This document shows, in pieces, positions 1 to 38,639 of a stretch of 38,639 nt of DNA (positions within the stretch are counted from its first letter, which is position 1; the number at the start of each line of letters is the position of its first letter). The stretch is from Lachnospiraceae bacterium. GTDB taxonomy: Bacteria > Bacillota > Clostridia > Lachnospirales > Lachnospiraceae. Location: assembly GCA_016286035.1 (NCBI GenBank), contig JAEERY010000068.1:1-38639 (forward strand). Reading direction: 5' to 3'. The position numbers were made by a program, and so were the translations under genes. The notes below the pieces were generated by a model, which made no database searches, was not told where the DNA came from, and saw only the letters and a list, made by a program, of their open reading frames with translations.

Positions 1-1063
1 CCTTGTTAGCAAGTACCCATGTACCACCCCAGAAGAAACCGATCGGAGGAGGACAGCAAGCCCAGTCACCATATGTGCCTTCGCCTACCTTCTCACCACC
101 ACAGTTAGGAGCGAGTGTGTAGTTGATCAACCATGCAGGACCGAAGAAACCGAGGATACCCTGAGCGCCTTCACCCTTCATATCTGCGAACCAAGCATCA
201 GACCAGTCCTGAGTATCATTGTGATACTTGTTGTCCTTAAGCTGCTTAGAAAGATCAAGGAAAGCTTCTCTCTTAGGATCGATTGTAAGCTTACCATCTA
301 CGATCCAACCCTTGTCAGAGCTGTTCTCAACTGCGTGCCAGATATCACCGTCACCAGATACGATTCCGTAGCCCTTAGCCTTAAGCTCTGCTGCTGCGTT
401 GAAGAATGTATCCCATGAGTTTGTGCCTGCACCGATCTTCTCGCCAACTGTCTTCGGGTCATCTGTTCCCCAAACGTCCTTAGCGATTGAACGACGATAA
501 ATGAATACACCACCAGTAGCCTGGTAACCAAGTCCAACGAGCTTGCCGTCAGAAGGTCTTGTACCTATATCTACTGTGTACTGAGCGATGTCTGCTGCCT
601 TAAGTTCTGAAGCTACGTCGATACCGAGATCTTCGTAAGGCATAGCGAACTGAGAAGCATCACCCTGTGTGTACTTAAGAACGAATGCTGACTCTGCTGC
701 ATAGATATCAGGAGCGTCTGCACCGCCTGCTGCAAGTGCCTGGTCAAGAGCGGGCTGATAAGCACCGTCTGTTGTAGCGATGATTGTAGATGTGAAAGAG
801 AATCCACAATCCGGATGTGTGTCGATGTACTTCTGAACCATGTTCGGAACTTCATCTGTGAAAGCCCAAACATTAAGTACTACATCGCCTTCTGCTGCAG
901 GAGCAGCAGTTTCTGTCTTTTCGTCTGTAGCAGGAGCAGCTGTATCTGTACTAGCTGTATCTGTGCTACTTGTGTCTGTTGTTGCAGGAGCGGTATCACC
1001 ACATCCAGCAAGCATTCCTGCCATCATGCATACGCATAATGCAGAAGCAACTAACTTCTTCAT
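1..1063 (-). CDS. Sugar ABC transporter substrate-binding lipoprotein (partial)
   Basis: The reading frame runs off the left edge, so only the N-terminal 354 residues are present. The start is the ATG at 1061-1063, behind a GGAGG ribosome site. The protein begins with a lysine-rich, hydrophobic signal peptide ending in the lipobox LAGC, then a Thr/Ser/Ala-rich linker of about 35 residues, which is typical of a lipoprotein anchored outside a Gram-positive membrane. The body (VVLNVWAFTDEVPNMVQKY onward, with IYRRSIAKDVWGTDDP) looks like a family 1 extracellular sugar-binding protein, probably for an oligosaccharide. It lies downstream of the isomerase/kinase operon on the same strand but is 258 bp away, so it probably has its own promoter and should be followed by permease genes outside the window. 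The sugar is not identifiable. Confidence 0.85.
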   Translation of the reverse strand, partial: MKKLVASALCVCMMAGMLAGCGDTAPATTDTSSTDTASTDTAAPATDEKTETAAPAAEGDVVLNVWAFTDEVPNMVQKYIDTHPDCGFSFTSTIIATTDGAYQPALDQALAAGGADAPDIYAAESAFVLKYTQGDASQFAMPYEDLGIDVASELKAADIAQYTVDIGTRPSDGKLVGLGYQATGGVFIYRRSIAKDVWGTDDPKTVGEKIGAGTNSWDTFFNAAAELKAKGYGIVSGDGDIWHAVENSSDKGWIVDGKLTIDPKREAFLDLSKQLKDNKYHNDTQDWSDAWFADMKGEGAQGILGFFGPAWLINYTLAPNCGGEKVGEGTYGDWACCPPPIGFFWGGTWVLANK

Positions 1064-1254
1064 TTTTTTTCCTCCTATTAATAATGAATTTGAAGTTCTG
1101 CCAACCGATAGTTAAACTACGAGCTGACAACTATAATTATATTGTATTTGTAGCAATTTGCTTTACATTTATTGCTTTTGACTATGCAGAAATTGCGACT
1201 GTTGAAAAAATGTTTAAGAATTTCTTAATTTGTTGTGCAATTTGTATAAAGACG

Positions 1255-1284
1255 CGAGCGGCAATTTAAATAAAATGCCGCTCG
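1255..1284 (-). terminator. Probable terminator between the isomerase and the binding-protein gene
   Basis: A 9-bp perfect inverted repeat (CGAGCGGCA / TGCCGCTCG, 12-nt loop) lies 38 bp past the isomerase stop. On the minus strand it is followed by a short mixed T stretch (CGTCTTTATAC). On the plus strand a longer T run follows at about 1289. The rest of the 1064-1321 gap is AT-rich and should hold the promoter of the binding-protein gene, but I cannot place that promoter with confidence. Confidence 0.55.
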
Positions 1285-1321
1285 GTCAATTTTTTATATT
1301 AAATTATGTCAGATCCAACTC

Positions 1322-2806
1322 TTATTTGAAGGGGTTCTCTGTTATATAAGGAAGAGAAGCCGGCTGGTTGTAGTTGATATCCTCGATCGGTACTCCGATG
1401 TACTTGAATACTTCGTAGAGAGCCTTTCCGTGGTGACCGAATGTAACTGCACCGTGGTGAGGATAATTCTTCTCTATAAGAACGTGACGGTAGAAACGTC
1501 CCATTTCCTTTATAGCGAATACGCCGATGCCACCGAATGACTTTGTAGCAACAGGAAGAACTTCACCTTCTGCAAGGTATGCTCTGATCTTTGCATCAGC
1601 TGTAGACTGAAGTCTGAAGAATGTGATGTCACCGGGAACGATATCACCTTCGAGAGTTCCGTTTGTAACCTCGATGGGAAGTGCTCTTGCCATGATCATC
1701 TGATACTTCATCTCGTGGAATGCAAGCTTCTTAGAGCATGTATTTCCGCAATGGAATCCCATGAATGTATCTGTATGCTTGTAATCGAATTTTCCTTCGA
1801 TAGACTCTTTGTACATATCCTTCGGTACTGAGTTGTTGATATCAAGAAGTGTTACGATATCATCTGATACACAGGTACCGATAAACTCTGAAAGGCATCC
1901 GTAGATATCAACTTCACATGAAACCGGGATACCCATTCCTGTAAGACGGCTGTTAACGTAGCAGGGAACGAATCCGAACTGTGTCTGGAATGCAGGCCAG
2001 CACTTACCAGCTATAGCAACATACTCTCTGTATCCCTTGTGCTCCTCAACCCAGTCAAGAAGTGTGAGCTCATACTGAGCGAGCTTAGCAAGAACTTCAG
2101 GCTTCTTGTTACCTGCGCCGAGCTCTTCTTCCATCTCTTTAACCTTAGCAGGTATTCTCTCGTCACCGGCATGCTTGTTGAATGCTTCGAAGAGGTCAAG
2201 TTCTGAGTTCTCTTCGATCTCAACACCAAGATTGTAAAGCTGCTTGATAGGAGCGTTACAAGCAAGGAAGTTAAGCGGTCTGGGACCGAATGATATGATC
2301 TTAAGGTTGCTTAATCCAACGAGTGCTCTTGCAACAGGGATGAAATCATTGATCATCTTAGCGCAATCCTCTGCATCACCTACAGGATACTCAGGAATGT
2401 AAGCGCCAACGTTACGAAGCTTTAAGTTATAACTTGCGTTGAGCATACCGCAGTAAGCATCGCCTCTTCCGCCGCAAAGGTCATTCTGTGTCTCTTCTGC
2501 AGCTGCACAGAACATCTTAGGTCCGTCAAAGTGCTTTGCAAGAAGTGTCTCAGATATCTCGGGACCGAAGTTGCCGAGGTATACGCAAAGTGCATTACAT
2601 CCAGCCTTCTTAATATCTTCAAGAGCCTGGACCATATGTATCTCGCTCTCTACGATACAAACAGGACACTCATAAATGTCTGCTGCATCATATTTTGCTT
2701 TGTAGGCATCTACAAGAGCCTTACGTCTGTTAACCGAAAGTGACTCCGGGAAACAGTCACGGCTTACTGCTACGATACCTAATTTAATCTTTGGAATGTT
2801 TTTCAT
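1322..2806 (-). CDS. L-fucose/L-arabinose isomerase superfamily protein
   Basis: This 494-residue cytoplasmic enzyme matches the FucI/AraA-type aldose-ketose isomerase superfamily in length and overall pattern. Visible features are the N-terminal LGIVAVSRDCFPESL segment, a Rossmann-like middle (CNALCVYLGNFGPE), and a C-terminal half with DTFMGFHCGNTCSKK, DITFFRLQ and HHGAVTFGHHGKAL. The conserved His and acidic residues of these blocks usually coordinate the catalytic metal. The ATG start has a GGAGG site about 9 nt upstream. It is the third gene of a xylulokinase-DUF4867-isomerase operon, with 19 bp to the preceding gene. The substrate is uncertain. Partnership with a xylulokinase and a nearby beta-xylosidase argues for a pentose or a related sugar rather than L-fucose, but this is inference. 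Confidence 0.8.
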   Translation of the reverse strand: MKNIPKIKLGIVAVSRDCFPESLSVNRRKALVDAYKAKYDAADIYECPVCIVESEIHMVQALEDIKKAGCNALCVYLGNFGPEISETLLAKHFDGPKMFCAAAEETQNDLCGGRGDAYCGMLNASYNLKLRNVGAYIPEYPVGDAEDCAKMINDFIPVARALVGLSNLKIISFGPRPLNFLACNAPIKQLYNLGVEIEENSELDLFEAFNKHAGDERIPAKVKEMEEELGAGNKKPEVLAKLAQYELTLLDWVEEHKGYREYVAIAGKCWPAFQTQFGFVPCYVNSRLTGMGIPVSCEVDIYGCLSEFIGTCVSDDIVTLLDINNSVPKDMYKESIEGKFDYKHTDTFMGFHCGNTCSKKLAFHEMKYQMIMARALPIEVTNGTLEGDIVPGDITFFRLQSTADAKIRAYLAEGEVLPVATKSFGGIGVFAIKEMGRFYRHVLIEKNYPHHGAVTFGHHGKALYEVFKYIGVPIEDINYNQPASLPYITENPFK

Positions 2807-2825
2807 GTGTGAATTCCTCCTATAA

Positions 2826-3404
2826 TTATAATGTAATCTCTTTGTTCAATGGTATGAGCCATTTATTCTTTGCTGTTATAAGATCGTCTTCTCCGCCTTC
2901 ATGCTTGTTTTCAAGATCGAAGTTCGTGAATCTAGGAAGTACGATACCTACTTTGAATCCTGCGCCGTCAACACCGCAAGGTGCATAATGAAGCGTTGTT
3001 GCATATACTTCAACGGCAGTTCCTGCCGGTACGAAGAATGCTTCAAGCTTGTCAGCGTCAACCTTCTTTCCACCCTCAATAAGTTCCTGCTGACTTCCGA
3101 TTATAAGGATCGCATCGGTAGCAGCTACATTGATCTCAGAATCTCTGTGGTATTCAGCAAGGCTCATTGAACTGTTATGTCCGTTGCAATAGCCGATCTG
3201 AATAGGCATCTCACCGTAAGTCTTTACACGGAGCTCTTCGAAAACGCTTGTTGCTTCGAGTACTTCCACGCTTGGCTCATAAGCCACATCATCCGGTAAG
3301 GGTGTGCTTGCATTGATAGCTTCCACAAGAGGAGCAAAATCAACATTGGTTACGATCTTTCCGTATTTAGAGAAAGCCGCATCGGTTACATTTTGAATCT
3401 TCAT
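2826..3404 (-). CDS. DUF4867-type protein of the pentose operon
   Basis: This 192-residue protein has no signal peptide or membrane segment. The pattern (start MKIQNVTDAAFSKYGKIV, EIQIG-like middle, FFVPAGTAVEVYATTLHYAPC, then GFKVGIVLPRFTN) is that of the DUF4867 family, which I recall next to fucose-isomerase-like genes in Firmicutes. The FVPAGTAVEVY...LHYAPC stretch resembles the cupin/ureidoglycolate-lyase type of beta-barrel. It lies between the xylulokinase and the isomerase, with 32 bp and 19 bp gaps, so it is surely cotranscribed. Its role is unknown. A sugar mutarotase, lactone or keto-sugar handling step, or isomerase accessory function would all fit. The family assignment is from memory. 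Confidence 0.65.
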   Translation of the reverse strand: MKIQNVTDAAFSKYGKIVTNVDFAPLVEAINASTPLPDDVAYEPSVEVLEATSVFEELRVKTYGEMPIQIGYCNGHNSSMSLAEYHRDSEINVAATDAILIIGSQQELIEGGKKVDADKLEAFFVPAGTAVEVYATTLHYAPCGVDGAGFKVGIVLPRFTNFDLENKHEGGEDDLITAKNKWLIPLNKEITL

Positions 3405-3436
3405 TGCTGTCCTCCTTTATAAGTTGGTATTTCTTT

Positions 3437-4900
3437 TTATGCGTTGAATACGGGCTTGAGTGCTGGATAGATTCTCTTGAACTCCTGGTATCTTGCCTCA
3501 TACTTTGCAACAAGTTCTGCATCGGGTTCAACCGTATCTACTATCTTAACGATAGCATCTGCAGCTGCCTGAACGTTTGCATACTCACCGTTTGCCACTG
3601 CTGCGAGCATAGCACCGCCAAGAGCGGGGCCTTCTTCGCTTTCAATGACATCTATCTTTATATTAAGAACATTTGCTACGATCTTCTTCCAGAGAGGGCT
3701 CTTTGCTCCGCCGCCGCAGATCTTGCTTCTCTGAATGTCAACGCCTAAGCTTCTTGCTACTTCAAACGAATCTCTGAGTGCGAATGCAACGCCTTCGAGA
3801 ACTGCCTGAGTCATATCTGCTCTCGTTGTATCCATCGTGATACCGGTAAATGTAGCTCTTGCCATGGGATCATTTATCGGAGAACGCTCACCCATAAGAT
3901 AAGGAAGGAAGAATACGTGATTCTCACCGAGTTTTTCGATACTCTTCTGTTCTGCAGCGTAATCCTTGGTTCCGATGATCTCATCCATCCACCACTTGTT
4001 ACAACTTGCTGCGCTTAACATGCATCCCATAAGATGATATGTTCCGTCAGCATGCGCAAATGAGTGAAGCGCATTGTTGCTGTCTACGCCAAAATTCTTT
4101 GATGATATAAATATAGTTCCGCTTGTACCAAGCGAGATGTTACATGCACCGTCACCTACTGTTCCGGTTCCTACAGCTGCTGCCGCATTGTCACCGGCTC
4201 CAGCAACTATCTTGCAGTTTTCAGATATTCCGAGTTCTTTTGCGACTGCGGGAAGGATTGTTCCTACTGTCTCGTAACTCTCGTATATCTTTGCAAGCTG
4301 ATCTTCTCTTACAGAGCAGATCTCGCACATCTCCTTTGACCATGTTCTGTTCTTAACATCGAACAAAAGCATTCCTGAAGCATCCGAAACATCTGTACAA
4401 TGAACTCCGGATAACTTATATGCAATATAATCCTTGGGAAGCATGATCTTTGCGATCTTAGCAAAGTTCTCAGGCTCGTTCTCCTTTACCCAAAGGATCT
4501 TCGGAGCTGTAAATCCGGCAAAAGCGATATTTGCCGTATACTCTGAGAGTTTGTTCTTTCCTATCACATTGTTAAGATAATCGCACTCCTTTGTTGTACG
4601 GCCGTCATTCCAAAGGATTGCGGGACGTATAACATTATCATCCTTGTCAAGGATAACAAGTCCGTGCATCTGGCCTCCAAAGCTGATTCCGGCAACTTCG
4701 CTGCCGTCAACTCCGGCAATAAGCTCCTTGATGCCTGCCATAACCTGCTTGTCCCAGTCCTCGGGATTCTGTTCTGACCAGCCCGGCTTGGGGAAGCTTA
4801 AAGGATACTCTTTTGAAACGATATTCTTTATCGTTCCTTTTCCGTCCATAAGAAGCAGTTTTACTGCCGATGTTCCGAGATCTACACCGATATAGTACAT
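3437..4900 (-). CDS. xylB: Xylulokinase (FGGY family)
   Basis: This 487-residue protein phosphorylates D-xylulose to D-xylulose 5-phosphate with ATP in the cytoplasm, feeding the pentose phosphate or phosphoketolase route. The N-terminal GVDLGTSAVKLLLMD is the phosphate-binding turn of the FGGY kinases. ISFGGQMHGLVILD is the xylulokinase-specific substrate loop, and LWNDGRTTKECDYLN, GAGDNAAAAVGTG and ICGGGAKSPLWKKIVANVL are the other family blocks. Length is normal. It is the first gene of the operon and faces the LacI regulator across a 252-bp divergent promoter region. The MHGL loop makes xylulokinase far more likely than ribulokinase or glycerol kinase. Confidence 0.92.
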   Translation of the reverse strand: MYYIGVDLGTSAVKLLLMDGKGTIKNIVSKEYPLSFPKPGWSEQNPEDWDKQVMAGIKELIAGVDGSEVAGISFGGQMHGLVILDKDDNVIRPAILWNDGRTTKECDYLNNVIGKNKLSEYTANIAFAGFTAPKILWVKENEPENFAKIAKIMLPKDYIAYKLSGVHCTDVSDASGMLLFDVKNRTWSKEMCEICSVREDQLAKIYESYETVGTILPAVAKELGISENCKIVAGAGDNAAAAVGTGTVGDGACNISLGTSGTIFISSKNFGVDSNNALHSFAHADGTYHLMGCMLSAASCNKWWMDEIIGTKDYAAEQKSIEKLGENHVFFLPYLMGERSPINDPMARATFTGITMDTTRADMTQAVLEGVAFALRDSFEVARSLGVDIQRSKICGGGAKSPLWKKIVANVLNIKIDVIESEEGPALGGAMLAAVANGEYANVQAAADAIVKIVDTVEPDAELVAKYEARYQEFKRIYPALKPVFNA

Positions 4901-5002
4901 AAATTTCCTCCTAAAAAATCATTCGCATACGGATGTTCATAAAGTGTCCGTACACCATTTCATAATAAAACGGCGGCGTAAATCTTTCAAGACTGCATAA
5001 TA

Positions 5003-5032
5003 TTAATATTTTTATTTTGTCGTTTTTGCCAA
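5003..5032 (-). promoter_or_regulatory. Candidate promoter of the xylB operon with operator half-site
   Basis: On the minus strand a TTGGCA -35 (5027-5032) and TATTAA -10 (5003-5008) are 18 bp apart. The spacer contains AACGACAA, which repeats the left arm of the palindrome at 5085-5103. The leader to the xylB start is about 100 nt. The assignment is by eye. Confidence 0.4.
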
Positions 5033-5076
5033 ATATATATTTTTTATCTTGTGCATTTATCACATAGTCTCATATA

Positions 5077-5106
5077 TTGCAATGTAACGACAAATTGTTG
5101 TAATAT
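5077..5106 (+). promoter_or_regulatory. Candidate lacI-type promoter with embedded palindromic operator
   Basis: TTGCAA (5077-5082) and TAATAT (5101-5106) are 18 bp apart on the plus strand. Between them lies the near-palindrome TAACGACAA-A-TTGTTGTAA (5085-5103; 7 of 9 arm positions match). An odd-length palindrome over the -35/-10 spacer is the usual place for a LacI-family operator and suggests autoregulation together with control of the divergent xylB operon. Confidence 0.5.
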
Positions 5107-5152
5107 GATATTTGTTATTCGGGCACATCACAAAAAATGAAAGGAATCTACG

Positions 5153-6172
5153 ATGCCAACCATTAAAGAAATTGCCGTTCTGGCAGGTGTATCCAGAGGA
5201 ACCGTTGACAGAGTACTAAACAAGCGAGGCGGTGTACATCCCGATACTCAGGCGAGAATACTTGAGATAGCAAAGGCTCTGGACTACAGACCCAACAAAG
5301 CAGGTATAGTATTATCGGCTCAGAGAAAGAATCTTAAGCTCGGTGTTGTCATGTTCGGAACAAACAATCCGTTCTTCGATGATGTCAAGGAAGGGCTTAA
5401 TGACATAGAAAGCGAGCTTAGCTGTTATAATTGCGATATATTTATCAAAACAACTCCCAGTTTCAACGAAAAAGATCAGATAGACGCCATAGACGATCTG
5501 GTTGAGATGGGTATCAACGCACTGGCTATCGCTCCTCAGAATCAGGAGGGTGTAGTAAGAAAGATCGACGAACTCCGTGAAAAAGGTATACCGACGATTA
5601 CTTTCAATTCGGATCTTCCTTCAAGCAGCCGTATTGCTTACGTCGGCAGCAATTATCGCAAGAGCGGAGAGACAGTTGCGGGTCTCATGAAGCTTTTTGA
5701 CCACAAGGGTCACCTTAATATAGGTATTGTCGGAGGAGCTCCAAGCGTACTGTGTCACACCGAAAGGATTGAGGCTTTCAAAGAGTATATGGAAAAAACT
5801 CCTTCAGTCAATATTGTTGATACGGTATGGAATAACGATGATGATGTCACCTGTTACACGGTCGTGAACAAAATGCTTTCCGAACATCCCGAGATAAACG
5901 CTCTTTACTTCACGGCAGGAGCCATCGAAGGCGGCTGCAGGGCAGTCATTGAGACCGGCAGACACAAGGATATGATAATCGTAGCCCATGATAAGGTTCC
6001 AAGTACAGTCGAACTGATAAAGAATGATGTGATAAAAGCCACTGTTTGTCAGCAGCCCTATGTTCAGGGTACCAAGCCTCTTCAGATGCTGTTTGATTAT
6101 CTGACGACAGGCGAGACACCTCAGGAAATAAACTATACAGACATCGAGATATATATAAAAGAAAACATCTAA
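5153..6172 (+). CDS. LacI-family transcriptional regulator of the pentose locus
   Basis: This 339-residue regulator starts with a textbook LacI helix-turn-helix (MPTIKEIAVLAGVSRGTVDRVLN, residues 1-23) and hinge helix (around YRPNKAGIVLSAQ). A periplasmic-binding-protein-like effector domain follows from about residue 62 (KLGVVMFGTNNPFFDDV, AIAPQNQEGV, VGSNYRKSGE, NIGIVGG). The domain resembles the ribose/galactose-binding type, so the ligand is probably a sugar. It is transcribed away from the xylB operon, and its probable operator lies in the shared 252-bp gap. It most likely represses the operon until a pentose or pentose derivative is present; the effector is not deducible. Confidence 0.88.
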   Translation: MPTIKEIAVLAGVSRGTVDRVLNKRGGVHPDTQARILEIAKALDYRPNKAGIVLSAQRKNLKLGVVMFGTNNPFFDDVKEGLNDIESELSCYNCDIFIKTTPSFNEKDQIDAIDDLVEMGINALAIAPQNQEGVVRKIDELREKGIPTITFNSDLPSSSRIAYVGSNYRKSGETVAGLMKLFDHKGHLNIGIVGGAPSVLCHTERIEAFKEYMEKTPSVNIVDTVWNNDDDVTCYTVVNKMLSEHPEINALYFTAGAIEGGCRAVIETGRHKDMIIVAHDKVPSTVELIKNDVIKATVCQQPYVQGTKPLQMLFDYLTTGETPQEINYTDIEIYIKENI

Positions 6173-6176
6173 CGCA

Positions 6177-6212
6177 ACAAGTCGGTAAGAGTGATCATCT
6201 TACCGACTTGTT
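6177..6212. terminator. Terminator shared by the LacI gene and the xylosidase gene
   Basis: A 14-bp perfect stem (ACAAGTCGGTAAGA paired with its complement, 7-nt loop) is followed by a run of T on the plus strand. It starts 5 bp after the LacI stop and lies 22 bp beyond the stop of the convergent GH39 gene, so it can serve both, though the T tail is better in the plus direction. Confidence 0.85.
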
Positions 6213-6234
6213 TTTTCTATATCATATGGATGGG

Positions 6235-7734
6235 TCAGGATACTACCCTGTCATAATCATATCCTCTGTCAGGATTTATCCTGTAGGGCTTAAGTTCAAA
6301 GAATACCAGCCCAAACTCATTCACATCAAAGCTTGCTTTCACTTTCCCGTCTTTTGAACTCAGTATATCGGAAACCGCCAAAGGCTTGTCGCTTTGTTTT
6401 AACAGCTTTATCTGTTCATCTGTAAGTGATGAAGGCTCTCCCATAGCATGCCACAGCTTAAGAGGATTGCATGTATCCTCATCCACTATCTGACTGATGA
6501 GCGAATACTGATCCTGATCTGCTTCAAATTCAAGATCAAGCGAAAGCTTTTCTCCTGTCCTTTGAATATTGCTGTTATATATGACTCCCTTATACGTATC
6601 ACCGTCTTTACATACGATACAGTTGTTTTCTTTGAGTACGCAGTCTCCCGTCAACATCTTAAAAAACTTGAATGCATAAAACGTAGGCTTTCTGATACTG
6701 TGGTTTGCCAGCATACCGAATCCGCCATGAAAAGGTGTATAGGGCACTCCAATCTCCTCGAATATATCACCGAAAGTCCAGTACGAGTATGATTCCGAAG
6801 TCTCCCCGAGTCTTGCAAGGAGCGATGCCGTATAAGCAGCATTCTGGTTCGTATCATGTATAGGAGCATTCGCTATATAAGAGGTATTAAATTCGGTGAT
6901 ATGCATCTTAATGCCCTTGTATTGCGGATAACTGTCTATTATCCTTCGCGAATCATTTAAAGTCTTAAGACTCTCGTTAAGCTCCACGAGTTTGATATAT
7001 CCGTAATGTCCCTTAAAGTCCGGTACCTCGGAAGTATAATGATGTCTGGTGATGAAATCAATCTTGATTCCTTTTTGTGATATGAAATCCATGAACATCG
7101 TCATGTACTTCTCATCCTGAACACCGCATATGGCAGGACCTCCGACCTTAAACCTCTCATCGAGATTCTTTATGGCATTAAAGGAATTCTCAAAGAGAAC
7201 AAAGTACTCCTCCATATCAGCATCCTTCCAGAATCCGGGAAGGTTCGGCTCATTCCAAACCTCTATCGGCCAGGTTACCACTTCATCCTTTCCGTATCTG
7301 TCCATCAGATGTTTTAGTGTGGCAACCACCAGATCACACCATAAGCCGTAATCCCTCGGAGGTGTAGTATTCCCCTTCCAGTAGAATATCGTCTGTTCAC
7401 CGCTTGCCAGTTTTTTCGGCATAAATCCGAGTTCGATAAACGGTTTGATGCCGACAGACATATAGTTATCCATTACAAGATCAAGATAAGTGAAATTGTA
7501 TTCCACCTTTATATTGTCATTCTCATCCTTGTATTCATGATATATGGCCATATCATCAGAGAAAATACCGTGTCCTCTGATATGTTTGAATCCTATATTC
7601 TCCTGGACTTCTTTTAACTGCTCCATATATTCCTTCTGGAGCGCAAGTCCCATTCTTCCTGTCCCGATACAATAATCGACATTATTGTTGAACTCTACAG
7701 TTTTATTTCCCTCTACATTGTAACTTATCTGCAT
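6235..7734 (-). CDS. GH39 beta-xylosidase
   Basis: This 499-residue protein has no signal peptide, so it is a cytoplasmic glycosidase hydrolysing short xylo-oligosaccharides after uptake. The fold and length match GH39 beta-D-xylosidases. GFKHIRGHGIFSDDM opens the TIM barrel. VWNEPNLPGFW carries the acid/base glutamate (about E162), and MHITEFNTSYI carries the nucleophile (about E281). SYWTFGDIFEE and FHGGFGML are further family blocks, and a C-terminal beta-sandwich follows from about residue 370. The ATG has AGGAG upstream. It stands alone, convergent with the LacI gene. Its presence supports a xylan-derived substrate for the neighbouring operon. Alpha-L-iduronidase is the other GH39 activity, but its length and context fit less well. 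Confidence 0.9.
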   Translation of the reverse strand: MQISYNVEGNKTVEFNNNVDYCIGTGRMGLALQKEYMEQLKEVQENIGFKHIRGHGIFSDDMAIYHEYKDENDNIKVEYNFTYLDLVMDNYMSVGIKPFIELGFMPKKLASGEQTIFYWKGNTTPPRDYGLWCDLVVATLKHLMDRYGKDEVVTWPIEVWNEPNLPGFWKDADMEEYFVLFENSFNAIKNLDERFKVGGPAICGVQDEKYMTMFMDFISQKGIKIDFITRHHYTSEVPDFKGHYGYIKLVELNESLKTLNDSRRIIDSYPQYKGIKMHITEFNTSYIANAPIHDTNQNAAYTASLLARLGETSESYSYWTFGDIFEEIGVPYTPFHGGFGMLANHSIRKPTFYAFKFFKMLTGDCVLKENNCIVCKDGDTYKGVIYNSNIQRTGEKLSLDLEFEADQDQYSLISQIVDEDTCNPLKLWHAMGEPSSLTDEQIKLLKQSDKPLAVSDILSSKDGKVKASFDVNEFGLVFFELKPYRINPDRGYDYDRVVS

Positions 7735-7953
7735 ATACTCTCCTGTCTGATATCAAAAAGTTTATAAGTTATAACCATTATACTATATGCCGGTACCACT
7801 TTTAAACCCAAAAACACCGCTCTTTTATGGTACTTTCGGGCAGTATGTTGTTAATTCTGTACGCTTTAGTGTAGTAGTGTATGAATATGTTTGTACTTTT
7901 TGTTCATTTTTTATTTACAAATTCTATTATATTATGTAATTGCAAGGAAGTGT

Positions 7954-7986
7954 CTGGGCACGGTCCCAGTTACTCAAGGGATTGAG
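7954..7986 (+). promoter_or_regulatory. Tandem hairpins in the leader of the small-protein gene
   Basis: Just before the start codon at 7997 lie two small hairpins: CTGGG-CACGGT-CCCAG (7954-7969) and CTCAA-GGGA-TTGAG (7973-7986). The second buries most of the likely ribosome site TTGAGG (7982-7987). I recognise no known riboswitch. The rest of the 7735-7996 gap is AT-rich and must hold the divergent promoters for this gene and the xylosidase. Confidence 0.4.
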
Positions 7987-7996
7987 GTAAGAGAGT

Positions 7997-8287
7997 ATGT
8001 ATATTAAAGCGGATTATAATACAAATGCAGTACCGGGTACATTCTTCCGTCCGCATGATTATATGGCACACGTTCCCACCGAAAGGATCACGGGAACAGA
8101 CAGCGTATCATTTTCGGAGGAAGGATTACAGTTATCTTCGCAGATTGACACAAGTAAGTATGTTAAATCTGCCGGTACTCCTATTGCGAATATAGCAACA
8201 TCAGCCAGTCAGGAAGCAAGGCTTGTAAACAGATATATTTACAGCAGTGCTGACGGTCAGGTAAGTCTGATCAACATGGCAGTATAA
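7997..8287 (+). CDS. Small protein of unknown function
   Basis: This 96-residue hydrophilic protein has no signal peptide, membrane segment or cysteine. I do not recognise it as a named family. The middle stretch DSVSFSEEGLQLSSQID resembles the VxxSxEGxxL pattern seen in FlgM and some other small flagella-associated proteins, but the match is too short to name it. It stands alone between a xylosidase and glmS, and has its own leader hairpins and a strong terminator one base after the stop, so it is a monocistronic and probably well-expressed gene. The predicted ribosome site is TTGAGG, 9 nt before the ATG. Confidence 0.65.
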   Translation: MYIKADYNTNAVPGTFFRPHDYMAHVPTERITGTDSVSFSEEGLQLSSQIDTSKYVKSAGTPIANIATSASQEARLVNRYIYSSADGQVSLINMAV

Positions 8288-8317
8288 AAAAGAACATCTT
8301 TTCAGATGTTCTTTTTT
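8286..8317. terminator. Bidirectional terminator between the small gene and glmS
   Basis: The stem AAAAAAGAACATCT with its perfect complement around a TTTC loop gives an A run before and a T run after on both strands. It lies directly after the small-protein stop and 30 bp beyond the glmS stop. Confidence 0.9.
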
Positions 8318-8347
8318 GTATCCTTATTATTCTGTGTCTTTTCGTGT

Positions 8348-10186
8348 CTATTCTACGGTAACGCTCTTTGCCAGATTTCTCGGCTTATCAACATCATTTC
8401 CGCGTGCAACACTGAAATAATATCCAAGCAGCTGAAGCGGTATGACCGCAAGACATGCTGCGAAATGCTCATCGATCTTAGGAACGTATACGGTAAAGTT
8501 TGCGGTATCCTCTGTCTCATAATGACCGTAACTTGTAAGTCCCATCAGATATGCGCCTCTGCTCTTTACTTCCTGCATGTTGCTTATTATCTTTTCATAC
8601 AGATCGTTCTGAGTCGCAACACCTATTACAAGAGTGCCGTCTTCGATAAGACTTATGGTTCCGTGCTTAAGTTCACCGGCTGCATATGCTTCACTGTGAA
8701 CATAAGATATCTCTTTCAGTTTTAAGCTGCCTTCCATACAAACTGCATAGTCTATGCCTCTTCCTATAAAGAATGCATCCCTTACATTTGCAAATTTAGC
8801 TGAGAACCACTGTATCCTGTCCTTGTCATCCAGGATCTTTCCGATCTTCTCCGGAAGACTCTTTAACTCGCTTATATAGTAATTATACTGCTTCTCGTCT
8901 ATCTTTCCGCGGACTTTTGCAAACTGAACGGCGATAAGATACGAAGCCACAAGCTGTGTTGTATATCCTTTGGTCGTTGCTACGCTTATCTCGGGACCCG
9001 CTAAGGTATAGAAAACATTGTCTGACTCTCTTGCTATGGAACTTCCGACAACATTTACGATAGCAAGTGTTCTTACACCTCTTGCTTTCGATTCCCTTAT
9101 AGCGGAACGTGTATCGGCCGTTTCTCCCGACTGGGATATGGCTATAACAAGTTCCTTCTCATCAAGCAATGGATTTCTGTATATAAACTCACTGGCAAGC
9201 TCAACCCTTACAGGGATACGTGCCATATCCTCAAACACATACTGAGCTGCTACTCCGACATGATATGCGGATCCGCATGCTACGATATGTATGCTTGAGA
9301 TATCCTTGATGATATCATCCGTAAGACCTATTGTCTCAAGGTTGATCTTTCCGTCCGAGAGCACCGATTCCATGGTATCTCCCACAGCTCTGGGCTGCTC
9401 GTATATCTCTTTCATCATGAAATGCTCGAAGCCGCCTTTTTCGGCTGCCTTTGCATCCCAGTCGATATGCTCTGATTCCTTTTCTACGACATCACCGTCG
9501 AGGTTATAGAATACTGCTCCGTCCTTTGAGAGTCTGGCCATCTCAAGGTTATCGATATAGATAACATCTCTGGTATACTCAAGGATAGCGGGAACATCAC
9601 TGGCTACAAAGCACTCTTTGTCCTTTACGCCGATGATCATGGGAGAATCTTTTCTTGCAACATATATCTCACCCGGATAATCGGCAAACATTACAACGAG
9701 GGCATACGAACCACGTACACGCACCATAGTCTTTGCAAGAGCATCTATCGGTCCAACCTTGTACTTTTTGTAATAGTAATCAATAAGCTTTACCACTACT
9801 TCGGTATCTGTCTGTGAGTAGAACTCATAATCATGTCTTATGAGCTTCTCTTTAAGTTCCTGATAGTTCTCGATTATTCCGTTATGTACGGCTGTAACGG
9901 TTCCGTCATCAGCTACATGGGGATGAGCATTGGTCTCTGAAGGTTCACCGTGGGTTGCCCATCTGGTGTGACCTATACCGCATTCGCCCTTTAAAGCCTT
10001 TCCGTCATTGGTCTTTTCAGCAAGTCCTGAAAGCCTTCCTTTTGATTTTACGACTTTTACGGGCTTGTCTCCGTTTCTAACGGCAAGACCTGCCGAATCG
10101 TATCCTCTGTATTCAAGTTTAGACAGTCCAGCGAGCAATATCGGAGCGGCCTGCTTATCACCTACATATCCTACTATTCCACACAC
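8348..10186 (-). CDS. glmS: Glutamine-fructose-6-phosphate aminotransferase (isomerizing)
   Basis: This 612-residue cytoplasmic enzyme makes glucosamine 6-phosphate from fructose 6-phosphate and glutamine, the first step toward UDP-GlcNAc and peptidoglycan. The start is GTG (10184-10186), with GGAGGG 8 nt upstream, so that the mature N terminus is the catalytic Cys of CGIVGYVG. The N-terminal Ntn-hydrolase domain shows GIGHTRWATHG and CDTEVVVKLI-like blocks. Two SIS domains follow (IVACGSAYHVG...ISQSGETADT and FIGRGIDYAVCMEGSLKLKEISY), ending with the typical LAKSVTVE. It is a single-gene unit with its own promoter. The leader is too short for the glmS ribozyme common in Firmicutes. Confidence 0.97.
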   Translation of the reverse strand: MCGIVGYVGDKQAAPILLAGLSKLEYRGYDSAGLAVRNGDKPVKVVKSKGRLSGLAEKTNDGKALKGECGIGHTRWATHGEPSETNAHPHVADDGTVTAVHNGIIENYQELKEKLIRHDYEFYSQTDTEVVVKLIDYYYKKYKVGPIDALAKTMVRVRGSYALVVMFADYPGEIYVARKDSPMIIGVKDKECFVASDVPAILEYTRDVIYIDNLEMARLSKDGAVFYNLDGDVVEKESEHIDWDAKAAEKGGFEHFMMKEIYEQPRAVGDTMESVLSDGKINLETIGLTDDIIKDISSIHIVACGSAYHVGVAAQYVFEDMARIPVRVELASEFIYRNPLLDEKELVIAISQSGETADTRSAIRESKARGVRTLAIVNVVGSSIARESDNVFYTLAGPEISVATTKGYTTQLVASYLIAVQFAKVRGKIDEKQYNYYISELKSLPEKIGKILDDKDRIQWFSAKFANVRDAFFIGRGIDYAVCMEGSLKLKEISYVHSEAYAAGELKHGTISLIEDGTLVIGVATQNDLYEKIISNMQEVKSRGAYLMGLTSYGHYETEDTANFTVYVPKIDEHFAACLAVIPLQLLGYYFSVARGNDVDKPRNLAKSVTVE

Positions 10187-10224
10187 GTTAATTACCCTCC
10201 ATGGATATAATTTCTATCTTAACA

Positions 10225-10253
10225 ATTATGACATGATAACGGTCGAAAAACAA
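10225..10253 (-). promoter_or_regulatory. glmS promoter
   Basis: On the minus strand TTGTTT (10248-10253) and CATAAT (10225-10230) are separated by exactly 17 bp. Transcription would start about 30 nt before the GTG start codon. Confidence 0.65.
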
Positions 10254-10267
10254 GTAAAATCACCATA

Positions 10268-10462
10268 TCAGATATCGCTGACATGAGTGATATCATCAGT
10301 TTCCTGTTCATCTATCTGTCTGGTAGCATCTCTTATCGCGTCATCATAACCCGTGAGTGCCGCAAAAGGAGCAAACTGGGCCGCCCTGTTGATCATAGTC
10401 ATCTGAGGACGCTTTTTTGACTGATAATGCGGATGGTCTATTATATCATCGTAGTTTCCCAT
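10268..10462 (-). CDS. Small YolD-like partner of the Y-family polymerase
   Basis: This 64-residue protein starts with MGNYDDIIDHPHYQSKKRPQM and contains RAAQFAPFAALTGYDDAI. I recall this pattern in the small proteins encoded next to UmuC-type polymerases in many Clostridia, often annotated hypothetical or YolD-like. Its ATG follows the polymerase TAA directly, so the two are translationally coupled. The role is presumably in the DNA-damage response, perhaps as a UmuD-like accessory, but no function can be read from the sequence. Confidence 0.75.
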   Translation of the reverse strand: MGNYDDIIDHPHYQSKKRPQMTMINRAAQFAPFAALTGYDDAIRDATRQIDEQETDDITHVSDI

Positions 10463-12010
10463 TTACGCTCTGTGACCTCCTATCTGCCTGTTTCTTTCCA
10501 TGGCAGTCGATCCTTTTCTGAAATTTGTGCCTTTTAATATGGCATTCTTGCCGAATTTATTCTTTATCTGGATCGTAGCCTCCTGCAAAGCCCTTTCTTT
10601 TGCGAGTTTTTCATCCAGTTCTTTTCTTTCTCTGTCCGCTTTTTCATAATCGGTAAAAAGATCAAGCTGCTCGTACTGTGAATCCTCCCAGCATATCTGT
10701 GACTCCGGTGTCACTTTACATGCAACAACACTCAGACGTCTGGTTAAGAGTTCAGGATTTATGATACTTCTGTACAGTTTGACAACCGCGTCAGTGATCA
10801 TCATCGTTGATGAAGTTTTGAAATCAAGATTAACAGTTCCGGTGGCATGTTTCGGTGTTATACGACCGTAACGGTCAACGGTAGTTTCGCCTTTATATGT
10901 GCTTTTTTTGTCTTCCGGATCAAAGCTGACAGAATCATAGCCTATATTAAGGACCATCTGATCCGTTACCAGTTCTTTTTCAACAAGTTCAAGTGTAAGC
11001 TGTTCCGTCATCTCCCTGACGATAACCTCTGTCTCTTCATTATCATAGCCTCTTTGCAACACCTGTCCCAAGGAAAGCGAATTTGTCTCAGGCTTGTATG
11101 ACTTGATAAGATCTATCGTACAGGGTTCCCATCCCCACGCATGATCAATGATAAGCTCTGCATTTACTCCAAACTCCTTGTACAGGCCATCCTCATCATA
11201 TTCGGAATGTCTGGCAAGATCACCCATGGTATATATACCCATATGTGCAAGTCTCTTTGCGGTTCCGGGTCCTATCCTCCAGAAATCCGATATAGGTGTG
11301 TACGACCAGAGTTTTTCACGGTAAGAACGCTCATTAAGTTCAGCTATACGCACACCGTCACTGTCGATCGGGATATGCTTTGCCTCAATATCCATGGCTA
11401 TCTTCGCAAGATAGAGATTGCTTCCTATTCCCGCCGTCGCGGTTATACCTGTCTCCTTCTCTATCTGGGTTATTATCGTTTTTGTCAGCTCTCTGGCACT
11501 CATTCCGTACGTTGAAAGATATGCCGTAACATCGATAAAAACTTCATCGCAGGAGTAAACATGTATATCCTGTGATGAGACATATCTTAAATATATCTTA
11601 TATATAGCTGTGCTGCAGCTCATGTACTCAGCCATTCTAGGCTTCGCAACAATATAGTCTATGGCCAGATTCTTATTAGCGGCAAGTTCATCGGCGTCTG
11701 ATGAGCTTCCAGAGAAATCTTTACCGTTCAGTCTGTTTTTCCTGATCCGGTTGGTATCGTTTACTTTTTGCACAACTTCAAAAAGACGTGCTCTTCCCGG
11801 AATTCCGTATGCTTTTAAGGCAGGCGAAACAGCAAGACAGATAGTCTTCTCAGTCCTGTCGGGGTCAGCAACGACCAGACAGGCTTTGAGAGGATTAAGA
11901 TGTCTTGATATACATTCCACCGACGCATAAAACGATTTTAAATCTATCGCTATATACGTACGATCCGTTCCGGATTCTCCTTTGCCTATTCCTGATAATC
12001 CTTCTGACAT
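10463..12010 (-). CDS. Y-family DNA polymerase (UmuC/DinB-like)
   Basis: This 515-residue translesion polymerase copies damaged templates. YIAIDLKSFYASVEC (metal-binding D23) and YSCDEVFIDVT carry the catalytic carboxylates. TAGIGSNLYLAKIAMDIEAK and FWRIGPGTAKRLAHMGI are the palm and the helix-hairpin-helix thumb region, and the little-finger domain follows from about residue 270. The first 17 residues precede the fold and overlap larC by 25 bp. No better ATG is available, so the overlap is probably real. It is downstream of larB-larC on the same strand, and I see no obvious LexA box near it, so it may depend on read-through from the lar genes. Confidence 0.88.
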   Translation of the reverse strand: MSEGLSGIGKGESGTDRTYIAIDLKSFYASVECISRHLNPLKACLVVADPDRTEKTICLAVSPALKAYGIPGRARLFEVVQKVNDTNRIRKNRLNGKDFSGSSSDADELAANKNLAIDYIVAKPRMAEYMSCSTAIYKIYLRYVSSQDIHVYSCDEVFIDVTAYLSTYGMSARELTKTIITQIEKETGITATAGIGSNLYLAKIAMDIEAKHIPIDSDGVRIAELNERSYREKLWSYTPISDFWRIGPGTAKRLAHMGIYTMGDLARHSEYDEDGLYKEFGVNAELIIDHAWGWEPCTIDLIKSYKPETNSLSLGQVLQRGYDNEETEVIVREMTEQLTLELVEKELVTDQMVLNIGYDSVSFDPEDKKSTYKGETTVDRYGRITPKHATGTVNLDFKTSSTMMITDAVVKLYRSIINPELLTRRLSVVACKVTPESQICWEDSQYEQLDLFTDYEKADRERKELDEKLAKERALQEATIQIKNKFGKNAILKGTNFRKGSTAMERNRQIGGHRA

Positions 12011-13248
12011 ATAAGATCCTTTACCTGCGAAAGACTGATACCTTTCTTCTTTGCAATATCAGCCAGATCCTCATACTCGTATTTCTCTCTTGTTACTCCG
12101 TATCCGGATGATACCTTTTTTCTGACCTCGCCAAACGGTGTCTCAACGCTCTCAGTCTTTCTGGAAAGCGTATAACGATAACTTGTGTTCTCACGTATCC
12201 CTAAAGTCGTGGTGTATCTGAATATAAGATCCACCATCTTATCCTTATCTTCTTTTTTACATATCACGGTAAGCATGATACCGGGTCTGTTCTTTTTCAT
12301 CTGAACGGATGTCATAAACACATCAAGTGCTCCTGCGTCAAGCAGTCTCTCTTGAGCAAATCCCATCTCTTCACCCGTTATATCATCAAGATTGCATTCC
12401 AATAAAACGATCTTATCTGAATCATCCTGTGTATCACCAAAAAACGCCCTCACACAGTTTGCTGCCTCAAAATCTTTCTTACCCATGCCATAGCCGATCG
12501 CAACGGTACGCATCACAGGCATATCACCGAATTGACTCGCGAAGTGTTTAAGCAGTGCGGCACCTGTAGGGGTACATAGCTCGCTTTGTATCTTTCCTCC
12601 GTAGATCGGTATATCCTTTAGTATATATGCCGTAGCCGGAGCCGGAACAGGCAACACCCCATGCGCACATCTGACACTGCCGCTCCCCACATGAACAGGC
12701 GAGGCTATTACCTTTTGAGGATTAAGTATCTCCATAAGCATGCAGACTGCTGTCACATCTGCCACAGCATCCATAGTTCCAACCTCATGGAAATGTATAT
12801 CCGTGACAGGCATTCCGTGAACATGGCTCTCTGCTTCAGCGATCAGAGAATATACAGCTATGATATCTTTCTTTACTTTATCAGAAACATTCAGATCTTC
12901 AACGATATGCTCTATATCATGTAGACTGCTGTGATGATGGTGGTAATGATGCTCCTCGTGGTCATGGTGATGGTGTTCCCCATGATCGTGATGATGGTGC
13001 TCCTCATAGTCGTGATCATGGTGATGATGCATATCTTCCGATTCTTCCTCACCGTTGACCTTTACCGAAACATGAGTCCCCTTTATACCGCATTTTATTG
13101 ATTCCTGTGCGGTTATACTTATCCCGGGTATGTTAAGCCCGTTTATCTTATCAATGAATTGTTGTCTGTCAGGTATCAGTTCTAGGAGTGCGGCCGTTAA
13201 CATGTCTCCTGCTGCCCCCATACTGCAATCAAGATAAATAGTTTTCAA
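11986..13248 (-). CDS. larC: LarC, nickel-insertion protein of nickel-pincer cofactor synthesis
   Basis: This 420-residue protein inserts nickel into the pyridinium bis-thiocarboxylate mononucleotide to make the cofactor of lactate racemase and its relatives. YLDCSMGAAGDMLTAAL opens the family. A very His/Asp/Glu-rich stretch (about residues 73-109) can bind nickel, and FHEVGTMDAVADV, ECNLDDITGEEMG and VQMKKNRPGIML are further LarC blocks. The start is TTG and overlaps the larB stop (TTGA), with GGAGG 7 nt upstream, so the two are translationally coupled. A CTG frameshift-type LarC1/LarC2 organisation is not seen, because this frame is continuous. Confidence 0.92.
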   Translation of the reverse strand: MKTIYLDCSMGAAGDMLTAALLELIPDRQQFIDKINGLNIPGISITAQESIKCGIKGTHVSVKVNGEEESEDMHHHHDHDYEEHHHHDHGEHHHHDHEEHHYHHHHSSLHDIEHIVEDLNVSDKVKKDIIAVYSLIAEAESHVHGMPVTDIHFHEVGTMDAVADVTAVCMLMEILNPQKVIASPVHVGSGSVRCAHGVLPVPAPATAYILKDIPIYGGKIQSELCTPTGAALLKHFASQFGDMPVMRTVAIGYGMGKKDFEAANCVRAFFGDTQDDSDKIVLLECNLDDITGEEMGFAQERLLDAGALDVFMTSVQMKKNRPGIMLTVICKKEDKDKMVDLIFRYTTTLGIRENTSYRYTLSRKTESVETPFGEVRKKVSSGYGVTREKYEYEDLADIAKKKGISLSQVKDLICQKDYQE

Positions 13249-14000
13249 TTCTTAACCTCCATATGATTGATCATGCTCGCAAGATATCCTGCTCCAAATC
13301 CGTTGTCGATATTAACTACCGACACGCCGGATGCACAGGAATTGAGCATTGATAAAAGAGCTGACAATCCGTCAAAAGAAGCACCGTATCCCACACTTGT
13401 AGGCACTGCTATGACCGGACAGTCCACAAGTCCGCCGATCACGCTTGCCAGTGCGCCTTCCATTCCGGCTATCGCTATGACCACACTTGCGCTCATGATC
13501 TCATCCAGATGAGCAAGAAGTCTGTGAAGCCCAGCCACACCAACATCATAGAGTCTTATTACTTCATTTCCATGAACCTCGGCCGTGAGTGCTGCTTCTT
13601 CAGCTACAGGTATATCACTGGTTCCTCCGGTTGCCACAACGATCTTGCCAAGTCCGTTTACATCAGGCAGCTTTCCTATTATCCCTGCTCTTGCATCTTT
13701 ATGATAATCAAGCTCATAAACCGAGCCTATCTTTACTGCGTCTTCTTCATTAAGCCTTGTTATAAGGATGGTCTCCTGGGCATTCTTTTTCATGCTCTCT
13801 ATAATGCCGATGATCTGGTCTGAAGTCTTTCCTGCACCGTATATGACCTCCGGCATCCCCTGTCTGACTGTCCTGTGATGATCCACTTTGGCATATCCGA
13901 TATCATCAAACGGTTCTTTCTTTATCTCCAAAAGAGCCTCATCAACCGATATATCTCCGGTCTTTACAGCCTCAAGCAGTTCTCTGATCCTTGTTTTCAT
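13245..14000 (-). CDS. larB: LarB, pyridinium carboxylase of nickel-pincer cofactor synthesis
   Basis: This 251-residue protein carboxylates and hydrolyses nicotinic acid adenine dinucleotide in the first step of the nickel-pincer pathway. The C-terminal half is an AIR-carboxylase-like domain (IVVATGGTSDIPVAEEAALTAE, GVAGLHRLLAHLD, IAGMEGALASVIGGL, PTSVGYGASF). The open frame extends 42 codons upstream to 14126, but the ATG at 13998-14000 has GGAGGG 5 nt away, and the extension (Cys-rich, no family resemblance) would run into the gene before, so I start at 14000. No larA or larE lies in the window, so the client enzyme is elsewhere. Confidence 0.92.
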   Translation of the reverse strand: MKTRIRELLEAVKTGDISVDEALLEIKKEPFDDIGYAKVDHHRTVRQGMPEVIYGAGKTSDQIIGIIESMKKNAQETILITRLNEEDAVKIGSVYELDYHKDARAGIIGKLPDVNGLGKIVVATGGTSDIPVAEEAALTAEVHGNEVIRLYDVGVAGLHRLLAHLDEIMSASVVIAIAGMEGALASVIGGLVDCPVIAVPTSVGYGASFDGLSALLSMLNSCASGVSVVNIDNGFGAGYLASMINHMEVKN

Positions 14001-14024
14001 TTGATCCCTCCGGATATTAAAAGA

Positions 14025-14045
14025 GGCTCTGCTACACACAGAGCC
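14025..14045 (-). terminator. Terminator or attenuator before larB
   Basis: On the minus strand GGCTCTG with its complement (7-nt loop) is followed by TCTTTT. It ends the small membrane-protein pair and lies directly before the larB ribosome site, so larB either needs read-through or has a promoter I cannot place. Confidence 0.6.
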
Positions 14046-14056
14046 CTTAAACTTAT

Positions 14057-14371
14057 CTATTTCCTTTGAAACAATGATGCTTTCACAACACCCTTCGGAT
14101 CCTTGACAAGCAGTATCACAAGCCAAATGACCAAAGCAAGTGCGATCACTGAAAAGCCAAGGTAAATATCGTTGATCATGTCAGCGGGTTCGGGAGCAAA
14201 GAATTCTGCACCCAGCTCTGCATATTCGAAGATCGCATCTATCATCCACATAAGCGCAGCACCCCAGAACATCCAGCAAAGAGCACCGACTTTCATCTCT
14301 CTTGACTGTTCTCCTCTATACCAGATCGCAGTGGAGATGACCGCAGCAAATATTGTTATAAGAAGTGTCAT
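14057..14371 (-). CDS. Small membrane protein, unknown
   Basis: This 104-residue protein has three likely membrane helices: residues 1-17, about 29-48 (ALCWMFWGAALMWMIDAIFEY) and about 68-89. An acidic stretch between the second and third (GAEFFAPEPADM) is followed by a basic tail (KASLFQRK). I do not recognise the family. It starts 3 nt after the stop of the membrane-protein gene at 14375-14788 and the two are surely cotranscribed; together they may form one membrane unit. The ATG has AGGAGGG upstream. Association with the lar genes is only by position. Confidence 0.6.
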   Translation of the reverse strand: MTLLITIFAAVISTAIWYRGEQSREMKVGALCWMFWGAALMWMIDAIFEYAELGAEFFAPEPADMINDIYLGFSVIALALVIWLVILLVKDPKGVVKASLFQRK

Positions 14372-14374
14372 ACT

Positions 14375-14788
14375 CTATACGCCCTCCTTTGCAACATTAT
14401 CAGCACTTAATGCCTTCTTCTCCATTGCAGAAGTAACTGCAAGCATAACACACCATATCAACGTAACCAGACCTGCCATCGAAACTCCGGCTGTCCCCAT
14501 CTCTTTTAGCATACCTGCCGTCTCGCCATCCGCTACAGCGGTAAGGAACGGGAAGAACGGAACAACCTCGCCATGCCACAGATGCTCAAATGCTAGAAGA
14601 GCAGATCCTCCCCATAAAAGCTTATTGAGCCATCCCAGTTTGGTCGAAAAACTTATCTTAGTCATCTTCTCAACTGAACCGTCCTCCATAGACAGTTCCA
14701 CTGTTTCTTCTTTCTCTTTTGACTTGATCACCTTAGTTGCTATAGTAGTGATCACAGCCTCAGTAGTAGGTACCAAAAAACATGCCAT
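14375..14788 (-). CDS. Small membrane protein, unknown
   Basis: The ATG at 14786-14788 has GGAGG 8 nt upstream and is preferred to a GTG six codons earlier; this gives 137 residues beginning MACFLVPTTEAVITTIATK. The N-terminal segment is hydrophobic. A charged region (KSKEKEETVELSMEDGSVEKM) and the LNKLLWGGSALLAFEHLWHGE helix follow, then a last helix (GVSMAGLVTLIWCVMLAV). I have the impression of a conserved hypothetical of Lachnospiraceae but cannot name it. The His residues around EHLWHGE inside the membrane are notable and could bind a metal or haem, which is speculation. Confidence 0.6.
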   Translation of the reverse strand: MACFLVPTTEAVITTIATKVIKSKEKEETVELSMEDGSVEKMTKISFSTKLGWLNKLLWGGSALLAFEHLWHGEVVPFFPFLTAVADGETAGMLKEMGTAGVSMAGLVTLIWCVMLAVTSAMEKKALSADNVAKEGV

Positions 14789-14881
14789 AATGTACACCTC
14801 CCGCACGTGTTATAATAGTCCCCTCACCGATCATCTTAACATACCGCCGCCTTACATATCAATAAAAATCAAAGCCGTTTA

Positions 14882-17800
14882 TCAGACTTCGGGAGCAAAT
14901 TCAAGGATGTCCCCATCATCGATCTTTTCGGTAGCGGACTCATCAGATATTCCCATTGCATCTTTTATAGCCAGAGCCACTTTATCATACATATCAAGTG
15001 CCTTTTGATGGTCTCTTTCAATGACCTTCTCATCCTTATCATTCGCTGCGCTTTCCAGTCCGGCGGCTATATCAGAGAGTTCCATGGCGCCTATTGTTTT
15101 CGAAGAGCTCTTTAAAGAATGAACATATATTGAATAATTATCCCAGTCCTTATCGTCATGATATTTCACGATATTGGCTTTGCGATCCGTATACTCCGTT
15201 ACATACTCGGTCAGTATATTCTTGTATACCTCTTCATTCTTCATACAAAAGCCCATGCCTTTTACGGTATCGACTCCGACTTTTTCTATTGCATCAAAGA
15301 CAGGCTCTTTTTTCTTTACAGGTTCGGTGTTTTTAGTGTGAACCGAAGGAGTGATCTTTTCTATCTTATCCTTAGGCAGATAGGTCATCAGAGTCTTCTC
15401 AAGCGAACGGCCGTCCACAGGTTTTGTCAGATAATCATTGAATCCCTGAGAGATATAATGCTCTCTTGCACCCCTGATCGCATCAGCAGTAAGACAGACG
15501 ACCGGTGTAGTAAGATTATTTTTGCTCTCAAGCTCTCTTATCTTAAATAACGTCTGTGTTCCGTCCATACCGGGCATACGCTGATCCATAAGTATGACAT
15601 CATAAACATTCTTATCCGCAAGACTGACAGCTTCCTCACCGCTTAATGCCGTATCGATCTTGATCTGAGTCTTCTTAAGCAGACTTACGGCAACGGTGAT
15701 ATTCATCTTTGTATCATCGACAATGAGGATATGTGCCTTCGGAGCATGGAATGATTCTCTATAAGAATCTTCATCCTCCTCTTCAGGCAGGATCATCTTA
15801 TACTCCCCGATAGGTTCCTCATTTTCTATTCTCTGCCACAGCTCAAATGAGAATATCGAGCCTTCTCCGTATTTACTATCCACATGAAGCTCACTGTTCA
15901 TCAGATCAAGAAGTCTTGTGGTTATTGACATTCCAAGACCCGTACCCTCAATGTTACGGTTTCTTGTAACATCCAGTCTCTCAAATGATTCAAAGAGACG
16001 ATCCATATCATCTTCTTTGATGCCGATACCGGTATCCTTTACTTCGACATACAGCTTTACCTTATCAGACATACGCTCTTTAGCTTCAATGTTCAAAGTC
16101 ACTGAACCCTCATGCGTATACTTAACAGCATTAGTCAAAAGATTTAGGATTATCTGATTGATACGTGTATCATCTCCGAACAGTTCCGAAGGTATTTTGG
16201 GATCAACATTCACAAAAAAGTTTAAGCTCTTTGCATCCGCTTTCTCCTGAATGGAGTTTATCAGATACGATATGAGTGAACTTACATTGTAGCGTACAGG
16301 GATGATCTCCATCTTTCCGTCCTCGATCTTTGAGAAATCAAGGATACTGTTTATCAGCTGAAGGAGGTTTCTTCCGGAATTCTTTATGTTTCTTGCATAC
16401 TCAAGGATACTGCTGCTGACAGATTCCCTTAAGATCATCTCATTCATACCCAGTATCGCATTTATCGGAGTCCTTATCTCATGAGACATATCAGCAAGGA
16501 ATTTACTCTTAGCATTGTTGGCTTCATCAGCAGCAAGTTTCTCAAGTCGCAAAACCTCAGCCTCATATTCCTTCTTCTGCTTGCTGACGCTTAACTCTTC
16601 CATCTTCTTTCCATAAGCCTGCTCATTCTTATAGCCCAGGAAATATACAAATGATATGAATGCGAATATCGTAAGCGATACTATTATATTGACGATAAGC
16701 TGCGATCTTGCATCTTCCAAAAGATCCGCATCATTAACGACCAAAACGACATACCACTGACTCATTACCTCGTTGACAAACAGAGTACATTCCTGACCAT
16801 TTACAACGGAATTGATCATACCGTTTCTGGTAAAGACTATCGTAGGTAGAAGATCTTTGTTAAATACTTCATTGAAATTCCTGCCTCTAAGCTCGGAATC
16901 CTTATGAGACACGATAAATCCGTCACTGTTTACGATCATGGCATAGCCTTTTCCGCCAATATCGACCTTCTCAGTAACATCCTGGATATGATTGACGATT
17001 ACATCCAGTGCGACCACGTTACGCTGCTCATAAGAACCATGAGGCTTTCCGTCATCTATCAGTCTGCATATCGTGATAACAACATCATGGGTATGCGCAT
17101 CGACATAAGGTGATACTATTATCGTCTTGCCGTCCGCTTCTACCGCCTCTTTATACCAGTCTCTGGATTCAACCCTGTAATCTTCGGGAGGAACCCAGCC
17201 CGAACCGTCCATATATTCCCCTCTCACATATGCATACAGACCGGTAAAGTTTTCATCGAAACTCTCAAACAGCGAATTTGTCTGAACCGTAAGATACTGT
17301 AAGATCCTTTCCTGATCATCTCCGTTTTTATACATGAGTTCCACAGTGTCTGCTACTACATTAAGTGTTGACTGAGAAACCGACAGGTAGTTTTCCAGAT
17401 CGGTCGCTGTTGTTTCCGCATTTCCCTCTCCAAGTTCATATATGCTCTTAACTGATGCTCTGTAAAACAGTTTCGAGTTATATACAACCAGAAAGATCAT
17501 AAGTATGAGCGTTATCAGTATGGTAAAGATAAGATTGAACTTGCCTCGTTTGATAGAAACATTATTCTTCTTTCCTTCTTTGTCAGACTTATAACGTGTT
17601 GCTATGATGTATATCACAGCCAGTATAAGCACAACCATGATCACCGAAATGATGAATAGCATCACGACTATGATCTTATAGGAATTCTGTCCCTCAGAAC
17701 TTTGAGGTAAAAGTCCTTTCATCCAGTTGGCCAGATAAAAACCGCCGACGCAGCATGCCAGCATTATGATGGAAACTATTGTCTGCAAAAGAAGCTGTGA

Positions 17801-18475
17801 TCTCATCTCAACTGCACTCTTCTCGTGTTCTTCCTTTCCCTGAGACTCATAGAACTTTCTTGCAGCCCATGGCAAAAATACGATCAGAGAATAGTTGATC
17901 AGTCCGAAATAGTAATACGGATTCATTACATCGCTTTCATAATCAAAGCATGATGATGTCCACATGCCTATCTCAGAAAGCGAAAAGCCAAACAGTATCA
18001 CGGCATAATGCGGGAATTTTGCTCCCTGTTTTTTATTCTTCAGATAGTAGAGTATGCTCTGCATACAGCCAATCACAATAAGTGTGATAAGAGTACACTG
18101 CCAGAGATTGTTAAAGATACCGCCGTATGTTATATACAGCAGAAACTGTGCTATGTTCAGTGGGATGGGTAAAAGCATCAGGATATTGAAATATCGCTTT
18201 GACTCTGGTGCACGTAATAAAAGAATCGAAATGAACAAAGCCACAAAAGCGGTATTCCATCCGAAATACGCCACAAATTCCGATACATCAGGGCTCTCGC
18301 CCATAACGAGCGTATATGTTACCCAGTAGTAATCGCTTAAAAGATGTGCCATGAAGTATATTGAGATGCACAAATAGCCTCTTTTAGGTTTTTCTATATA
18401 CCTAAAGAGGCTTATCAGTAATCCGATTATTGTGGTAATTAGCATTGCGACATTGTCAAGAGCATCTAAATTCAT
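14882..18475 (-). CDS. Hybrid sensor histidine kinase with Cache, REC and HPt domains
   Basis: This 1197-residue membrane sensor passes phosphate along His-Asp-His. The N terminus has about seven or eight hydrophobic helices (residues 1-340, the first seven a possible ligand-sensing bundle). An extracellular Cache-like domain (about 345-590, with SRDWYKEAV, IIVSPYVDAHTHDVVITI, GGKGYAMIVNSDGFIVSHKD) ends at a membrane helix. The kinase follows: FLADMSHEIRTPINAIL (H665), N box NLLTNAVKYTHEG, and G boxes VKDTGIGIKEDDM and GTGLGMSI. The REC domain has ILIVDDTKMN and MDQRMPGMDG (D964), and the C-terminal HPt has VHSLKSSSKTIGA (H1119). No output domain is attached, so a separate response regulator must exist elsewhere. 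It lies 19 bp downstream of the c-di-GMP phosphodiesterase gene and is probably cotranscribed with it. Confidence 0.93.
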   Translation of the reverse strand: MNLDALDNVAMLITTIIGLLISLFRYIEKPKRGYLCISIYFMAHLLSDYYWVTYTLVMGESPDVSEFVAYFGWNTAFVALFISILLLRAPESKRYFNILMLLPIPLNIAQFLLYITYGGIFNNLWQCTLITLIVIGCMQSILYYLKNKKQGAKFPHYAVILFGFSLSEIGMWTSSCFDYESDVMNPYYYFGLINYSLIVFLPWAARKFYESQGKEEHEKSAVEMRSQLLLQTIVSIIMLACCVGGFYLANWMKGLLPQSSEGQNSYKIIVVMLFIISVIMVVLILAVIYIIATRYKSDKEGKKNNVSIKRGKFNLIFTILITLILMIFLVVYNSKLFYRASVKSIYELGEGNAETTATDLENYLSVSQSTLNVVADTVELMYKNGDDQERILQYLTVQTNSLFESFDENFTGLYAYVRGEYMDGSGWVPPEDYRVESRDWYKEAVEADGKTIIVSPYVDAHTHDVVITICRLIDDGKPHGSYEQRNVVALDVIVNHIQDVTEKVDIGGKGYAMIVNSDGFIVSHKDSELRGRNFNEVFNKDLLPTIVFTRNGMINSVVNGQECTLFVNEVMSQWYVVLVVNDADLLEDARSQLIVNIIVSLTIFAFISFVYFLGYKNEQAYGKKMEELSVSKQKKEYEAEVLRLEKLAADEANNAKSKFLADMSHEIRTPINAILGMNEMILRESVSSSILEYARNIKNSGRNLLQLINSILDFSKIEDGKMEIIPVRYNVSSLISYLINSIQEKADAKSLNFFVNVDPKIPSELFGDDTRINQIILNLLTNAVKYTHEGSVTLNIEAKERMSDKVKLYVEVKDTGIGIKEDDMDRLFESFERLDVTRNRNIEGTGLGMSITTRLLDLMNSELHVDSKYGEGSIFSFELWQRIENEEPIGEYKMILPEEEDEDSYRESFHAPKAHILIVDDTKMNITVAVSLLKKTQIKIDTALSGEEAVSLADKNVYDVILMDQRMPGMDGTQTLFKIRELESKNNLTTPVVCLTADAIRGAREHYISQGFNDYLTKPVDGRSLEKTLMTYLPKDKIEKITPSVHTKNTEPVKKKEPVFDAIEKVGVDTVKGMGFCMKNEEVYKNILTEYVTEYTDRKANIVKYHDDKDWDNYSIYVHSLKSSSKTIGAMELSDIAAGLESAANDKDEKVIERDHQKALDMYDKVALAIKDAMGISDESATEKIDDGDILEFAPEV

Positions 18476-18494
18476 TAAACAATCCCTTTATGCA

Positions 18495-20198
18495 TCAAAT
18501 GATTATCGGCTCAAATGCGGAATTCTTTATGATCATCGTTGCTGCATCATAGTCAACGGGCTTACCGTAATAATATCCCTGTGCAACGTGACATCCCAGT
18601 TTTAACAACGTCTCCCCCTGCTCGTGTGTTTCTACACCTTCAGCTATAGTTTCTATTCCCAACCTGTCGGCTATGCTTACGATGCTGTGTGAAAGGACAC
18701 GTGATCTGTCATCGTCAAGCAAGCGGTCGACAAAGCTCTTATCAATCTTTATTATATCAACATCAACATTATGTATTAATGAAAGCGATGAATAGCCTGT
18801 ACCGAAATCATCAATTGCAATATGAACCCCGTTCTTCTTAAGGTAATTGACAAATTCTATCAGGCGGTCATACTCTTCAACTTTAACGCTCTCGGTGATC
18901 TCTATCTCCAGATCATCGGTAGTAAGTCCGTTTTCACGTATCGTAGCCAGTATCTTTTCTTCTATATCCTGGACAAAAAGATTCTTCCTTGAGAAGTTGG
19001 TAGATACTCTGGGCGGATTCAATCCCATATCCTTCCAATTTTTGATACACGCGCAAGTCCTGTCAAATATCGCCATATCAAGATCCGGTATGAGTCCAGC
19101 CTTATCAACGATCGGTATGAACTGATCCGGGAATATGAATTTCCCCTCATGTATCCATCTGCAAAGAGCTTCAAAACCGACAAGCTTTCCTGTCCTCATA
19201 TCAACCTTTGGCTGGAAGAACGGATGGAATTCCCTGTTACGGATCGCAGGCCTGAACATCGCGATTATGTCATGACCGTGATCGATCATGCTAACTATTC
19301 TTTGATCGAAATATACAACCTGCTGTTTAAGCTGACCCTTTGCTATATCACACGCACTTGATGCTTCTCCCAGACGCTGTCCGAAAGGCTTGTTCTCACC
19401 TTCCTTTAACTGCGAGATACCGATCCATGCCATCAGCTCAAAAGATCTTCCCGGTGCGTTTTTAAGATCCGTCAGTACAACATTGTTAAGTTTATTCACA
19501 AGATCGTTTATATGCTCTCTGTGAATGTAAAAAGCAAAGTTATCTCCGCCGAGGCGGCATACTCCCTCGTCATCATCAATAAGATGAACAAGCATACGCG
19601 AGTACTTTATCATTGCCTCATCACCACACAGGGAACCTCCGACCTCATTCATGTATTTGAAGTTCTGGATATTGACCCTGAGAACCAAAAACTCGTGTGG
19701 CGGGATCACCTGGGTTATCTGCTCGAACTGTCTCTTCATAAACACCACGTTCGGTATACCCGTGAGAGCATCGACAGTTTCGGCATAATCCAGCATAAGA
19801 CGCATATTTCTTCTGCTGACCAGAATATAGATAAGATCGGCCAGAAACTGGAAAAGATCCTCATCTATGTCTTCTTTTGTGATTCCCTCTTTAAACTCTA
19901 TATATGCATGAACATACTCCGCACCGTAATAATAGTACGGATATGTCATCTTAAGATCGGTCTTTTCTCCATTGTCATAGAGAATGATCTTATTGTTCTC
20001 TTCCTTTTCGGCCATGACAAGGTTTCCAGAGCGATGATCTCTGTAACGATCCTCTCCTCCCAGATCCATGTCATAGTACATCTTGGCAACTCCCAGATTC
20101 TCACAGATGTCCGTAAATGATCCGTTATCAAGTTTTTCATCCGACGCTGTCCTGAACAGACTGCGAATATCGGCATTTATCTTATCCCCAACATACAT
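18495..20198 (-). CDS. c-di-GMP phosphodiesterase (EAL) with degenerate GGDEF
   Basis: This 567-residue soluble protein starts at the ATG 20196-20198, with GGGGGA 8 nt upstream; a TTG five codons earlier has no good ribosome site. The N terminus (to about 130) is an unassigned sensory region. The GGDEF-like domain reads RLGGDNFAFYI and VNIQNFKYMNEVGG, so both the signature glutamate and the first metal-binding aspartate are replaced and it is probably not a cyclase. The EAL domain is complete: FEALCRW (E343), NFSRKN, EITES, DDFGTGYSSL, IKIDKSFV, TIAEGVET and QGYYYGKP. It should cleave c-di-GMP, with the GGDEF part regulating. It pairs with the hybrid kinase downstream. Confidence 0.92.
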   Translation of the reverse strand: MYVGDKINADIRSLFRTASDEKLDNGSFTDICENLGVAKMYYDMDLGGEDRYRDHRSGNLVMAEKEENNKIILYDNGEKTDLKMTYPYYYYGAEYVHAYIEFKEGITKEDIDEDLFQFLADLIYILVSRRNMRLMLDYAETVDALTGIPNVVFMKRQFEQITQVIPPHEFLVLRVNIQNFKYMNEVGGSLCGDEAMIKYSRMLVHLIDDDEGVCRLGGDNFAFYIHREHINDLVNKLNNVVLTDLKNAPGRSFELMAWIGISQLKEGENKPFGQRLGEASSACDIAKGQLKQQVVYFDQRIVSMIDHGHDIIAMFRPAIRNREFHPFFQPKVDMRTGKLVGFEALCRWIHEGKFIFPDQFIPIVDKAGLIPDLDMAIFDRTCACIKNWKDMGLNPPRVSTNFSRKNLFVQDIEEKILATIRENGLTTDDLEIEITESVKVEEYDRLIEFVNYLKKNGVHIAIDDFGTGYSSLSLIHNVDVDIIKIDKSFVDRLLDDDRSRVLSHSIVSIADRLGIETIAEGVETHEQGETLLKLGCHVAQGYYYGKPVDYDAATMIIKNSAFEPIII

Positions 20199-20357
20199 AC
20201 AGTTATCCCCCAAAACATCCTATACGGATTGTCAACCATATCTATGACCCCAAAAAATATTTACAGAATATTATATCATTTTTAGATATCTTTTCATACA
20301 CTTTATGTTTGTATCATATTGATTTTAATATCGTAACCGTAATAAAACAGCATAATA

Positions 20358-20366
20358 TGATATAAT
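20358..20366 (+). promoter_or_regulatory. Extended -10 promoter of the CPBP protease gene
   Basis: TGATATAAT forms a perfect extended -10 element 35 nt before the gene start; no good -35 is visible, as is usual for this promoter type. The 20199-20400 gap is AT-rich and must also hold the promoter of the divergent phosphodiesterase gene. Confidence 0.55.
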
Positions 20367-20400
20367 TTATTACAAGAATTTCAGTGTAAAAGGAAATGAC

Positions 20401-21288
20401 ATGGATTTTTTAAAAAACTCAGCTAACGAAGAACCCGATTATATAACATATCCGAGAACTTTTGACTCATACAAGTGGTATAAGCCACTCATTGTCCTTG
20501 TGCTCTTTCTTATATTCTGGTTTCTATTCAAGTTTTCAAAAGATGTGATCACTCTTATTGTCGGGAGGCTCTCCGGCATAGACAGCGACGTTGTCGCTGC
20601 TGCCATCCTTGGAGAAAAAGAAGGATATAATCTTTTTAGTGCGTCGGGTGCATTAATCCAGATCGGCACACAGGCCCTCATGCTACCTGCACTTATGATC
20701 GCCGCAAAGATAGTTAAGGACCGTCCTTTTTCATCCTATTCTTCCACAAATGATCGCTGGAACTGGAAAGATTTTTTCAGATTCACCCTGATATCCCTTA
20801 TTGTATGTGCGATCCCGTTAACACTCTCAAATACTATCGGAGGCGGTATATCAGCCCCTATATATTTCACTGTTGCCGGATTCATTCTTTATACACTGTT
20901 AGTCCCTGTCCAGTGTATAGCCGAAGAGTATGTCTACAGAGGATTTGTCATGCAGACTGCCGGTTCCTGGACAAAACTTCCGCTTATAGGTTTTATAACT
21001 CAGATAATAGTGTTCACACTCGTTCATGATTATGATATTTACGGAACCATTCAGATCATCGTGGTCTCTATCTGTTTCGGCATCATCACATATGTAACTC
21101 ATGGCCTGGAAGCATCTTCAGCGATGCACATGATCAACAACATGACCAATCTGTATCTGACCGGTTTTAGTATTGATAATCCGCTGACTTATAATGCCGT
21201 ATTCGGAACGGTACTGGTATGCTTGATCAATGTGATATATGTGATCATAGTTCTTTGTCTTATAAGGAAGCATAAGGACATATCTTAA
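20401..21288 (+). CDS. CPBP/CAAX-family intramembrane metalloprotease
   Basis: This 295-residue polytopic protein has about eight membrane helices. The family motifs are present in order: AEEYVYRGFVMQ (EExxxR, zinc-binding), FTLVHDYDIYG (a variant of FxxxH) and LEASSAMHMINNM (HxxxN). Members of this family are membrane proteases linked in different bacteria to bacteriocin self-immunity, protein maturation or signalling. No bacteriocin or peptide gene is next to it, so its substrate is unknown. It is a single-gene unit with a promoter upstream and a terminator downstream. The ribosome site AAAGGA is rather weak. Confidence 0.88.
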   Translation: MDFLKNSANEEPDYITYPRTFDSYKWYKPLIVLVLFLIFWFLFKFSKDVITLIVGRLSGIDSDVVAAAILGEKEGYNLFSASGALIQIGTQALMLPALMIAAKIVKDRPFSSYSSTNDRWNWKDFFRFTLISLIVCAIPLTLSNTIGGGISAPIYFTVAGFILYTLLVPVQCIAEEYVYRGFVMQTAGSWTKLPLIGFITQIIVFTLVHDYDIYGTIQIIVVSICFGIITYVTHGLEASSAMHMINNMTNLYLTGFSIDNPLTYNAVFGTVLVCLINVIYVIIVLCLIRKHKDIS

Positions 21289-21303
21289 AAAGTTCAAGTA
21301 AAA

Positions 21304-21332
21304 ACACTTTGCTGCCAAGTGCAACAAAGTGT
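21304..21332. terminator. Bidirectional terminator
   Basis: ACACTTTG and its complement CAAAGTGT (13-nt loop) have an A run on one side and a T-rich tail on the other, between the convergent protease and GNAT genes. Confidence 0.75.
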
Positions 21333-21347
21333 CTTTATACTAACGTT

Positions 21348-21869
21348 TTAAAACGTGATCCGATAAATATCAGCAATCTCTCCTTCAAACTCAAAGCTTC
21401 GCTCATACTTACCGCCATTCTTTAATATTGTTTTTATAGAAGGCTCATTGCTCCTTTCAACGCCAAGCTGTAATGAATCAAGTCCGGCTTCTTTTGCAAC
21501 ATCTGCAATAAGTCCAAGCATCCTCGTAGCATAGCCTTTTCTTCTCTCTGTCGGGCGAACACTGTAACCACTGTTTCCGAAATCCTTTAAAAAATCATTA
21601 AGCTCATGTCTTAGGTCTATGATCCCTACTATTGTGTCATCTTCATCAACAGCAAAGAAAGTGTCTGTTACAACCCAAGATGGATTTACCGTTTCGGGAG
21701 ACGTATTGGCTGTAACACTGTCAAGCCACTCCTCATATGAATTAATGTTATCAAGCATTTCGCTCCCGTTGATGACTCTTTCACCGTTATCAAAAAATTC
21801 CTTTTTAAACTCACGAGCTGCTTCTTTATGTTCTATCTGCGGTCTGACAAGTTTTATATTCATTTTCAT
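21348..21869 (-). CDS. GNAT-family N-acetyltransferase
   Basis: This 173-residue acetyl-CoA-dependent acetyltransferase has the motif A region YSVRPTERRKGYATRMLGLIAD, with the RxxGxA pyrophosphate-binding loop (RRKGYA), preceded by VGIIDLRHEL (the strand beta-4 region) and followed by LGVERSNEPSIKTILKNGG (motif B). The substrate is unknown. The start overlaps the TetR stop by 4 bp (ATGA), so the two are translationally coupled and the regulator probably controls the acetyltransferase. A second ATG two codons in is equally possible. A small-molecule or antibiotic substrate is common for TetR-GNAT pairs, but this is inference. Confidence 0.88.
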   Translation of the reverse strand: MKMNIKLVRPQIEHKEAAREFKKEFFDNGERVINGSEMLDNINSYEEWLDSVTANTSPETVNPSWVVTDTFFAVDEDDTIVGIIDLRHELNDFLKDFGNSGYSVRPTERRKGYATRMLGLIADVAKEAGLDSLQLGVERSNEPSIKTILKNGGKYERSFEFEGEIADIYRITF

Positions 21870-22426
21870 TTTCCTTTCGTTAAAAGATCAACTATGTTCT
21901 TTCTGTAGTTTTTTGCAGGTTTATTTCCTATGTTCATCACTCTGGACCACATTCGGATACCCTGGTAGTAATAAAGTATCATCTCCGATACGGCTTCCGG
22001 ATCGACCCTGTTAAACTCGCCCGTCTTAATACCGTATTGAATAAGGGTTTGCCATCTTTTCTTGGCTTTTTCCAACAGCTTTGCAAATTCAGTACTGTTC
22101 TCATCCAGATTTGCGTATTCATAGATCGCAAGGCTTAATGAACCCGCACTGTCTTTAATCTCGCTTTCAAGTACGTCCATGCTGTCATTTAAGATAGTCA
22201 GTGCACTCTCCTTATTCTTTATCCGTTCATCAAAGGAATGATCATCTGAGATGATCTGACTGAAGATCTCTGATGTGGATGAGTAATGCCTGTACAGTCC
22301 TCCCCTGCTCAAACCTGTTTTTTCACAGATATCAGACATGGATACATCCTTAAAACCTTTGAGCGCAAAAAGCTCAACAGCAGCAGCAATTATCATCCTT
22401 TTGGTTTCTTCACCTTTTTTCGACAT
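21866..22426 (-). CDS. TetR-family transcriptional regulator
   Basis: In this 186-residue protein the N-terminal helix-turn-helix (MIIAAAVELFALKGFKDVSMSDICEKTGLSRGGLYRHYSS, residues about 11-50) is typical of TetR. The C-terminal helical domain (51-186) should bind a small ligand. It is cotranscribed with the GNAT gene by a 4-bp overlap. The inverted repeat at 22444-22491, just upstream of its ribosome site, is a candidate for its operator as well as a terminator. Confidence 0.9.
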   Translation of the reverse strand: MSKKGEETKRMIIAAAVELFALKGFKDVSMSDICEKTGLSRGGLYRHYSSTSEIFSQIISDDHSFDERIKNKESALTILNDSMDVLESEIKDSAGSLSLAIYEYANLDENSTEFAKLLEKAKKRWQTLIQYGIKTGEFNRVDPEAVSEMILYYYQGIRMWSRVMNIGNKPAKNYRKNIVDLLTKGK

Positions 22427-22443
22427 TTGATCACCTCACAATA

Positions 22444-22491
22444 AAAGAGACACCGTTGTCGCTTTAAATTATGCGACATCAATGTCTCTTT
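22444..22491 (-). terminator. Long inverted repeat: terminator and possible TetR operator
   Basis: AAAGAGACA and TGTCTCTTT form the outer arms and TGTCGC/GCGACA the inner arms, with a 4/4 internal loop and a 10-nt centre. On the minus strand TTTATTG follows, so it can terminate the symporter transcript. Its place 18 bp before the TetR start also suits an operator. The 22492-22581 stretch shows nothing further. Confidence 0.55.
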
Positions 22492-22581
22492 TGTCAATAT
22501 CTTTTTTTAATTTTTAAATATCACATACTCCTCTATAAAGAATTAGCATGAATGAAGACCGCTCTACATACCGCCGTTTAC

Positions 22582-24069
22582 TTAAATTTCGTTTTCATGC
22601 AGTTCCTGAATACTGTCAATGGCAGATAACATAGGCTTAACATCCTGTCCCTTAAGTTTTCTGTCTACATAGTTTTTTGTTATCTTCATCACGGTGCCGC
22701 TGAGTGCAAGTACACCTATAAGGTTTGGAATTGCCATCATACCGTTAAACGTGTCAGAGAGATCCCATGCAAGGGCCAGATCCATTGTTGCTCCGACAAG
22801 TATAAATGCCACAAACAATATCTGATATATCTTTACTGCTTTCCTGCCAAACAGATACTCAAAGCCCTTGCCTCCGTACTGACTCCATCCGAGTACGGTC
22901 GAAAAAGCAAAGAACAGAATGGCTATAGCTATGAAAGCGGAACCGAATCCTCCGAAAACGGTTGAGAAGGCTTCAGCAACAAGTGCTGTCGAAACATTTT
23001 CAGATATCACTTTTCCTGTATTAAGATCTACCAGTCCGCTTGATAAGACAGCAAACGCCGTGAGAGTACATACTATGATAGTATCAGCGAACACTTCAAA
23101 GATACCCCACATTCCCTGAACAACGGGTTCTCTTACATTGGAACTCGAATGAACCATTACCGATGAACCAAGACCTGCTTCATTTGAGAAAACGCCTCTT
23201 TTCATTCCCCACTGAATAGCAAAGGATACTCCGCTTCCTACTATTCCTCCTCCAACAGCTTTAAGACCGAATGCGCCTTTGATGATAGCGCCAAATACTG
23301 CTCCCACCTGGCCGAAATTCACAACAAGTACAGCGATCGCACCTATAAGATAGATAACAGCCATAAAAGGAACCAGCTTTTCAGTTACTGAAGCTATTCT
23401 CTTAAGTCCGCCAACGATAACAAGTCCTGCGATTATCATAAGTATTATGCCTGTCACATAAGTCGGGATATGAAATGCTGAATCCATGTTTATTGCAATA
23501 GAGTTTATCTGGCTCATGTTTCCTATTCCGAAAGAAGCGATAACGCAGAATATACTGAATAAGACCGCAAGTACTGCTCCTATCTGTTTACATCCTTTTT
23601 TTGCACCCAGGCCGTCCTTAAGATAGTACATGGCACCGCCGCACCACTCATCTTTCTCGTTTCTCCTTCTGTAATAGATACCCAGTACATTCTCAGAATA
23701 GTTGGTCATCATACCGAAGAATGCCACTATCCACATCCAGAATATGGCGCCCGGACCGCCTGAAGCTATGGCAGCCGCAACTCCGGCTATATTACCGGTT
23801 CCTATGGTAGCTGCAAGAGCGGTACAAAGACTCTGGAACTGCGATATCTGCATATCTTCCTTTGCTGTATGGGAGGTGACTTTTGAATCACTAAAGATAC
23901 CTCCGATAGTGTTCTTGATCCAATGCTTAAAATGAGACACCTGGAAACATTTCGTCAGAATCGTCATTATTATTCCGGTTCCGACAAGCAAGATCAACAT
24001 GGGCAGTCCCCATACAAAACCATTCACTTTGCCGTTAACAGCCTCCAACTGTTCTAAAAAACCATTCAT
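22582..24069 (-). CDS. Amino acid:sodium symporter (AGCS family, AlsT type)
   Basis: This 495-residue integral membrane protein has about eleven helices. The family signature blocks are LCTALAATIGTGNIAGVAAAIASGGPGAIFWMWI (residues 78-112) and QWGMKRGVFSNEAGLGSSVMVHSSS. It should import alanine, glycine or glutamine with sodium. It is the last unit of the nitrogen/amine island and is preceded by a leader hairpin almost identical to the one before the C26 amidotransferase gene at the other end. The ATG has GGAG upstream. The ribosome site lies about 75 nt after the hairpin, so the leader has room for regulation. The exact amino acid is not deducible. Confidence 0.93.
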   Translation of the reverse strand: MNGFLEQLEAVNGKVNGFVWGLPMLILLVGTGIIMTILTKCFQVSHFKHWIKNTIGGIFSDSKVTSHTAKEDMQISQFQSLCTALAATIGTGNIAGVAAAIASGGPGAIFWMWIVAFFGMMTNYSENVLGIYYRRRNEKDEWCGGAMYYLKDGLGAKKGCKQIGAVLAVLFSIFCVIASFGIGNMSQINSIAINMDSAFHIPTYVTGIILMIIAGLVIVGGLKRIASVTEKLVPFMAVIYLIGAIAVLVVNFGQVGAVFGAIIKGAFGLKAVGGGIVGSGVSFAIQWGMKRGVFSNEAGLGSSVMVHSSSNVREPVVQGMWGIFEVFADTIIVCTLTAFAVLSSGLVDLNTGKVISENVSTALVAEAFSTVFGGFGSAFIAIAILFFAFSTVLGWSQYGGKGFEYLFGRKAVKIYQILFVAFILVGATMDLALAWDLSDTFNGMMAIPNLIGVLALSGTVMKITKNYVDRKLKGQDVKPMLSAIDSIQELHENEI

Positions 24070-24145
24070 AAGTTATCTCCTCTCCTAAACCACCTTACTT
24101 ATCATAAGTTGTCATGTGCTGCAAAGCCCGTAATCCGTAAATAAA

Positions 24146-24194
24146 AAAGGCAAAAGCAACCATAATGGCGCCTTTGCCTTTTGTTTATATTATC
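24146..24194 (-). promoter_or_regulatory. Promoter with immediate terminator hairpin before the AGCS symporter
   Basis: Minus strand: a GATAAT -10 (24189-24194) is followed within 8 nt by a 13-bp stem (24146-24181; 5' arm AAAGGCAAAGGCG, with two wobble pairs) ending in TTTTTTATTT. The RNA would start at the foot of the hairpin. It could also end the upstream alcohol dehydrogenase transcript, whose stop is 92 bp away. No clear -35 is seen; ACTGG lies 17 bp upstream of TGATAAT, as in the copy at 38433. Confidence 0.6.
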
Positions 24195-24273
24195 ATATAT
24201 AGCCTCTGCATACCAGTGTTTTTTGAAGTTAACCTTAATCTTTGATCCAAACGGTTTTCAATCACCGGTTCTG

Positions 24274-25434
24274 TTATAGACAGTTTCTGTATATCTGTAT
24301 AACATCTTCGGTATCAAGTTTTACATATGCTCTTGTGGACAGTCCGCTTGTTCTGACCGCTTCCGATGCCATAAGTTCAAACTTCGAATCATCTATTCCG
24401 ATCTCAGAAAGTGTTCCGGGTAATCCCAGTTCAATAAAGAACTGCTCTGTAAGATTTATGCCTGCTATTGCAGCCTCATAATCATCCGATCTTTCAAGAT
24501 CCCATACATTACGTGCAAACATGGCAAATCTCTTCACAGTCTGAGAATTAAGAACATACCTCATCCATGCGGGTGTCAGGATGGCAAGTCCCACTCCGTG
24601 AGTGATATCATAAAATGCTGACAGTTCGTGTTCTATCGGATGAACAGACCATGCTCCGCCTTTACCAAATGTAAGCAAATGATTAAGTGCAATCGAACTC
24701 GTCCACATCAGGTTAGATCTTGCTTCATAGTTTTTTGGATCCTTTAAGGCGATCAGTCCGTATTTAAAACATGTTTTCAGAGCTGCCTCACTTAATCTGT
24801 CTGTGATATAAGCTCCGTCATTCGGTTGAAAATACTGTTCAAATATATGAGATATTATATCGACCGTACCTGCTGCCGTCTGTCTCTTGGGCAGTGTAAA
24901 TAAATAAGTCGGATCACATACAGATAATCTCGGATACAGCAGGGGGTGATTAATCTCCAGTTTTTCCTTTGTATCTTCGTTACTGATCACCGCACCCGGA
25001 TTCATCTCCGAACCTGTCGCACATATAGTAAGAACCGTAAATATCGGTAAAGCCTTGGTCACCTTCTTTTTATCCAGCACAAGATCCCATGGATCCTTAT
25101 CATAAAAGGCTGCACATGCGATATGTTTCGATGCATCAATACAGCTTCCTCCACCGATAGCCAATACGACATCTATACCGTACTTCTTACACATCTCTGC
25201 GCCCTTCCTTACCGAGGAAAGCTTCGGATTGGGCTCAATACCGGGAAGTTCATATATCTGAAAGCCCTTCAGTATGTCATATACCTTATCGTATAATCCG
25301 GTTCTCTTTATACTCCCGCCGCCGTATACCATCAGTATCTTCTTACCATATTTCTTTATTTCCTTACTCAGACATTCGATCTGATCCTTACCAAATCTTA
25401 TATCAGTCGGGACACAAAATTCATAATTGTTCAT
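24274..25434 (-). CDS. Iron-containing alcohol dehydrogenase (butanol dehydrogenase-like)
   Basis: This 386-residue group III alcohol dehydrogenase shows VLAIGGGSCIDASKHIACAA and FTVLTICATGSEMNPGAVI (nucleotide and metal domain). HPIEHELSAFYDITHGVGLAILTP carries the metal-binding histidines, and the C-terminal block GLPGTLSEIGID is present. The pattern is close to NAD(P)H-dependent butanol/YqhD-type enzymes that reduce aldehydes. It is the last gene of the six-gene oxidative operon, 20 bp after the flavoenzyme, so it probably reduces an aldehyde released by oxidation of the amine. The actual aldehyde is not known. Confidence 0.9.
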   Translation of the reverse strand: MNNYEFCVPTDIRFGKDQIECLSKEIKKYGKKILMVYGGGSIKRTGLYDKVYDILKGFQIYELPGIEPNPKLSSVRKGAEMCKKYGIDVVLAIGGGSCIDASKHIACAAFYDKDPWDLVLDKKKVTKALPIFTVLTICATGSEMNPGAVISNEDTKEKLEINHPLLYPRLSVCDPTYLFTLPKRQTAAGTVDIISHIFEQYFQPNDGAYITDRLSEAALKTCFKYGLIALKDPKNYEARSNLMWTSSIALNHLLTFGKGGAWSVHPIEHELSAFYDITHGVGLAILTPAWMRYVLNSQTVKRFAMFARNVWDLERSDDYEAAIAGINLTEQFFIELGLPGTLSEIGIDDSKFELMASEAVRTSGLSTRAYVKLDTEDVIQIYRNCL

Positions 25435-25454
25435 GCATACTCCTCCTGCTCAGA

Positions 25455-26585
25455 TTATATCTTTGCTTTAAATCTGTCGTATCTTAATGTGCCAAGATCC
25501 ACATCTGTTTTGCCAGTCGCAATAAGCTGAGCCAGCTGATGACCTGCTGCAGGTCCTATACCAAATCCATGTCCTGACATGGCACATGAAGTATAAAGTC
25601 CCGGCACCTCATCAACAGCACCTACTACCGCAACTCCATCTGCGCATTTATCACTCCATCCGGCCCACGTTCTTACTATCTTCGCATCAGCAAGATCAGG
25701 AAAGTATTTCATGATACCGCGACATATGCATGGCGCTGTCTTGGATGATGATATCGGTGTTCCGTTATCCTTATTGCATCCCTCAAAACCAGAAGAACCG
25801 CCAAACACAAATGAACCATGCTTTGTCTGATGGCCGTAGAAATCAGCCTCCGCTGTTCCTAACATCTGATCAAACATATGTGGTTCTGCTTCCGTTACAA
25901 GACACTCGAGCAAAGATCTGGTCATCGGGATATCAACTCCGACAGTTCCCAGGATGGCTCTGCTGTCAAAGCCTGCTGCCACCAGGATGTTCTCTCCTTC
26001 AAATATATCTCCTGATTCGCATATGACCTTTCTTACTCTTCCTTTGACCATACGCAGTTCCTTTACATGTTCGCCCGATATAAACCTTACCCCAAGCCTT
26101 CTGGCCATCTTATAATATCCAAGGGTTGTGGTCAGTGGATTAGCATGTCCGTCTGTAGGACACCAGCTTGCACATGTGACTTCATCTGAAAGATACGGAT
26201 TGATGTTCTTTACCTCTTTGGCATCGATCATTCTTACATCCAGTCCGCAGCTTTGAGCATTTGTTGCGAGTTTTGTGAGGATCTCTTTATGCTTTTCGTT
26301 TTTTCCCAGTCTTAAGTTTCCGTCCTGATGGTATTCACAGTCTGTTTCCAGTTCCTCTGAAAGCTTTGGCCAGATGTTCTTTATACCGTACATCACAAGC
26401 GGTAATTCCCTTACATCTCGTCCTGACTGTCTTACGCCACCTCCATTTCTGCTCGAACCGCCGTTTCCTATAAAATCGCTACCCTCAAGAACGATCACAC
26501 TAAGGCCTCTCTTAACAAGATAATATGCTGCGGAGTTACCTATTATTCCACCACCGATAACGATTACTTCAGCGTTACTCTTCAT
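25455..26585 (-). CDS. FAD-dependent amine/amino acid dehydrogenase, beta-subunit type (DAO family)
   Basis: The ATG at 26583-26585 is preferred because AGGAGG lies about 9 nt upstream; the frame stays open 12 codons further but without a usable site. The 376-residue protein has the FAD-binding VIVIGGGIIGNSAAYYLVKRG at the N terminus, GGSSRNGGGVRQSGRD near residue 45, and the C-terminal GLYTSCAMSGHGFGIGPAAGHQLAQLI block of the D-amino-acid-oxidase/sarcosine-oxidase-beta group (like HcnC and OoxB). It oxidises a C-N bond and passes electrons to the iron-sulfur partners encoded upstream. It overlaps the BFD gene by 11 bp. In an anaerobe it should work as a dehydrogenase rather than an oxidase. 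Confidence 0.87.
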   Translation of the reverse strand: MKSNAEVIVIGGGIIGNSAAYYLVKRGLSVIVLEGSDFIGNGGSSRNGGGVRQSGRDVRELPLVMYGIKNIWPKLSEELETDCEYHQDGNLRLGKNEKHKEILTKLATNAQSCGLDVRMIDAKEVKNINPYLSDEVTCASWCPTDGHANPLTTTLGYYKMARRLGVRFISGEHVKELRMVKGRVRKVICESGDIFEGENILVAAGFDSRAILGTVGVDIPMTRSLLECLVTEAEPHMFDQMLGTAEADFYGHQTKHGSFVFGGSSGFEGCNKDNGTPISSSKTAPCICRGIMKYFPDLADAKIVRTWAGWSDKCADGVAVVGAVDEVPGLYTSCAMSGHGFGIGPAAGHQLAQLIATGKTDVDLGTLRYDRFKAKI

Positions 26586-26916
26586 AATGTCCATCCTCCT
26601 TTGCTTCATTTGCAAAGACACGCATCTCTATGGGACGCATGGGAACTCTGCTTGTTGCCGGTTCTATCTCAGCCGGAGAAACCCCAAGCTCCCTTGCAAC
26701 TATCCCCTTTACCAGTCTTGAACAGGTTTGTCCCTGACATAATCCCATTCCTGCCCTTAAGTATCTTCTTATCTCTGTGATAGTCCACATACCGTCGTGA
26801 ACTGCCTGTCTTATTTCACCTTTTGTTATCTCTTCGCAACGGCATATCAGCATGTCATCGTCAGGAGCCGGTACAAAAGGACCTATATCTCTCGATCTGT
26901 CATTAACACTGTTCAT
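26575..26916 (-). CDS. BFD-like [2Fe-2S]-binding protein
   Basis: This 113-residue protein has the motif MLICRCEEITKGEIRQAV followed after about 33 residues by GMGLCQGQTCSRLV. This gives the CxC...CxxxxC arrangement of the bacterioferritin-associated-ferredoxin-type cluster domain found at the C terminus of HcnB, OoxA and sarcosine-oxidase alpha. Here it is a separate polypeptide between the two flavoproteins, 11 bp after the first and overlapping the second. It most likely carries electrons between the flavins in the complex. The tail after residue 80 (PATSRVPMRPIEMRVF) resembles the segment that follows this domain in the fused homologues. Confidence 0.85.
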   Translation of the reverse strand: MNSVNDRSRDIGPFVPAPDDDMLICRCEEITKGEIRQAVHDGMWTITEIRRYLRAGMGLCQGQTCSRLVKGIVARELGVSPAEIEPATSRVPMRPIEMRVFANEAKEDGHYEE

Positions 26917-26927
26917 AACCTCTCCTC

Positions 26928-28508
26928 CTATTTCAAAACCTTAAAGAACCTTGCTTTCATCGCATATTCCTTGGGTACTCTCATAGTTAACAGATTCGTC
27001 TTGTCAAAAGCCTTTGCACTCTTAACTGATACCACTTCTGCCTTGCAAACTTCGCTACCGTCTCTTCCTAGCGCTATACCCTTTTCTCCTTCTCCGGGAA
27101 GTGGTAAGAATTCATACGGAAGGGTTACTGTAGCCGTCCCGTCTCCGCAGTCCTCATCCACTAAAAATATGGCCTGACCCGAACAGCTGGCAACACACAT
27201 GCCGCAATTGATGCATTCACTATCTTTTACAACTATCGGTAACGATGTGATATTGTTTCCGATAGAAATACATTTCTTGGGACAGGCATCCTGACACGGG
27301 TTGCAAGGAATGTTCTGAGTGCACTCGATAACGGGATGAACTCCCTTCTTGTGAGTCACACCAGGATATCTTTCGATCTCGTCATCTGAAACGTATCCTT
27401 TTTTTAGAAGATTCATGGAAATATCTATTCCCTCGTCTGTCTTCTCTATTGCTTTACCACGGTTCTTTGGAGCAAACATACCCTGGCGGAGGCCGTCAAG
27501 TGCCTTTTCCATTACCTCAAGTTCAGTTTCCATAGATTCCATATCGATATATCCGAGATACTCAGCAGCCACAACTCCGGCCATACGTCCTTCTATCATC
27601 GCTGAAGATGCTTCTTCTATACCTGATACATCTCCGGCCACAAATACACCTGGAATGGATGTCCTTCCATATTCATCACATATGGGAACCTGACCTCCTC
27701 TTTTGGGATTATCCTCCATCTTGGCTCCGGCCATCTTAAGAAGCTGTGACATCGGCGACAGACCGACTGCCAGGCAGATTGTATCAACATCAAAATGCTT
27801 TTCGGTACCGGGTATAAAATTGAATTTGTCATCAATCTGAGCGATGGTAACTCCTGTAACCCACTCATCACCCTCAGCTTCAACTATCGTATGCGACAGG
27901 TAAAACGGAACACCTGTCCTGGCCACCTTTGCTGCATGTACTCCGTATCCACCGACTCTGGGTGCCGCATCAACCAAAGCTACCACTTCACATCCACACT
28001 GCAGAAGCTGGAATGAAACAACAAGACCAACATTGCCCGAACCAAGCATCAAGACCTTTTTTCCAGGTAATACACCATGCAGATTCATAAGTGTCTGAGC
28101 TGCTCCTGCTCCAATAACACCCGGAAGAGTCCAACCCTTAAATGTGACCATGTTCTCGGCTGCACCTGTAGCGATAACAACAGCATCTGCTTTGTAATGT
28201 CTTATATTATCTTTAATCTTTACTACAACTTCTTTATCCTGATAAAGGCCGATCACGGTTGCATTCAGTACAACGAGCACACCTGCCGCCGCGGCTTCAT
28301 CCAAAAGCTGTTTTCCTATCACGAATCCTCGTGTCTTTGCCCTGTGTTCTTTAGAGCCGAAGAACTTATGAATCTGTTTGAATAACTGTCCGCCGGGTTT
28401 CTCATTTTCATCAAATACGATAACATCCAGTCCTCTTTTAGCTGCTTCTATGGCTGCTGACAATCCGGAGGGACCCGCACCAACAATGATTAGATCATAT
28501 CTTTTCAT
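26928..28508 (-). CDS. FAD/NAD(P)-binding oxidoreductase with ferredoxin-type clusters (HcnB/OoxA-like)
   Basis: This 526-residue protein has two Rossmann motifs, LIIVGAGPSGLSAAIEAAKRG (FAD, residue 4 on) and VLMLGSGNVGLVVSFQLLQCG (NAD or second flavin site, about 150). The STIPGVFVAGDVSGIEEASSAMIEGR block is typical of the family. After about residue 375 comes an added iron-sulfur part: CTQNIPCNPCQDACPKKC and CINCGMCVASCSGQA, enough cysteines for two [4Fe-4S] clusters. The fused BFD domain seen in HcnB-like proteins is absent and encoded by the next gene. It is the probable alpha subunit of an amine/opine dehydrogenase complex. Confidence 0.88.
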   Translation of the reverse strand: MKRYDLIIVGAGPSGLSAAIEAAKRGLDVIVFDENEKPGGQLFKQIHKFFGSKEHRAKTRGFVIGKQLLDEAAAAGVLVVLNATVIGLYQDKEVVVKIKDNIRHYKADAVVIATGAAENMVTFKGWTLPGVIGAGAAQTLMNLHGVLPGKKVLMLGSGNVGLVVSFQLLQCGCEVVALVDAAPRVGGYGVHAAKVARTGVPFYLSHTIVEAEGDEWVTGVTIAQIDDKFNFIPGTEKHFDVDTICLAVGLSPMSQLLKMAGAKMEDNPKRGGQVPICDEYGRTSIPGVFVAGDVSGIEEASSAMIEGRMAGVVAAEYLGYIDMESMETELEVMEKALDGLRQGMFAPKNRGKAIEKTDEGIDISMNLLKKGYVSDDEIERYPGVTHKKGVHPVIECTQNIPCNPCQDACPKKCISIGNNITSLPIVVKDSECINCGMCVASCSGQAIFLVDEDCGDGTATVTLPYEFLPLPGEGEKGIALGRDGSEVCKAEVVSVKSAKAFDKTNLLTMRVPKEYAMKARFFKVLK

Positions 28509-28520
28509 ATCTTAATCCTC

Positions 28521-28847
28521 CTACTGCTCATCAAATGGCTTTTCAGATACACCAAACTGAGTCTTAACGACCATTCCTTCCTTTAAAGGCGTAATGCAGG
28601 TTCGTACATTCGGGACTCCGTCAACTATCATCACACAATCTGTGCATCGCCCTATCGCACAGAAGATACCTCTCGGCTTGTGCTCCTTTTGCGTATATCT
28701 GTGAACCATCACATCCGCCGCCTTAAGTGCTGCAGCAATAGGTTCTCCTTCATATCCTTCTATCTCCATACCATCAAAAACGAATTTTACGATCTTTCCC
28801 TTTTCCTGTACTCCAAGTATCGGATGCTCTGCTATTCTGTCTGCCAT
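28521..28847 (-). CDS. [2Fe-2S] ferredoxin-like subunit (HcnA/Fer2_4)
   Basis: In this 108-residue protein the motif FCAIGRCTDCVMIVDGVPNVRTC gives the CxxxxCxxC...C set of the Fer2_4 domain found at the N terminus of sarcosine-oxidase alpha and as the separate HcnA protein. It begins with an extended region (MADRIAEHPILGVQEKGK). It lies 12 bp before the FAD-alpha gene and 38 bp after the ornithine-cyclodeaminase-like gene, so it belongs to the same complex. Electron transfer is the likely role. Confidence 0.87.
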   Translation of the reverse strand: MADRIAEHPILGVQEKGKIVKFVFDGMEIEGYEGEPIAAALKAADVMVHRYTQKEHKPRGIFCAIGRCTDCVMIVDGVPNVRTCITPLKEGMVVKTQFGVSEKPFDEQ

Positions 28848-28885
28848 AACCGCTTACTCCTCTCATATATATTTTGATGACTCTG

Positions 28886-30019
28886 CTAATGCATGTCAGG
28901 TTCATTCCACAGTCGGAGTGATGTCCCAAGTCCCAGTTTCTTTGCATTCTCGTAACAAACCTTGCCCCATGCCACATCTTCCACCGGCATGCCGCCTACC
29001 GAATATACAAATATCTGATCATCACTTACCCTTCCGGGTTTCTTTCCAAAAATGATATCTCCCAGATCTGTGATATCCTCCATATCGATAAGTCCTTCAT
29101 AAGCCATATCTGTAAACTTTGATCCTATAATGTTATTTGCTCCAAACGAAGGATATGTAAATTCCTCAGCCCATGCCTCATAGAGCTTTATGTTATCAAC
29201 CACCAGTGAACATGTCTTAAGCTCGTTCGAGTCCATATCAAATGCGCTCACACCTATCAGGACCGCTCCGGGTTTTATCCATTCTTTCTTAACAAAAGGA
29301 TAAGTCGAAGGATCGGTTGAACCTGAGTTTGCAAATGATATCACATCTGTATCTCTTATAAGTTCTTCCACTGAATCCACCGCCTTGACTTCCTTAAGCT
29401 GCGAATACTCTTTACTTACATACTCGATAAAACTCATGAGTGAAGCTTTTCCTCTTCCCTTGACCTTCACGGTATTAATGTTTGGACACGCTGCCATGAT
29501 AGCCGCAAGTGAGGTCTTGCCCATTACACCCGGTCCGCATATACCGCAGACCGTTGCATCTTTTCTTACCAGATATTTAGCTCCGACCCCGGGTATTGCA
29601 CCGGTTCTGTACGCACTTAACAGATTTGCACTCATAAGTGCTAGCGGTGCTCCGGTATTCTTATCGTTTAGCATCACGGTTAATATGGATCTGGGTAATC
29701 CTTTTTCCTTATTTGCCATGTTTGATCCGTACCATTTCATTCCCATAAGATCAAACGGTCCTCCGATATAAGCCGGCATAGCCATGAATCTTCTGTCATC
29801 GCCTTCATCAAGTGGCATGTTGGAAAACGGCGATGTTTTGGGAAATGATACCTGACTGCCGTGCGAGTTATGATTCTCACCACCCATAACATAATCTCCG
29901 GTGTTCAAACATTTGACCACTTCTTCCATAGCCTCTATACAAGCCGCCATATCCTTAACACCTGCTTTTATCATGTCTTCTTCACTTAAAAATAAAAAAT
30001 CGATTGCCGGATAACTCAT
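28886..30019 (-). CDS. Ornithine cyclodeaminase/mu-crystallin family protein (tyramine oxidase subunit B-like), copy 1
   Basis: The ATG at 30017-30019 has AGGAAGG upstream and aligns with the start of the second copy (AIDFLFLSE); this gives 377 residues. Family features are RRFMAMPAYIGG, KWYGSNMANKEKGLPRSIL (conserved Lys), SANLLSAYRTGAIPG and the Rossmann CGICGPGVMGKTSLAAIM. Members include ornithine cyclodeaminase, ketimine reductase and a group that databases call tyramine oxidase subunit B. Being the first gene of the flavoenzyme operon it probably acts on the imine, amino acid or amine made or used there. The second copy (30216-31364) is similar throughout. Confidence 0.85.
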   Translation of the reverse strand: MSYPAIDFLFLSEEDMIKAGVKDMAACIEAMEEVVKCLNTGDYVMGGENHNSHGSQVSFPKTSPFSNMPLDEGDDRRFMAMPAYIGGPFDLMGMKWYGSNMANKEKGLPRSILTVMLNDKNTGAPLALMSANLLSAYRTGAIPGVGAKYLVRKDATVCGICGPGVMGKTSLAAIMAACPNINTVKVKGRGKASLMSFIEYVSKEYSQLKEVKAVDSVEELIRDTDVISFANSGSTDPSTYPFVKKEWIKPGAVLIGVSAFDMDSNELKTCSLVVDNIKLYEAWAEEFTYPSFGANNIIGSKFTDMAYEGLIDMEDITDLGDIIFGKKPGRVSDDQIFVYSVGGMPVEDVAWGKVCYENAKKLGLGTSLRLWNEPDMH

Positions 30020-30082
30020 ATGCTTCCTTCCTGACAAACTTAGGATCAAAAATGTCTGTCTTTTATTTTTCTAAAAGTAAAA

Positions 30083-30114
30083 GGCAAAAGGACTTTATAT
30101 GTGGCCCTTTTGCC
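30083..30114 (-). terminator. Promoter-proximal terminator hairpin before the oxidative operon
   Basis: On the minus strand GGCAAAAGG pairs perfectly with CCTTTTGCC (14-nt loop), followed by TTTTACTTTT. It lies about 7 nt past the predicted transcription start and about 65 nt before the first gene, so full-length transcripts must read through it. It is 102 bp past the preceding gene and might also end that gene's transcript. Confidence 0.7.
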
Positions 30115-30127
30115 TCTTCTTGTAAAC

Positions 30128-30156
30128 AATCTACACCCGTTTAAGTACTTCATCAA
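30128..30156 (-). promoter_or_regulatory. Candidate promoter of the six-gene oxidative operon
   Basis: TTGATG (30151-30156) and TAGATT (30128-30133) are separated by 17 bp on the minus strand. The -35 lies inside an inverted repeat, TTAAGTA (30141-30147) and TACTTAA (30158-30164). Confidence 0.5.
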
Positions 30157-30199
30157 TTACTTAATATCACCTTTTTTTTACTCATTTCGTGGTTGATAT

Positions 30200-30216
30200 A
30201 CCACTTATTAAGTAGT
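30200..30216. promoter_or_regulatory. 17-bp palindrome, candidate regulator site (copy 2)
   Basis: The minus strand reads ACTACTTAATAAGTGGT: arms of 7 bp with one mismatch around a 3-bp centre. It overlaps the last base of the second ornithine-cyclodeaminase gene and lies about 45 bp upstream of the -35 of the oxidative operon. It matches the palindrome at 35912-35928 at 15 of 17 positions. Confidence 0.55.
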
Positions 30217-31364
30217 TATCTCATGAAAGGTTCATCCCAAAGGTTAAGTTTTGTTCCTATTCCAAGTTCCATGGCTTTTTTATAACAGTCATATCCCCAC
30301 GCAACATCCTCTATCGGCATTCCGCCGCTGCTGCACATCACTATCTCATCATGGGTTTTCCTTCCCGGAGTTATCCCGTTTACAATATCGCAGAGATTAA
30401 GAACCTGTTCTCTTTTTATCTTTCCTTCTCTTACCAGGTGAATAAAATGGATCCCCATGATCACCCATTCACGCTTATTCCCGAGTTCATCAACAGGTCC
30501 TCTTGCGATGAAATTATTCATATACTTATCATACATACCATAATTATCAACCACCATTGTGGTCTTTATCAGTTCATCAAAGTCTCTGTATAAAAAGCTT
30601 CCCATTGAAAATACGGAAGCTCCCTTTTTAAACCATTTAAGATGAAACTCCTCGGCTTTATCAGGAGTCACAGACATGGCTTCACTGACAACATCCGCAT
30701 CCCGACATGCCTGTTCTAGACTCTCACATATCTCGATCTCCTTTATCTGAGGATACTTTTCTTCTATAAAAGCCTTCATAGACAGCGTTGAAGCCGATGT
30801 CGGAAAACTGCCCTTTATCTTTATCTTCTCTATCTTTGGAAGAACAGCCATATAGCACATGAGAGCACATTTATTGATAACACCAGGTCCTAATATCGAA
30901 AGGACCTTAGAATCCTTATTAGCCAGATAAGATGCTGCCATGGCAGGCATGGCACCTGTTCTCATTGCACTTAAAAGATTGGCGGACATATAGGCTATCG
31001 GAGCACCTGTATCTACATCGTTGAGTGTTGCCATCAGGATCGATCTCGGTAATCCCTTGCTTATATTTGCATGGTTTGAACCGTACCATTTCTGACCGGC
31101 CATATGAAATCTTCCGCCAAGGTAGGCAGGCATTGCATTGAATCTCCTGTCGGGACCATTATCAAGCGGAAATCCTTCGATATCCTTTGTTTTGGGAAAA
31201 TTCATCTGAAGTCCATGCTCATCATTCTTTGGACCGCCAAGCAAAAAATCGCCTTTTCCAAAAAGGCTCATAACATCTCTCATCGCTTCAACACAGCCCT
31301 TGGCATCAAGAACTCCCGCTTCTATCATATCTTTTTCACTTAAAAACAAAAAATCTATAGCCAT
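30216..31364 (-). CDS. Ornithine cyclodeaminase/mu-crystallin family protein (tyramine oxidase subunit B-like), copy 2
   Basis: This 382-residue paralogue of the 28886-30019 protein keeps the same blocks: RRFNAMPAYLGG, KWYGSNHANISKGLPRSIL, SANLLSAMRTGAMP and the Rossmann LSILGPGVINKCALMCYM. It closes with GGMPIEDVAWGYDCYKKA, like copy 1 (GGMPVEDVAWGKVCY). It is the last gene of the polyamine-importer operon, separated from potD by 93 bp that hold a terminator-like hairpin. Two copies in two operons suggest either a heteromeric enzyme or different substrates. The exact reaction (cyclodeamination, ketimine reduction, amine oxidation) cannot be read from the sequence. Confidence 0.85.
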   Translation of the reverse strand: MAIDFLFLSEKDMIEAGVLDAKGCVEAMRDVMSLFGKGDFLLGGPKNDEHGLQMNFPKTKDIEGFPLDNGPDRRFNAMPAYLGGRFHMAGQKWYGSNHANISKGLPRSILMATLNDVDTGAPIAYMSANLLSAMRTGAMPAMAASYLANKDSKVLSILGPGVINKCALMCYMAVLPKIEKIKIKGSFPTSASTLSMKAFIEEKYPQIKEIEICESLEQACRDADVVSEAMSVTPDKAEEFHLKWFKKGASVFSMGSFLYRDFDELIKTTMVVDNYGMYDKYMNNFIARGPVDELGNKREWVIMGIHFIHLVREGKIKREQVLNLCDIVNGITPGRKTHDEIVMCSSGGMPIEDVAWGYDCYKKAMELGIGTKLNLWDEPFMR

Positions 31365-31387
31365 AGCCTAACCTCCTAAAAAGAAAA

Positions 31388-31414
31388 CCCAGGGCGGAGA
31401 ATATCCACCCCGGG
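31388..31414 (-). terminator. Terminator-like hairpin between potD and the OCD-family gene
   Basis: On the minus strand CCCGGGGTGGA pairs with TCCGCCCTGGG (11 bp, two wobbles, 5-nt loop), followed by TTTTCTTTTT and then at once by the AGGAGG site of the downstream gene. That gene can only be expressed by read-through, or from a promoter inside the hairpin region. Confidence 0.8.
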
Positions 31415-31457
31415 CCTCATTGCCTTTAATCCTATACTGCATGATCAATCATATTTA

Positions 31458-32522
31458 CTATTCCTTCAGTTTTGTCCACATCTCATTATAGATATCAAGC
31501 GTTGCACTATCCAGATTTTCCACATAACTACCCTTTGAGATGGCATCAGCCGGCGGATTCTTTGCAGGATTGCCGCTGTATTCTTCTCCCATAAGCGCAA
31601 TGGCATCTGTATTTGCACAAAGGTACGGGAATTCCTTTAAAACAATCTCCATGTTTTCCGGTTCCATTATGAAATTGATCCACTTCATCGCATTGTCATA
31701 GTTGGGAGATTCTTTTGTTACTACCCAGTTATCAAAGAACAGATATGCACCTTCTTCAGGATATATCACTTCGATAGAAGGAACCTCTTCCATAGCCATT
31801 GCCACCTCGGCACTCCAGATCATTCCAGCTGAGCAGTCACCTGATATAAGTGCGCTCTTTGGAGAATCCGAATCATAGAGAACTACATTCTTCTTAAGTT
31901 CCATTAGCTTGTCTGATACTTCTGAAAGCTTTGCAGGATCAGTCTCATTAAGATCATAACCTATAGCCTTTGATGTCATGCCTATAACCGCACGGAAGTC
32001 ATCAAGGATAACTAACTGTCCTTCAAGGGACGGATCAAAAAGGTCTGCATAACTGGTTATCTTGGCATCTATCTTTTCCGTGTTGACAGCTATAGCACCG
32101 GCTCCGCCCATGTAAGGCACGGAATATACATTTCCGGGATCATATGTGGGATTCTTATAACTGTCTCCTATATGAGAGAAGTTAGGAAGCTTCTCAAAAT
32201 CCAGTTCCTTTAACATATCCTGTGCAATAAGCTGAGCTACCATGTAATCACTCGGATTTAATACATCATAAGCGCCTGCAGTTTCTGACTTAACTTTTGC
32301 TAACATATCCTCATTTGAAGAATATGTTGAAACGTTTACCTTTATACCTGTCTCCTTTTCAAACTTCTCAACTACAGAATCAGGCAGATACTCTGTCCAT
32401 ACAAACAGATTTAATTCACCCTGATCTCTTGAGGCACTCTCCGACGTTGATGAGCCGCATCCTGTCAGACTCACAACTGTTAAAGATAACGAAATCAATA
32501 CTGCTAAAATCTTTTTCTTCAT
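31458..32522 (-). CDS. potD: Polyamine ABC transporter substrate-binding lipoprotein (PotD-like)
   Basis: This 354-residue protein carries a signal peptide ending in the lipobox LTGC (residues 18-21), then a Ser-rich linker. ELNLFVWTEYLPDSVVEKFEKETGIKV is the typical start of spermidine/putrescine-binding proteins, followed by YDVLNPSDYMVAQLI, SVPYMGGAGAIAVN and FFDNWVVTKESPN. It is anchored outside the membrane and delivers the ligand to PotBC. Putrescine or spermidine is the family default, but related binding proteins take other amines or opines. It is cotranscribed 27 bp after potC. Confidence 0.92.
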   Translation of the reverse strand: MKKKILAVLISLSLTVVSLTGCGSSTSESASRDQGELNLFVWTEYLPDSVVEKFEKETGIKVNVSTYSSNEDMLAKVKSETAGAYDVLNPSDYMVAQLIAQDMLKELDFEKLPNFSHIGDSYKNPTYDPGNVYSVPYMGGAGAIAVNTEKIDAKITSYADLFDPSLEGQLVILDDFRAVIGMTSKAIGYDLNETDPAKLSEVSDKLMELKKNVVLYDSDSPKSALISGDCSAGMIWSAEVAMAMEEVPSIEVIYPEEGAYLFFDNWVVTKESPNYDNAMKWINFIMEPENMEIVLKEFPYLCANTDAIALMGEEYSGNPAKNPPADAISKGSYVENLDSATLDIYNEMWTKLKE

Positions 32523-32549
32523 AATATTGTCCTCCTTAAAAATCTGATG

Positions 32550-33356
32550 TCAGATTTCTTTATGCTTACCGGATAAGATACCGCTCTGTGTCAGATACAC
32601 CAACCCTATAGTACCTATTAGTACTAAAGTTGATAGAGCGTTAACATCCGGAGAAACACCGCTTTTAATGCTTTCCATAACCTTTAAGGGATATGTCTTT
32701 GTCTGTCCGTTTACAAAGTAGCTGATGATCACATCATCTATCGAAAGAGTAAATGCCAGCAATGCACCACCGGCTATTCCGGGAGCCAGAACCGGCAGAG
32801 TTATCTCAAAGAAAGTAACTACCCTGTTGGCTCCCAAGTCCATGCTTGCTTCCTCTATCGACTTGTCATATCCCGAAAGCCGGGCTCTCACATTGAATAT
32901 CACATACGGAACACTGAAACTCACATGTGATAATATAAGTGTCACCATTCCTCTTGGGATGTTCACGTTGGTAAAGATCGTAAGCAATGCTATGCCTATA
33001 ACAATCTCAGGGATCACTACGGGAATATATAAAAAAGCATTTATCATCCCTTTACCCTTAAACTTATATCTGTATATACCTACTGCACCGAGTGTTCCTA
33101 TGACCGTCGAAAGGATAGTGCTTAATACTGCGATAATCATGGTATTTCCAAACGATTCCAGTAATGATGAGTTACTCCATAGCTTTATATACCAGTCAAA
33201 CGAAAATCCCTTCCAGCTTAAATATGGTTTGGTTGTCGTTGCATTAAACGAATTGGCGACAACAACGAAGATAGGAAGAAATAAGAACAGATATACCATT
33301 GAGCAAAAGGCTACACTTAATCTTTTTATTCTTTTTTCTTTTCTTGCTTTTCTCAT
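32550..33356 (-). CDS. potC: Polyamine ABC transporter permease (PotC-like)
   Basis: This 268-residue membrane protein has six helices. The coupling loop EASMDLGANRVVTFFEITLPVLAPGIAGGALLAFTLSIDDVIISYF is the EAA motif of binding-protein-dependent permeases and is of the PotC type. The ATG has GGAGG upstream. It lies 9 bp after the other permease gene, and the two form the channel. Confidence 0.93.
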   Translation of the reverse strand: MRKARKEKRIKRLSVAFCSMVYLFLFLPIFVVVANSFNATTTKPYLSWKGFSFDWYIKLWSNSSLLESFGNTMIIAVLSTILSTVIGTLGAVGIYRYKFKGKGMINAFLYIPVVIPEIVIGIALLTIFTNVNIPRGMVTLILSHVSFSVPYVIFNVRARLSGYDKSIEEASMDLGANRVVTFFEITLPVLAPGIAGGALLAFTLSIDDVIISYFVNGQTKTYPLKVMESIKSGVSPDVNALSTLVLIGTIGLVYLTQSGILSGKHKEI

Positions 33357-33365
33357 ACGCGCCTC

Positions 33366-34244
33366 CTATACTCCCAGGCTATCCATATCTCCGCCAAGCT
33401 TCTGATATATCTTTACAAGTAATAAAGTCACCAGAATGAGTATTATTGAAAGTGCTGCACCCAGCGGCCAGTTGTTTGCACTCTTGAACTGTCTTTCAAT
33501 AAGGTTACCTATCATATCCGTATTTCCGCCGCCCAGGATATTTGATACAAAGAAATAGCCAAGACACGGTATGAAAACCATTATGCATCCTGAAAATATC
33601 CCGCTGGCCGTTAACGGAAGGATCACTTCAAATAATGTCTTTAGAGGCTTTGCTCCAAGATCACTTGATGCTTCAAGCAGGCTATCATCCAATTTCTCTA
33701 TTGCTGTATAAAGAGGAAGAACCATAAAAGGTATAAAGCAATAAACCATACCAAGTACAGTGGTACCTGTCTTATAGAGAAATTCAACCGGTTCGCTTAC
33801 CAATCCGATCGTCATTAACAGTTTGTTTAACCATCCGCTGTTTCCCAGGAATGTTCGCCATCCGTATATTCTGATAAGCGAGTTTGTCCAAAACGGTATG
33901 ATAACGAGCATATAGAATAACTGTTTTTTTCTGCTCTTTGTCCTTGCTATCACATATGCGAACGGATATCCCACCAGAACACAGATCACTGTAGTAACAA
34001 ATGCTATGAGCAACGACTGTGCATATATCTTTAAATAGTCTGTTGAAACAAGTTTGCCATAGTTTGCAGCCGTAAATCTGTATACCACGTTGTAAAACTC
34101 GTCGGTCTGACAAAAGCTCATGACCGCAACAAATATTAGGGGTGCTACTACCAAAAACAAAAGAAGTATTGCCACCGGTCCTACCGTTACCATAGCCGGC
34201 ATCGTATTCGATTTGAATTCATGCTTTGATCTCTTCTTCATCAT
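33366..34244 (-). CDS. potB: Polyamine ABC transporter permease (PotB-like)
   Basis: This roughly 292-residue membrane protein has six helices. The coupling loop EASSDLGAKPLKTLFEVILPLTASGIFSGCIMVFIPCLGYFFV is the EAA motif, and AYVIARTKSRKK and PFWTNSLIRIYGWRTFLG are PotB/PotH blocks. The start is taken at the ATG 34242-34244; a GTG two codons earlier overlaps the AGGAG site itself, and a second ATG directly after is also possible. It pairs with PotC in the importer. Confidence 0.93.
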   Translation of the reverse strand: MMKKRSKHEFKSNTMPAMVTVGPVAILLLFLVVAPLIFVAVMSFCQTDEFYNVVYRFTAANYGKLVSTDYLKIYAQSLLIAFVTTVICVLVGYPFAYVIARTKSRKKQLFYMLVIIPFWTNSLIRIYGWRTFLGNSGWLNKLLMTIGLVSEPVEFLYKTGTTVLGMVYCFIPFMVLPLYTAIEKLDDSLLEASSDLGAKPLKTLFEVILPLTASGIFSGCIMVFIPCLGYFFVSNILGGGNTDMIGNLIERQFKSANNWPLGAALSIILILVTLLLVKIYQKLGGDMDSLGV

Positions 34245-34276
34245 CGACACTCCTTTCGTATTAATCGCTGCCTTTA

Positions 34277-35386
34277 CTAAGCAAGCTTGATCTCATCCAA
34301 AGCCTTGAATATCTTATAACTGTCATTATGAATAAGTACTCCGTCTTCAGGCTCCCAGTACGGATATATCCTGCTTCCTATAGTCGGCAGTTCCTGGCCG
34401 GATAGTCTTTCAATCTTAAGTTCGTTTCCGTTTGGAAGGGAAACAATACATTTAAGCACTGAACCGACATATATAAAATCCTTGACCACCGCAACAAGTT
34501 CAAATCCGTCATGTGGTTTCGTGTCAAATCTCATATTTTCCGGTCTTACCGATACTGTTGCGTATTCCAGTATTGAAAAACTGTCATCACATTTTACTTT
34601 TACCGCACCGTTCTCAAGTGTTACAGTGGCGATGCCCTCTGTTATACTGGTAACACAACCATCATAGATATTTGTCTCTCCTATAAAGGTTGCAACAAAT
34701 CTCGTTGCGGGATGCTCATATATGTCTTTGGGACAGGCCAGCTGATCAACAACACCGTCATGCATTATCGCTATCCTGTCACTCATTGTAAGTGCCTCTT
34801 CCTGATCATGCGTTACATATATAAATGTGATGTTTAACTTTTTTTGCAATCTCTTAAGCTCAAGCTGCATCTGCTTTCTGAGTTTCAGATCAAGTGCTCC
34901 GAGGGGTTCATCAAGTAAAAGAACTCTCGGTCTGTTTATAAGAGCTCTCGCTATCGCCACTCTCTGCTTTTGTCCTCCGGACAACTGACTCGGATATCTG
35001 TTCTCAAAGCCTGTAAGCTGAACCATGTCCATCATCTCAAAGACACGCTGTCTTATCTCATCCTTTGGCACTTTTTTCATCTTTAGGCCATATGCTATGT
35101 TGTCGAAAATGGTTTTATGCGGGAACAGTGCATATGTCTGAAATACTGTATTAACATTTCTTTCAAATGGTTCCTTTTCCTCGATTGACTCCCCTTCAAC
35201 CTTTATGGATCCCGTTGTCGGCTCCTCAAAACCTGCTATCATTCTCAATGTTGTAGTCTTGCCGCATCCGGATGAACCAAGAAGTGTAAGGAATTCACCT
35301 TCGTCAACAGATATGTTTAAGTCCTTTACCACATGGTTAGAACCATATAATTTATTTACACCTGATAATTCAACTATTGTTCCCAT
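34277..35386 (-). CDS. potA: Polyamine ABC transporter ATP-binding protein (PotA)
   Basis: In this 369-residue ATPase, Walker A is GSSGCGKTT, the signature is LSGGQKQRVAIARAL, Walker B is RVLLLDEPLGALD, and the H-loop is YVTHDQEEAL. A C-terminal TOBE-type domain (about 240-369, with SVRPENMRFD) is the usual regulatory part of PotA/MalK-type ATPases. It energises PotBC. It starts 14 bp after the PII gene and is cotranscribed with it, so PII could act on this protein; that is inference from position. Confidence 0.95.
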   Translation of the reverse strand: MGTIVELSGVNKLYGSNHVVKDLNISVDEGEFLTLLGSSGCGKTTTLRMIAGFEEPTTGSIKVEGESIEEKEPFERNVNTVFQTYALFPHKTIFDNIAYGLKMKKVPKDEIRQRVFEMMDMVQLTGFENRYPSQLSGGQKQRVAIARALINRPRVLLLDEPLGALDLKLRKQMQLELKRLQKKLNITFIYVTHDQEEALTMSDRIAIMHDGVVDQLACPKDIYEHPATRFVATFIGETNIYDGCVTSITEGIATVTLENGAVKVKCDDSFSILEYATVSVRPENMRFDTKPHDGFELVAVVKDFIYVGSVLKCIVSLPNGNELKIERLSGQELPTIGSRIYPYWEPEDGVLIHNDSYKIFKALDEIKLA

Positions 35387-35400
35387 GTGAACACCTCCGC

Positions 35401-35751
35401 TTACAGTGCCTTGACACCTCTCTCGCCTGTACGAATCCTTATGGCGTCTTCTATGTTTCTAATGAATATCTTTCCGTCTCCTACATGATCTGTCGCACAT
35501 ACCTCTCTGATATTCATGATCACCTTTTCAACATCCTTATCAGCTACTACTACCTCAACTTTTATCTTCGGGAGTAAATTGATCGTGGTCTTAAGACCTT
35601 TGATCTCATTCACAGTCCCCTCGGAAGATCCTTTCTGGGTACCACATCCCATCGCCGTTGAGAGTGTCATACCACCGCAGTGAACTTTATCAAGAACATC
35701 CTTAACATCTTCTAACTTTTCCGGTCTGATAATGATAATTAACTCTTTCAT
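35401..35751 (-). CDS. PII-family nitrogen regulatory protein
   Basis: This 116-residue trimeric signal protein senses 2-oxoglutarate and ATP/ADP. KELIIIIRPEKLEDVKDVLDK opens the PII fold; KIKVEVVVADKDVEKVIMNI, VGDGKIFIRNIEDAIRIRTGERG is the B- and C-loop block, complete with TGERG. The T-loop reads GCGTQKGSSEGTVNEIKGLKTTINLLPK: it is slightly longer than in GlnB/GlnK, and the tyrosine that is uridylylated in enteric GlnB is missing. It is the first gene of the polyamine-importer operon rather than next to amtB or glnA. It could gate the transporter, act as a nitrogen sensor for the cluster, or belong to a NifI- or PotN-like subgroup. Confidence 0.9.
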   Translation of the reverse strand: MKELIIIIRPEKLEDVKDVLDKVHCGGMTLSTAMGCGTQKGSSEGTVNEIKGLKTTINLLPKIKVEVVVADKDVEKVIMNIREVCATDHVGDGKIFIRNIEDAIRIRTGERGVKAL

Positions 35752-35794
35752 GTCTGTATCCTCCTATAAAGGTTTATACCTGCTTGAAATGAAA

Positions 35795-35824
35795 CAAGGG
35801 AACTGTGCTAAGCCAGCTCCCTTG
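35795..35824 (-). terminator. Leader hairpin before the PII-pot operon
   Basis: On the minus strand CAAGGGAGCTG pairs with CAGTTCCCTTG (11 bp, one wobble), followed by TTTCATTT. It is about 29 nt after the predicted start and 43 nt before the PII gene. The T tail is weaker than in the sister hairpins. It is 105 bp past the LuxR stop. Confidence 0.6.
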
Positions 35825-35859
35825 CCAAATACTCTTCGCAATATGTTTTTGATATGAGT

Positions 35860-35888
35860 ACTATAAATCATTGTCTATGCCATTTCAA
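35860..35888 (-). promoter_or_regulatory. Promoter of the PII-pot operon
   Basis: TTGAAA (35883-35888) and TATAGT (35860-35865) are separated by 17 bp on the minus strand, a good vegetative promoter about 100 nt before the PII start codon. Confidence 0.65.
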
Positions 35889-35911
35889 CTAATCAAAATA
35901 GCCATTTTCAT

Positions 35912-35928
35912 ACTACTTTTTAAGTAGT
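35912..35928. promoter_or_regulatory. 17-bp perfect palindrome, candidate regulator site (copy 1)
   Basis: The minus strand reads ACTACTTAAAAAGTAGT: two 7-bp arms around a 3-bp centre. It begins one base after the stop of the LuxR-type gene and is centred about 67 bp before the predicted start of the PII-pot transcript, the classic place for a LuxR/NarL-type activator site. Confidence 0.6.
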
Positions 35929-35929
35929 T

Positions 35930-36679
35930 TTAATCCTTTTCCCTAATCATTTTGAAAAGTCCGACTCTATTGTTTATACCTAATTTTCGGTACAGGTTCA
36001 AAATATGCTTCTTAAGAGTATTCTCCGATATTACCAACGAGTCGCATATAGTAGTGTTGTCTCTTCCTTCCATCAGCAGCCTCAAAATGGTCTCTTCTCT
36101 GCGGGTGAGTCCGTATTTTTCTGTTGCTCCGGCTACCGAAAGCTTCTCACTTATCAGATTTCCGCTCTTCTTCTGCTGATATAACCTGAATGCCAGATGA
36201 TCTTTCAAAAGGTCCAGGATAAAAATATCATCATAAATAAAATCATCCTTACCTATAGTTCTGTAGAAAGTTATGACTCCGACAAACTCCTTTTTTCTAG
36301 CAAGCACCATTTGCAAAGAATAATGCCATTTGTTTGTCTTGTACACTTTCTTATAATAATCTGTCTCTACTCTCTTGGAATCATCGATAATGTCCGTTTC
36401 TCTGTATATGAGAGTTTTTCCGCTGTAAAGGATACCTCGACTGTAATCTATCTCATCATATGCGATCGACATATCCTCTTCACAGTTAAACAGAACCGGC
36501 GAAACAAGTTTATTCTCACCATCGGGAGAAGCTAAAAGAAAATCAGCGCTGTCATAATCTATAAGCATTTTCATCTGCTCAAGAAACTGTTCACGCATCT
36601 CATTGATATTACTCATTGTATAGATTTTGTAGATGATACTGTTTAGGAGTATCCAGTCATTGGTATCTAATGTTCTCAT
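35930..36679 (-). CDS. LuxR-family transcriptional regulator
   Basis: The ATG at 36677-36679 is chosen because AGGAGG lies 8 nt upstream; an ATG two codons earlier is only 2 nt from the site. The 249-residue protein has an N-terminal GAF-like or unassigned sensory part (about 1-165, with DYDSADFLLASPDGE and MVLARKKEFVGVITFYR). A C-terminal LuxR helix-turn-helix follows (YGLTRREETILRLLMEGRDNTTICDSLVISENTLKKHILNLYRKLGI). No receiver or ANTAR domain is seen. It lies directly upstream of the PII-pot operon on the same strand and is the obvious candidate for binding the palindromes at 35912 and 30200. Its own leader carries two terminator hairpins. Confidence 0.88.
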   Translation of the reverse strand: MRTLDTNDWILLNSIIYKIYTMSNINEMREQFLEQMKMLIDYDSADFLLASPDGENKLVSPVLFNCEEDMSIAYDEIDYSRGILYSGKTLIYRETDIIDDSKRVETDYYKKVYKTNKWHYSLQMVLARKKEFVGVITFYRTIGKDDFIYDDIFILDLLKDHLAFRLYQQKKSGNLISEKLSVAGATEKYGLTRREETILRLLMEGRDNTTICDSLVISENTLKKHILNLYRKLGINNRVGLFKMIREKD

Positions 36680-36695
36680 AAGCATATCCTCCTAA

Positions 36696-36726
36696 AAAGG
36701 CATTCTGCTATACGCAAAACGCCTTT
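36696..36726 (-). terminator. Second leader terminator of the LuxR-type gene
   Basis: On the minus strand AAAGGCGTTTTGC pairs along all 13 positions (two wobbles) with GCAGAATGCCTTT around GTATA, followed by TT and then the AGGAGG site. The hairpin ends 2 nt before the ribosome site, so it could affect both elongation and translation. Confidence 0.75.
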
Positions 36727-36742
36727 GTCTGCAAATAAAAAC

Positions 36743-36767
36743 GGGAGCTCACATATTGTGAACTCCC
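36743..36767 (-). terminator. First leader terminator of the LuxR-type gene
   Basis: On the minus strand GGGAGTTCACA pairs with TGTGAGCTCCC (11 bp, one wobble, 3-nt loop), followed by GTTTTTATTT: a canonical intrinsic terminator. The upstream neighbour is on the other strand, so it must lie in this gene's own leader, about 8 nt after the predicted start. Confidence 0.85.
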
Positions 36768-36781
36768 TTGTTCATATTAAT

Positions 36782-36810
36782 GATTTATCATAATGATTTT
36801 GTTTTGTCAA
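36782..36810 (-). promoter_or_regulatory. Promoter of the LuxR-type gene
   Basis: A perfect TTGACA (36805-36810) with TAAATC (36782-36787, 17 bp) or ATAAAT (16 bp) as -10 on the minus strand. The rest of the gap to 36948 has an imperfect palindrome GTAATG-ATATTAC-CATTAC (36829-36847) and must hold the divergent promoter of the SemiSWEET gene. Confidence 0.65.
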
Positions 36811-36948
36811 CAAGAATCCCCTCTGTGAAGTAATGATATTACCATTACCTCTTCCAAATAAGTATAAATATAATCAGATGGTGTAATTGTTTTATACTGC
36901 ATGTAAATCTAAAATCTAACCATATATCAAATGTACGGGTGATTATAT

Positions 36949-37245
36949 ATGAAGAGTCTGATCGCTACTGTTTTTGTTACAGTATATTACATTTTGAATT
37001 ATACAAAATCCATTCCCATCATATATAAGGCTATAACGACCAAAGAGACAGATGACTATTCTCTTACATCAATAGCCATCGCTTATGTAGCCAATGTATC
37101 ATGGGTAATATACATTGCTCTTACACTCCAGTCTGTTGTTGTCTATATAGGTACATTTGTCGACTGGTTACTATTGACCACGGTTGATTTTTTCATTCTG
37201 TATTACAGGTTCAAACGTAAACATCACTCCGCTACTTGTAATTGA
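36949..37245 (+). CDS. SemiSWEET/PQ-loop small membrane transporter
   Basis: This 98-residue protein has three membrane helices, the size of bacterial SemiSWEETs, which dimerise to form a sugar uniporter. The PQ-loop-like block SIPIIYKAITTKETDDYSLTSIAI fits the family pattern (Pro in helix 1, then K.T......S). It ends with a basic tail. It is divergent from the LuxR-type gene, and its last 14 bp overlap the 3' end of the opposite EamA gene. SemiSWEETs usually carry sugars; next to amine genes the substrate is open. No strong ribosome site is visible (GGGTGAT about 11 nt upstream is weak). Confidence 0.7.
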   Translation: MKSLIATVFVTVYYILNYTKSIPIIYKAITTKETDDYSLTSIAIAYVANVSWVIYIALTLQSVVVYIGTFVDWLLLTTVDFFILYYRFKRKHHSATCN

Positions 37246-37660
37246 TCAGTCCCAATCCCACAAGACATACCATTATTCCGATCACTTTATTCCATGTTAT
37301 GGATTCATGATATATCGCAAAGCCGACAAAGATCAGTACAACAGCAACTATTGCTGCCTGTACGATCTGAGCTGTACTTACCGTCCATCCTGCCTTAAAC
37401 GCATAAATGAATCCAACCTCTAAACCTACAACAGATAACCCCAATACAAACGGGGCCCAGTTTGCTTTATGATATTCCTGAATTAAATTTACATCTTTGT
37501 TTATCACAACGTAGAAAACAAATGCCACAACAGCACCTATCAGATAGGTGATCGTCAGTGAAGCAAACGGATTCATACCGTCAGGCACAGACTTAGCACT
37601 TACCTGATAAAACACATTGGATAATACTATTAGAATAAGCGGCCATACATAATTTATCAT
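37232..37660 (-). CDS. EamA/DMT-superfamily half-size transporter
   Basis: This 142-residue protein has five likely membrane helices, the single-repeat form of the drug/metabolite transporter superfamily. MNPFASLTITYLIGAVVAFVFYVV and TAQIVQAAIVAVVLIFVGFAIYHESITWNKVIGIMVCLVGLGLI are typical EamA blocks (E before the last helix included). It probably works as a dimer, exporting or importing a small metabolite. It starts 4 bp after the stop of the C26 amidotransferase gene, so it is cotranscribed with it. Confidence 0.85.
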   Translation of the reverse strand: MINYVWPLILIVLSNVFYQVSAKSVPDGMNPFASLTITYLIGAVVAFVFYVVINKDVNLIQEYHKANWAPFVLGLSVVGLEVGFIYAFKAGWTVSTAQIVQAAIVAVVLIFVGFAIYHESITWNKVIGIMVCLVGLGLINYK

Positions 37661-37664
37661 AGAT

Positions 37665-38372
37665 TCACCTTTCGTTACACTGACTTACAAACTCTCTAAA
37701 TATCTTCTTACTGTTTTCATCCCTTCTGAATGAAAACTCAGGATGCCATTGAAACGCCCATACAAATTTCTTCCCCGGTATCTCAATCGCCTCTGTTATT
37801 CCATCTTCAGATACAGCCATGCTTTTTACACTTTCAGCTTTTTGTTTTATAGCCTGATGGTGATAGCTGTTGACCCAGATCGACCTCATATTTAACAGTC
37901 TATACAGCCCGCTGTCTTCATTTATACTCACTCTGTGAACAGGGATATCATATGGCGGAGACTGATGATGTTCGATATATGAAAGGCGCTGCGTTTTAAG
38001 GTCCTGATAAAGTGTACCTCCCAGATAGACATTTAAAAACTGTATTCCTCTGCATATCCCGAGGATTGGAATGTCTATTTCCAAAGCCTGTATTAGCAGT
38101 TCCTTTTCCATCTTATCCCGTTCACTACATATATCTCCACACTCAGCAATCTGTGTATCTCCATAAAGCTTTGGATCAACATCATGACCGCCTGTTAAGA
38201 GTATCCCCTGAACAGTATTAAGCAACTGCCTTATCATTTCCTTATCATCCGTTAAAGGAAGCATTACAGGAATACCGCCTGCTTCTTCTACCCCGTCCAT
38301 ATAGCCTGGCAGCATCCATAAGCTGTCTTTCTTTTCATCTACCAATGGTACTATTCCAATGATCGGCTTCAT
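37665..38372 (-). CDS. Gamma-glutamyl-gamma-aminobutyrate hydrolase-like class I amidotransferase (peptidase C26)
   Basis: The ATG at 38370-38372 has GGAGGG 6 nt upstream, giving 235 residues that start MKPIIGIVPLVDEK, the usual start of the family. The catalytic Cys lies in ILGICRGIQFLNVYLGG, the His and Glu in WAFQWHPEFSF, and LTGGHDVDPKLYG is the conserved loop. Relatives (PuuD) hydrolyse gamma-glutamyl-GABA in the putrescine-degradation pathway of enteric bacteria; other members cleave gamma-glutamyl amides of amines or amino acids. Its position next to polyamine uptake genes supports a gamma-glutamyl-amine substrate. No gamma-glutamyl-amine synthetase (PuuA) is visible in the window. Confidence 0.88.
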   Translation of the reverse strand: MKPIIGIVPLVDEKKDSLWMLPGYMDGVEEAGGIPVMLPLTDDKEMIRQLLNTVQGILLTGGHDVDPKLYGDTQIAECGDICSERDKMEKELLIQALEIDIPILGICRGIQFLNVYLGGTLYQDLKTQRLSYIEHHQSPPYDIPVHRVSINEDSGLYRLLNMRSIWVNSYHHQAIKQKAESVKSMAVSEDGITEAIEIPGKKFVWAFQWHPEFSFRRDENSKKIFREFVSQCNER

Positions 38373-38390
38373 ATATTTCCCTCCAAAACA

Positions 38391-38438
38391 AAAAGACAAA
38401 AGCACCTTTAGGCGCCTTTGCCTTTTGATAATATTATC
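38391..38438 (-). promoter_or_regulatory. Promoter with immediate terminator hairpin before the C26 amidotransferase gene
   Basis: On the minus strand a TGTGATAAT extended -10 (GATAAT at 38433-38438) is followed by a 16-bp stem (38391-38426; 5' arm AAAAGGCAAAGGCGCC, TAAA loop, four wobbles) and TTTTTGTTTT. The RNA would begin at the foot of the hairpin. The gene starts 19 nt after the hairpin. From TGATAATAT to GCGCC this element differs from the one at 24146-24194 at only about three positions. Confidence 0.65.
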
Positions 38439-38457
38439 ACAGATATCGATATCTGTG
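38438..38457. promoter_or_regulatory. 20-bp perfect palindrome beside the -10 element
   Basis: CACAGATATC and its exact complement GATATCTGTG abut without spacer. The palindrome fills the region upstream of the GATAAT -10 of the C26 amidotransferase promoter, so a bound protein would cover the polymerase site: a good repressor operator candidate. Confidence 0.6.
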
Positions 38458-38473
38458 CCAGTAATTTTGTAAT

Positions 38474-38501
38474 TTGACGTTCAATATATATCTTTTATAA
38501 T
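38474..38501 (+). promoter_or_regulatory. Plus-strand promoter-like pair, target unknown
   Basis: TTGACG (38474-38479) and TATAAT (38496-38501) are 16 bp apart on the plus strand. No plus-strand gene is visible before the right edge; it may serve a gene or small RNA outside, or be fortuitous in AT-rich DNA. Confidence 0.35.
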
Positions 38502-38575
38502 ATAGTATTGGTAGGCAACTTTTTTATCGAGATGATCAAAATGCTACGATCCACACAAGGTCCGACAAAATAAAA

Positions 38576-38610
38576 GACTTGAAGTCCACTAAAATCAAGG
38601 ATTCCAAGTC
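38576..38610 (-). terminator. Terminator of a minus-strand gene beyond the right edge
   Basis: On the minus strand GACTTGGAATCC pairs with GGACTTCAAGTC (12 bp, one mismatch, 11-nt loop), followed by TTTTATTTTG. The 38458-38639 stretch otherwise shows no gene. Confidence 0.65.
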
Positions 38611-38639
38611 TTAAAATCGCGTGTGCTAGAGGATTCGAA

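Follow-up and report, generated by a model that had tools for sequence, protein, structure and literature searches.

Which regulatory signal might connect the leader hairpins that recur upstream of nitrogen-related genes in this Lachnospiraceae genome? The window analyzed here, the whole 38,639-nt stretch of contig JAEERY010000068.1, had been predicted to carry six terminator-like hairpins with a common 5′ arm in the leaders of five transcription units, namely those of an AGCS symporter, an oxidative operon, a PII-pot operon, a LuxR gene with two hairpins, and a C26 amidotransferase. All six are present on the minus strand at the predicted places (Table 1), with fold energies of −18 to −22 kcal/mol. 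The common arm holds for five of them, which match RRCAARGGMGYY; the oxidative-operon arm, GGCAAAAGGGCC, falls outside it, its A run being longer by one. The expectation that other terminators in the window lack this arm was borne out: of 22 intergenic terminator-like hairpins identified on both strands of the whole window, CAAnGG lies at the 5′ arm of five, all of them among the minus-strand leader hairpins just listed. As also anticipated, no known riboswitch is present (0 matches at gathering score to 4227 Rfam families, whole window, both strands), and a riboswitch reading was rejected on that ground.

A closer examination of the common arm reveals that it folds on itself, a 3-bp RRC/GYY stem closing a hexaloop A-x-x-G-x-x, and that at the window sites this mini-hairpin overlaps the 5′ arm of the intrinsic terminator. 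A hexaloop with A at position 1 and G at position 4 (A1/G4), closed by 3 or more bp, occurs at five of the six sites, the exception being the oxidative-operon site, which has no G4. In the C26 unit, the first-start ORF opens at a GTG at 38405, within the terminator; the ATG at 38370, 3′ of GGAGG, is the likelier start. One further A1/G4 match, at 22450-22485, was set aside as an operator, a palindrome across the promoter of a TetR-family gene.

Table 1. Leader hairpins, overlapping terminators and candidate promoters in the window.
Feature	Coordinates	Strand	Remark
AGCS symporter leader (gene 22582-24069), mini-hairpin GGC-AAAGGC-GCC	24167..24178	-	ANTAR-type
AGCS symporter leader, terminator overlapping mini-hairpin	24146..24181	-	
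OCD/oxidative operon, upstream arm GGC-AAAAGG-GCC	30103..30114	-	Stem pairs; loop position 4 is A, outside the A1/G4 rule
Oxidative-operon leader, terminator	30080..30117	-	
PII-pot operon leader, mini-hairpin GGC-AAGGGA-GCT	35815..35826	-	
PII-pot operon leader, terminator	35795..35824	-	
PII-pot operon, candidate promoter TTGAAA-17-TATAGT	35860..35888	-	10/12
LuxR-gene leader, distal mini-hairpin AAC-AAGGGA-GTT	36761..36772	-	
LuxR-gene leader, distal terminator	36743..36767	-	
LuxR-gene leader, proximal mini-hairpin GAC-AAAGGC-GTT	36718..36729	-	
LuxR-gene leader, proximal terminator	36696..36726	-	U-tract extends into ribosome-binding site
C26 amidotransferase leader, mini-hairpin GGC-AAAGGC-GCC	38411..38422	-	
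C26 amidotransferase leader, terminator	38391..38426	-	
C26 amidotransferase, candidate promoter CTGGCA-17-GATAAT	38433..38461	-	9/12; extended -10

Taken by itself, the arm was rejected as a motif, with 44 genome matches vs 32 in a reversed control; most of 32 inspected bare-arm loci lie inside ORFs and have no such hairpin. The specific signal is the arm plus terminator only. Across 335 intergenic terminators (786 kb), the A1/G4 class of hexaloop is found at the 5′ arm of 51, compared with 17 for the next of 16 classes; for the 151 terminators placed in leaders, the corresponding figures are 38 and 11. Among 46 CAAnGGnG arms chosen with pairing ignored, and with no row removed on pairing, both outer positions pair in 42 (24.5 expected). 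Stem covariation reaches 0.664 on 45 distinct rows, compared with 0.294 after shuffling (0 of 500 shuffles reach 0.664) and 0.07-0.26 after sliding; at the level of sequence, the mini-hairpin stem covaries strongly. For the promoter, P1, and downstream-hexaloop tests, 89 of 100 collected sites were used, 11 having been removed because their stems do not pair; the oxidative-operon site was kept. A looser pattern returned 98 rows in the window's own genome (overlaps counted apart) vs 31 control rows, and inspection of nine unexplained rows yielded no clear new leader; the own-genome site list may be incomplete.

The bulk of the regulon sits outside the window, elsewhere in the genome, where copies of the element are found in front of glnA, amt, gdhA, dapL, purF, the NadE operon, and a kinase/phosphatase gene. 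Similarly, in relatives, Lachnoclostridium phytofermentans (locus L093) among them, it stands before such genes as glnA, amt, asnB, purF, and pyrG, and the next gene at 22 of 30 pattern loci is a homologue of a member of the own-genome regulon or a nitrogen gene. In our labeling, the 699-aa glutamine synthetase is presumably GSIII, and we take L051 to be an acetylornithine aminotransferase.

Promoter positions bear on whether these hairpins act at the start or at the end of transcripts. The predicted starts immediately before the hairpin were recovered for the C26, oxidative, and AGCS units, where a -10-like box is positioned 10-13 nt upstream of the arm (9/12 matches for C26, 8/12 for the oxidative operon, and by eye, with no scored promoter, for AGCS). 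They were not recovered for the PII-pot operon, whose promoter (10/12) ends 33 nt before the arm, nor for the LuxR gene, in whose leader promoter scoring found none. Of the 89 sites, 46 have a strong promoter whose end lies 6-15 nt upstream of the hairpin, vs 1.0% in single-base shuffles (also used for the P1, downstream-hexaloop, and glnA-leader tests below), and 43 have none so close by; only 4 of 13 own-genome leaders have one. At those 46 sites, the promoter positions predict transcription starts 0-9 nt 5′ of the hairpin.

These hairpins could instead be ordinary 3′-end terminators of the preceding genes, the arm being a terminator sequence common in the group. Three of the six window hairpins sit 92-105 nt 3′ of the preceding stop codon, so their position alone is compatible with a 3′-end role, and two own-genome bare-arm matches, L029 and C24:116107 (the latter with an unpaired stem), look like 3′ terminators. 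Against this stand the covariation of the arm's self-pairing, needless for a terminator, the close promoters at about half of the sites, the predominance of nitrogen genes downstream, the tracking of ANTAR genes by the element, and the LuxR pair, for which the closest same-strand stops upstream are 464 and 505 nt away. We therefore regard a purely 3′-end function as very improbable. The C26 hairpin has no upstream same-strand stop within the window. A paired site on contig C37 lies 43 nt after one ORF and 144 nt before the next, compatible with either role.

As one candidate reader of the hairpins, the original prediction had named an RNA-binding antiterminator such as an ANTAR protein. The genome's sole ANTAR gene (PF03861, 59.7 bits against a cut-off of 27.3; 61.8 bits in the genome search) lies directly 3′ of a second glnA. 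Its homologues directly follow glnA in 61 of 62 loci, the remaining one being at a contig edge; this count leaves out 2 of 64 loci with no readable start. In Clostridium saccharobutylicum, nitR presumably adjoins glnA as well. The ANTAR-adjacent glnA is closest to type I, with 393.9 bits against a cut-off of 429.15 that it does not reach. Across 60 loci, 26 leaders of this glnA contain a 4-bp hairpin with an A1/G4 loop (3.4 expected), and CAARGG is present in 17 of these 26 (0.08 expected). Within the family, the element occurs in 102 of 131 genomes with an ANTAR gene and in 2 of 19 without; other members of the class show a weaker association (28/59 vs 11/55), and both comparisons ignore kinship. 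Together, the hexaloop arm, the glnA-linked ANTAR gene, and this tracking support both the ANTAR candidate and the proposal of one attenuation/antitermination regulon acting on nitrogen genes.

The nearest solved structures to this ANTAR protein are Rv1626 and EutV with and without RNA, with AmiR at rank 6. Equivalents of EutV E160 and M172 are invariant in 63 of 63 homologues, and the place of Y164 holds His, Phe, or Tyr in all 63 (EutV numbering uses a PDB-chain offset of two, which we infer). The basic R142, K143, and K147 places are not conserved among these homologues, and 23 of 63, the own protein included, carry an acidic residue in place of K147. None of the 63 proteins has a phospho-acceptor Asp at receiver columns 52-56, which makes control of ANTAR activity by a partner probable.

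The hexaloop might nevertheless be read by another RNA-binding factor, or serve RNA stability at the 5′ end, and not involve the glnA-linked ANTAR protein. The neglect of phylogeny in the co-occurrence counts leaves room for this, as do two ANTAR-less genomes with pattern matches (G072 and G137). However, the completeness of G137 is 81%, and across the 19 genomes with no ANTAR gene there are 3 matches vs 2 in the control. Moreover, the accessible parts of the published descriptions give A1/G4 in a loop of six bases as the rule for ANTAR targets, and the ANTAR gene belongs to a glnA operon with the element in its leader. We give this alternative as little weight as the previous one.

The glnA-linked ANTAR protein, if it is the reader, would have an unusual target. 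The accessible text of the reports on EutV describes targets with two hexaloops, P1 and P2, joined by a short linker and both needed; antitermination requires P1 and is abolished by a longer linker (PMC3369931, PMC8934654). An upstream P1 with a short linker occurs at 2 of the 89 sites (2.4 expected by shuffling), a relaxed loop with a 4-bp stem at 4 (2.7 expected), and a purine-G4 version at 3 (1.5 expected). As a positive control, the same scan scores in three eutP-eutV loci, clearly in two, the strict match in L261 being weak. This control is small because the automatic scan called no A1/G4 P2 in these loci (the P2 loop is GATGAA in two) and P2 was anchored by eye. Controls for dual motifs gave none in genomes with two ANTAR genes and none in 26 EutP loci. 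The least probable alternative is a dual target whose second hexaloop follows the first, within the loop or the 3′ arm of the terminator: an A1/G4 hexaloop does start 0-25 nt after the first at 13 of 89 sites (3.5 expected), and the 3′ arm itself forms one in several (AAG-AATGCC-CTT in L116, L119, and L124, for instance), but A1/G4 is not special there, since C1/T4 (13) and T1/T4 (11) are similarly frequent, 76 sites have none, and base pairing to the 5′ arm accounts for a hexaloop in the 3′ arm.

P1 is thus absent although EutV needs it, which means that the mechanism is a different one or that binding has another effect. We lean toward P1-independent ANTAR antitermination by one hexaloop at the transcript 5′ end, perhaps via a slow polymerase just after promoter escape or through a partner, glutamine synthetase for instance, that delivers the ANTAR protein. 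If true, this would be the general nitrogen control of a whole bacterial family.

Our main reading, to which we assign a probability of roughly 0.83, is that the elements are single-hexaloop, 5′-end ANTAR attenuators of a nitrogen regulon, probably run by the glnA-linked pseudo-receiver ANTAR protein. It draws on sequence evidence throughout: the mini-hairpin covaries and overlaps the terminator, P1 is absent, roughly half of the sites have a promoter close by, the genes that follow are mostly nitrogen genes, and the element co-occurs with ANTAR. RNA polymerase would start a few nucleotides upstream and transcribe RRC-AxxGxx-GYY first. Left unbound, this 12-mer would become the 5′ arm of the terminator and, to judge from the fold and U-tract, transcription would stop within ~50 nt. 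When nitrogen is scarce, the ANTAR protein may bind the hexaloop and keep the 12-mer folded as a mini-hairpin; this binding, the direction of the response, and its signal are all putative. The terminator would then be blocked, and glnA, amt, gdhA, purF, the PII-pot operon, and others would be transcribed. A partner probably controls ANTAR activity, as AmiC does that of AmiR; the glutamine synthetase encoded beside the ANTAR gene is our first guess.

Putative targets in the window include the oxidative amine-type operon (a weak site), PII-pot, the symporter, and the amidotransferase, joined elsewhere by glnA, amt, gdhA, and purF. This offers a concrete answer to how nitrogen assimilation may be controlled in a common gut and rumen family, through one glnA-adjacent ANTAR protein and short leaders. 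The large natural set of terminator-fused single-hexaloop sites at predicted transcript starts also allows a direct test of the two-hairpin model. The openly accessible literature searched offered no account of a terminator regulon with single hexaloops in Lachnospiraceae; if the form is real, it would have been overlooked because published searches for ANTAR targets, as their accessible text presents them, demanded two hairpins.

Several known systems resemble these leaders, as far as the accessible portions of the cited reports go. One is the eut leaders of Enterococcus faecalis, where an A1/G4 hexaloop overlaps the 5′ part of the terminator, the consensus AGCAANGRRGCUY is close to the window arm, and EutV joins its ANTAR domain to a receiver-like N-terminal domain, phosphorylated on Asp54 by EutW (PMC3369931, PMC8934654). 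In contrast, P1 is absent here, the hairpin stands at the predicted transcript start, the receiver has no Asp, and the gene lies beside glnA. The link to nitrogen is shared by NitR of Clostridium saccharobutylicum, which, according to a review, is an ANTAR protein that switches on GS/GOGAT genes through antitermination when nitrogen is limiting (PMC6316151). AmiR of Pseudomonas aeruginosa is likewise a pseudo-receiver ANTAR protein, controlled by its partner AmiC, but serves one amidase operon whose leader has P1 and P2 (PMC8934654, PMC3369936).

Earlier ANTAR targets near genes for ammonium, glutamine synthetase, and associated regulators, some forming multi-operon regulons, share the nitrogen theme, although the model used demanded two hairpins (PMC3369931, PMC3369936). 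Actinobacterial and mycobacterial ANTAR RNAs likewise include many targets per genome, but the actinobacterial search retained dual stem-loops, few of which overlap terminators (PMC8164766), and some mycobacterial stem-loops over ribosome-binding sites break the dual rule (PMC8934654). Set against these dual-hexaloop targets, the terminator-fused single-hexaloop form would be new.

All six leader hairpins proposed to share a 5' arm were found, on the minus strand of the window, and the loose arm consensus RRCAARGGMGYY fits five of the six arms; the exception is that of the oxidative operon, GGCAAAAGGGCC, which has one extra A. Our scan for intergenic terminator-like hairpins on both strands of the window (n = 22) placed CAAnGG at the 5' arm in five cases, all of them these leaders, which bears out the original observation that terminators elsewhere lack the arm. 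The gene identities that we tested were likewise as proposed (Na/Ala symporter, two OCD-family proteins, FAD, Fe-ADH, PII, LuxR/GerE and peptidase C26). An Rfam search of the window at gathering scores gave zero matches.

Read as RRC-AARGGM-GYY, the arm is a 3-bp stem with a six-base loop, A first and G fourth (A1/G4). In the available part of PMC3369931, ANTAR target RNAs are defined by such a six-base A1/G4 loop, a rule to which the arm conforms, and the eut leaders have a common 13-mer, AGCAANGRRGCUY, that overlaps the 5' part of the terminator. The G4 rule is broken at the oxidative-operon site, which may lie outside ANTAR control. Folding energies are about -18 to -22 kcal/mol (-18.4 to -21.6) for the terminators and +0.9 to -2.8 kcal/mol for the mini-hairpin. 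Among all intergenic terminators in 786 kb, comprising the window, five own-genome stretches and 64 relatives' loci, A1/G4 was at the 5' arm in 51 of 335, against 17 for the runner-up of 16 hexaloop classes, in a set where nitrogen genes are over-represented because the relatives' loci were fetched via the ANTAR gene. For the 151 leader-placed terminators, the counts were 38 and, for the next class, 11. When all CAAnGGnG arms at terminators were taken, paired or not (n = 46), both outer pairs were formed in 42, where base composition predicts 24.5, with the stems AAC-GTT, GAC-GTC, AGC-GCT, GGC-GCC and CGC-GCG. Over the 45 distinct rows, 91.1% of cells were paired (73.8% shuffled), 51 were altered on both sides (11.1 shuffled), and stem covariation was 0.664 (0.294 shuffled; 0/500 shuffles reached 0.664), dropping to 0.07-0.26 when the partner was slid. 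Self-pairing of the arm is something that a terminator alone has no need of.

The element is not confined to the window. Within the 3.02-Mb, 95-contig own assembly, of which the window is contig C87, it precedes genes for the 699-aa glutamine synthetase, an amt-PII fusion, dapL, NADP-glutamate dehydrogenase, purF and a kinase/phosphatase on contig C38, and a PEP-synthase-like/NadE operon on contig C11. Counting the five in the window, there are 12 leader sites, or 13 with the second glnA, beside the ANTAR gene, whose leader carries CTGC-AAAGGG-GCAG; the list may be incomplete. The kinase/phosphatase, a Ser/Thr kinase fused to a PP2C-type phosphatase domain, is an unexpected regulon member. By eye, the leader of the 699-aa glutamine synthetase also has an extra GC-rich hairpin downstream of the attenuator and an open frame spanning the attenuator. 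On contig C37, a paired GGC-AAAGGC-GTC terminator hairpin lies 43 nt past one ORF and 144 nt before the next, and may mark either a leader or a 3' end.

Coordinates of the features discussed, in the window and in fetched loci
Feature	Sequence	Position	Strand
Near-palindrome, 16 bp, oxidative operon	window	30200-30215	minus
Near-palindrome, 16 bp, PII-pot operon	window	35912-35927	minus
LuxR-type protein	window	35930-36685	
TetR-family gene	window	21866-22426	
Terminator-like palindrome at TetR-family promoter	window	22448-22487	
C37 terminator hairpin	L036	3583-3594	plus
Leader of 699-aa glutamine synthetase	L033	15426-15620	minus
Kinase-phosphatase fusion	L034	13490-15055	minus

Across 150 genomes of the family, taken to be Lachnospiraceae from the closest named ANTAR homologue, the strict pattern GCAAAGGYGC...GYGCCTTT gave 49 matches against 4 for the control. 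In 22 of the 30 loci listed, the gene that follows has a match among the own proteins: the 699-aa glnA type (5), amt (8, one own), asnB (3), purF (2), pyrG (1), a PEP-synthase-like gene (2) and AGCS (1). The remaining loci had a GlnQ-like ABC ATPase, an argD-like gene (by eye), an oligopeptide permease and two without assignment, while L042, L049 and L061 resemble chance matches. A broader pattern, present in 104 of the 150 genomes, occurred in 102 of the 131 that have ANTAR and in 2 of the 19 that lack it (Fisher p 1.7e-8, ignoring relatedness), one of these two being 81% complete; the 19 ANTAR-less genomes gave 3 matches against 2 for the control. For the strict pattern the figures were 37/131 and 0/19. 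The link is weaker in the rest of the class (28/59 versus 11/55; p 0.003, ignoring relatedness), with 44 and 12 pattern matches against 17 and 6 control matches. In 26 of 60 loci (3.4 expected from shuffling), the ANTAR-linked glnA leader itself has an A1/G4 loop closed by a 4-bp stem, and 17 of these contain CAARGG (0.08 expected), which suggests, at the level of sequence, an autoregulated operon.

The single ANTAR gene of the own genome lies directly downstream of a glnA-type gene, and its closest named homologue (98% identity) is from a rumen Lachnospiraceae MAG. Among 64 named loci with close homologues, 62 had readable proteins, and in 61 the homologue follows that of the same glnA, the remaining one being at a contig edge. 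The phospho-acceptor Asp of the receiver-like domain (columns 52-56) is absent in 63/63 proteins. Under an inferred two-residue offset in PDB chain numbering, adopted because all six published EutV residues then match, the equivalents of E160 and M172 are invariant, Y164 is matched by His, Phe or Tyr in 63/63, and the place of basic K147 is acidic in 23/63, the own protein included. The predicted model (mean pLDDT 88.6, pTM 0.63) is closest to Rv1626 and to EutV with and without RNA, AmiR ranking sixth. Since AmiR is described, in the parts of PMC8934654 and PMC3369936 available, as a pseudo-receiver ANTAR protein controlled by a partner, partner control is by analogy a natural guess here, and the neighbouring glutamine synthetase would be the first candidate.

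Two observations in the window concern DNA-level control. The near-palindrome CTACTTAAWAAGTRGT sits exactly 101 nt upstream of the arm in both the oxidative-operon and PII-pot leaders; allowing up to one mismatch, these are its only genome copies, and a reversed control pattern likewise gave two matches. It is a candidate operator through which a DNA-binding regulator, perhaps the nearby LuxR-type protein, may act on both leaders. The TTGACA...CATAAT promoter of the TetR-family gene is overlain by a terminator-like palindrome that is probably an operator for the gene itself rather than a terminator.

Could these sites be dual-hexaloop targets, with an upstream hairpin (P1) ahead of the terminator-overlapping one (P2)? 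From 100 collected sites, 11 with unpaired stems were removed, leaving 89, of which pattern loci supplied 44, the terminator scan 32 and the own genome 13. An upstream A1/G4 hairpin was found at 2 of the 89, with 2.4 expected; relaxed scans gave 4 (2.7 expected) for any first loop base with a 4-bp stem and 3 (1.5 expected) for a purine. As a control, the same scanner was run on three eutP-eutV loci of other families and scored each of them, two clearly and the third as a weak strict match, with P2 anchored by eye because its loop starts with G in two of the three. These results place the nitrogen sites outside the dual-hexaloop type. In two of the eutP-eutV loci, L259 and L260, which belong to other families of the class, the P2 loop is GATGAA, with G at position 1 beside an A1/G4 P1, a departure from the published A1 rule. 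Downstream, a second A1/G4 hexaloop occurs at 13 of the 89 sites, another loop class being equally common; in L116, L119, L121 and L124 the terminator 3' arm can also form one (e.g. AAG-AATGCC-CTT), 12-13 nt past the first. Sigma-A promoters scoring at least 10/12 lie within 70 nt of 53 of the 89 sites (shuffles 2.6%), and at 46 the predicted -10 ends 6-15 nt upstream of the hairpin (shuffles 1.0%), 4 of the 13 own leaders showing this close promoter. Assuming a start 7 nt past the -10, the RNA ahead of these 46 hairpins would be 0-9 nt long (median 5).

Our findings favor, with a probability of roughly 0.83, leader elements that are ANTAR-dependent attenuators of a nitrogen regulon in single-hexaloop form, with binding, direction and signal as we infer them. 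By default, the 3' arm would capture the nascent 12-mer and transcription would end; on induction, the hexaloop-bound ANTAR protein would prevent the 12-mer from joining the terminator. We assume this direction by analogy with NitR of C. saccharobutylicum, which is reported, in the accessible part of PMC6316151, to switch on GS/GOGAT genes when nitrogen is limiting.

ANTAR antitermination and its tie to nitrogen and glutamine synthetase are already known. Two earlier target searches, as the available portions of PMC3369931 and PMC8164766 describe them, demanded two stem-loops, so a P1-less form would be missed. Against the literature searched, what is apparently new is the occurrence of such a form where transcripts start, its use throughout the family and the membership of the window genes in the regulon. 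P1 deletion or a longer linker abolishes EutV antitermination, according to the parts of PMC3369931 and PMC8934654 available; the role of P1 might be taken over here, we would guess, by slow early elongation or by partner delivery of the ANTAR protein. EutV, on that description, requires P1; in the leaders described here, a single hexaloop and a terminator lie together at the predicted transcript start.
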